Part shown: in pieces, positions 1 to 59,273 of the stretch
How the letters are laid out: each line of letters opens with the position of its first letter
Position numbering within the stretch: position 1 is the stretch's first letter
Origin: Clavulina sp. PMI_390
Lineage: Eukaryota > Basidiomycota > Agaricomycetes > Cantharellales > Hydnaceae
DNA: 59,273 nucleotides
Reading direction: 5' to 3'
NCBI GenBank assembly: GCA_015039315.1
Contig: WIDE01000080.1
Span: 93,843 to 153,115 of the forward strand
Program-made: the position numbers and the translations under genes
Notes under the pieces: generated by a model
What the model was told of the DNA's origin: nothing
Databases searched by the model: none
What the model saw: only the letters and a program-made list of their open reading frames with translations

Positions 1-8
1 CGAGCATA

Positions 9-1454
9 ATGTGGTTTCCTGATGCAAGCCGGGATTCCCATAAAGCAATGATCCAGAGCAACCTTGCTATTATTGAAGGGTACTGCGCCGAGGTCGAGTT
101 TATTCTTCAGAAAGTCTCTCAGATCCAGAAACGCCTTTTGTATCAGCGAGCAGCGTGCATCAGTGCATCGACCCCAATTGCGGCTCTGCCAGTCGAGCTT
201 CTTCGCGAGGTCTTTCAACTTGCAACAGTCACCAACAGGCGGACTATAGCTGATACCTCAGCCGTATGTCGCTCCTGGAGCTCTATTGTGTCTGAACAAC
301 GCGAACTGTGGACGTCAATCACTCTCCGAGCCGGCGATCCTTGCGACAGCGTTGTCGCACACCGCGTCCACAGTGATTCACTTCCACTCAACCTTGAGGT
401 GAATGCTCTCCGGTTCAGCTGGCCGTCCAGGCTGAAGAGGGCGTTCCCAGATATGGAGCAGCGCCTGGAATCGATGGAATGGACCAGCTCAGCGTCCATC
501 CAAGAATTCTTATACCCTGAAAAGAATGCCTTGTTCTCTGCACTTCACACCATCAAGCTATCTCCTCCCAGCGGATGTGATATGTGCGGAGCACTCAAGG
601 AAACTGGATCGCACGGGACCTTCCTATCAGCTGCTTCTTTCCCGTCTCTTCGGAGACTGGAAGTTGAATTTGTCCCTGATCTCGAGATCCCACAGGCCGT
701 AACCAGAACTCTCGAGCATCTCAGATTGAACCAAGCGGCTCTCAACTCGTTTACGTGTAGGGAACTTCTCCGAAACGCTCCTCTCTTAAGGACGTTGGAG
801 ATTAGAGACCCGGTAGATGCCTGGACATTCACCAATTCTGGAGATTTCCCAGAGGAGCTGACTTTTGCCCCAAGCTTGGAATCACTCATATACCATTCGG
901 CTCCTGTGGGACTGGTGGACTATATCTCAAGGACCTGTGTTTGTCCCGCTTTACGCTCGCTCAAGCTAAGCCTGTCCACTCCGGGCACGACCAGCCCGCT
1001 TCTTGCTGGCTTCATTGACCATCTTGGGACGTTTGTAAGTTCACTACCACCAAATTCCATATTCTTCTCTTCTATGATTGATGCTCACGGGCCCCCTCCC
1101 CCCTGATTCCAGCTTGATCGGTCGCCACAGATATACAGACTGATTGTAACAGAAAGCACTGCCGAAGAGATATCTTTGATCACGGTCTGCCTTCGCTCCC
1201 ATGGTTATGATCTCAGGCGGTTCATCTTCTCCGGCTTCCAACCCATCAGGGATGGTAATGCATCTCTTCTCCCGCAGCTGGTTGAGACAATGCAGATGCG
1301 GCGAGAGATCGGAGCCCCCGAGCTAGAGCTAGAAACATCCGCAGAATTGATTCCTATTCTCCGAGAGACATTCCCTGATGCCACTGTTGTTTCTTCTACA
1401 CGAGAGGACTGCATTTTGGAACCGCTGTTCGTGCTTGATTTTTCTACGTGGTAA
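9..1454 (+). CDS. F-box-like protein, copy 1 (5' end probably outside the window)
   Basis: Two exons, 9-1034 and 1113-1454, are joined by a 78-nt GT-AG intron (1035-1112) in phase 0. An F-box-like segment lies near residues 58-105 (LPVELLREVF, then a CRSWSSIV stretch and E-LW). It follows a predicted helical N-terminus rich in Gln, Glu and Arg. F-box proteins recruit substrates to SCF ubiquitin ligases through SKP1; the C-terminal ~300 residues here would be the substrate-recognition part, but I see no clear leucine-rich repeat consensus. The neighbouring paralogue at 1783 has about 40-60 more N-terminal residues, so the ATG at 9 may be internal and the gene cut by the window edge. Both paralogues have a second exon of exactly 342 nt. 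The F-box call is by motif and paralogy; no substrate can be inferred. Confidence 0.8.
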
Positions 1455-1782
1455 TGAACGAGTTATGGCCAATGTCATTCACCTCGTGAGTCATATATCT
1501 CGAATACCTCCCCGGCGAGGATATGTAACGATCACTGGTATTGACATTAGCATCTTTGCCCCTTACTGACTACAAGATGTAAGATTATTTATAACTAAAT
1601 CCTTAGTTTCATCCTCACGCTTTGCATATGGGTGCCTCTTAATCTCTCCAACGATGGAATTGGCACCTGAATTTGTGACTCTCCGTGTGACAGCCTATCA
1701 CGTCTGACTTGCACACCTTCCGTCGTTGTGACAGACTCGAATTTTTTCATCCTCAGTATATCAGGTGATGATGAATTAACAA
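1455..1782. other. Intergenic, between tandem F-box genes
   Basis: About 330 bp between the two F-box paralogues. It should hold the 3' end of the first gene and the promoter of the second. I see no further gene or repeat in it. Confidence 0.5.
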
Positions 1783-3369
1783 ATGAACCAAGCTATCCTC
1801 TCACAGGCACTCTCTCCTTGTTCAATTGAAACTTTGCCAGCGATGTCGACTATCCCTGCTTTCGTAGCTGCCCGTGAAAGCATAGAATCATTAGACAACT
1901 TCCTCAACACAATAGACCTTAACGCCACCCCAATAATCATCCATAATCCCCCGTCGACTCGCAGCTCACATCAATCTACCACTCGAAATCGCCACGAAAT
2001 GCTTGAGACGTTCTGTAGCGAGGTCGAAGTGCTGTTCGACAAGCTTTCTTTTATGCGACAACGGCTTTTGCTTCGGCGAGCAGTGTGCGCCGGGGCTCTT
2101 TCTCCAGTCACAGCGATGCCGGTTGAGCTCCTCCGAGAGGTATTTCGGCTTGTTGTGGAAGCAAGCCCTTCGACTCTACCTGCTCTCTTAGCAGTTTGCC
2201 ACCCATGGAGATCAATTGTGTCTCAACAGCATGAGCTGTGGGGATCAGTGGCGCTTCGAGCAGGCGATTCTTTTGGGGGGATTGTTGCGCATCGCGATCA
2301 CGGTGGCTCGCTACCTTTAGCCCTCAGCGTTGATGCCTGCATGCACAGCTGGCCCCACAAGTTACGATTGGCGTTTCCAGATATGGGGCAGCGTCTGGAG
2401 TCGCTGCATTGGTCCACGTCAGCAAGCCTTTTAGATCTCCTGGACCCTGAGGACGAGATCATATTCTCTGCCCTTCACACCATCAGGCTATCCATTCCAT
2501 ACCTGTGCGAGATGTGTGGTGACCCTGATGAACTCGCTAACGCCTCGGCTTTTATTGCGTCTGTTACTGCCCCATCGCTTCGAAGACTCGAAATCGATAA
2601 CGTTCATGACCTCGAGATCCCTGACACAACGGCCAAAACGCTCGAGCATCTTGTGTTGAGCAATGTCGAGATGCATTCCGCGTTTTTCGCAGATCTTCTG
2701 CAGGTGGCCACCTCTCTGAAGAGCTTGGTGATTGGAAGCGTGAGGGCTGACTTCGCTGAAAGCGCCGCTGATATAAAGGGTTTGACAATACTTCCTTGTT
2801 TGGAAACCCTTCAATTCGACGGCATCTTCCCGGAGCTGGTTGAACCTGTACTGAAGATCTGCGAATGTCCCAATCTAAGGTCGCTCAAACTTAGCAGGTC
2901 CACCCCGCGTCTTGGCCAAGGTCCACACCTTGGTTTTCTCGGTAACCTTGCAACCTTCGTGAGTTTCCGATTACCCACTGCGCGTATGCCGCCTTTGCTC
3001 AGCAATTCTTATAAATTCTCACTCTAGCTCGATCGTGCGCCTCAAATGCGGGAACTTATTGTGACACAAAGCGATAGTCTTGAAATCCCTTTTGTCGCCT
3101 CCACACTACGAACACATGGTGGTCATATCGAGCGGTTCATATTCTCGATCCTCCCGTTCACAACAGATGCTACTAGCATTCTCCCCCATTTGGCAGAGAC
3201 TATGCGACTGCGCAGGGAGTCCAGCCTTCCAGCACTGGAGCTAGAAACATCAGTGGAATGGAAGTCGATGTTGCAGGAGACCTTCCCTGATATCTCGATT
3301 GTCGTTTCTACTCGGGAAGATTGCACATATGTACCATCCAGTGATAGTGATTCCTCTACGGAGTCATGA
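1783..3369 (+). CDS. F-box-like protein, copy 2
   Basis: Two exons, 1783-2958 and 3028-3369, flank a 69-nt GT-AG intron (2959-3027) in phase 0, giving 505 residues. The F-box-like segment is near residues 109-160 (MPVELLREVF, then CHPWRSIV and ELWGS). A second in-frame Met (residue 21) could also start the protein. It is a tandem paralogue of the gene at 9-1454: same intron position, same 342-nt last exon, and matching blocks such as DLEIP, LEHL and STREDC. The predicted role is substrate recruitment to an SCF ubiquitin ligase. The acidic, Ser-rich C-terminus (SDSDSSTES) is not shared with copy 1. Confidence 0.85.
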
Positions 3370-5083
3370 ATTGCGCTGCGACCAGCCCGTTCTCAGGTAA
3401 AGGTATTTTGCTCCTACGTCAACCTCACCGTTGAGGTCTGATTAGCCTGACAGGGTATCTATCTCTTTTTTTTTTTTTTTTTTTTACCTACTCCTTGTAG
3501 GGGAATGATTGTCTACCAAAATTTAAACCGAGCTGATCATGTCCGTCCCTTGCATTGTTTCGCCGGCCCAATGCATGAACCTTGAGCGAAAGGAGTCCAC
3601 TATCTCAATACCTTGATTACCGACATGCGAGGAGAAGGCACATTTGAACGTAAAATGTAAATTTCAACTCGGTTCTCTTTGAGACATCCCAATTGGTAAG
3701 GAACAACGTTTGCAGCTCATTGGGCGCTTCGACAACTGCACGTGACTGCTCGAATAAATTTTGGCTTACTTCGACTCTCTTCAGACCCAAGTTTCGTCCC
3801 GAGCATACTTTCGCCATGTCCAGTGCCCGACACCTAACCATACTATCGTGAGTCCCTTTGTCTTTATGCTCACGGAGCACCATCATTCTTCTCTGCTCTT
3901 TCTTTGCATGTTGTGATGAACAAACATCTCAGACCTGTTCCGAATGGCCTTTACAGGCCTTGCGGATACCCATTTGTTATTGCCTATACTTCTGATCCAC
4001 TTCTCTCTCTACCCTTTCCGCACCTGTCCGATGGCGAGTGGAGCTGACCCTCCATCTTCACATGTAGACTCATCTCCATTTTTCCAACAAAATTTTCTAG
4101 CCTGGTGAGTATCACTCCCATCACTTCTTTTATGATGATCCTTTCATTCCCAACGGAACGACCCCGTGAGAAGGGTCGCCAGCTGTCGAAAACAACTGGT
4201 CTCTAATTTTCTCCCTGATCCTTCCTCTCACCCAATCCCGCCTCCTCGCATCAACTGTTTGCTGACTTAGTTCTCAGATAGTTAAACTATCCCTATCTCC
4301 CAGATGTCTAATCGTGTAAAATACACATATCTCATCACTTGATCCGTATACGTCATACTCGGCGTCACAATCCGTATGTCCCGTTCCACTCGCTGATATG
4401 ATGCTCTTCATATATTTGCTACTTCAGAGGGTTCATACCCGATGAGACCATAATATATCACCAAGATCTCTGATCTTTACTTTTTTTTGGCAACCCAAGA
4501 TTGGCCTTGTCACTGACCAGCCCCAATTCCTCAGAACTTTGACTTCCACGAGGAGCTTTGTATTAGGTGGCGATCACCCATAGGATCCAGAGGTGAGTCC
4601 GATAGTCAAGTCTCATAGAGTAGACCTCCCAGCAGCGAGATCACTGGAAGGGTGAGACATAACTCAATGTTCTGTCGACCTGCTGTATATACCATGAGCG
4701 AATAATGGATTATGTCTGATATCTGCCGAGGAGCGATAAAATGAGGATATACTATTAGTTGTGGTATCAAGATGGCGGACAAAGAGGGATGCAGGATGTG
4801 ATAATATCAGGGAATAGTATCATGAGGGAATATCTTGAACTGAGCAGCAACAAAAGTCCTCATTTGAGAGGTCCAGTGAGCATGGCGCAGTGACGGACGA
4901 ACAATGGTTTTGGGAGCGAAGGAAAACGATGCAGGAAGTGGAGCATTGTATGGAAGGGAGTGCGGTGAGGGTGGAGCGAAAGAGAAGAGCGCAAAGCAGC
5001 AAGACGGGATAGCGAAGTCATGATTAATGCAAAGCAACTGAGCAGTGTGAGGTGTGCGAATATACGAGGCCAAGAGAGAATAT
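3370..5083. other. Intergenic region, no convincing gene
   Basis: 1.7 kb between the F-box pair and the 3' end of the methyltransferase gene. It contains a run of 20 T (3466-3485) and AT-richer unstructured DNA. An 89-codon open frame on the minus strand (3617-3886) has no domain I recognise. A possible short spliced plus-strand frame near 3817-4050 is unsupported. Nothing here can be called with confidence. Confidence 0.5.
3466..3485. repeat. Poly(T) tract, 20 nt
   Basis: Uninterrupted run of T just after the second F-box gene. It could be a nucleosome-depleting tract or the trace of a retroposed poly(A) tail on the minus strand. No flanking duplication was recognised. Confidence 0.8.
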
Positions 5084-8000
5084 TCAAGTTGATGCATGAG
5101 AGCTGGGAGCGGATGAGGGTTGAAGGTCACGGCGGCGACGGGCCAGTTCGGCGTCACGGATGGTGCGGCCGATAGCCATTGTGAGAGGGATTGGGACAGC
5201 TAAAGGGTGGGCGGTGAGCATCAGTCGGCGTGACCTCGGGTGTTGAATGGGTAAGGGTTCGTGAATTGTGCTTACCGTTCCCGATCTGGCGATAACGCTA
5301 AATTCATGGCACGTTAGCATCCAAGAGAAAACCCAGCCTCCACGAGTGTTGACTCACCTCTTTTTCAGAATTCGGGTTCGCATCTTCAGCCACCTGGAAG
5401 TCGGTCAAGTCTGAGAACCCCTGCGCCCTTGCGCATTCACGTACAGTGCAAACGCGTCGTTGCTAGATGTTCCGATGAGGGTTCAGAAAGATAGACTATT
5501 ATCGGAAGATGCTTTACCACGTAATGCAGCGTACGTCCTTGTTTCTTCTCCGGGTCGACCGAGGTGGCGACTGTTGGGAAAAAGCCGTGTTTTTCAATTC
5601 GAGCAAATGCGGCAGGGTAGTAGTTATTCCGAGCTTGTGCTCCGGTAGTACCGGAGAGGCCAGGAACGCGGTGAGAGCGCGGCAAACCTAGGGTGCCCCA
5701 AAAGTTCATCAACAACATAACTTCGGAGTTGGAAGTGCAAGGACTCACTGTGGTGATTTGCTTCAGGGTGCTGGGAGATGAGAGTCACCCTGCCAAAGAG
5801 GATTGGTACAAAGAGAGCAAATGATCGGGAACCGTCCTTGCGTACCGTTCAGTCTTGAGCTTGTCAAAAACGTAGGTGTAGTGATGGGTGACCTCCATCT
5901 CCCGACCATCAGAAACAACTTCAGTATTTGCTACGGGACGTGCTCGTATCCACCGCTGAAAGTCGTTCGACGGGATATCTCTGTAGTGCAGGTCAAGCTC
6001 GCGTGGTCCAAAACGAAGATTTTCATCCTCGGGACGGGGCACAGCCTCCCACTTGGACGGTTTCAGTAACGGATTCTCCCTACGCAGCAACACAATTCAG
6101 AATCTTCAACAGCTGAAAGACAGAGAGGCTGGCCAAAGGAACTCACCAGTCAAAAGGCGGCAGATCACCAATTGCATCCCGGACGGTAACAAGTTTATGA
6201 GCAGCGAATTGGTGTGCGGGTGGGACAAAAATACCCTGACGACGAAGCACCTCTTTCGACCGTTCGACCGACGGGTCGGGTATTATATGTGTTGGTGGGG
6301 GAATATCAGGTAGCGGGCAGTCCCAGCGAGCCCCTACACAGAAAAATCGTCGACGAGATTGGGGTGTCCCGAAATCCTCCGCGTTGAGCATCATTCCACG
6401 GAGTTGATACCTTATAGATGGATATGAAAGTTAGCGGAGGGACTGCAGAGTGTTGGCGGAAACTGGGCACCCATGATCCAGGCATGTTCGCACGATGAAT
6501 TTCCATGTACCCCAGTCAATTCCGCCCACGACTTGATTGCCCTCATCGTGCGCCTTGAGCGGAAATGCGGGCATTCGAGGGACTTCTTCAACTAAAGAGA
6601 CTCGGTGAGCACTAGACCATGTCAAATAGAAACAGCGCATACTAATGAAATAGCGAGGTTTAAGTGTTTCAAGGCTACCAAGGCCAGCAATAATGTGAGT
6701 ATTCTTAGGGTCATTAGCCCTTTGGAAACTGACATGGACGGTTAGGCGCAGCTTTGACATGCTTGAGGGTTGACAACAAACCGATTTAGAGAGCTATATC
6801 CTTGACAGGGCGGGCCCATTACAATTATATCAACTTCGCCTTCTTTTGGGAACGGGGCCATCGGCTTGTTGTAGATAGAGAGACAGGCAGCTTGACGATT
6901 TGCTACATAATCTTGCCAGTGGTTGAAATCGTCCGCTACAACACGAGCGCCTATATGAACAGGTAAACCATGATGAAATATCCCTTGATGATGGGGCATG
7001 ACAAACCTGGATTTGAACTCCTTCGAGTGAGAAAAACAACATCAGTGGATTGGATGAACCAGAGATGTTATACAGAGATGGAAAGGATAACGACTTACAG
7101 GTAAGTTTTACAAGCTGACCTAGAAATATCATTGGCAAACGCGCCAATCGCAACTCCAGATCGCACTAAGCCCTGAGTGGCACCCCCAGCGCCGCAGAAG
7201 ACATCAAGGATATTCAGCCTGCTCGGAAGCGCCTCGAGCGCCTCAGTTAAGCAAGTCTTGCAGGCCTCTTGCGCTGGAGGCTCGGTCGCGCGGGGCTTGC
7301 TGCTGCTAGCTCCTGTTTCGCGTAGATCCATGGGGGTGACGTGATAGAGATTGGGGTATATCCCCAGCAGGTCGCCTTCGGTACACCCCAGCTTCTTAAT
7401 TTGAAGCTCCCAATCCATAGTGGTGACGACGAAGCATTTCGAGTGTATCTCCTGGCTCGAAATATGAATGGCTGACTCGTCGACACGTTCCAAGCAGCGT
7501 AGCTATAAAAGAGTGAGGATCGAAGACATGCTTACTAAAACTAGCCAATATATACACATACCGATTTCTTAGGGTCATGAGGGACGAATAGTCGTACGTA
7601 TATTCGATCCACGGACTGAATCTTGAGTATTTGGGCCACTGTGAGAAGCTTGGGATCACGACCCTCGATGGCATTTGGGATGTAAACGAATTCTCCGAGG
7701 TGGTAAGATTTGCCTTCGCGGCACACTTCCTCGGACGTTGCGGAGTCGGGTTCACGCTGGATCTGAGGCGAGCATCCCCAACATGACTCCACATCCGAGG
7801 GAATGTCGAGAATGGAGTGCAGAGATCGGTATGACATATCGTTCTCGTCCCAGCGATATCTATGTTGAGAGGTCACCATCTGGGCTTATAGTCGTCAGTC
7901 TCACATCCCGTACCTCACGAAATATTCATCACCGCCATGAAATGTCGGTACTTGGGTGGGATCCGGTAGAAGGTTCACAGTAATTTTCTTCTCGAAGGTT

Positions 8001-9883
8001 GTGACTTTGATCGAAGCGCATTCATTGAGAAGAAAAAGTTCATAGGGGTGATGACTTTCTCCCATGCGAACAGCTGCATGGTCAAGTAGTAGCACATGAG
8101 CACGCGGGGTATGTTTCTTCTCGTCTTCAATCTGAAGTATACGACCAAAACTTCAAATAGATCATCAATAACCAGCCCGATTTGAAAGATGAAGACTTAC
8201 ACTCGTTGATGGGCGGCCGGGTTCGTACTGACAACGGGGTCGTCGAGTACGTGACTCAGTCGGTAAGAGGTTTGTTCTAGTTGAAACCGTGCGCGTCCTT
8301 GGAGGACTCTGAGGTCAATCTGGACATAGTCAAGCGGCTGATATCGAGGGCATTACTGACATGGCTGAAACGTGGATGAGAGTTCATACTTACCCTATAC
8401 TCGGTTTCCCCAACGCGAATGAACCTCAGGGTTTCGTTTTCCTTTTTGACCGGTATCCTCAAACTCCTTTTTTCGGGAGGAGGGTCGTCAGGAATAATAG
8501 CATCAGGTCCAGGCCACCCAAACGAGGTGAGAATGTCGCCATCGTCATCAGGGCGCGGGAAATCATCAGGCAGGGTATACATTGCGGCTGCATTGCGCTT
8601 CGTGATCGGAGGAAGATAATGAGGTCTGCGAAACTTCCGGAGAGCTGCAACATGTGACTGAAATCGTGAACGTCGCAAGGTGGATGAGCGCGGTCGTCCT
8701 TGGAGCTCGGGCTTGTGTGGAAGGTAATATTCAGTGACGCTCAAAAATAACAGATAATTATGCGTAATTGCTTACAGAGGTATCTGAACGACGTCCCACT
8801 TGATTTGTGAATAGCTTGAGATCCTTGCATAAGCTATGCCTCACATTCGCCTCAAATTGAAAATACTCCCCGTTCTCGTGAAGGTAGGCAATATGCTCTC
8901 GTACCCAAGAGGCCTGAAATGGTTATACATATATGAGCTCCATCAGAAGAATCCAAAGACGTACATGTTTGATCCAGTCCTTCCTAGTCAGAGTTCTACC
9001 AAGGATGTGCTCGATCTCGAGCGGCAAGCTTGACATCTCCTCGTCCATCCCCGAGAACGACCGCACCAAGTCATTCAAGTCTCGAACTTCACTCTCTACT
9101 ACACGTCTGTCATCAAATGGAGCGGAGAGATCGATGATTTCACATATGGAGGCAACCAGAGCCTGCCGTACAAAAAACCGCTCCCAAATCCCTTTGTAAT
9201 CTGGATGCGGCACGCCAAGCGTATACCACGCATATTGCGTACGGATTGAGATAGAGAGCTCCGGGCCAGTATCCATATAGAATATGACAGAAAGCTTGAC
9301 TTCGCACTTGATAGCTTCCTCGTCCTCGTCATCGTCGTCCACTTCTGACAATGGTTCGTCGTCGTCGTCATTCAGCCCATCAAGCTGGCGAGATACAGTA
9401 CCGTATGCGATGGGAACTGTTTCTCTTATGTGAATATTGGGTTTGACTTCCTCAATTCCACCCTCGAGGAAGATAAGGTCTTGATAGGTCAGCAGATTTC
9501 CTGTCAATTCATCGACAAGCTTAAAGTTGGTGAGCTTGCGTTGGGGCAGGGTGTCTTCTGGTGCCGCTGAATTTCTGTCCTTCAGTTCCTCAGGGTCGAA
9601 TTCTTGAACCCAATCACCAAGATATATGGCAAGGTCCGTGTCTTCGGGAACCTCACCAAGGAACCGATCATCAGGCGGAGTTTCTGAGATGCGAGAGCTC
9701 GGCCCCGTCGAATCGCGAAAAAGCTATTATTCGAGGAGATGGAAGGCATAAATCAACATGAAGGAGCAATTGATCAAAATTGTGACTGACATCGTCTCGG
9801 GACCCGGTGGTCGAAGACGACGACCCGGATCCGTCGGTGGTAGGAAGTGTTTCGCCACGACTTCGCGATCTCCTGCGTTTCAT
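5084..9883 (-). CDS. DNMT1-like DNA (cytosine-5)-methyltransferase with RFTS and BAH domains
   Basis: Multi-exon gene. The start at 9883 is supported by an in-frame stop directly upstream; intron 1 is 9790-9724. Domain order: a Ser/Arg-rich N-terminus; a replication-foci (RFTS-like) domain around 9510-8930 (IRTQYAWYTLGVP) after an acidic Asp/Glu stretch; one clear BAH domain around 7850-7430 (YHLGEFVYIP to HSKCFVV), with a possible degenerate BAH upstream near 8280-7930; then the catalytic domain. Catalytic motifs: I, DVFCGAGG near 7205-7180; IV, GPPCQGYSSLNR near 6820-6785 with the nucleophilic Cys; VI, read as EEV at 6581-6589; VIII, QSRRRF near 6350; X, YRQIGNAVP, split by a short intron near 5290-5190. 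The enzyme would methylate cytosine C5 in DNA; the RFTS and BAH domains target it to replicating or modified chromatin. Motif VI normally reads ENV. Exon joins around motifs IV, VI and VIII restore frame exactly, so the gene looks intact. Confidence 0.93.
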
Positions 9884-10160
9884 CTATTCGCCTAGACAAG
9901 CCAGAGGTATTCGTTTGCGATGGGTCCTTGGGCCAGGCCTGGTATTGTTGGAGAAGCGCGCGCCACTGAATTCACGCCTCGAATATCCCAGGGACGATAT
10001 GATACGGGGAATTAGCTTGATTGAGAGGCCAAATCACGGAGATAAAGTCTGAGGATTGCCGTGGGTTTCGTAAAGTTGTGGATCCGACGCGATGACCTCG
10101 CGTCGAGGCTCAAGTTGAGATGTGTGACAGTGTGACAGGTGGCTGTGTCAGAATTTCGCC

Positions 10161-11565
10161 ATGTCTGCTCGCCCTGCCAGTTTCTTTCCAACACCTGCAT
10201 TAGTAAGTAATCGTGATTGTGCTCATGTAGTCTCTATAAAAGGAAGATTCTGACCCTACGAATCGAGTTAGGACCATGCATTTGCGGGTATTGGAGCTGG
10301 CACAGTCGCTGTGCTCTGTATGCAGCCATTGGATCTGCTCAAAGTGCAGTTCCAGGTCATGACAACCTCACCGGCTTCAAGACATAGGGGAGCTGGAGTA
10401 CTAAAGAACAACCCCATAACAACAATATACGACGCTCTTCAAACGATTCGTCGGGAGCATGGGTGGAAAGGCTTATACCGTGGGGTAGGGCCAAACGTGG
10501 CTGGTAATGCTGCTAGCTGGGGTCTTTACTTCTGGTTGTGAGTGCGCTATTGCCTGTATATGCTGGTTTGTCTTTCTAATAGCTCCTTCAGTTATACTAT
10601 GATCAAGTCGGGGATGACCGACACGCCGTCGGGGCAATTGACGTCGGCACAGTATCTTCTTTCGTCAGCCGAAGCTAGTAAGCATCTGACATCGTCGTAT
10701 TTTGTACTCTCAGCTAACTCCAGCTTCATGATAGGTGCTGTAACTGCTCTAATAACAAACCCTATCTGGGTGGTGAAAGTGCGAATGTTCACGTCTGCCC
10801 CAGGAACCCCAACCGCCTATCGAGGTCTGATACGTGAGCTTTCTTATTTTATCTCTCTTGAGCTGTCATTTCCCTAATTTTGCTTGCTTTTCTACATGTA
10901 GATGGTTTATCCGAAATTGCTCGTACTGAAGGAATTCGTGGGTGGTACCGTGGGACATGGATGGCTCTTGTTGGCGTCACGAGTGGCTCGGTCCAATTCA
11001 TGGCATACGAACAAATGAAGAATTTCGCATTTGCTCGGAAAAAGCGACGAATGCTAGCAGCGGGCGAGACGTGGCGAGAGGGCGAAGAAAAGCTGGTGAG
11101 TCATGCAATCTGCGGCGGCGTCCATGAAGCATCCCACGTTCGCTCACCGTGATTCTGTCATGCATTTCACAGAGTAACACGGCATACACAGTGATATCTG
11201 CAACCGCCAAGCTAGTTGCACTCGTGTCCACCTATCCTTATCAAGTGGTGCGATCTCGATTACAGAATAGTCCGAGCATCACCTCTCCTTCGCCTCCCAT
11301 ATCTTCATCTACCTCATCACCATCTGCGACATTTGCCCCCACAAGTTCTGGCACCACCTTGGTGCAACCTCCCACATTCCGTTCAGTTGTACGCCAAACC
11401 TGGGCGAAGGAGGGATACCATGGCTTCTATCGTGGCCTTGGCACCAACTTAGTCCGTGTGTTACCAGCAACCTGCATCACATTCGTCGTATACGAAAACA
11501 TGGCCTGGGGTCTGCGAACTACCGCGATGCGAAGGGATGCTGCAGCTATCAGCTCGTCAGCATGA
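10161..11565 (+). CDS. Mitochondrial carrier protein (FAD/folate carrier type, FLX1-like)
   Basis: The first exon (10161-10202) encodes MSARPASFFPTPAL; the second starts at 10272. Later short introns join in frame. All three carrier repeats are visible: PLDLLKVQFQ (repeat 1), NPIWVVKVRM (repeat 2) and YPYQVVRSRLQ (repeat 3), each a Px(D/E/x)xx(K/R) signature after a membrane helix, with GWKGLYRG, GIRGWYRG and GYHGFYRG after the matrix loops. The NPIWVVK variant of repeat 2 is typical of the SLC25A32/Flx1 group that moves FAD or folate across the inner mitochondrial membrane. The substrate is inferred from that signature only. A Ser/Thr/Pro-rich insertion (near 11265-11365) in the third repeat is longer than usual. 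Six predicted transmembrane helices are expected. Confidence 0.88.
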
Positions 11566-11768
11566 TTTGAATGCGATCGCCGCGTATGTGGACCCTCCCT
11601 GGTACTTTATTTATGATCTATTTGCTTTTTGCATATTGTTACGGATCACTAGTCGCTCATCCCACCTCCAGTCGTAGAAATTAAATGAATTAGATGAATT
11701 GGGAATGCGAAACACTGGTTGTGAGGTACTGCAGATTCATGAGCAATGCGGAATGATGACCCATGCTA

Positions 11769-13448
11769 TCAATCCTCCCCAACGACCAAATTCCCCGGCG
11801 CCTCATAGAGTAAATGCTCATCTGATCCTACGCACGCGCACACACAGGGAATAATGACCACATCCCGAGCAAGACTCGTGATGTCCCCATAGGCGTGCGA
11901 GGAGATACAAGAAGGGAGCTGGAGCCTCTCTAAGCTGGTACCTCTTCGCATCCGCTCCACCAATACCTTGGCGAGGGTAAAAGCGAGAATGTCAGGTCGG
12001 CTCTCATAGTGTCTCGCTGAAGATCTAATCTCCAAGCTCAGATGCTTCAAATTTGGCGCAGTAGGCTCTGGATTAGACTCCTCAGCGCGGAGTGCCGCCA
12101 CCATGGCGTCCAACGTCATCACAGAAGCACCAAATCCCAAAGTCTCTAGACACTTCATACTAGATATCTGACTCGCTAATTTGAGAATTAGAAGATCCTG
12201 ACTGTCTTGAAGATATTCGCTTACCTTTTCTCGGAGCACAGTGTGAAACGATCTCAGAGCAGACCCATAGTCGAAGAATAGTTCTGATTGAAATCTCGTA
12301 GCTGCCCGACGCTCATCGTACGGCGGAAGCTCGCTCCATGTGCAGTAATCGATATTCAGTACATGAAATGAGACGATGCTCGAGGCATCGAGACAAGAGA
12401 GCAAGGGCGTGAGGAGATCCTTCATAACCATTTTTATGGTAACCTCTTTTAGATGGATGAAGTTGAGAACAGAGCTCCAATTCCTTCCAAAGTAGAACTC
12501 GTCGACATCTTCGATATGTAGCCTCATTAGGCTGGGAAAATGATGGAGAAGCTCTACCAGTGCTGCCAAGTCACAGACATTTTGGTTAGAAATGGTAAGT
12601 TCCCGAAGGCTCGGGGCTCCTATATCTCCAGAAATGCAGATGCCTTCAAGGTATAGCTTAGAAAGAGATGGAAAACGGAGAGAAGGATGTAAGGTGGGAA
12701 GACTATGATTTGCAGGGACTGGTCGTCCAGTGTCCGGGTCCCTGGCAATAATCTGAAGCTCTTCAAGGACATCCATGGCTATAGGAGGATCTCTCTTGTT
12801 GCCAAATATATCACCGAGAGAATGGAATTCAGTAGAATCACTCAAAATTGTTAGCCGTTTCAGTCGTCGTGCCAATCGTTCCATCGTTCTACCGGCAATA
12901 GTAGGTGCACGCTTCGCCCAATGGCACAACTCGATGGAGAGAGGGAGATTCTTCTTGATCAGGATATTGTTGAGATGACGGAGTATTTGGGGAGTCTGCC
13001 ATTGCATCCTGATCGGACTCCAAACGCGGTAATCACTGGACACCATACCACGCCATCTTCGGCAAACTTGGGCTAATGACACAGCAGGGGTTACAAATGC
13101 ATCGATAGTCGCGTCGGCGGTGGAGAGTCGGAATATGGGGCGCAGAACCTCATCTGGGAGAGAATGTATAGGGGTTTGAGCGTTATTGAGTGCATGATCT
13201 TCGGCGAGGAGGCTCTCGACCGAGTTGTCCAGCTTCTGGCTCAGCTGCAGGAGAACCGAGTGATAACCCCTGATCTCTTCTAAGCGAGTCTGGATTTGGA
13301 GAATAGTGTCCAGCCTTTGAACTGGCTGATATTCATGGAGAACGTGTGGAGTAAGCACCGAAGTTCCAGTCGAGGTTTTCGGCCAGGCCAGACTATGGAG
13401 TAAAGAAATCCCTCTGGAAACATCCTCGGAGATCTGTTGAAAGCTCAT
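11769..13448 (-). CDS. F-box-like protein, single exon
   Basis: One uninterrupted frame of 559 codons. A helical N-terminus (residues ~45-85, RLEEIRGYHSVLLQLSQKL) precedes an F-box-like segment near residues 96-150 (IHSLPDEVLRPIFRL, then CRRWRGMV and YRVW). The rest (~400 residues) has leucine-spaced stretches such as LRELTIS and LKHLSLEI that suggest irregular LRR-like repeats. It is probably an SCF substrate adaptor. It is not closely similar to the tandem pair at the left end and has no intron. It lies tail to tail with the carrier gene, about 200 bp apart. Confidence 0.85.
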   Translation of the reverse strand: MSFQQISEDVSRGISLLHSLAWPKTSTGTSVLTPHVLHEYQPVQRLDTILQIQTRLEEIRGYHSVLLQLSQKLDNSVESLLAEDHALNNAQTPIHSLPDEVLRPIFRLSTADATIDAFVTPAVSLAQVCRRWRGMVSSDYRVWSPIRMQWQTPQILRHLNNILIKKNLPLSIELCHWAKRAPTIAGRTMERLARRLKRLTILSDSTEFHSLGDIFGNKRDPPIAMDVLEELQIIARDPDTGRPVPANHSLPTLHPSLRFPSLSKLYLEGICISGDIGAPSLRELTISNQNVCDLAALVELLHHFPSLMRLHIEDVDEFYFGRNWSSVLNFIHLKEVTIKMVMKDLLTPLLSCLDASSIVSFHVLNIDYCTWSELPPYDERRAATRFQSELFFDYGSALRSFHTVLREKVSEYLQDSQDLLILKLASQISSMKCLETLGFGASVMTLDAMVAALRAEESNPEPTAPNLKHLSLEIRSSARHYESRPDILAFTLAKVLVERMRRGTSLERLQLPSCISSHAYGDITSLARDVVIIPCVCACVGSDEHLLYEAPGNLVVGED

Positions 13449-13752
13449 AGATAGGATCAGCTACTTAGAAACGGAGAGCGGTTGGACGCGCAGCTTGCGG
13501 TTGGGTGTGAATGAGTGGCTGGGCAGACAGATCCGGAGCGTCACATTGAATACGTTGATAATGGCATATTGTGGTGGTTAACATAGCAAGAAATGGATCA
13601 TAGTACACAGCTAAGGCTAAGAAACATTATCGAATCGGGTATTCACAAGAAATATAGCTCGTGGCGTGACTCTCTAGCAATCAAGCAAAATCCGCCATGC
13701 CAATACCGGTAGCAACTAACGATTAGCGACGAAATAGGAAGTGATTATATGG
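13449..13752. other. Intergenic
   Basis: About 300 bp upstream of the single-exon F-box gene and downstream of the RAD16-like gene. No feature was recognised. Confidence 0.4.
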
Positions 13753-16700
13753 TTACATGCTGAATAGGAACCCTGGAAATGGTTTGAGTCTTCCTGTTGA
13801 TACGCGCTTCAATGGATTAATTGGCTTACCGAGATCTTCTTCGGTAAGACGACCCATCGCACTGTCGTCGGAGGATAAAGTAGCGTCCACCATGGCAGAC
13901 TTCTTCTCCTGCAGTTGGACGATACGATTCTCGATACTGTCTTCGACGACAAGCTTGATTGCATGGACGGGACGATGTTGGCCGAGTCGATGAATACGGT
14001 CCATCGCCTCTACAGCGAGGATGAGATTTGTATAAGGGACGTGACGAGATGACGTACGGAATTCAACAGCAGGATTCCACCAGCTGTCCATGAGATAGAC
14101 GCGAGATGCCTCTGTCAAGTTGAGCGCAACACCACCAGCTTTGAGCGAGACGAGGAACACGGTCACATCAACGTTGTTCACTAGGGGATAAAACAGTGGG
14201 TTCATAAGAGTAAACATAAGTTCGGATAAGGTTCCACATACTGAAGTGCTTGATTGTTGCGTCTCGAGCCTGAGGACTCATCGTGCCTTCCAGACGGCAG
14301 ATCTAAAGGCGAGCGGTCAAACCTTGCATCCCCAAAGTTTCCAGAGAATGGAAAAAACCGACCTTGAACCCTGCCTTCTGCAGTCTCCAGGCGATCAAGT
14401 CCAAGAAGTTGACGAACTGACTAAATACAATGCTCTTGGTAGTTGAGTCCTGGTGGCGCAAAGCCTCGAGCTCCTCAATGAGAGCTTCAATCTTGGTGCT
14501 TGAGCGCCAATTATCATGATCGAGGCGACCGAGGATGCCTTGGCGGGCTTTGCTAGCGACTTCTTCATCTTGCTCAATCGCTGGAGCTTCGAGATCGATT
14601 GTGAGAGTGACGTGGCAAACGGGGCAAGCAGGCTAGAGCGCGATTGTTAGCGTTTGTGCGATCAAGATGTGAGAAAGGACATGATACGAACCTCGTCTTG
14701 TCCACAGGCATCGATATACTGCGAAATACAGGCGCGATCGAACAAGTGGTGGCACGAGGACTTGATGGCATCTTCCGCGATTTCGTGGCAGATGCGACAC
14801 ACTGTCGTTTCGACAATATCACCCGCTAGACCTGGGTTGTTCTTGCTCTTGAGGACGAGATCAGGCTAGGAAAGGGAAAGGTGATTGTTAGAATCTTGGG
14901 AGATTGTGTGACGGGCAGTAACGTACATGGCAAGCCATCTGACGCATTCGAGTCAAACTATGGGATGCAGGGTTAGATTGATCATCTTCTGCATTGGGGA
15001 AGCAAGGGAATATTTGTCTTACAGGCTGAAGATGTTGCTGTAGTCTATGTTTGATAGCATTAGCACATTGGCGAGTACGGGCCAGGGAAGTTACATACTG
15101 CTGAGTAGGGTACCCTCATGCACATACGTCCTACAGAATCATGTTTAGCGATTGTGGGTTTACAGCGAGAGTACTGAACGTACGAGAATTTTCGCTGAAC
15201 GTCAGAGAACAGCGACAGGTATAGCTCCTTCTCTTCTGGACTGAAGTAATCACGGCGGACGATGATCGTTCGAGGTGGTAAGCCGAGGTCATCAGCACGC
15301 TCAATCTTCGTACGACTACAATTGAAAAAGCGTTCAGCGGATTGGCAACATCATAGGAGGCAAGGAAACCTACCGAAGCATCATGCGGTCAAGAAGAATC
15401 TTAAGCTTCTTGAATGCCGTTTTACCAGGCCCAGAGAAGGCGTGCTGCACCCAGAGAATTAGTCATAGGGGGGGCAGCGAGGCGCATGCTACATACCTTC
15501 TGGATGGGTGTCAAGATTTCGTTATTCCAGAAACATGTATGCTACAAGGGAGATTATAATGCTGCCCCTTAAGGTATCTCTCAATGTTATACATACCACC
15601 ATAGGGCTATGATCGCAGTCTAGGACGAAGACATGTCATCATCCTGATCGAGACATAACTAGGAAAAGGCATACCATCACAGGATTTCTTATTCGAGAAC
15701 TTCCAATGCAGCGACTTGCAGTCGCACCGTTTGCAGAAATAATAAGCAAAGGGATCACCATCCAAAAACCTGAATAGATACAGCGTGAATAGAACGTCTT
15801 GGGGTGGAAGTGTTCCTCTTATACCTGATTAGGCTGTAGAGCTCGCCAACTCGATTCTGCAGTGGCGTTCCTGAGAGGCACCACTTGAATGTTCCCCTGT
15901 TACCAACGATCAGTGAAACGGCAGACGAACTAGGAAAAACGCCCACTTTAATTCGAAAGCGCCTTTGGCGGTATTTGTCGATCGCTCTTTGATGTTGTGC
16001 GCTTCGTCGAGCTATCAAGACTCATGAGCGAGTGGTGCTTATTGCGCAAAGACTGTTGCAAGCTTACAATAATTCGTGCCCACTTGATCTGGTGGATCGG
16101 CGATTTCTCTTTGACCTGCAGATCGCCTCGCTTGAAGCCTTTCTCCTGCTTACGGAACGCAGACTCGAGCACAGCATACTAAGAAGGTGGATGTGATGAG
16201 AGTTAGGTTGATGACTTGGGGTAGATGTAAACAACGAACAGTAGTAAGCACGATATCGTGCTTTGCGATATCAGAAATCTTCTTTTCGCGCGATCCTCCA
16301 TGCCACACGCAGACCTGTAGATGCACGTAAGAAATGAATTACTACTAAGGAAGTAGCACGCCGTACCGAGAACCCAGTTGTATGAGTCTCAATCTCGTTC
16401 CTCCACTGCATAATAGCAACCGTAGGACTACGGTGGAGCACGATCAGCATCCTATTGACGAGACGGCCAAAAAAAAGAATCCTACGCGACGATGAGGTTT
16501 GGCTTGCGTCTGTCGGAAGACAGCAGTCCAAGCATCTGAACAGTCTTCCCCATACTATTGGCAGGATGTTAGGACAATGAGCGTAGTCAGGGGAATCCAC
16601 AACGTACCCCATTTCGTCAGCAAGGATGCCTCCCTTCCAGACTCCTTCCTCCTGCTTACGCATCCACGAAACACTTTCCTAATTACAGACTCGAACGTCA

Positions 16701-18261
16701 GCTGATGTTGCATGTTCTGACGCCAACAAGCAACATACCTGCTGGAATGGAAGCAGGGTCGCCTTGAAGCCCTCTGGCTGTGGTGCCTTCTCGGGCTTCC
16801 GGATTGGAATGGTGGCTTCAAGGTCACCCCAGGTCGTCCTAAGGTCAGGGTGATGGTGGTAGAGAGCTAAAGTGGACTTCTCGGCCTTAAGGAGGACGAA
16901 AAGGTTAGCATAACTGCCAGGAGTCCATGAAGATAGAGGTGTCACTCACAAAAGTCAACTTGCGACCTAATTCCTTGCGCAATCTTCTCTCCTCTGCCTT
17001 GACGGGGCCTTCCAGTTTTTTGGCCTCTGCCTTCTCGGCGCGACGCGCAGCACGCATCTCCTTGAGCGTCATCGCGCGCTTCTTGCTGGTATCGGCGACG
17101 ACGACAGCTTTCTCTTTGCCTTTGCCTTTCTTGGCAGCCGCCTTGCCCTTGCCTTTCTTGGTAGGCGCCGCGTCCTCTTCGTCAAGGTCGTCAGAATCGA
17201 TGTCTTCGGCACTCTCAACTTCCTCATCGTCCCAGGCGCCACTGTCATCCACTGTTTGCGACGTGCTCGCGCGTTTTTCGGCGGCGGCAGCGCGAAGTGC
17301 AGCAGCCGTTTGGCGCGATGTTCCCGCTGCATCACTCTTTCCCCGGCCGGAGGTAAGAGGGGGATTGAGCGAAGCCTCGATAGCGGCAGCGAGATCCTCG
17401 GCCTCTTCGTCGTCGTTCTCTGCCGCACCAGCAATCAGAGCGATGTCATCACCAGCATCGGAGCTGGCGTCGAGATCGGCATCAGAATCGAGCTCCATGT
17501 AGTCAAGGGCCTTGGCGGCACGCGTAACCCGAGCGGCGACAGAGCGTTTTCCGGAGGGAGGCGACGCAGCATTGTGAGTCTCGGACTCTTCGTCGCTGTC
17601 GTCCACATTGGAGTCGACCTCGTCGGCCTCAAATTCTGAGCCGCTTCCGTCGCTCTCGACAAGCTCTTCCGGCTCGGATTCGGAAGGAGGGGTGGGGGCA
17701 CGGGCTTTGCCTTTCCCCTTGCCTTTCGTGGCTGGGGCAGAATTTTTGGTGGTCGGCTTGGCGGGGGTGGTCTGAATGGAGTTGCACGTGTGAGCACGAG
17801 CCTCGGTCGGCACTGCATCTCTAAACTCACCGAGGCTTTGGACTTGCTGGACGAGGCCCTTGAAGCCCGAGGACGTGATGGAAGCTCTACGTATACAGTG
17901 GAAGATGTCGCCCGACGTTTCGGTGCTAGAGAGGGAGACCACAAAATGCATTGATTGAGCCACACAGTCAGAACGCTCGGCCCGAAAACGACTCACCACG
18001 CCTGGAGACTGGTACATCATCATCGTTATCGACGTCCGACGGTTCGCTATCACTTGGGAGCGCGCGTTTCCCCTTGTTTTTCGCGGCGCGAGTTTTAGAG
18101 GTTGAGGCGCTATCGTAACCAGCGCCGGGTGTGGTGCCTGGCGTAGTGGTTGGCGCTGGAGAGGCACTGTTGAGCGTTACAGGGGTGTTGAACCCTGTTC
18201 CTGAAGCTGTGGTCGTCGTCGTCGGCGACGAAGCGCGGGGTTTGGCGCGACGAGGAGGCAT
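13753..18261 (-). CDS. RAD16: RAD16-like SNF2-family ATPase with RING finger (nucleotide excision repair)
   Basis: Large multi-exon gene starting at 18261. The N-terminal third (18261 to ~16930) is low complexity: Thr/Pro-rich, then acidic and Lys-rich with basic patches. Helicase motifs follow. Walker A, DEMGMGKT, is split by an intron near 16615-16560. The DEAH box ([12 protein letters not shown]) is near 16010-15970. [15 protein letters not shown] is motif III-like, near 15880-15830. A cysteine-rich insertion with CDDC and [15 protein letters not shown] is typical of Rad16. A C3HC4 RING (CRICHEI ... CHHLFDRAC ... CPVC) lies near 14805-14610. Motifs V and VI ([22 protein letters not shown]) are near 14160-13980. 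A last intron restores the C-terminus LTEEDLGFLFSM, the usual Rad16 ending. Rad16 with Rad7 acts in global-genome excision repair of UV lesions on untranscribed DNA. Intact as far as I can read. Confidence 0.93.
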
Positions 18262-18416
18262 GAGGAAGAAATACAGAGCAACGTCTCACGTTAATGCAGT
18301 ATTGGTTGACTCCGAAAAGTAATTTGTGACTGTTTTCGGCTATTGCCTGTCACGCGTCCTCAGACTCTGGCGGTCCGAATCGAGCAGCCGCTTTTTGATC
18401 TCGATAAGCACACATC
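18262..18416. promoter_or_regulatory. Divergent promoter between RAD16-like gene and SDR gene
   Basis: Only 155 bp separate the two start codons (18261 minus, 18417 plus), so the two genes must share promoter sequence. No palindrome or TATA box stands out. Confidence 0.6.
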
Positions 18417-19876
18417 ATGCCCGGAAGACTACAGAACAAGGCAAGTAACATTATCCATCGTGTCGATCTTCTCCGCTCACGGTCTCTCTAGGTCGCGATC
18501 GTTACTGGGGCTGGAAGGTGCACTGAATGCTACTGATACGCGAGTCCAGACGAATACTAAACGCGTTTTGCTTTGTGTTACCCAACATACAGTGGGATTG
18601 GCCTTGAATCAGCACTACTCTTCGCTTCTGAGGGCGCCAATGTCGTTCTCGCTGATGTGAATCTTCCTGCGGCCGAGAAGACCCTCGCCTTGATCGAGAA
18701 AGAATATGTCCAGCAACTCGGTGTCCAAGCCATCGCTCTCAAGGCTGATGTGTCCAAGGAACCAGAGGTAAAGGCTCTTGTGGATGCTGCTGTAGAGAAA
18801 TTCGGTCGCCTGGATGTGATGGTGAGCTGTGCTATGAGATCGCGTGCTCGGCCGATCATTGAATCGACGATAATCTCCCATAGTTCAATAACGCGGGTAA
18901 GTTCGTCCGCGCAGCGAGCACTCTAAAAGCTCATTATATACGAAAGGCATAATGCATCCCGATGACGACACTGCCCTCAATACCGAGGAGAAGATCTGGT
19001 ATTCTTTCAGGATTTATATTAGTTGACTGGTCATTCTAATCCATCCTGCTCAGGGACCTTACGATGAACATTAACGTGAAGGGCGTCTGGTTTGGTACCA
19101 AGTATGCTATCCTTGCCATGCGCAAGAACCAGGCCGATCCTTCTAAGGGTCTCCAGACTGGAGGGAGCATTATCAACACCGCCAGCTTCGTCGCCGTCAT
19201 GGGTGCTGGAACACCGCAGCTCGCCTGTAAGTTCTCGGCACATCCATTAGCTATTGGTTCTCAAACCTTTGATCAGATACCGCGTCGAAGGGCGCTGTGC
19301 TCGCGATGACCCGTGAGACAGCGATGACCCATGCGCGAGAGGGCATCCGAGCAAACTCTCTCTGCCCGTAAGTCCATTACATCTTCATGCATTTTGGTGG
19401 TTCTGAAGCCTCGACCCTTTGATTAGCGGGCCCCTCAAGACTCGTGAGCAGTTTGTGTCTATTCGATAGCAAGTTCTCATACTAATGTTGCACTGTCAGC
19501 TCTCTTGATGGACTTCCTCAACACCCCGGAGAAGCGTGACCGCCGCATGGTGCATCTTCCCATGGGACGCTTCGGCGAGGCTATCGAACAAGCCCGCGCC
19601 GCTCTTTTCCGTGAGCCTCGTCACCTACACCATTGCCCTTGCATAGCTGACCTTTCCGTTAATAGTCGCTTCGGACGACAGCTCGTACATCACTGTAAGT
19701 CGACCGTGTCCTTATGTATGCATTTTCTCGCGATACTTAATAAACTTCTGAAATAGGGCACCGATTTCCTTGTTGATGGTGGTCTCTCCAACTGCTACAC
19801 CACTCCGATCGGCGAGCAGGTGGTGCCTCCTCCAACCAGCTTGTCGGCGACTCTGGCCGCCAAGTATGCTGCCTAA
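18417..19876 (+). CDS. Short-chain dehydrogenase/reductase (SDR)
   Basis: Multi-exon classical SDR. Exon 1 is only 24 nt (18417-18440, MPGRLQNK) and is followed by an intron starting GC (18441-18491), because joining at gc...ag gives NKVAIVTGAG exactly in frame. The cofactor motif TGAGSGIG is itself split by the next intron. Further signatures: a catalytic YTASK (Tyr and Lys four apart; the Tyr codon is split at an intron near 19228-19278), a preceding IINTASF Ser, NINVKGVWFGTK, PGPLKT and a C-terminal GTDFLVDGG. It should be a soluble NAD(P)-dependent oxidoreductase of ~300 residues. The substrate cannot be inferred. Closest functional relatives by motif are 3-oxoacyl-ACP reductase-like and polyol/alcohol SDRs. 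Confidence 0.88.
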
Positions 19877-20820
19877 ACAGTGGGAGCATAGTGGAATAAT
19901 AACCCAAACAATTGTACGTATTACTTGGTATAGACAATAGCAAGATTGAGAAATATTGCGAAAGGGGTGTGTGGTGAGGTAGTGTTGTACATGTATCCTC
20001 AGTCGTAGGCTGACGCGATCCGAGCAAGCTGATCCCTGGAGGTTCTTTGGTGAGACCAAGCGGGCATGCAGTGCTCCGTTTCGTGTAGAGACCTTCGAGG
20101 CACATGGAGAATCGAGCACATGCACCATAACATGTGCAGATTGAGCGCTCGCCTCTCAGGACACAGCCATCCGGTAGCTCTCATCTCAGTGGTATCGGGC
20201 GCTTGGCCCCTTTATTATTGGACCATTCTGAAGCACAAGCAAGCCTTCAGGCGGTGCTATTATCGTTGATCCTTTTCATAGATACGGCTTGGGGGGCTGT
20301 TCCATTGACAGTAAAGTCACTTCCATCCATGCCACACATGAGATGGGCGGTTTTTGGTCTCGTGTTGTGATTGAAAGGCATCGCAAACGGGTGGATATAA
20401 GAGAAATCGTGGAATCGTTAATCTAAAGTAACGGGAAACTGAGCCAACACCATCGACATCGGGCCAGTCTCTTGGCTAAATGAATGGCACGAGTGGCCCT
20501 GCCTCTAAACAAAGCGAGTATGAAGAAGTATTTCACAATGCCTCCCGGACTTTTATATCTCCCCAATAGAACCGTGTCACAGAAGTCTGGCGCTGATGAA
20601 TGATGCACCAAAGGGAGATGGACGCAGGAACGGGGGGCAGTGGCCGTGAACATGTTCGTCCTTCCACATCCCCTCTCACTGACCATCCTACTGGAAACTG
20701 TACCGCCCGATGGGATGAGCATAAGGCCAGGGCAGCGCCTTTTAACTTCTATGGTCCTACAAATATGTGGCTAGATGAAGACCATCTCACCACTCTTCTC
20801 TGGATCTCATTGCTCAAGCA
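19877..20820. other. Intergenic, promoter side of TPR-A
   Basis: About 940 bp with no convincing gene. It contains the palindrome at 20648-20657 and presumably the SDR 3' end and the TPR-A promoter. Confidence 0.5.
20648..20657. promoter_or_regulatory. Palindrome GAACATGTTC upstream of TPR-A
   Basis: Perfect 10-bp palindrome, 163 bp before the TPR-A start codon. The same 10-mer precedes TPR-B, D, E, F and G at similar distances, so it is probably a transcription-factor site. Confidence 0.7.
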
Positions 20821-23800
20821 ATGCCAGCCAATTTGGACTCCAACGCAGGAGGACCTCATAAGACTGGGCTCTCATTGGGCTCCCTTCCTGTCGAGGATGG
20901 CCAGTCTTCCTCTACCCTAGTCGAAGATGTGGACACAGGACTAGATTCCTCGCCCTTCGAATCACTCGCGTCAGAGATGCTGCAGATGATTTCGGACCTT
21001 CAAGAAATTCTCCACGTCGAGGAGCAGAGGATGCTGACAGAACAAGCGCATGATATCGGCGCTGATAATGCTGCGCTCTCCTCTAAAGACCTACCAACCC
21101 CTCCATCTCCCCACTGGAAAGGGTTCTCGCTGTTCAAGGATTTCTTCTCCACCATAACCTCGACACCACCGTCAGCAACGGCTTCTGATTCCAGTCCTAC
21201 ATTTCCTGTCCAAGGGTGGAAATCACTTCTTGACAGCTGCGTGGATGGCGTCAATCGCGTCATAGCTGCCCAAGTGGTTATCGAGAAGGCAGAGAATGCT
21301 GATCGCGACAGACCACCTCTGTTCTGGCTCCTGTACTCTGGCCACCGGTACGCGACCCCACGCTTTGGTTTTTATATTATATTGCTCACCGGCTTTTTTT
21401 TTTTTTTTTTTTTTTTTAGGTGTCTTCAAGACCTTCTCAAAGTCGCTGCGGTCAGTGGAGCACCTACCCCATCGTTGGAGGGGTGGGACCCTCAGCCATT
21501 ACTCCGGTGGTCTGACGACGCCCAGGTGCGCGCCGTTTCCTTCAATTCGACGAATTTCGCATGCTCACATTAACTTCAGAAACTGTTCCGAAAGCATGGA
21601 CTTGCTGACGACCAACGGGCTTCGCCTACAGAGCTCAGCGAGATTCCAGATCAGTCGAGTTTGGTGTGTTGTTTTGTAGATCCAGCCTCCATAGTTATCG
21701 CTAATATCCCTCCTTACCTAGGAAACTCCACGCGGACTTCTCGAACTCGTACCACAAGGGATGGTGCAATTGAATAAGAACGGGCTGCCGTTTTGTATGA
21801 TGGGTGAATTCAACCTCTGGATCACCCACAATCGTCCCACCATCCATGATGAGTCATTCGGCCGTCTCCGTGAACTCTCCCTGTTCCGTGGGGCTAATGG
21901 TCCCTTCCGTCATGAGTTCCTCGTTGCCGGCTTTGGGGATGATGGACAGGATCCTTCCACTTGGCTTCGGCTGGAGCGTAGGGCGCAGCTACCAAACGGC
22001 AAAACCAGCTCTTTGGCTAAGGCAAATTCATCAACATCGCTTTTTGGTGGTGTCAAGTGCATTGAGACCATATCGTTCTCCACTACCAAGTCTTCACTAT
22101 GCGCTCACGCCAACGAACTCGCCAGAATTACTCTCGAAGATGCCGGCCCATCCCCCATCTTGATCTCGACCCTCTGCCTCCAAATGCAGTCAACGAGTAA
22201 CTCTAATCCAGAGTATCAGCTGTTCATAACGAATTGTCGATGGTTCTCCAGACGAGGGTTACTCAACGCCGTGCACTCCTGTGAGACTGCTCACATCCCA
22301 CTTTCTCTGACCTGGAAGGGTGCAGAGAGCTCTGTGGAAGTGTTACGAGCAAAACTCGAAAAACCGCCGCTCTGGCGATCTGAAATCCAAGACTTGCGGG
22401 ACAAAGGGGCTAGTCATCGGGCTCTTCTCGCATTTGCCCTCGATAAATCCACCCGAGAATCCACACCTCTTTCGAGAGCCGTACTCGATCCTTTCCTTGA
22501 TTCCCTCAAGAACGCAACGCTTGACCCTGACGAGCGAACGGTCTTGATCGCTGATCTCCTCACCAAGCGATCTCACGTCGTTGCACAAGACGACCTTCCC
22601 CAAGCTCTCGAGGACGCTGAGCGTGCAGTCAAGCTGATGCGCGATCTCCCGAAGGATGCCTTCCGCCGGAATGAACAACTTGTGTGGTCCCTGGGTGCAC
22701 TGGGGAGCGCACTGCGAATGGCGGGTCGCTTTGATGAAGCAATCTCTGCCTTGCGCGAGTGTTCAGAACTCGACACCGACAAGTCGCAGCCATTTGCTCT
22801 GCGGCTCGCCGAACTAGGAGTTGTGTACACAATGGCAGGGCAGCCTGCGGAGGCTGTCAAGGCATTCGAGAAGTCTGTCGATGTCCTCCGACGGATAGAT
22901 GGGGACCGACGCTGGGCAGATACACGCGGAGAACGAGCCAATATCCTCACTCTGCTGGCCAAAACACTCGACAGTCTCAATCGCCATGACGAGGCAATCA
23001 CGGTCCGCCAGGAGGTTGTCTCTATCTGTCGCGATCTCGGGGACCGAGGCCGTGATGGAGACCATCTCGTGACTGCACTTATCAACCTGGCCAACTGCGC
23101 ATACTCTGCCAAAAAATACGAGCTTTCGCAAGAAGCTTTGAAAGAGGCAAATCGCTTGTGCAGGTCCGATCCCAAGATTGAGACAATGCTACCCATGGTG
23201 TTGGCGCTTAGTGCTCGCACGTCTTACCGCCTCCGAGATCTGAAGTCTGCTCTGCGCTATGTTTCAGCGGCGATTGACCTAAAGTCTTCTGACGAAGACG
23301 GAGATCCCGTCAGTTTGCGTGGAGTGTGGCTGGTGTCACGCTCGATGTACTTCTTTGAGGCTGAAAACATGTTGCGTGGATTGGAGGATGTTGAAGCAGC
23401 GATACCCATATATAAATCCGCTCACGACCGGAACCCCCAGAACACTACTATTGTTGACCAGTTGTGGAACCTGCATTTCACACGCGCGAATGCCCTCAGA
23501 AAGCTGGGACGGGCAGAAGCAGCCCTAGTCGCGTTCCGCAATGCGGCTGCCGTTCAGCGCCCTGCAGTTGAGGCCGAATCGGAAGGCCCTGAGCAGCTCT
23601 TTTTGGAGCTAATATTTACGCTCGACGGATGCGTGATGGTGCTCAAAGAGCTTCGTCGTCCTGAAGAAGCGAGAGTATACGCGGAAGAATCCATCAATCT
23701 TCTCCGTCTCCGGCAAGAGTCCTCGGTATCATCTGTACGCATCAGCGAAACGCTCCATGCTGCACTGCTCCGCCACTCTCGGTTTTTGGCTGAAATTGGA

Positions 23801-24697
23801 GATGGAAGCGAGGCCTTGGCCCTTACCACTCAAGCAGCCAATATCAGCCAGCCATCTGGAGTCGATCAGTATCATGTTTCAGCGTTGCTGCGCAAGATGC
23901 TTCAAGAGATCGAGAAAGGTCGCCCCGGACAGGCTATCGCCACCGCACAGACTGCTCTCGAGCTATGCGAGATACGTTTGCCCGACAGACGAGATCTGCG
24001 TAGTCTCACTCTCAGCTCATATGCCCGTGCCCTCGATGAGGCTGGGAAACATGCGGAGGCCGCTGAGAAACAGCAACAGTCGCTTGCGATCTTCCGCGAG
24101 CTGGCGGACTTCACCACAACTGAGTCGAGGATTTCTCTTGCCCAACGTCTGGGCAAACTCTCGGAGTATTACCAAGATGGGGGACTCTTCGAGCAAGCGC
24201 TCGTTTCCATCGATGAGGCCGTGGAATGGTATCAAGCACTGTATGAAGATGGCGATGACGACGGCCAGGCATACTCCCAGATAGTCGCTCGCAGGGCCAG
24301 TATACTCTTCTCGCTGGACCTCCCCGAGGAAGCCAATGCTGCTCTCGAGGATGAGTTCAATATTCTCAAAACCGCCTTGAGGGACATGCCTCCGGACAAC
24401 ATGCTTGACCTCACTCAACGATGCCATCGCCACATGCTGAGCTGCACTCAGAACGGTAAGGTGGTGGATGCATTGGATGCCGCACGCCAGTATGTCGTCC
24501 TGATGCGCTTGGCATCGGCGTTGGACTCTGAAGTTGATGGCTCGCTTGACGGCGAGAATGGGCCTCGACTGAAAGGATCGCTTGAGGATGTGCTCATTAC
24601 GGGCCTTCTGCCGGTTACTTCTGTGAATGTCCAGGCGGTTGATGGTCTCACGGCCACGCTGGAGAGTTTGAAGCTGTCTCCAGACTTCGTGGGTTGA
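20821..24697 (+). CDS. TPR-A: large TPR protein with His/Cys (putative permuted papain-like) domain
   Basis: Four exons: 20821-21347, 21420-21525, 21580-21663 and 21722-24697. Phases fit throughout and give 1230 residues. Residues 1-239 form a helical module ending in PPLFWLLYSGHR at the first intron, then a Trp-rich segment (GWDPQPLLRW) and a KHGLADDQ stretch. Residues ~250-430 carry FRHEFLVAGFG (His303) and YQLFITNCRWFSRR (Cys411); His before Cys in this spacing recalls circularly permuted papain folds such as LRAT and PPPDE proteins. Residues ~440-1200 are TPR repeats, e.g. AGRFDEAISALRE and AGQPAEAVKAFEKS. Intron 1 has a 24-T pyrimidine tract. It is the only family member on the plus strand. 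It ends 228 bp before the SH3 gene. The enzyme role is inference; a TPR scaffold is well supported. Confidence 0.88.
21394..21417 (+). repeat. Poly(T) tract forming the 3' splice-site pyrimidine run
   Basis: 24 consecutive T directly before the AG of TPR-A intron 1. It is unusually long for a fungal intron of about 72 nt, and absent from the other six copies of this intron. Confidence 0.8.
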
Positions 24698-24924
24698 ATG
24701 AGAAAGCCCGTAAGGCCCGTCGTAGCTCACGAATGCCCTCTACATCTTGGAAATTCACCAAGAAAGCAGCCTTGAATGCTGTTGGCCCTGTAACATTACT
24801 TCATCTGCCTGTACTGTACCCGTTGCAATACCATCTCCGGTTGTCCTCCTTCGATGGGCGTCCATACAGAATCGAGTGAATAGTGCTGCCGAACATTGTT
24901 CAACCATTACCTCGATCGCTCCTA

Positions 24925-26194
24925 ATGTTTGCCAACCTATCAGAGGAAGATAAGGAGGCGTTCTTTGCTTTGCTCGATGAGTAGGATCACATCTTGCTTC
25001 AAACTCATCCCATAACCCAATCCTTGATCCGGAAGGTACTTTGAGTCTCGGCCTCATCTCTTAGCTGGGGCAACCACGCCTGCCGATGCAGCAGCTCCAG
25101 CGGTGGCGGCACTTCAGACTGCGGTGAAGAACAACCCACAAGCTGCAGCTAACTTGATGACCGCTGGAGCGCGTAATCTGAACAAGTGGAATGCGAACCA
25201 ACGAGCAGTCAGTATCCTTCGATCTCAGTGCTTTGTTCCTTGCCAAGCTCAATGCGCTTGGCACTGCCATATGGCTTGACTTTTTCACTTGTATCACGCG
25301 CGTCAACATCCTCGGATCATGAATACATAGAGTGATGCATCGCCTTCATCTGAAACTCCCGCCGATGATAAACCGTCTCCTGCGTTTGGTCGAGTGGCCG
25401 CTGCTGCGGCAAACCTGGCCTCCAAAGGTGCAACGCCTTTTGGATCATCGCCGTCCCCGTCATCATCCCCGGCTCCTCCTGTTCCCAGAGCGGCGACTAG
25501 ACCAGGAGGCGCACCACCTCCGCCTCCAACTCGACGTACGCCTTCTAGTGCTTCCCAGGAATCTCCTACCCCACCGCGTCCGCTTAATGCTGGCCTCGTT
25601 ACCACAAAGGTGATCCTTACTTATCTAACACCTTTCTGACCGCTAATCATCGTCTTACTTGCCAGAAAATGGGCGATGTGAATACGTCTTCGGTAGGTGC
25701 TGCATTCGGCTCCCTTATGCCGAAGAAGGCACCACCTCCCCCACCACCAGCTCCTGCCGCACTTCCAGCCTCGCGCGCACCACGATCATCGTTTGCACCT
25801 CCACCTACCCGAGCGGCTCCTGTCACTCGTGCACCCACACCGCCTCCCGAGCCAGAGGAAGAACCAGAGCCCGAACCTGAGGAGTGGGTAAAAGCACTAT
25901 ACGATCACCAAGGCGAAGTACGTTGCCATTTCATCACCCCAGTACTTGAAAGTTCGACTGCTGATGTTATTTCAACCAAAAACTTAGGATTCGGGCGATC
26001 TACCATTTCAGGAGGGAGCACGCATCAAGGTCAGGGAACGAAAAATCCGTTTAGATAGCTCGCATGCACAACGATCGATAACGATTCTATCCTTTTAGGT
26101 CATTGAGCATAACTCGCCTGATTGGTGGACAGGTGAACTTAACGGGAGACAAGGCTTATTCCCAAGCTCCTACGTCGAAATCATGCATGTGTAA
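24925..26194 (+). CDS. SH3-domain adaptor with proline-rich linker
   Basis: Six exons: 24925-24980, 25036-25207, 25331-25609, 25666-25917, 25988-26029 and 26099-26194. They add up to 298 residues with every junction in frame. The N-terminus, FANLSEEDKEAFFALLDEYF then ESRPHLL, forms a short conserved helix pair. The middle (residues ~75-235) is Ala/Pro-rich with poly-proline runs (PPPPPTRR, PPPPPPAP), which are likely SH3 or WW targets. The last ~55 residues are a complete SH3 domain: ALYDHQGEDSGDLPF, then IEHNSPDWWTGELNGRQGLFP and SSYVEIM, with the WW and ALYDY-type motifs present. A role in actin or endocytic scaffolding is typical of such small fungal SH3 proteins but is inferred. It sits between TPR-A and TPR-B and shows no relation to them. 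Confidence 0.9.
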
Positions 26195-27443
26195 TATGCT
26201 GTTCTTACTGACTTGATATCAGATGCTCATGTTATCGCGTGAGATGGTCGCACATTCGGTTTTGTGTTCACCTCTATTTCGTTTCGATATTAGTGGACCA
26301 TGAACAGGGTTTGTATTTGGTTAAATTTGGGTGCCCGTCGAAACTCTCTTCTTTCCTCCCACCACACAGCAGTCCGAAGGCCGCGTTGCTCGTCACGTGC
26401 AACGTTGGCCATTTTTGTGGCCCATCACACGTACTTACGAGCGGGCTAAGGCCTGAGTGTTCTAGTTCCCATACGCGTCGCTCCTATGGAGCCATCAGTG
26501 GCTGCGACTGCTCGGCCAACAACGCCTCATGCAATGTTTTGGTCGAGTTATGTGTGCTCCCCACTCTAAAGGGGTCCGACTGTGATCAACCGCTGCAACA
26601 TCAGAAATTCGGAGACTGGCCCTCGTCTTCGTCATGACACGCCCCGGAGATGTAAGGTGTCATCGATGTGATTAGGGCGGACGAGGGTGTGGCAAGTCAC
26701 GGTGGCTGGCCTTCAAAGGTCAACTTCCTCCATTTTACGCCCTGGCTACGGAGCATTGTACGTCGTTGCGTTGCGCTGGCTCACATCTATCACGCCTTGA
26801 TGCTTCGGCACAGCGGGCTGGCCACCCATTATGCTGCGCGCTGTACCCTCTTTTGGATTATGGTTTGCTTCCGCGTTTTCCTGTCACCTATGTTTCATTA
26901 CGAGCCCTGAACGCGATCTGTGAGGCTCTAACAAGCTTCGTCAGGCTTTCCATGCTCACTGCTTGACGATCGACGCATTTGCGCGCGTTTTAGTGCACTA
27001 TGCCAAACACAACCTTTTATATCATATCGGTGCTGTGTAACTCATAACGATTACTCTCAGTCTTTGCGTTGAAATATTTCAATTGAGAGCTTCATACGCT
27101 TCCCTTGTCCTCTTTCCGATGGCTGCTCATCTAATCACCGCCGGGTGCTTTGGGGCTGCTGTAACTTGAATGATCTAGCGACCAATTCGTGCGCGTCCAC
27201 ATATTCTGACACTCATACTACTACAACAGTTGCTATGACTAGAAATCTCAGAGTTTGGAGAGAGCGGGAAATACTAAGTGTGTTCAGAGTGGAATTGAAT
27301 AGTCCTGAAACGTAAATATAAAATTGGTGGGCGCTCAATGAGTGATCTATTCCGAAAGAAAATACATTGCTTACGTAGGAGTACCTGGGATGCACTCAGG
27401 ACCGAGTTAGCTAAGCCTGATATTGAGTCGGATGTTCCACGCG
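26195..27443. other. Intergenic region, nothing recognised
   Basis: 1.25 kb between the SH3 gene and the 3' end of TPR-B. Open frames here (for example 26239-26637 plus) show no domain or codon pattern I trust. Confidence 0.5.
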
Positions 27444-30400
27444 CTAACATGTACAACATGCCGCTATAATCACAGTTATGTTCGTGATCCATAGTAGAGC
27501 CATGGTCATGATTGTTTTCCATCGTTGATGGTACCCTCCGTGTTTTAACTCGCTTCGCATTCTGATAAAGGCAGAATGGGAGTCTCCTCGTATTGACCCT
27601 TGCTCTCGTGTAGTTTCGAGCGCCTTACGCTTGACTGTTTTGTTGATCTCTAGATCAATGGTATGAAAGAGACCAGATGCTTCAAACATAGCAGCTGTGG
27701 CGTCAGTGTTCGATTTATTCATGGTAGCAATTATTGCCAGCCACACAAGGGCTTGCTTGAGTGCACTGTTGGCCTTAGCCTCCCCTGCACCTTTGCTGTC
27801 CTTGAGGGCCATTTCAGATCTTGCCTTAATCAAGGAGGCTAAACGAGTAAATATGACATACTCCCGCGCAGAGTCAAGGGCATTTGACGAGTCGCCTTTT
27901 CCCGTGAAAATCAACGCTGTGTAGAAGTGCAAGTTAGCATGCGTGTAACTGTCGTCCACAGACATGTCCTTCAAAACAGCACTCTTCACTAGTTCAAAAT
28001 AATCATCCTGGATTATCCGGTGCTTTTTTTGTTCTTCGAGGGCAAAAAGCACGCCCGACGGAGAAGAGAACGGATCAAACGATGGCCAGTCACCATAATC
28101 ACCTTCCTCATAAAGAGCTTGAAAGTCTCCCAAGGCGGAATAGACAGAAACATCAGCCTTCTGAACGAGCTTTACATCCTTGTAGTATTGTGAGACCTCG
28201 AGTGCTCGCTGCGAAAGAGCGATTTCAGCGACAAGCATGCCGACGTCAGCCAAATTACGGAGGATTGTAAGGTACTCGTCTCGCTTAGTGTCACTTATAG
28301 GTCTCCCTAGCGCATCGAGAGCTTTGATTTGTATCAGAAGGATAGTAGATCGCACCTCGGGCCTATTGGGGAGCCCAGTGTCGAACAATTCTTCTGCTGT
28401 GCCTATAACCTGCTCGAAAGCTTCGCTAGCAGACTCTGCATGCAATCGAAGGAGGAGTGCTTCCGTTAAGTTTTCAGTGTCTCCAAGCTGACGAGAGATC
28501 GTGGCCACTTCAGTTGCCAGAGAAATTGACTTTGTCAAGTCCCCTAAGCGGAACATAAGCTCGCTATGGTGCTGTAGAGCGGATCGGAGGTTTTCAATGA
28601 TGAGGGCGGATGAGAGTGGGGAGTCGCGCCGGAGGCGGAGGCGATTGATGTATTCTTCAGCCCATAGTTTTGCTTCTTCGAGGCGATCGATTCTTGTCAA
28701 TATCGCTACGCGTGCGTCGATAATATTGATGAGCTCTAAAAAGCGCTCTTCAAGGACATCTGTCTCGGCGTCTACCACCGGGCGCAAGATCTCAGCTGCT
28801 CGACAAAGCCCATCCAACGCTTCATTGGGGCGCTCCAGGTCGTCGAGTAGGCCTGCACGATTTGAATGAGCTCTCCACAGCTTCGTTGAGATATCCTGAT
28901 TTTCAGGCATCAAAATATGAGCAGATTCAAGAAGAGGGATTGCTCCTTCAATGTCTTCCAATCCATGCTGCACATCGCCGGACTCCAGGAGGTACATTGA
29001 GCGATATAGCAGCCACATACCGTATATAGCACTGGAATAGACCTCATTAGCCGCGGGGGTTTGCAGTTCGATTGCTGCCGTGATATCCTGGATGGCAGAA
29101 TTCACATCACCAAGGCGATACAGCGTCCCGGAATGGACTGACAATGATATTGCCAGCAGAGGCATATTTTTGGGATCGGCTTTACACAATTGGACTGCTT
29201 CTTTTGAAGCCTTGACTGAAGTTGCATGCTCTTTGGCAGACGCTGCGCACGTGGCTAGTTCGATGAGGGCCTGAGCCAAGAGGTTGTCACCGTCCTCACC
29301 TCGCGCCGAAATGTCGCGATAAAGAGACACGATTTCCTCACGAACAGAGGTTGCTTCTTTGTGACGACCAAGAGAAATTAGTGTTGTGGCCAACATATGA
29401 AGCGATTCAGTTTGCCTCTGGAGCCGTGAAGAGAAGCTTTCAAAACGACAATACAGGGGGTGAACCTGGAAGTCTGCATTTCCCCTGAATATTAGGATCG
29501 CGTCTCCAAGCCGCCCCACTTGTTGGTAACACAAGCCCAAAAGATGAAGGCGGCCAGTCGGATACGGGAGTTCATAGGTATCCAAGGATTCTTCCAGCAC
29601 GAGAGTTGCCTCTTCAAAACGACCAGCCATGTGGAGAGCCTCCCCCAAGTAAAGGAGGGCCGTGGCGAGCTCAATTTTTCGAAGGTCGGTGTTCATGCGG
29701 ACGCTTCGAAACAGCTTCACGGCATGTTGAGCGCTCTCAAGAGCTTCAGGGATGTCCTTCTGCGTCTGTGAAAGAACATGTGATCTTTTTGCAATCATAC
29801 CCGCCATGAGCACTGTGCGCTCCTCAGGATCGATTGCCATCATCATAAGCGATTCTTGCAAGGGGTCAAACACTGTGGCGGATTCTGGAAGAGAATGGTC
29901 CCGCTCTATCATCAGGGCAAGAAGATTACGATGGTCAAGACTTGATGCTTTCATGTCTGCCAACTCTGATCCTCCAAAATGCTCCTTCTTGAGGCTCCGC
30001 TGAATGTCCTCAAGAGAGACTTCAGTGCCTTTCCACATGCCAGCAGCCGGAATTTTAGCGGCATGGCACCATTGAAGGATATTGAAAAGGCATCTGCGGG
30101 CATACCAGCGACAGTTAGTGGTGAATAGCTGGTATTGTTCACGAGCGCCATGCGTCATCTGGAATCCATTGAGCGCGAGCGTGAAAAATATGGGGACTGT
30201 AGTTGGAGCAACAAGGATGACTTTAGCCAACTCATCAGCATTGGCCGAGAGCAAGTCTTTTGAGGCGGAGAATGAGATCGTGTCTAAGGCACCGGTGCCA
30301 CCGAGTACAGGTCCGAAAGATTGTAATCCGGTGATTGGTCCAGAGCTCCCATTTAGATTTTCAGCCCGGCGCTCTACCCTTAACCAGCTTGTTATCTGAT

Positions 30401-31466
30401 TGCCATCTTCGCCGAACCCAACGACAACAAATTCGTGGTAGAAAGGGGCCTTTTTGTTGCGGAAGAGGTAGATTTCTTGTATACGGCCAGCAGAGCTTTC
30501 GTTCGTGATAGCTTGAGTACGATACAGTACTAGGAGCTCAAGCACATCGCAGAATGGCGCCCCATGTATTGGTTGATGTATCAATTGGGCAGGCACTAGC
30601 CGTAGAATCTTATTCGTTTTCTGCAGCTGAATAATGGTCAATATAGGATTATGGAGTCAGTTTCCAACGGTACATACATCGATTGACGCGCAAGAATGAT
30701 CACTCTGCTCGCTTCCCAGCATCTGCTGAAAATCCTGATGCCAATCGTGCAAGAGCTAGAGCGGGGGTTGGCGCCAAGATGATTTGAAAGTAGAAATAGC
30801 AGCGTACCTCGGCATAAGAGCTCCATTGATAGAGTGGCTCAACGTCCCACTTTCCCAAAGTAACGGATTTCTGCAGCGTTTGAAGAATTCTATTTAAAAG
30901 CAACAGTGTGCATTCAATGTCACCCAACCGAGGTATATACAGGCTCACCTACGACATGAGAAGAGCACCCAAAATAGAGGAGGTCTCTGGTGCTTCACTT
31001 TGGTGTTCTCTCCAATCGTTTTATGAGCGTAGACGACTGAACTAACGACGGACAAACACGTACACATAGCGGCTGCCGAGTGTACAACAGAACGCTTAGC
31101 TTCAGCGGCGGGCAATAGATCTGTGGATTTCACGGCGGGAATTGAGATTTTGGATGGCCAGAACTGGGGTACCCTACTCGTTGGTCCTGGCGTAGGTTCC
31201 TGAGGAGAGCTAGAATCTTTGGAAGCGCTTTCTCCCTCGGTATTGGTCTGGAACAATGCAGGCTCAATGAAAGATAACGCTTCCAGAAGACATAGAATGA
31301 TCTCCACAATGTTGACCGCAATCGTCTCTAAGGGGTCAGGCTCGACCTCGCCTTCGGTATCTCTGGCTAAGATAGCCAAGAGGGGTTCAAGATAAAATGA
31401 GCGACACAACTCGGAAAGCTCAGCCGTGAGTTCCAGATGGACATCTCTCAGCTTTGAGGTGAACAT
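27444..31466 (-). CDS. TPR-B: family member with divergent N-terminus and hydrophobic C-terminus
   Basis: Exons read as 31466-30949, 30889-30808, 30725-30678 (least certain) and 30626-27444. Phases fit and give about 1276 residues. The N-terminal module ends PPLFWVLFSCRR (SGHR in the others) at the same phase-2 intron. Exon 3 is short and lacks the KHGL-DDQ segment. FYHEFVVVGFG and YQLFTTNCRWYARR keep the His and Cys. The TPR region is intact (AGRFEEATLVLEES, LGRHKEATSVREE). The C-terminus differs from the family: after VKRKALE it runs into a Lys/Arg-containing tail and ends in a hydrophobic stretch, ALLWITNITVIIAACCTC, which could be a tail anchor or read-through into former non-coding DNA. 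It is one of the most diverged copies, with F. Confidence 0.82.
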
Positions 31467-31559
31467 ATGGACGTTAGGGGGTTAGGAGCGGCCAGGGAGA
31501 CACGCTGTGCATGCGAGCATGGATGGTTGCATTCAAGGTGAAATATGCCGCGGAGAGAT

Positions 31560-31569
31560 GAACATGTTC
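31560..31569. promoter_or_regulatory. Palindrome GAACATGTTC upstream of TPR-B
   Basis: Exact copy of the family palindrome, 93 bp before the TPR-B start (minus strand). It is the closest of the six to its start codon. Confidence 0.7.
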
Positions 31570-31950
31570 GAAATCCTAGCACCAGCCGGTATGCCGCGTA
31601 GCAGGTTGGTTAATTCTGATTACGCGAACACTGGGCGTTCAAGCCTTGTCCTTGACACTTCATAACTCAATAAGACAGTCTCCCTAGCGGGATGCCCCGT
31701 CGCGACCAGTCCAGTCATGTGAGCCTTGCTAGTGGGGTTTAGTGGGTGCGAGTCCCACACTGTCATGTCACAACTTTCTGGCATTTCGTAGAAACCCTAA
31801 CGGCCGAGCACACAACTTCACCCAAAGCCTGCCGAACTAAGTACAATCTCCTGAACCCCCACCTCATTCAGCGTGCATTTACCTTCCTCTCGTAGCTAGA
31901 CAGTGTGTCATAAGCCAATAGGCTCAGCGACGCACGTTAAATATAATCTC

Positions 31951-31974
31951 ATCATCATCATCATCATCATCATC
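31951..31974. repeat. (ATC)8 microsatellite
   Basis: Eight perfect ATC units in the spacer between TPR-C and TPR-B. A shorter CATCATCATCA expansion also marks one arm of the TPR-E duplication. Confidence 0.9.
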
Positions 31975-32428
31975 TGGCATTTCGTGCATAAAGCATTTCC
32001 TCAGTAAGGCACATCTCGAATTGAGGGGCGCAGTGCACCTACCGTACAGGAAACGCTGAAAGAGAGCGTTCCGGCGGGAAAAAAAAATTGCTCGGACCGA
32101 GACCACTGGTCCGGTGGTTGTCCGGTCCTCGTCCCGGACGCAGGGCGTGAAGGAGATGACTGCCAAGTTACACATCGCCATACATCCTATCTTCCTATAA
32201 TTGACACTAATCTTCGCGACTGTAATATTAAGTACCAACTGGGATGAAATTCAAGGGGAGTCATATGATGGAATACAAGGAGAATATTGATCGTGTTGAG
32301 GTCTAAAGTGGAGTACACACTACTGCATAATTGAATCCCTCTTCCTCTACAGAAGCGATGGAAAGGTCACTGATGAGATGCAGGGTCTCGGGCGGGTTGG
32401 TATTTGGATGGATGTAGCGCTCAGCAAA

Positions 32429-35400
32429 TCACGTCAAGCCAGGCTGATTCTCCTCCGTTCTATCTTGGAGCGCGTTCTGCATCACGACTTCATCGATATC
32501 CGAGTCAACATTGTTCGAGAGCTTGGATGCTTCTAACATTGCGGTCACAGCGTCGATCCGTGAGTTGTTCATAGTGGCAATCATTCGTAGCGCGATGAGG
32601 GCCTCCTCAAGGACACCTTTAGGTTTGGCGTCGCCGTTGCCACTCTCTTCGCCCGTCTCGCTTTTGTTTGCCGTCTTGTATCCTGGGTCAATTGAGCAAG
32701 CTAAACGAGTCAGCACGACATATTGCCGTGCGGAATCAAGGGCATCTGAGGATTTGCCCTTCACCGTCAGCGTGAGGGCTTCGCGATAGTGCCGGTCAGC
32801 TTGCTCCAATATGTCAATCGCGGACATGTCCTCTAGAACGATCTTGAGTAGCTCGAGCTCTTTATCGAGCACATGTTGAGCTTTGCTTGGCTCGTTTAAA
32901 GAGAAGAGTATGCTGGCCTTTCGAGCGAGGGTCTGGCAATATGCCAAACCATCATCATCCGCTTCTGCATACAAACCCTGATAGTTTTCCAAGGCGTCGT
33001 CAACAGAAACAAGAGCCTGAGAAAAGAGCCTCGCCTCTTGGTAGTATTCCGAAAGCTTGCCCAAGCGAAGGGCGAGAGAGCCTCTGGCTTCAGAGGTGCC
33101 CATATCATTAACCTCACGGAACAGTGCAACAGACTCCTCTTGCTTCTCAGCAGCATCTGCATGCCTCCCAACCTCATTGAGCGCACGAGCATAGGATGTG
33201 AGAGTGTTAATGCGTATATCGAGCCTTTCGGGGAGCCGGTTTTCACATAAATCGCGGCAATTTTCTGCAGTGGTGATCGCACGCTCGGGATGTCCGATTA
33301 AAACCTCCTGAAGCAACCTATGAAGGAGTGCTTCGATTTGATGTTCAGTAACTCCTGTCTCCTGACAAATTTCAGCTGCTTCAGTTGTGAGAGATAGAGC
33401 TTCCTGCCTGTCCCCTAATTCAGCCATAAGCTTGCTGTGGCGCAGCAGGACCAAACGGAGTGCTTCAGTGATGAGCGTAGAGGAAATCGAGGACTCCCGT
33501 CGGAGACGTAGGCGATTGATGGATTCTTCTGCGCACACTCTCGCTTCGTTGAGGCAATCGAGCTCCCTTAAAGCTTGTACACATGCTTCAAGGGCTAAAA
33601 ATAGCTCCAGAAAGCGCTCTTCGGGGCCATCTGCCTCTATTTTCAACGCCACGCCCAGGATGTCGGCTGCTCGATGAAACGCATCCGCGGCCTCATCAGA
33701 GCTCTCGAGGCTTTCGAGCAAGTTTGCTCGAGTATAATGAAGGATCCACAGCTGTGACACAATATGGGGATTTTCAGGGAACACGCTGTTGGTAGATTCA
33801 TAAATCGAGGTTGCTGCTTCAATGTCTTCCAACCCATGCAGCACGTCGCCAGAATCAAGGAAGAATGTCGAACGCATGTTCAGCCATATACCATGTGCAA
33901 TGGTAGGGTTGCCACTAGCATTGAGGGGCTCGAGTTCAATTGCCGTTGTGATATCTTGTATAGCTGACTTCACGTCATCGAGACAGTACCGCACACGGGC
34001 ATTGAGTGCCAACGATATGGGCAGCAGACGTTCATTGCCGGTATTAGCTTTGCACAGTTGAAGTGCCTCTTTTGAAGCTTTGAGTGAAGTGGCGTACTCT
34101 TCGGCCGACATCGCGCAAGTGGCTAGGTTGATGAGAGCGATAATCAAAAGATCATCACCATCCTCATCCCTCGCTAGAAGGTCACGACGGATAGAGACAA
34201 CTTCCTCACGAACCGAGAGCGCTTCTTTCTCACGGCCAAGAGCTTCTAGCGTTTTGGCCAGTATAACGAGGGCATCAATTTGCTTCTCGCCTGAGTACGA
34301 CCAGCTCAGACTCTGTTCACGACGAGCGAGGAGGTTGGCAGATTCTCTGAATGCGATGATTGCTTCGCTTACTCGCCCAACTCGCTTGTAATTTAGGCCC
34401 AGCTCGTAAAGGCGGCCGTCAAATGATGCCGACGAGGGATTGAGTTCTAAGGATTCTTGGAGGAGTGGGATAGCTTCTTCAAAACGGCCATCCAAGTGTA
34501 GAGCACTCGCCAAGGCGTTGAGGGACCAGGCCAACTGATCGTTCCGATTGACGTTGTTCTCGGGTAGATCTCGCATCAACTTTACGGCGCGCCTAGCATC
34601 CTCGAGAGCCTGAGGGAGATCTTCACCAGAAACGACATGTGATCGCTTTGTGAGAAGATCAGCAATAAGAACGGGACGCTCATCAGGGTCAAGTGGTGCA
34701 GTTGCAAGCGAGTCAAGGAAGGGATCAAGCACCATCCGAGAAAGCGGGACAGAATTTTGTTGATCCGCTGTCAAAGCAAGGAGGTTGCGATGATCAAGAC
34801 CTTTGGCTCTGAGGTCGACTAGTTTGGACCCGCCAAAACGTTCCTTCTCCAGCTTGCCCTGGAGGTGCTCAAGCGTAGTCTCTGCGCCCTTCCACATGAA
34901 GGTCGCCGGGATCTGGGCAAACCTGCACCACTGGAGTATGTTGAGAAAGCCTCTCCGGGAGTACCAACGACAATTGGTTGTGAACAATTGATATTTGTCA
35001 TTAGAGTTGCTTGTGAACTGGACTTGAGTGATAATGGCCCCAATGAAGATCGGGTGCGTTGTTGGAGCCGTGAGGATTACTTTTGCCAGCTCGTTGGCAT
35101 TGACTGAGAGTGTAGCCTGGGTCGTCGAAAATGAGACTGTTTCCCGAGCTGTAACACCACCGGTCATTGGCCCAGAAGAATGCACTCCAGTGATGGGTCC
35201 CGAGCTCCCATGTTGCATCTGAGCCCCCCGCTCCAGCCTGATCCAACTTGTGATTTCATCACCATCGTTACGAAACCCAGCAACAAGGAATTCGTGATGG
35301 AATGGGGCCTTTTTACTCCGGAAGAGGTAAATTTCTTGCAGACGTCCCACAGATATTTGGTCAATTTCGAAAATATTGCTGATATACCAGGCTGCAAAGT

Positions 35401-36358
35401 CGCCCGCATCACAGAACGGTTCCCCAAGCTTAGGACGACGAATTATCGAAGGAGGCAACATGCGAAGCAGCTGGTTTGCATCCTGAGTTCGAGGAAGAAT
35501 GGGGATGAACCACTGGAGTCCAGGTTACATTAGGAACGCACCGAAGTCAACCCACTAGCATATTCGCTTATTTCCCTCGGGGAAAATTCCTGGTCGACTA
35601 GGAGAGAGTGCTCTTCAAGCAGTCGCTGCAGGAGGGGTTAACGAAGACAGCCCTGAACATAGAGGCAGGATCTCACCTTGGCATCAGATCGCCATTGCAG
35701 GAGCGGATGAGCGTCCCACGTTTCCAAAGGGGGTGGGGTTTCGTCACCTTCGACGAATTGCTTCAGCGTTTGCATGGCCCTATGCAGTTGAAGCCATGTT
35801 ATTATGTACTAGTGTAGCTGAAAAAGATGACTGGTCTTACCTATGACCCGAGAAGAGCAGCGAGGACAGGGGAGGCCGGTGGTGATTCTCTTTGGTAGCC
35901 ATTTCGAGAGAGATATGGGCAGCAACGGCGCGATTCACAATATATAGACAGGAGCCCACAATCCACCGCCACGCCTCGACCAGCTGTTTGTCTTCGGGAG
36001 CAGAAGGGTGCGATGCAGAGATAGATTTCTCCGAGGGCAGAGATGATTTGAATCGCCAGAAACGCCATACACCACAAGACGGATCTGATATCGAGTTTTG
36101 AGGGGAGGTGGAGCTCTCAGAGGCTCTGCTGACATCGGCGCTGGAGATTTTCGACTCAATGAGGGATAACGCATAGTGAAGGTCTGAACCGATCGTCAAC
36201 ATATCGTAAGCCATAGACTCAAATGGATCAAGCTCTTGTTCTTCTTCTATGTCTCCATCCAGTATAGTCGGCGGTGATTCAAGAGAAACTGGGCATGGCG
36301 GATCTGCGATACCTTCCGTTTCCGGCTGAGAATCCTGTGTTGGAGTTGAGCTAGACAT
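32429..36358 (-). CDS. TPR-C: TPR protein with His/Cys domain
   Basis: Exon 1 is 36358-35841 (start at MSSSTPTQ, matching the MSGSTLA start of D and E; an upstream in-frame Met at 36400 is possible). A phase-2 intron follows SGHR. Exon 2 lies near 35790-35690 (TLKQFVEGDETPPPLETWD), exon 3 near 35640-35560 (LLEEHSLLVDQ), and the long last exon ends at 32429. FHHEFLVAGFR and YQLFTTNCRWYSRR keep the His-Cys pair 108 residues apart. TPR units include DGRFEEAIPLLQESLEL and VGRVSEAIIAFRESA. The acidic tail ends DSDIDEVVMQNALQD, as in D, E and G. No disruption was seen, yet this is the only copy without the upstream palindrome. Confidence 0.88.
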
Positions 36359-37356
36359 ATTTAGTGGCGGAAAGGTAAGGCCTTGCACGATAAGGGCCAC
36401 GCTAAGTAGAGGAAGGGTTGTTCGTTATATGTCTATGAGATGCAATCGGAGTGGCACCAGTTTATATCCTCCGCCATGAGGCACCGCTTCGACTAGGCGC
36501 TTGCCGCCGGTACCGACCAATGCCATGACCTTGGGCTCGACAGTACTTGGTCAACCATACTTACTAAAGACGCGTTCTTTCTCAATTAAGGCTTGTGATC
36601 TGCTCGTCACGGGCAGTGCGAATCCTAGTGAGGCGTGACTAGCAGGCAGTAACGAGTCAGTGGTTTCGAGAGGCACATTTACCCTTGGTCAAGAGCCTCG
36701 GGATTCTTGATCTTTCGTGAGCTTCCCTAGTTTGGAATGTTTCAATAACAATGCTTTTTTCATAATGAAGCCAAGTGAATAATGGCAGATCACCCGTTGT
36801 TACTCTCTGGATTTCCTCCAATGTCAAGTAAATTCCCCATTACTCTAACCAACTCGCGTTATTCTGACAGAGTCGAAACACAGGCTCTCCGCGCACCTAA
36901 ACCGCGACTATAGGTAAAAAAAGAATACATGATGCTCCCCCTTCGCCTCCCAGCAAACGACCACATACTAACGACGGTATTGGTGCTCTTTCTGCAGTCT
37001 CCTCCAGCCTGCATCCATTGCTCTCATCATCAAGCTCTCTAGCATATCTTGCCAAGGCGGAATCCACCCCCCCGATCTCCCTCAACGATGCCGCTCCACT
37101 GTCATCCGTCGACTCCTCCGTTCTCCCTATCTCTTCATTCCACACAAAAAACTTTTACGGACGGCCGATTTACAGCGAAATATCATCAATCTACCAGACA
37201 GGTACGCTATCGATTGGCCGCAAAGTATATTTTGTATGAATAATGATTGCAATCCAGAACGAAATTTGGCGAGAGAACTATGATGGAAGATAGCAGAGCT
37301 AGTTCTAGCGTCTGATCGGTAAAATGTCGTACACCGTTGCAGAATTTAGCCCGTCT
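36359..37356. other. Intergenic TPR-D / TPR-C
   Basis: About 1 kb. No GAACATGTTC was found within several hundred bp of the TPR-C start. Small overlapping open frames near 36900-37240 on both strands have no recognisable domain. Confidence 0.5.
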
Positions 37357-40300
37357 TCACCAATAGAGAATATAACGAGCGGCCAATGAGACCATATCCT
37401 CAAGGAGCTTTAAAACTTGGATGGACATACCAATACGATCAGATAGGGTTGAGCCTTCCTCAGTCGTGTCTTCGACCGCCTTCTGCATCATCACTTCGTC
37501 AATGTCTAGCTCGATATCCTGGGAGAGCTTCGAGGCTTCTAGCATAGCAGCCATAGCATCAACATGGGAGTTATTCAATGTGGCGATCAATCTCAATCCT
37601 ACAAAGGCTCGCTTGAGTTCACGGTTGGCTTTGGCCTTGCCTCCTTCCTCACTCTCGATTGTACCATCTTCCCCAGCCGCCTTATGCCCTGATTCGATTG
37701 AACAGGCTAAACTAGTAAGCACAACGTGCTGCCGCGCAGAGTCAAGAGCATCTATCGATTTGCCTTTTGTTGTGAGCATCAGCGCTTTGTGGAAATGGAG
37801 GTTAGCTTGCTCTAGAATATCGCCTATAGGCATGTCCTTCAGAACCGTCTTGAGTATTCCGACTTCTTCATCCAGCATATGTCGAGCTTCTTTGCGCTCG
37901 TTGAGGGAGAAGAGGATGCTTGCCCTTCGAGCTATGGCCGCACAATATGCCAAACCATCGTCATCCCCGTCTTCGTACAGCTTTTGGTAGTGTTCCACAG
38001 CATCTTTGATGGGGACTAAAGCCTGCCCAAAGAGATCTGCATTCTGGTAGTATTCTGCAAGCTTGACTAAGCGTTGAGCGACGAAGAGCCGTGCGTCAAG
38101 CGAAGGGAAACCAGCCAGTTCATGGAAGAGTGCAAGGGATTCCTTTTGTTTCTCAGCGGCATCCGAATGTCTCCCGACCTCATCAAGAGCACGAGCATAG
38201 GATGTAAGAGCATAGCTGCGGATATCGAGCCTATCAGGTAGGCGGGATCCACACAACTCAAGACACTCTTCTGCGGTGGCCAAAGCACGCTCAGGATAGC
38301 CGTTTTCAACCTCTAGGAGCAATCTATGGAGGAGCGCTTCTATTCGACGTTCAACATCTCCAATTTGATCACATATGTCGGCTGCTTCAGTCGCGAGACA
38401 TAGCGCTTCTTCTTCGTCGCCTAATCCGGCCAAAAGCTTGCTGTGGCGCATCAGAGCTGAACAGAGCGTTTCACCGACGAGGTTAGATGAAACTGGGGAG
38501 TGTAAACGAAGACGGAGGCGAGTGATAGATTCTTCTTCACATACTCTCGCTTCATCAAGCCGATCAAGCTCCCTTAGCGTTGCCACAGACGCTTCGAGAG
38601 TAGAAACCAGCTCCATAAACCGCTCCTCGGGTACACCTGCCTTCGCATCCACCGCTGGCCGCAAAACTTCGGCTGCTCGACGAAACGCATCGACTGCATC
38701 GTCCACGCGCCCCAAGCTTTTGAGCACATCTGCCCGAGTAAAATGCAGGGTCCATAGCTGGGACACGATATCAGCATTGTTTTTCACCGCAATATGAGTA
38801 GACTCATAGAGGGGAATCGCCGCTTCAATGTCTTCCAATCCATGGTGCATATCACCAGAGTTAATGAAGTACGTTGAGCGCATATTAAGCCATATACCAC
38901 GCACAACAGTGGTGCTGAAGTCGTTGGCTCCAGGGCCATGTAGCTCAATGGCCGTCGTGATGTCTCGTATAGCGGACTTCACATCATCGAGACCGTACAG
39001 CACCCGGGCATTGAGCGCTAAGGATATGGATAACAAACGAACACCACTGGGGTCGGCTCTGCAGAGTCGAACTGCTTCCGTGGAAGCTTTCAGTGAGATT
39101 GCGAGATTTTCGGATAACATTGCGCATGTGGCCAGGTCGATGAGAGCGAGAACCAAGAGGTCGTCACCAAAGTCATTTTTCGCTGGAAGGTCGCGACGCA
39201 TGAAGACAATTTCCTCCCGAACAGGGATTGATTCTACGTGACGACCAAGAGACTCCAGTATTTGGGCCAACAAGACAAGGACTTCGATTTGGTGCTGGCG
39301 TGTGAATTGCCAGCTTTGATCATGGTCAGTACGAGCCAGGAGGTCAGCAGCTTCCCTGAGCGTTGTAATTGCCTCACCCATTTGGCCCATTTGTTGATAA
39401 GCTAGGCCCAACTCGTAGTGACGGGTGTCAAACGGGATTAATGCGTCATTGAGCTCCAAAGATTCCCGCAGGAGGGGGATCGACTCTTTCAACCGACCGT
39501 CCAGACGTAGAGCACTCGCTAACGCAGTTAGGGACCACGCCAGCGCATTGTTTCGTTGAAATATGTCCTCTTTTACACCTCTAATCAGCTTTACGGCTTG
39601 CTCAGCATCGTCGAGAGACTGAGAGAGATCCTCATCAGCCACGACAAACGATCGCTTTGTGAGCAGATCAGCGATGAGAACAATACGTTCATCAGGATCA
39701 AGTGTTGCAGTCATGAGCGACTCAAAGAAGGGGTCAAGTATGGCTCGAGAAAGTGGAATAGAATCCTGCTGAACCGCTGTCAAGTCGAGGAGGTTTCTGT
39801 GGTCAAGATATTTGGCTCGCAGATCGACCAGTTTTGACCCGCCAAAACGTTCCTTTTCCAGTTTACCTCGAATAAATCCGAGTGAAGTCGTCGTACCTTT
39901 CCACAGCAGGGTAGCGGGGATATGAGCAGCATCGCACCATTGTAGCACGTTGATAAAGCTTCTCCGGGAATACCAACGACAGTTGGTGCTGAAAAGCTGG
40001 TACATTTCATTGGAGTTACTTGTGGACTGGATTTGATTGAGTATACCACCAATGTGGATTGGTAGCGTAGTCGGTGCGGACAGGATTGCCTTCGCGAGTT
40101 CGTCAGCATTGACGGAAAGTGTGGCTTTGGACGATGAAAAGGAGACAGTCTCTCGAGCTTTGACGTCTCCAAGCACAGGTCCAGAAGAGTGCACTCCGAC
40201 GATGGGTCCAGAGCTCCCATTTCGCATTCGAGCACCACGCTCGATCCGTATCCAGCTTGTTATGTCCTCACCATCGTCACCGAACCCAACGACAAGAAAT

Positions 40301-41371
40301 TCGTGATGGAAGGGTGATTTTTTACTGCGGAAGAGGTAGAGTTCTTGCAGGCGTCCGAAAGAATTCTCGTCAATAGCGACCATGTTACTTATGTACCAGG
40401 TCGTTAGCTCCTCCGCATCACAGAACGGTGCTCCGCGTTCCGGATAATGAACGAGTGAGGGAGGTGGTAACTGAAGAAGTTTGTTCATTTCCTTGTATTG
40501 AAGATTAGTGCGTGATTAGTGTTATGCCTGGTTCTAGAAATGGACATACACTACTTGACGAGCCCGAATGTGTGCCAAACCCCTTTGGCAACGGCTGTTC
40601 AACGTCCGAGAGCCAATGTGAATCAAGCAGTCTCTTTAGGGGAGTTTAGCGAAGGGAAACTTAGCAGTAGAGACGTAGCGCTTACTTTAGCATTGGCGTG
40701 CCATCGAAGGAGTGGATGAGGGTTCCACTTTGCCAAAGGAGTTGGCGCTCCATCGCCCTCGGCAAATTTTTGGAGCGTTTGGAAATCTCTACATGGAGTA
40801 GCCAACGTTAGTAGAGGTTGGTATCAATCAGCAATCGTGCAGGCTTGCCTATGGCCTGAGAAGAGGAGCCAGGATAGAGGGGGTTTGGGGGTTTCACCTC
40901 GGCAGCAGTGTCGAGGAGAATATGAGCAGCGACAGCGCAGTCGACAGTATAAAGACATATATTTAGGAGCCATCTCCAGGCCTCAGCAAGGCGTTTTGGT
41001 TCAGGGTTGGAGGCGGGGGACAGAGTTGTGGGTTTCATAAATGGCAGAGACCCCTTGTGGGGCCAGAATCGCCTTAGGCCACTGGATGGACCCGAAGTCA
41101 AGTCCGAAGGAGAGTTGGGGTCTTTTGAGGTGCTTTTTTCTCCAGAATCGATGTCGGAGACTGCTGACTCTAGGAGGGACAACGTCTTTAGGAGATCTGA
41201 ACCAATGACCAACATATCGTAGGCCATTGACTCGAAGTGGTCAAGCTCTAGTTCTTCCCCTATGTCTCCAGTCACTTCAAGCGATGTGCTTTGATCAGAA
41301 AGCGAGCATAAGGATTCAAACATTTCAGCCGCGTCCTCTAGCTCGTCGCAGGCCAATGTTGAGCCAGACAT
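37357..41371 (-). CDS. TPR-D: family member with a one-base frameshift in exon 1
   Basis: Start at 41371 (MSGSTLACDEL). Exon 1 up to the conserved splice site at 40849 is 523 nt (phase 1), whereas the same exon in A, B, C, E, F and G is always phase 2. Alignment with TPR-E puts a one-base deletion in the G-runs at about 40885-40897, turning the expected PPLSWLLFSGHR into a shifted reading. The donor here is GC instead of GT. Exon 2 lies near 40800-40690 (TLQKFAEGDGAPTPLAKW); the last exon is 40488-37357 plus some upstream codons and is fully open. FHHEFLVVGFG and YQLFSTNCRWYSRR are present, as are the TPRs. The C-terminus runs past DIDEVMMQ into an extra LLEDMVSLAARYILYW. It is either a young pseudogene or a homopolymer sequencing error. 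Confidence 0.78.
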
Positions 41372-42081
41372 GTTAGGCAGCAGGGCGATGACGAACACAG
41401 CTCAGATCAGACCACGTGGAAGAATGGATTCCTTCAAGTGCATTATTCATGAGATGGCGCCGGATGGTATGGTGACTCTGGTAAGATGCACTGCTCCAAC
41501 TGAAGGATTTTGCACGGCAGATGAACATGTTCGACTCCTCTATGCTGGGTAAATGTCCGTGATTGCCGAATGTGAAGGATTGGGACTTTGCAGACGGGGT
41601 GCTCGGTATAGATGGCTGGGTTTGGCGTTTTTCATCCACGAATTCCTTGCATATTTATTCTGTGTGTCGTCCACTTCGCTTCCCTCTTCTTGGGCTCCCT
41701 GCTTGCGGATCTTATGGCTGAAGTGTGTTTTGCTTTTTGCTACTACCGCGTTATGCAATACAGTCAACATTACAATTCATGAATGACAGTATCAGGCTTG
41801 TCAAGATTAAGTAAGTGGTATTATCAAGGGCTCTGGATGGGAGGCTCGCAGGCGGTGGAACGTTTCTTGCATATAATCAATGCATTTGAGACAACAATTG
41901 ATGCGATATTGTGGTTGAGGATGATATAGACGTTATCGTTTGGGTATAATGGGTAAAGTGGAGCATACTGCCATGAATTCCGATTCCTGCTAGTCAAAGT
42001 GAACTACCATAGAGAGAGGGAGAGCTTCCGGTAAGATTCCTGTGGAAGACGTTCAGAAAATGACTAGACGTACGAGTTTTA
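41372..42081. other. Intergenic TPR-E / TPR-D
   Basis: 710 bp holding the TPR-D promoter palindrome. No gene was recognised. Confidence 0.5.
41523..41532. promoter_or_regulatory. Palindrome GAACATGTTC upstream of TPR-D
   Basis: Exact family palindrome, 151 bp before the TPR-D start (minus strand). Confidence 0.7.
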
Positions 42082-45000
42082 TCAATTCGAGTCCTCCTCC
42101 GCCATATCTTCAAGCGCTTTCTGCATCACCACTTCATCGATATCCAAGTCCACATCATGGGAGAGCTTGAACGCTTCTAACATAGCGGCCATGGCGTCGA
42201 TGCGCGAGTTGTTCATTGTCGCAATCATTCCGAGGCCTATGAGAGCTTGCTCGAGCACGCTTTTGGGTTGGGCTTCACCGTCGCCGTCAGCATCACCTTC
42301 GCTCTCTTTATCCGCCATGGTGTATCGAGGTTCGATTGACCATGCTAGACGAGTGAGAACAACGTGTTGCCGCGCAGAGTCTAGGGCATCTGCTGATTTT
42401 CCCTTTACAGTGAGCATCAGAGCTTCGTGATGGCGTTGATCGGCTTGTGCAAGAATATCATCGACAGACATTCCGTCCAAGACGATCTTGAGTAGTTCAA
42501 GCTCTTCATCCAGGATGTATCGAGCCTGTTTGCGCTCATTGAGGGAGAAGAGAATACTCGCTTTGCGAGCGAGAGTCTGACAATACGTCATACCATCATT
42601 ATCCCCTTCTTCATATAGGGTTCGATGGTGTTCCACCGCCTCATTGACAGAGACAAGCGCTTGCTCGAAAAGCCCTGCGTCTTGATAGTATTCCGAAAGC
42701 TTGGCGAGTCGCTGGGCAAGAGAGATTCTCGCATCAAGCGACGTGAAGTCAGCCACCTCACGGAAGAGCGCAAGGGACCCCTCTTGCTTCTCGGCAGCAT
42801 CCGCATATCTTTCAGCATCGTTGAGAGCGCGAGCATAGGAGGTGAGAGCGGTGCTGCGCAGATCGAGCCTATCGGAGAGCCGCGTCTCGCATAGTTCGAG
42901 GGACTCCTCTGCGGTGGCTATCGCACGTTCAAAATAACCATTTGCAACCTCCTGAAGCAACCTATGAAGGAGCGCCCCGATATGGTGCTCGGGATCTCCG
43001 AGGAGCTCACAAATCTCGACTGATTCGTTTGCGAGGGATAAAGCTTCCTGCTCGTCCCCTAATCTGGCCATGAGCTCGCTATGTCGCAGCAGCGCCGACC
43101 GGAGGGTCTCGCTAACGAGAGTAGAGCAATCCGTGGACTGTCGTCGCAGGCGTAGGCGAGTGATAGATTCATCTGCGCACTCCCTCACTTCTTCCGGGCG
43201 ATCGAGCTCTCTCAGCGCCATGGCACATGCTTCAAGGGTGAAAATAAGCTCCATGAAACGCTCTTCAGAGATATCGGGATCGGCCTCCACTGCAGGGCGC
43301 CGTATGTCAGCCGCCTTGCGGAACGCATCCGCCGCGTCCTCCACGCGCTCCAGGTCTTTGAGCAAACTTGCACGAGTAAAATGCACGGTCCACAGCTTGT
43401 TCTCTAAACCCGGGTCCCCGTCGCTTAGAGCGCAGGCAGACTCATAAAAAGGAATTGCTGCTTCGAGATCCTCCAACCCTTGCAGGACATCGCCAGTCTC
43501 AAGGAGGTATGTGGAGCGCATCTTGAACCATGCGCCCCGTGTAATGATGGAACAGCTATCATCAAGAGTAGTCGATTGTTCGTCAATCGCTGCCGTGATA
43601 TCTCGGAGAGCAGACTTCACATCGCCGAGGCCGTATGACGCTTGAGCACTTAGTGCCATAGCCATGGGAAGCAAATTTGCATTGCTAGCGTCGGATTTGC
43701 ACAGACGGATCGCTTCTTTTGAAGCTTGTAGAGAGGTCGCATACTCCCCTGCTGATGTTGCGCAGGTGGCCAAGTTGATGAGAGCGAGGATCAAGAGGTC
43801 GTCGCCATCCTCATCTTTTGCTGGGAAATCCCGACGGATAGACACGATTTCCTGGCGGACAGAAACCGCTTCTGCATCGCGATCGACTGATTCCAGCATT
43901 TTGGCCAACATGACCAGGACGTTGACTTGATTCCTGCGACTATACGACCAGCTTTGGCCCTGGTCGATACGAGCCAAGACGTTAGCGGAATCTCTGAACG
44001 CCTCGATTGCCTCATCTATTTGCCCTGATCGCTGGTAATTTAGGCCAAGCTCGCATAGACGAATCGCGAACGGCAGAGATGGGTGATCGAGCTCTAAGCA
44101 TTCGCGAAGCACTGGGATCGCTTCCTCGAAACGTCCACCCGTCCGCAGAGCGGTAGCTAATGCTCCGAGGGACCATACCAGCTGTTCTTCTCGACGAAAG
44201 GCCGTCTCAGGGAGATCCCGCATGAGCTGAACAGCGCGCTCGGCGTCCTCGAGCGCCTGGGGGAGGTCCTCGTTGACAATAACATGTGATCGCTTTGTGA
44301 GGAGATCAGCGATGAGAACAGCACGCTCATCATCATCAGGATCGAGTCTTTCTCCCTTTCTTCTCGACGAAAGGCCGTCTCAGGGAGATCCCGCATGAGC
44401 TGAACAGCGCGCTCGGCGTCCTCGAGCGCCTGGGGGAGGTCCTCGTTGACAATAACATGTGATCGCTTTGTGAGGAGATCAGCGATGAGAACAGCACGCT
44501 CATCAGGATCGAGTCTTGTAGTCATAAGGGACTCGAGAAGGGGGTCGAGCACAGCTCGTGAAAGTGGAATAGATTCTTGTCTCGCTGTCGCCAAAGCGAG
44601 CAGATTGCGATGGTCGAGGCCTTTAGCGCGCAGGTCCACCAACTTTGATCCCCCAAAACGTTCCTTCTCGAGTTTCTTCTGAATGAACTCAAGTGTGGTT
44701 TCTGTGCCTTTCCACGTGGGGAGAGCCGGTATGTGGGCAACATCGCACCACTGTAAGATATTGAGAAAAGTTCTCCGGGAGTACCAGCGACAATTAGTTG
44801 TGAACAGCTGGTACTTTCCGTTCGAGTTGCTTGTCGATTGGGCTTGATGAGTCATTGCCACGATGAAGATAGGGAATGTCGCCGGCGCGGCGAGCACAAT
44901 TTTGGCAAGCTCGTTGGCATTATCGCAAAGTGCGGCCTTGGATTCCGAGAATGAGATGGTCTCTCGAGCACCGACGCCACCAAGTAACGGTCCAGAGGAT

Positions 45001-46190
45001 TGCATTCCAGTCATAGGTCCAGAGCTCCCGCCTCGCATCCGAGCACCACGCTCCATCCGTATCCAACTTGTCATCTCCTGGGCTTCGTCGCCAAACCCAG
45101 CAACAAGAAATTCGTGATGGAAAGGGGCTTTTTTACTGCGGAAGAGGTAGAGTTCTTGGAGGCGTCCTACATGTTTTTCATCGCCAGCAGGTATGTTGCT
45201 CATTGACCAGATTGCGAAGTCGCCCGAATCGCAGAACGGTGCTCCGTGCTTTGGACGGTGGATAAGTGAAGGAGGAAGCAAATGAAGGAGTTTATTGGTT
45301 TTCTGGGACTGAGGAACAGTGAGCTATGACTCTGGGGTCGAGGTCAGAATGGGAACGCACTGAGGTTGACGCATTGCAATATTCGCTGAGATCTCTTGGC
45401 AACGACTCCTGGTCATCTGCAAGTCCGTGCTTCTCGAACAGCCTCTACAGCTCAGGTGAGAACCGGATCGTTATGATATAGTGGAAAAGAGGCTTACTTT
45501 GGCGTCAGAGCACCATTGAAGGAGTGGAGGAGGGTTCCACTTGTCCAATGGAGACGGTGTTCCATCGTTTTGCACGGAGTCCCGCAACGTTTGAAGGGCT
45601 CTATATGAGTATGGTACCATCAATACTGCCCAAGAGAAGTCTAAAGATATATGGGCTTACCTGTGGCCTGAAAACAGTAGCCAGAACAGAGGAGGTCTGT
45701 GGTGGTTCACCTCGGCAGCAGTCTCGAGGACGACATGAGCGGCAACGGCGCGGTTGATGCTATCAAGACTGGCATCCAGAAGCCATCGCCACGCCTCGGC
45801 AAGGTGTTCGGTTTCAGGGTCGGAATTGGGAGGTGCAGATGTCGACTTCACCAGCGGCAAAGATCCTTTGAATGGCCAGAATCGCCTCACGCCACTGGAT
45901 TCACCTGATATTGAGTTTGGCGAGGGCGAGACCGAATCGTCGGCGGATTTGTTCTTCTCGGCATCGCTGATAGAGGGTCCCCGTTCAATGGTGGACAACG
46001 CCTCCTGCAGATCCGAAACAATGGCGAGCATATCGGAGGCAATCGACTCGAAAGGATTTGGCTCTAGATCTTCTTCTGGCTCTCCAACCAGGGTAGGGGA
46101 CGGAGAGTCGAGAGAGAAAGAGCGCATTGGGTCCAAGATCTCTGAGGTGCCTTCCAGCTGTCCATCGTATGCCAACGTGGAGCCAGACAT
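42082..46190 (-). pseudogene. TPR-E: family member broken by a 173-bp tandem duplication
   Basis: Start at 46190 (MSGSTLAYDGQL). Exon 1 is 46190-45661, in phase 2 after LFWLLFSGHR; later exons follow the family plan. The last exon is open from about 45300 down to the first TPR (EDLPQALEDAERAVQLM), with FHHEFLVAGFG and YQLFTTNCRWYSRR intact. A direct repeat (44185-44350 and 44358-44517) then inserts 173 nt, not a multiple of three, and the frame ends at 44157. The remaining TPRs and the normal acidic C-terminus (DLDIDEVVMQKALED) continue open in another frame to 42082. No AG/GT pair in the unit would let splicing remove exactly one copy. Without the repeat this would be a full-length family protein. 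A truncated product with the His/Cys domain but almost no TPRs is conceivable. Confidence 0.8.
44185..44517. repeat. Tandem duplication inside TPR-E
   Basis: Two copies, 44185-44350 (166 nt) and 44358-44517 (160 nt), separated by 7 nt. They look identical except for two extra ATC units in the first. The unit covers codons of the first TPR helix pair. The offset of 173 nt shifts the reading frame. The near-identity implies a very recent event or an assembly artefact. Confidence 0.9.
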
Positions 46191-46918
46191 GGCGTTTGAC
46201 GGTGGCAATGGGAAGAAGGCAGAGCGCGAGATTGATCACATCATGAGGAGGAAGCGTCGTTCTTTATGTATTTCTGACGAAAAGGAAATCATATGGCGCT
46301 GCTGATGCGTGTATGCCTCGGTCTCGTAACGTGCGGCGAGACGCACTGCTTACAAGGAGGCAGTTGTCTGACTCGAGGACGAACATGTTCAAGCCTCGAA
46401 ACGATTCCATCCCGCCTTGACCTAGTGGTGTTTGATCCCTTGGCATTCCGTCTGATTATCAAGAACTGTCCTCACCCGAAGGTGTTCGAGGTCATAATGC
46501 ATGTCCTAGGGTGATTCAAACACTCCAACGATCGAGCACAGCCCCGTAGTGTCGTAATCCTCTACAACGCCTGCATCGCTTCGTTCGTTGCCATCTTGGA
46601 GGCGCTTCCTTGTATTATTCTCGTTGTTAATATGTGTCATCTGCGATCACTTACACTAGTCGTGTACATTTTCCATTAGTCCAGAGTAGGGGTCAATCAA
46701 TAACATCTAACGTGAACAGCTTGGGCATGACTCAAGTGATCAGGTGGTGGTGATATAATACCTAGACTTATCCCGATATTTCAGTATGGGACAGTCGGTA
46801 AGTCAATATATATAAGATGAGCATAATATCGTAAAGATATGACTCACACTGAGATAACCTCCATTAGTGATTCCTCCCATTATCGAACTGCTCGATAATA
46901 TACTAGCATCGGATGATA
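46191..46918. other. Intergenic TPR-F / TPR-E
   Basis: About 730 bp with the TPR-E promoter palindrome. A short minus frame at 46803-47021 overlaps the end of TPR-F in another phase and contains DSDID, reminiscent of the lost family C-terminus. Confidence 0.45.
46381..46390. promoter_or_regulatory. Palindrome GAACATGTTC upstream of TPR-E
   Basis: Exact family palindrome, 190 bp before the TPR-E start (minus strand). Confidence 0.7.
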
Positions 46919-49900
46919 TTAGCGAGAAGAAGGTAAACCAATTGAGCTCCAGGTTGCACACCACAGGAGCGGAGCGAAAGTCAGGACCGAGATCAATATC
47001 AGAATCGATGCACTGCCGCAAGACTGTCCTGGCTTAAACACGCTCTTGAGGTTAGCTTCGCCTTTGCCAATGTCCGTGCTAGTTATTGCTTGTCTCGGTT
47101 TGAATGAAGAGGCCAAGTGATCAGCCACGAGGTGCTGCCACGCAGACTCAAGAGCATCTATCCGTTTTACTGCCGTGAACATGAGCGCTTTATAGAAGTG
47201 CAGACCAGAAAACTCTAGAATATCACCCATGGCGGTGTCCTCTAGAACTGTTCGAAGCACTCTGAGCTCTTCATCTAGAATCCGTCGAGATTCTTTGTGC
47301 TCATTGAGAGAGCAGAGTATTCTTGCCTTTAGGACCATTGTCTCACAATACGCTATGCCGCAAATAACCCCTTCCTCATACAAGGTCCAGTTGTGTTCCG
47401 CGGCGTCATTAGCAGCGACAAGCGCTTGCTCAAAGAGTCCCGCATCCAGGTAGTATTCTGAAAGGAGGTCCAATAGATGGGCAAGAGAGACTCTTGGAAT
47501 AAGCGAGGTGAAGTCTTCCTGTCCTCGGAAAAGCGCAAGGGATTCCTCCATCTTCTCAGCAGCGTCTGCATGTCTCCCAAGCCCTCTGAGAGCATAGGCA
47601 TATATCAAAAGAATCTCGCTGCGGTGAGCAAGCCTATCGGGGTGTCCAGATTCTTGCCACTCGAGGCAATGCTTCGCGGTGACTATAACGCGCCTTGGAT
47701 TAGCATTTGCGGCTTCCACCTCCAACCTGAGGAAAAGCGCGGCCTGGTATTCCGCATCTCCAAGCTGGCGACAAATTTCGGCCGCTTCATTCGCAAGAGA
47801 TAGCGCTTCATCAATGGCTCCCAACCCGACTATAAGTTTGCTTTGCAAGATTAGAGCGGAACCGAGGTCCTCGCTGATGAGCCTTGACGAGACCGAGGAG
47901 TTTCGCCGGAGGCGGAGGCGATCAATATATTCTTGTGCACAGACTCGGGCCTCTTCAGGGCGGTTAATCTCTACGAGCACCACTCTACGTGCTTCAAGAA
48001 AAGAGATAAGCTCCGCAAAGGAATTCCAGGGGACATCTGCCTCCGCATCCACTCCTGGTCGCGCAATGTCTGCTGCTTGGCGAAACGCATCCGCCGCATC
48101 CTCTAGGTCCTTGTGCACGCTTGCACGAGTTGAATACATTTTCTCCAACCGTGATGCGATATGCGGATCCTCAGGGGCTAGGTCATGGGCAGACTCAAAG
48201 ATAGGGATCAATGCTTCAATGTTGTCAACTCCATCCAGCACTTTGCTGGATTCGAGGACGTATGTTGAGCGCGTCTTGAGCCACTGACCACGCTCAAAAG
48301 CGTAGGCGGCATCATTCACGGCAGAGGGTTCCATTTCGATTGCGGCCGAGAGTACTTGTATGGCGGACGTTACATCGTCGAGGCCGTACAGCGCACGGGC
48401 ATTGAGAGTCAACGATTTCGACAGCAGGCGGACATCAACGGGATCGGCTCCGCAAATTTGAACTGCTTCTATTGAAGCCTTTAATGAGACCGTGTATTCC
48501 TCAGCCGAAATCGCGCATGTGGCCAGGTCAATGAGAGCGAGAACCAAGAGTTTATCACCATTCTCATCCTTCACGGTGAGGTCACGACGAATAGACACTA
48601 TTTCCTCATGAACAGAGATCACTTGTTTGCCGCGACCAAGAGATTCCAGTGTTTTGGCCAACATGACAAGTGACTCGATTTGCTTGTTGCGCCTGAAAGA
48701 CCAGCTCTCACCCCTATCGCCACGACCCAGGGTATCGGCAGATTCCCTGAATGCTGTAACTGCCTCTTCTAATTGGCCCAGCCCCTGGTAGTTTAGACCC
48801 AACTGATAAAGGCGATTGTCATGAGAGCCAAATGGTTCTTGGAGCCCTAAGGACTCTTGGAGCACAGGAATTGCCTCTGCAAAACGACCATCGAGGTGCA
48901 GAGCATTTGCAAATGCATTGAGGGCCCAGAGCAGATAATCATCTCGAGTGTGGGTTTCTTTGGGTAGAGCCCGCAGTAGGTTGACGGCACGCTCAGCATC
49001 ATTGAGAGCCTGAGGAAGATCCTTGCCGGCGATGAGGTAAGATCGTTTTGCAAGTAGATCAGCGGTGAGGATCGTACGCTCATCAGGATCAAGTGTCATC
49101 GTAGGAAGTGACTCTAGGAAAGGATCAAGCACAGCTCGGGAGAGCGGGGTAGAATTCTGTTCCGACATTGCTATAGCAAGGAGAATACGGTGATCAAGAC
49201 CCTTCGCCCGCAGGTCGTCCAGTTTTGACCCCCCGAAACGCTCTGCTTTCAATTTACCATGAAGAGCCTCAAGAGAGGTCACCGTGCCTTTCCACATGGC
49301 GATAGCCGGGATGTGGCCAACGTAGCACCATTGTAGGATGTTAATAAAGCTTCTCCGGGCATACCAGCGACAGTTCGTCGTGAACAGCTGGTACTTCAAG
49401 TTGGACCAGCCTGTTGTCTGCACTTGATGGAGCCAATTTCGAAAGAATATAGGAAGTGTGGTGGGTGCTGGGAAGGCAACTTTTGCCAGCTCTTTAGCCG
49501 TAATGGATAGGTCAGCCTTGGATGTCGAGAACGAGATAGTCTCTCGAGCTTCGACACCACTCAGCAAAGGTCCAGACAACTGAAACCCACTCATGGAACC
49601 AGAGATGCCATCTTGCAACTGAGCACCGCGCTCCACTCGTATCCAATTAGTAACCTCCTGACCGTCGTGTCCAAATCCGGCAATGATAAATTCATGATGA
49701 AAGGGTGCCTTTTCACCACGGAAGAGATAAAGTTCTTGCAGGCGCCCTATAGCGTTTTCTTGAACAGAAGGAAAGCCGTAATTATGCCATAATGAAAACT
49801 GGGTCAGATCACAAAATGGAGCTCCGTGCTTTGAACGATGGATCATCCCAGGGGGCAGTAGCTGAAGGAGCGTGTTTATTTTCTGCGACTGAGGAAGAGT

Positions 49901-50777
49901 AAGGGCTTTGTCTCCAGGCTCGAGTCTATAATAGGCACGCACATTCATCGATGGATTGGGGTGTTCAGGTTCCTTTGGTAGTCCTTGTTCATCGTCCATT
50001 AGTCCATGCCGCTTGAATAATCCCTATAGTGGGGTCAGGGTTAGTGGCAAATCGATCTGACCACAGAGATAGCAGCGGCACCAGGGTGTCAGCGACCCAT
50101 TGACTGAGTGGTTCAGTATTCCACTTTTCCAACGGAGAAGGTCTTCCATCGTCTTCAATAGATTCCTGCAGCGTTTGAAGAACCCTATAGGATCGAGCCG
50201 CCATTAGTGATGCTCGCGATGGTTAAACAATGGTATAGATCCACCTATGACCTGAGAAAAGCAGCCAGAAAAGAGGGGGTCGCTGGTGATCTGCTTTGGC
50301 AGTATCTTCGGAGAGGGTATGGGCAGCAACAGTGTCATTGACGATGCGCAAACAAGCAAGCAGAAGCCACGACCATGTTCTGACAAGATCTTCGGCTTCA
50401 GGATCCAAAACAGGCGATAGAGTGGTGGACTGTAGGAAGGTTTGGGATTGTTTAAATGGCCAGAATCGTTTTCCACTGTTAGGCGAGTCTGATGTTGGGA
50501 TTGGAGAGGAGCTCGAATGTTCATGTTGACTCTCCTTGTAGGCTTCAGCGTTGAAGAATCCAGGCTCGGTTCGGTATAGCATACCCATGAGACCTAGAAT
50601 GATGCCCACTATGTTAGACGCAACCAACTCGAAAGGGTCGAGCTCGACGTCCTCTTGGATCTCTTTAGCCATTATATCCAATAGGGGCTCAAGGGAAAGC
50701 GAGCGGAACAGCTCAAAAACTTCGGATATGCCTTCTAAATCGAGTTGGGCATCGTCTGCCGACTCCGAGTCAGACAT
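46919..50777 (-). CDS. TPR-F: TPR protein with His/Cys domain and altered C-terminus
   Basis: Exon 1 is 50777-50245 (MSDSESADDAQL), phase 2 at SGHR. Exon 2 lies near 50185-50085 (LQTLQESIEDDGRPSPLEKW). Exon 3 carries FKRHGLMDDEQGLPKE. A 54-nt in-frame intron is likely before SQKINTLLQ, as in the other copies. FHHEFIIAGFG and YQLFTTNCRWYARR keep the His-Cys pair. TPR units such as DGRFAEAIPVLQESLGL and LGQLEEAVTAFRESA are intact. The end differs from C, D, E and G: after KSVFKPGQ the usual last ~50 residues (IATMNNSR ... DIDEVVMQ) are missing and a Ser/Ile/Leu-rich hydrophobic tail follows. With TPR-B it forms the more divergent subgroup of N-termini (SFYLEPLL / SLSLEPLL). Confidence 0.83.
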
Positions 50778-50936
50778 GTTTGGTGGTATGGAAGGCAGGA
50801 CCAGACGCAGGGTAGATCGCGTTGTGCAGAGGAAGAGTTGTGTTTACATATACACCTGAGGCCGCGAACAACATCGCACCAAGTCAGGGACCCGACTTTG
50901 ACAGGATGCACCGCCCCCCGTGCACATTCAGCAGCC

Positions 50937-50946
50937 GAACATGTTC
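50937..50946. promoter_or_regulatory. Palindrome GAACATGTTC upstream of TPR-F
   Basis: Exact family palindrome, 159 bp before the TPR-F start (minus strand). Here it overlaps a second inverted element, GTTCGAAC. Confidence 0.7.
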
Positions 50947-51619
50947 GAACCCCCTCATCGTCCACAGCAATTCTGGGACTTACTCAACGCAATTGTCACC
51001 AGTTGGCGATTCGCAATTACGCCCATGAATCAATTTATGAGCTTCAACAGTATCAAGAGGTCACAAGTCCGAGATGGGCAAACGTGTTCCAGACCTCTTG
51101 GGAGAGGCTTGCGCATTCATCCTGCTGCTTTGAGCGCCTCCTGTCCTCGCCCTCTCTTCGAATAGCATTTTAAGTATCAAAATACCATTAATGTACAACC
51201 AACTCTCCGTGGTAGATGCAAAAAGCAGAGTGCTGAGCCCCAACCCGTTCATGGCAGCGAGCACTGTGTTAACCCCATGAGAACTTGCTGGAGTACTCCA
51301 ATAGAGTTTATTTTACTAAATTTATCGGTGTTTCTGTCGTCCCTCACTTCGCCGATAACATCAGGATATCTTGATCGCTGACCAAGTCAGCATGACGAGT
51401 CGTTATGTACAGTCATCCACCAACTCACTTTCAACAGAGGAATTGAGAATTTCTTGGTGGCCTCTGTGTGAACTACTAGCATATTTTCCGCTGGTCTCGC
51501 TTTCGGAATAATCTTGGAATTCCAAGCACCTCATCCAGAACGCTTTGCTTTACGCTGAGGGAGAAAAAACAGGGAACTCACATTGTGAGCAACACTCTTC
51601 AGCATGCCGCACCATCGTT

Positions 51620-51620
<1 letters not shown>

Positions 51621-51653
<33 letters not shown>
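51621..51653. repeat. Poly(T) tract, 33 nt
   Basis: Uninterrupted T run in the TPR-G/TPR-F spacer. It might be the poly(A) end of a minus-strand retroposed sequence, but I found no matching body or target duplication. Confidence 0.85.
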
Positions 51654-52156
51654 CATCTTCATGCAAGTCTTGAGGTCGCTCTACGAGAATTCAGATACCA
51701 CATCAGGCAATGCGGCAGCTAATTTCCCTCGGGCTCGGAAATGCACCGCTTCTTCATACCTAGTGGGGGGTGTTTATTATTGCGGACGTCTGAATGATCT
51801 AGCCGCCAACACATATGGCAGTCCATTCGTGGTTTTGCACCTTTCATAACGGCCTTAATGGACGACAATCTTACTTGTGGGAGAAAAATTTAGGGTATAG
51901 TATTGACAACTCTCAGCATGGTGAGGCATCACAGCAGATGTGCGAGGTGAAATATATCAATTTGATTCCAGTCTGGGCCGGAAGCTTGGGTGGGGATTGT
52001 GATCTAATAGGGAATTATTGGTCGGGTTTGATGAAAAATGAATAAATGGAAGTGCTGTCCGGAATGCCACTTTACATTCATTCCAGAGAACCAAGGTAGC
52101 GATTCATCAAGATTAGGAGGATGTAAGAGGTAAGATCTTTGAATGGATATACCACA

Positions 52157-55100
52157 TCAAGTTGAACCTTCCTCCTTCGCGTTTTCGAGCGCCTTCTTCA
52201 TCAACAGCTCGTCAATATCAAGTTTTACATCATGCGATAGCTTGTATGCTTCAATCATAGCAGCCATAGCGTCCAACTCCAAGCCGTTCATGGTAGCAAC
52301 CAAGCCAAGCCGCATCAGAGCCAACTCGAGTATACTCTTGGGCTCCACCGCGCCATCCTCATCCTCGTCGCCCTCATCGGAATATCTTGGTTCGATAGAC
52401 CAGGCTAAACGAGTAAGTACCACGTGCTGCCTCGCGCAGTCAAGTGCATCAGCTGATTTGCCCTTGGCAGAATGCATGAGCGCATCATGGTGGCGCTGAC
52501 CAGCGAGCTCTAGTATATCATCCACCGAGATATCGTTCAGGACAGTTTTGAGTATCGCAAGCTGGTGATCCAGAGCAGATTGTGCTTCTTTGCGCTGGTT
52601 AAGCGAGAACAAGATACTTGCTTTGCGAGCAAGGGTTTGAGCATACATCATCCCATCTTCTTCGCCATCCTCATAAATCATCCGGCGTCGTTCTGTAGAC
52701 TCATTAATTGTGACAAGCGCCTTCTCGAAAAGCCTTGCGTCTTGGTAATATTCAGCCAGTTTTCCCAAGCGCTGAGAAAGCTCGTTCTTATTATCAAGTG
52801 TCGTGAAGTCGGCCAGCTGACGGAAGATTGCGAGGGATTCTTCCTGCCTCTCAGCAGCTTCCGCGTGTCTCCCTGCCTCATCGAGGGCACGGGCATACGA
52901 AGTGAGTGCGAGGTGACGTAAATCTCGCCTATCGGAGAGACGTGTTTCGCATAGTTCGAGACAAGCCTCCGCAGTGACTATAGCGCGTTCGGGATAGCCG
53001 CTCCCGATCTCCTGCATCATCTTATGCATGAGTGCCGATACTTGATGCTGATCAGCCTCAAGTTGGTCGCTGATCGAGGCTGCCTCACTTGCGAGAGCTA
53101 GAGCCCCGACCTGATCTCCTAAGTCGGCGATTAACTCAACATAGCGCACGAGAGTCCTGCGAAGAGTTTCACTGATCTTAGTCGAGGATGATGAGGACCG
53201 ATGCCTGCGTCGTAGATGGCCAATAGTTTCCTTCGCGTAATCTTTTACCTCTTCAAGGCGATTGAGTTCCATTAGCACTGCAGCACAGCCGTTCAGAGAA
53301 GACATCAGCTCCAAAAATTGCTCTTCAGAACCGTCTCTTTCGGCTTCCACTACGGGTTGCCGAATTTTGACTGCCATCTGATATGCGCCCAACGCTCCAC
53401 TGAAGCGCTTGAGTTCCTTGAGCAGACTTGCTTGGGAGAAGTACGCCTCCCACAGCGAGGTCGGGACAGTGGAATCATCAGCGCTCTGGCGATGAGCAGC
53501 CTCGTATAGAGAGATAGCCGCATCAACATCCTGCAATCCCTGCAATGCATCACCAGCCTTCACGAGATATTTTGACCTCATCATCAGCCAATCAGCTCGT
53601 TTTTCGGCGGCGTCAAGACCTTCCACGTCAGATTGTAGATTGATAGCCGCCGTGATATCTTGGATTGCGGAACGCACATCTTCATAAGCATATGAAGCAC
53701 GAGAACTGAGCACCAGCGACATGGGTAGCATATCACCATTCTCTGGATCGGACTTGCACAGGAAGATAGCTTCTTTTGAGGCTAGTTGAGAGACTAGATA
53801 TTCTTTGGCAGGGATAGCACATGCTGCCAGGTTAATAAGAGCGAGAATGAGGAGATCGTGGCCATCATCATCCATTCTTGGGAGATCGCGGTACATCGAC
53901 ACGACTTCTTGCCGAATGGGAACTGCCTCTTTCTCACGATCAAGAGACTCCAGAGTCCTGGCGAGTATAATCAGCACATGGGCTCGTTGCTGGCGCGTAT
54001 ACGTCCAGTCTTGACCATCATTGGTTCGAGATAGGATATTGGCGGACCGCTTGAGCGACTTGATGGCTTCATCTGGTTGCCCAGCTAGTCGGTAGTTTAC
54101 ACCAAGCTCGCAGAGGCGGATGGCAAAGGATATAGAGGGCGAGTCAAGTTTCAAGGATTCCCGGAGTGCCGGGATCGCTTCTTCAAATCGACCGGCTAGC
54201 CTTAAGGCACTTGCCAAGGCACCGAGGGACCAAACCAATTGCTCATCTCGACGAAACGCATTTTCGGGAAGATCTCGCATAAGTTTCACAGAACGCTCGG
54301 CGTCTTCGAGGGCTTGAGGGAGGTCCTCGTCAGCAATGACTTGTGATCGCTTTGCAAGGAGATCTGCAATGAGTACGGCGCGCTCGTTAGGATCAAGCGT
54401 TGTGGTCATGAGCGATTCGAGGAGAGGATCGAGCGCGGCTCGCGAAAGAGGTGTCCTATCACGTCGTGAGGTCGCCAAATTGAGAAGATTCCGATGATCA
54501 AGACCTTTGGCCCGTAGATCTACGAGCTTTGAACCTCCGAAACGTTCCTTCTCAAGCTTTCCGCGAATATTCTCGAAAGAGGCCGCTGATTCTTTCCAAA
54601 ATGTGGTGGAAGGGATCTGTCCCACATCACACCACTGCATGATATTGAGGAAGTTCCTTCTCGAATACCAACGGCAATTTGTTGTAAATAGCTGGTATTG
54701 CCCCGTTTGAGTTGCTGGTGGACTGAATCTGATGGCCCATCCCAACAATAAAGATTGGGAGGGTGGTGGGGGCTGTCAAGATGATTTTGGCGAGCTCATT
54801 TGCATTGCTGGACAATGGAGACTTTGACGCCGAGAATGAAATCGTTTCTCGAGCTCCAACACCACCCAACAGGGGTCCAGACGAGTGCATTCCAGTGATC
54901 GGACCAGAGCTGCCCCCTCGCATCCGAGCACCCCGCTCTACCCGAATCCAGCTTGTAGTTTCCTCGCCATCTTCGCCAAACCCACAAACAATAAATTCGT
55001 GATGGAAGGGGGCTTTTTTACTCCGAAACAGGGAGAGTTCTTGGAGGCGTCCCACGGATTTTTCATCCAGGGCGGAAACATTTCGGACGGCCCATGACAC

Positions 55101-56066
55101 GAACTCACTCGCATCGCAGAATGGTGCTCCTTGCTTCGGGTGATGTATTAGTCCTGGAGGCATCAGCCGAAGAATTCGGTTTCTCCCCAGAGACTACATA
55201 ATAGTGAGAACAAGATCGGATGTCTTCTGCTGAAGCGGCTGAAGAAGGCTTACGTCAATCGTCCCATCAGGATGTTCACTAAGCTCCTTAGCTGAAAGCT
55301 GTTGGTCGTCCGCAAGCCCATGTTTTTCAAGTAATTTCTACAGCTGAAGTTGGCGCCAAATCATTCAGCAGGAGAAAGTTACTTACTTTGGCGTTAGAAC
55401 ACCATCGAAGGAGTGGTTGAGGATTCCACTCGTTCACTGGAGGCAGCGTTCCATCACTTGTGACAAGATCGCGCAGTGTTTGAAACGCTCTATATGAGCC
55501 TGTCACTAACCGCATGCAGTAACGAGTTTATTTATGCTGGCTTACCTGTGACCCGAAAACAATAACCAGAACAAAGGAGGCCTGTAGTGATTCGCCTCGG
55601 ATTCGAGGAGCACATAAGCGGCAACAGCGCGACCGACACTGTCAGTACATGCGTCCAGAAGCCATGCCCATGCTTCGATGAGGTGCTCAGCCCCAGGGCC
55701 AGAAGTAGGTGATACGGCTGTGGGCCGCACAAAAGGGAGAGGTCCCTTGAACGGCCAAAATCGCTGTACACCACCGGATGGACCAGATATTTGGTTTCCA
55801 AAATATTTATCGCAATCTGAGCCACCTATGATGCTACTATTGGTGGTATCTAATTCGCACTTTACCGAGGGTAAAGCGTCACGAAGGTCAGAGATGATAG
55901 TCAACATATCCGATGCGACCGACTCGAGAGGGTTAGGCACAATATTTTCGCCCAAGCCCCTGAGCAACGTGGAGTCTTGAGATCCCAGAGATAATGAACG
56001 CAGCGAGCTCATAATATCTGATACCCCTTCTATCTCAGCATCCTTTGCCAGTGTGGTTTTTGACAT
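52157..56066 (-). CDS. TPR-G: family member with a one-base frameshift just before the NCRW motif
   Basis: Exon 1 is 56066-55546 (MSKTTLAKDAEI), phase 2 at LFWLLFSGHR. Exon 2 lies near 55490-55385 (FQTLRDLVTSDGTLPPVNEW); exon 3 carries LLEKHGLADDQQLS. The last exon starts near 55190 and keeps FHHEFIVCGFG. At 54701-54704 a run of four C (G on the coding strand), against three expected, shifts the frame after TSNSNG. One base fewer restores NGQYQLFTTNCRWYSRR, and the frame is then open to 52157 through the whole TPR array (AGRFEEAIPALRESLKLD, AGQPDEAIKSLKRSA) and the acidic tail. The Cys codon is 54674-54676. It is either a recent pseudogene or a homopolymer error; the rest of the gene shows no decay. 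Confidence 0.8.
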
Positions 56067-56836
56067 GGCGTGAACAGAATGGAGTATGCTTGGCAAGATG
56101 ACACTTTATGCAAGTATGTGTGTTTGTGTACCCTTTGGTGAGATGATTCAGCACTGCTTGTCGATGCCTGTTGGCCCATCATGCACTGCTTCAACATAGC
56201 GAAGGGCGGAGTGCTAGTTGCCGGGCGGTCGAACATGTTCGAGGACCCATTTCAACGATTCTCAACAAGAGTGAGCTCTTCGTAATCTGAATAATGTCCT
56301 CGGATACTCTCCACTTTGTGAAGAAGCTTCCTTTATGACTAAGGTATATACTACTCATATTGTATATGTATCTGTGAAGAGAAAGCTACGCAGTTTGGGG
56401 CATTGTTCTTTTTCGCCAAATGAGAGCAATTGCCTGACCAAGATCTGACTGCTGCTAGACATCTTAGAAAATATTAGAGTATTCGTAGCAGTGCTTAGAC
56501 TCTTCCTAGAGCGCCAAAGACCAGAGCGCTGCTACGCGCCTTGAGGATGAGGTACAATTAAGATTATTAGGTTCATAAGGCCGCTAATGATGCTAAAATC
56601 GTTTGCGTAAAATCCGCTCTGGATGGGGGTAGGAAGCTGAGCTTTGTCTATTATCAGAGAAGCGTCACATAGGAAGGTATATTTGATGAGATTAGATTGC
56701 CCTCCTCTGCATTGGCTCCATCACACATCGCGAGCATAGCCTCACAACATCCGAGAAAACCGAGAGATCGACACCCCTGATTGGAGTCATCACGTTATTC
56801 AATATATTGGAAAAATCAAAAATGGCCTTACATATA
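56067..56836. other. Intergenic, promoter side of TPR-G
   Basis: 770 bp with the TPR-G palindrome and the 3' flank of the first small secreted peptide. No other gene was recognised. Confidence 0.5.
56231..56240. promoter_or_regulatory. Palindrome GAACATGTTC upstream of TPR-G
   Basis: Exact family palindrome, 164 bp before the TPR-G start (minus strand), nearly the same distance as in A (163) and F (159). Confidence 0.7.
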
Positions 56837-57101
56837 TTAGCAGATGGTGCGGCTAATGCATAGCTTAGCTCCCTGGGCTGAGTCGCATATAGCAGGGGCT
56901 GGATCGCTCTCTAGGTTATTTCATGGTAGACTTGAGGCTAAGCATGAGGTTAGGCTTACTTGAGGTGCCATCCGGGCAGTCGCATTCGAAGCGACATAGG
57001 TGAATGGATGTCATTGGGGGGACGCCCGCCGCATATGCAGCTTGGATGGAGAGGGCGAAGCTAATGATGAAGCCGATTTTGTACAAGTGCTTCAGTTGCA
57101 T
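56837..57101 (-). CDS. Small secreted cysteine-rich protein, copy 1 (71 aa)
   Basis: Exon 1 is 57101-56960, intron 56959-56911 (49 nt, gtaagc...ctag, phase 1) and exon 2 is 56910-56837. Residues 1-~25 are a signal peptide (Lys-containing start, then IGFIISFALSIQAAYA). The mature part carries CRFECDCPDGTS, then ICDSAQGAKLCISRTIC and a stop right after the last Cys. That gives six mature cysteines in the pattern C-x3-C-x-C ... C-x8-C-x5-C. The downstream paralogue at 57813-58130 has the same exon structure, phase-1 intron, ECDCPDGT core and terminal Cys, which supports the splice call. It is probably an extracellular peptide stabilised by three disulfides. Function is unknown; no family name is recognised. 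Confidence 0.75.
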
Positions 57102-57812
57102 GGTGAGGGGGAGGTTCTGCAGCGTAGCGTGGAGGGCCCAGGATACTTAAGCTCATGAGATACAATGCCATCGGCCTCCAGAATATCCAGCGCACACGAC
57201 ACAGAATAGCGAGAACATCTCCGCGCTAATGTGGCTATCCTGAATTGGCCTGCAGAGTGACGTAAACCGGAGAAACTCCAGATCCTGAGAGGAATGTTCT
57301 CAACCGGTACCTGATCCACCGTTGAGATTCTCGCTACTCGGATGCGTACCAATACTTAGGTGCATGGGAGACGTACACTTTTCATACTCGATACCGCGCC
57401 AGAGTATCCACTTGATCAACCATTATAACGCATATGCCAAGCCGGAAGATCCTATACCATATTGAATTAGGAAGAAAGACGTAAGAGCCAGATCACGAGG
57501 GATTATCGGAGGTTGGCAAGCAAGCCAATCCATAGCATGAGACAAGTTAGTCTCTGACAAAACTGAAGAATCAACATCCGTAGAACGAAGAAAATTGATC
57601 TTATTTTTTTCCATGGGCAGTGAGTATTTATAGTTTCGGTTCGTTTGCAAAAAAAAAGGGATTGAGGTAGCCTATATCTTCAGACTCATGGAGAGACAGG
57701 CCCATACACCTGGGTGCATTTATTGATTATTCTTGAGATCGTTTGTATCCTATTTGATGTGACTTGGCGTACCACCACGGGTCCAAATATCAGTCACTGG
57801 CCAGCCCGCAAT
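57102..57812. other. Intergenic between the small secreted peptide genes
   Basis: About 710 bp. It should hold the promoter of copy 1. Nothing else was recognised. Confidence 0.45.
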
Positions 57813-58130
57813 TTAACAGGTGACCAGTATTGTCTGACAACCCTCCGTATTCTCAGACCCCACACAGGCATCACTATCTAAGATGATAAAAGTGACGATA
57901 AGCCGTAGTTCCCCCAGCGAGTACGAGTCAGTAAAATATGGAATGATTAGCGTATAATCGGCAAGCGGAAAGAGCTCATGATTTCACTTACAAACAGTTC
58001 CATCGGGGCAGTCGCACTCATATTGGCAAGGTCGTTCTGGCAATGCGGCGACTCGCATGACTCCATAGTTGAGGGACGCAAGCAACATAACGCAGCTCCC
58101 AGTGAGTGCGATGAAATTTGCAATCTTCAT
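57813..58130 (-). CDS. Small secreted cysteine-rich protein, copy 2 (67 aa)
   Basis: Exon 1 is 58130-57992, intron 57991-57878 (114 nt, gtaagt...cttag, phase 1) and exon 2 is 57877-57813. The open frame extends upstream of 58130, but the internal Met begins a good signal peptide (MKIANFIALTGSCVMLLASL), so I start there. The mature part has CQYECDCPDGTVYSDAC, then VGSENTEGCQTILVTC and a stop after the last Cys. Six mature cysteines follow C-x3-C-x-C ... C-x8-C-x6-C. A TATA-like stretch (TATAATAAAG on the minus strand) lies about 80 bp upstream. It is a tandem paralogue of the gene at 56837. Role unknown; a small secreted effector-like or signalling peptide is one possibility. Confidence 0.78.
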
Positions 58131-59273
58131 CTGGTTCTGAGGTAAAAGAGGGGAGATGAGCGTGTTGCAGGGAGCCGATCGCGCATGCGAACAGTCAGTG
58201 GGTGCTTTATTATAAGTACTAGAGAATAAATCTCGGAAGAAAGAGAGCACTCGGGGTTTACCATTTCCTGTACATTCGGTTTGATGAGGCAAAAGCTTAT
58301 CGTAAGGTGATACGCCTGCGCAGCACATCCACCTTATCTCATGGTTCATAGACGTCAAAGCTGTGCAATTTATGAACGTGCTGTTATCTCAGACTCAACT
58401 GAACCTGTACACTTGTCCGTGTTGATGACCAAAGCCGATATGAGTGAAAGTAATCCAGACTCCTACTGCCACCTCATTATCCTCAGGCACTAATACATTT
58501 AGATGGGGTGAAAAGATCACCTTTGAATCTGACTTGGTAGCTCCAATTTGTTACCACAATCAATAGGGAGCCCATCAGCACAGACCAACGCCAAGCCCGC
58601 AGTGTGAGAGCGGACGAGAATGGATCATTGGTGCCTTAATCAAGACAGAGATAAGCAAGAATTACGGGCCTCCACTACGATGCAGTTTATGAAGAGCTAT
58701 CTTGACCCTCAAGCTGCAAAGGTGAATAGTGTGAATACCAGAAAGAGTGTCCTCGTCAACTCATGAAGACTCTCAAGCAGTTTGGAGATTTTTGGCAATC
58801 GAAGCCATGGAGGTCTCGTTTTTAGACAGACTAGTGTGAGAAGGACTTCGCATGGTGCTGTATAATTAGGCACAGTGGTTGAGTTGGTGGAAAACAATGG
58901 GGAATCATCAATTCGAACATGTTCCGGAGCTGTCCCAAAGCGTTCAGCTGACTAGCCCAATAGTATCAACGCATTCTTTTCAACCATCCATTCTTGCCTA
59001 TAGCTACCTTCTGGTGGATCGATTAAAAGAGGATCCTTGAATCTTTACTGTTGCAACATACCATGCAGGATTCTATTTATCACAGGTGATAATGACCGTT
59101 TGGCAGCCTTGTTGGATCTCACTAGCGACACATCTATTGGCATCTGAATGCCGTGAAAGATTTAGTCAACATCTGAGCTTGAGATCTGGCGTAGCCTAAG
59201 TTGTAGAGCCAACCCAGCTGGAAGAAAGTGTCGTAGAGCGCGCAGAAGCGGATATATAATATCCCCACTCACA
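58131..59273. other. Right-end intergenic region
   Basis: 1.1 kb without a convincing gene. A 62-codon minus frame (58709-58897) has no recognised domain. The region holds an orphan copy of the TPR-family palindrome at 58915-58924 and an AT-rich TATA-like stretch near 59250 that could serve a gene beyond the window. Confidence 0.5.
58915..58924. promoter_or_regulatory. Orphan palindrome GAACATGTTC
   Basis: Seventh exact copy of the 10-mer, not followed by a recognisable TPR gene on either strand within the window. Confidence 0.5.

Follow-up and report, generated by a model that had tools for sequence, protein, structure and literature searches.

A palindromic promoter word, probably a regulatory site, upstream of tandem TPR genes in Clavulina sp. 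PMI_390

Clavulina is a basidiomycete genus of the Cantharellales. The window analysed here is a stretch of 59,273 nucleotides from contig C281 of Clavulina sp. PMI_390, which is 153,115 bases long; the window runs from base 93843 to base 153115. The genome used for comparison is that of the same isolate (39.4 Mb, 301 contigs), and all comparisons are within this one fungus. Seven TPR genes lie in the window:

20821..24697, plus strand, TPR-A, box 1 upstream
27444..31466, minus strand, TPR-B, box 1 upstream
32429..36358, minus strand, TPR-C, without box 1
37357..41371, minus strand, TPR-D, box 1 upstream
42082..46190, minus strand, TPR-E, box 1 upstream
46919..50777, minus strand, TPR-F, deposited as DL93DRAFT_2158790
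52157..56066, minus strand, TPR-G, box 1 upstream

Of the first eight window ORFs to be scanned, seven contain TPR repeats and the remaining one represents a first exon. The N-terminal domain of these proteins is marked by two motifs, H62-E63-F64 and N169-C170-R171-W172, which are invariant among six aligned TPR sequences. With TPR-F as the query, 20 matched stretches were found in the genome. We took the family as 12 genes, namely TPR-A to TPR-G in the window and five members on other contigs (C50, C28, C77, C164 and C283, named here after their contigs); C50 and C283 are each the sole family match on their own contig. Six weaker matches (C144, C198 twice, C183, C182 and C267) are partial, each covering some part of the query between residues 36 and 386. 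Within 3.5-4 kb of sequence at each of these six loci (L019-L024), no box 1 with up to one mismatch was found.

The window also holds genes of other types. A DNMT1-type cytosine methyltransferase gene at 6143-9723 (minus strand) is indicated by a replication-foci domain match (30.6 bits) and by a PPCQGYSSLNR catalytic motif recognized by eye. Helicase-like gene fragments occupy 13753-16678 (minus strand), with a Helicase_C match just below the cut-off in 13753-14217 and the remainder assigned by eye. Three F-box-like genes, one of them just below the Pfam cut-off, lie at 9-3027 and 11769-13448, and none has a box 1. Homologue searches returned five and seven proteins, and all named ones belong to Clavulina sp. 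PMI_390; the sensitivity of these searches is restricted to sequences with shared words, and one of them scored the best 7999 candidates. A literature search on Clavulina combined with tetratricopeptide or F-box genes and genome found nothing.

The feature that connects most of these TPR genes is the palindrome GAACATGTTC, which we refer to as box 1. The window contains seven copies, compared to 0.09 expected from 100 dinucleotide shuffles, none of which reached more than one copy. The six positions given in the preliminary description are all exact, as is the seventh copy. No strand is assigned to the palindrome:

20648..20657, box 1, 163 bp upstream of TPR-A
31560..31569, box 1, 93 bp upstream of TPR-B
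41523..41532, box 1, 151 bp upstream of TPR-D
46381..46390, box 1, 190 bp upstream of TPR-E
50937..50946, box 1, 159 bp upstream of TPR-F
56231..56240, box 1, 164 bp upstream of TPR-G
58915..58924, box 1, seventh exact copy, adjoining no TPR gene

The six distances, also taken from that description, hold for the start codons used here. For TPR-F (P0001) and TPR-E (P0002) these are the ATGs at which the deposited models begin. The deposited or predicted models of TPR-D (P0004) and TPR-C (P0003) start further downstream, and we used a paralogue-like upstream exon instead. Allowing one mismatch adds a single site in the window, GACCATGTTC at 50371. At the genome-wide rate, 0.05 copies would be expected between 20.6 and 56.2 kb, and the probability of at least six is about 3e-11 if sites are taken as independent. 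The contig ends 349 bp beyond the seventh copy. On the other side of this copy lie two short minus-strand ORFs (57984-58388 and 56916-57146) with signal-peptide-like starts, as judged by eye, and an ECDCPDGT motif in both; they are perhaps small secreted cysteine-rich proteins.

Across the family, seven of the 12 promoters have an exact box 1 (A, B, D, E, F, G and C50). The C50 gene is an eighth paralogue, situated on another contig, with the palindrome 162 bp upstream. The exact copies start between -200 and -161, with the exception of the TPR-B copy at -103. The check on promoters of further family members had a mixed outcome: the box is exact at C50 and degenerate at C283 (CAACATGTTC, one mismatch, at -183) and C77 (AAACATATTC, two mismatches, at -185), and absent from the promoters of TPR-C, C28 and C164. 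In an unsupervised count of promoter words, box 1 is the top 10-mer with seven exact promoters out of 12, and 20 shuffled sets reach two. The base before box 1 is a pyrimidine and the base after it a purine in 7 of 7 cases, which extends the symmetry by one base, so that in TPR promoters box 1 lies within YGAACATGTTCR.

Since the TPR genes are tandem paralogues, a box that is merely left over from recent tandem duplication or gene conversion has to be considered. The coding sequences, however, have diverged far. The seven exact-box genes encode proteins with 38-64% identity, and their fourfold-degenerate sites are 32-51% identical (mean 41), where random fourfold identity is approximately 27%, a figure that includes C28 codons read in the wrong strand. 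The ungapped flanks of box 1 share 25-30% identity. When these seven genes are compared, all 10 columns of the box are invariant, whereas this holds for 2 of 59 fourfold columns and for 1 of 120 columns in the flanks, and recent copying offers no explanation for this difference. Furthermore, one exact box is found on another contig (C50), and conversion tracts of exactly 10 bp appear implausible. We consider this explanation very unlikely. The preliminary description had favoured selection on a short site over recent duplication, and the divergence of flanks and fourfold sites bears this out. Box 1 stays unchanged within non-coding DNA upstream of these genes, at a level of conservation above that of the neutral yardsticks, and the comparison of these sequences gives good support to the view that it is a promoter word under selection.

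How box 1 was distributed over the family can be approached from the gene tree. TPR-C belongs to a well-supported group with TPR-D, TPR-F and TPR-B, a position that fits a loss of box 1 in TPR-C. Exact boxes occur on several branches; as a label on the tree, box 1 requires four changes and is not more clustered than chance would give (345 of 500 shuffles are as low). A single old origin followed by later losses is plausible. Box 1 would then have been present before the family expanded and would have been retained by selection as the array grew, while decaying in some members (missing in TPR-C, degenerate in C77 and C283).

Every copy of box 1 contains an ATG. It could therefore be argued that this ATG starts a conserved upstream ORF and that the palindrome is its start context. 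However, the frames that follow MF range from 4 to over 50 codons and share no common peptide by eye, no fixed frame connects the box ATG to the main ATG, and the four bases before the box ATG are as invariant as those after it. In addition, three promoters have a TATA-like word on the gene side of the box (at -78 in E, -64 in C50 and -44 in G), which indicates that the box is probably not transcribed in them. No TATA-like word was found in the promoters of TPR-A, TPR-B and TPR-D, and in TPR-F the only such word is further from the gene than the box. We rejected a conserved upstream ORF on the ground that, by eye, the peptides have nothing in common beyond MF, and we regard the start-context reading as improbable.

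Box 1 is accompanied by a second promoter word in the TPR family, RGCRGTGC (box 2), which is new. This word was first spotted by eye and was defined on the very promoters in which it was then tested; with this definition, seven of the 12 promoters contain it, in each case between -160 and -117, an interval in which 2000 shuffles gave 0.04 promoters on average and two at most. The seven are the window promoters of TPR-C, D, E, F and G, together with C50 and C164 (loci L025 and L015). The copies in the window are:

36481..36488, minus strand, box 2 AGCGGTGC, at -130 of TPR-C, without box 1
41488..41495, minus strand, box 2 AGCAGTGC, at -124 of TPR-D
46343..46350, minus strand, box 2 AGCAGTGC, at -160 of TPR-E
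50908..50915, minus strand, box 2 GGCGGTGC, at -138 of TPR-F
56183..56190, minus strand, box 2 AGCAGTGC, at -124 of TPR-G, with a further copy at -92

A blind word count recovered the exact 8-mer AGCAGTGC in five promoters, against a shuffle maximum of three. With one mismatch allowed, the box 2 8-mers reached nine promoters and the best shuffled word also nine. Where both boxes are present, their starts are 31-52 bp apart, with box 2 nearer the gene; two of the seven box 2 promoters (TPR-C and C164) are without box 1. The combination of box 1, a spacer of 25-55 bases and GCRGTGC occurs four times in 39.4 Mb, all in the TPR family, compared to one occurrence for the reversed control. For AAGCRGTGCRTC, the genome-wide count is 30 against six for a reversed control; as this control is richer in CpG, we attach no weight to the difference.

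The preliminary description had proposed a genome-wide count as a check that GAACATGTTC is not a common dispersed repeat. The 39.4 Mb contain 57 copies, compared to 49 for the reversed palindrome CTTGTACAAG, and the word passes this check. With a genome total so near the control, the excess of box 1 is local. A dispersed repeat or transposon end was discarded on the same count, along with the unrelated flanks of the seven TPR copies. The weak over-representation also implies that many of the other copies may be there by chance. We inspected 30 of the 57 sites, namely the seven in the window, C50 and 22 of the 49 others, picked partly for clustering and not at random. Among these 22 non-TPR sites, nine lie by F-box-like ORFs and 13 are without an assigned target.

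Two gene groups unrelated to the TPR family stand out, with box 1 before three of three members in each. On contig C231, each of three F-box-like paralogues is preceded by the box, at distances of 170, 140 and 185 bp. Of 18 matches, these three alone are full-length members, and their identities to the query are 56% and 46%. Pfam scans of two of the three gave one F-box-like match above the cut-off (25.1 bits) and one below it (14.2 bits). The first C231 box is, in addition, roughly 130 bp away from where a divergent ORF ends, and this ORF has an F-box match below threshold (21.5 bits). On contig C79, box 1 precedes the three closest paralogues, whose identities to the query are 67% and 56%. 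The distances are 56, 56 and 60 bp, counted to a conserved first exon that ends at a splice-like GT. The C79 proteins look F-box-like by eye; a Pfam scan of the three, two of them in part, gave no match. Among more distant C79 relatives (the rest of 66 matches obtained from 76 of 117 candidates, 20-40% identity), no exact box 1 lies within 15 kb as judged by coordinates. The distance from box to ATG thus varies by family, from 56-60 bp in C79 to 93-190 bp elsewhere.

The reading that box 1 descends with recent copies fares differently among these sites. The ungapped box flanks in C231 are 24-34% identical, which contradicts recent duplication there as flank and fourfold divergence does for the TPR genes. 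C79a and C79c share 68% fourfold identity, which makes C79 weaker evidence than C231. Recent duplication does hold for the two boxes on contig C28 (L026 and L027, at C28:69522 and C28:78065), which lie inside an alignable duplication with blocks of 73-88% identity. Paired Zn2Cys6 transcription factor ORFs, one of them confirmed by Pfam, are located about 2.2 kb from these boxes, and the same contig holds a TPR family member. A second pair (L047 and L048, at C288:85071 and C288:92423, 7 kb apart) sits in a partly alignable stretch, where the DNA has diverged except for a 52-bp patch with 81% identity that surrounds the boxes.

Box 1 could also be a promoter element of the TPR genes only, in which case C231, C79 and the remaining sites would be coincidences spread by small tandem duplications. 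The near-control genome count is consistent with this idea, as is the fact that the control palindrome also forms four pairs within 15 kb. Box 1, however, makes nine pairs within 15 kb outside the window (one of which, on C28, is a plain duplication) and two triplets, compared to no triplet for the control. A triplet arose in 0.8% of simulations with 50 randomly placed sites, in which tandem duplication was not modelled. Each triplet corresponds to a small group of paralogues, and all members that were found have the box upstream. We therefore give the TPR-only explanation roughly one chance in a few, enough to keep it in mind. Single boxes next to F-box genes weigh little in this matter, because the genome abounds in F-box-like genes: of 878 first-look candidates, 150 were scored, and all 150 matched. 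Boxes at C251:221389, C8:89721 and C297:60977 adjoin ORFs whose F-box matches stay below threshold (19.5, 12.4 and 13.3 bits), and since the reading frame is open through the first two of these, the box may be coding there.

Given that box 1 marks three arrays, it might serve a DNA or chromatin role tied to tandem arrays, such as an insulator or a replication or recombination signal, and not transcription. This seems improbable too, because box 1 lies upstream of starts, including those of C50 and (with one mismatch) C283, which are single matches on their contigs, and because it occurs together with box 2 within a limited range of spacings.

Box 1 resembles several known sites. The consensus half-site of the p53 family is RRRCWWGYYY. 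The 10-mer GAACATGTTC fits this consensus and, judged by its letters, is a known metazoan pattern. Complete p53 response elements consist of two half-sites 0-13 bp apart. Box 1, in contrast, is single: no exact pair is closer than about 2.1 kb, no second exact half-site occurs at 20-50 bp spacing, and coordinates exclude shorter exact spacings. To our knowledge, fungi have no p53. One published study used cGAACATGTTCg itself as a weak p73 half-site (PMC3794606). We rejected a two-half-site element, since the best neighbour within 13 bp has two to three mismatches in all seven exact-box promoters.

Heat-shock elements are arrays of nGAAn and nTTCn units. Box 1 contains the GAA and TTC words in inverted order, but they are separated by the four bases CATG instead of two, and no third unit is present. 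The earlier view that box 1 is not a heat-shock element, which would have a two-base spacing and at least three units, is correct. The LexA/Cheo box of Gram-positive bacteria, CGAACN4GTTCG, has the same GAAC and GTTC half-sites; it differs in having four central bases where box 1 has two, and its regulator is bacterial. The fungal Grainyhead/CP2 site, AACCGGTT, is likewise a short palindrome read by a dimer, but box 1 has different core letters. A search of the genome for a CP2 domain found no match, and control genomes gave no match either. Our literature searches, judged by title, turned up no named fungal site with this sequence, in keeping with the preliminary description, which recognised none.

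Taken as a whole, these observations are best explained if box 1 is a cis-regulatory site, and we think it likely that it is one, most probably bound by a dimer, acting with box 2 and placing several arrays under one regulator. On this explanation, GAACATGTTC would be an upstream site, with a sequence-specific factor as its most likely binding partner. A perfect palindrome with five-base halves, present once per promoter, matches the need of a symmetric dimeric activator or repressor. We infer from this symmetry that the regulator may be dimeric, docking with one subunit on each GAACA half. Among the TPR genes, box 1 would act together with box 2, a directional element nearer the gene. Besides box 2, the occurrence of box 1 before the C231 and C79 families is new, and the same palindrome before two unrelated tandem families suggests one regulator for several lineage-specific arrays. 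A more specific proposal is that GAACATGTTC defines a dedicated regulon, in which unrelated lineage-specific tandem arrays (TPR genes with the H...NC domain and F-box-like genes) are driven together by a putative fungal factor with a p53-half-site-like preference. This proposal is tentative, and we would sooner doubt it than rely on it.

The genome is rich in tandem TPR and F-box-like arrays. A short palindrome that has outlasted its randomised surroundings points to a probable shared regulator. A promoter word with strong evidence of selection, together with a possible regulon that spans several families, may be regarded as a solid finding of a familiar kind. Box 1 would predict which genes switch on together, and it could be used as bait for the factor. 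If the regulon exists, it would represent coordinated control of fast-evolving arrays, as expected of a recognition or developmental programme.
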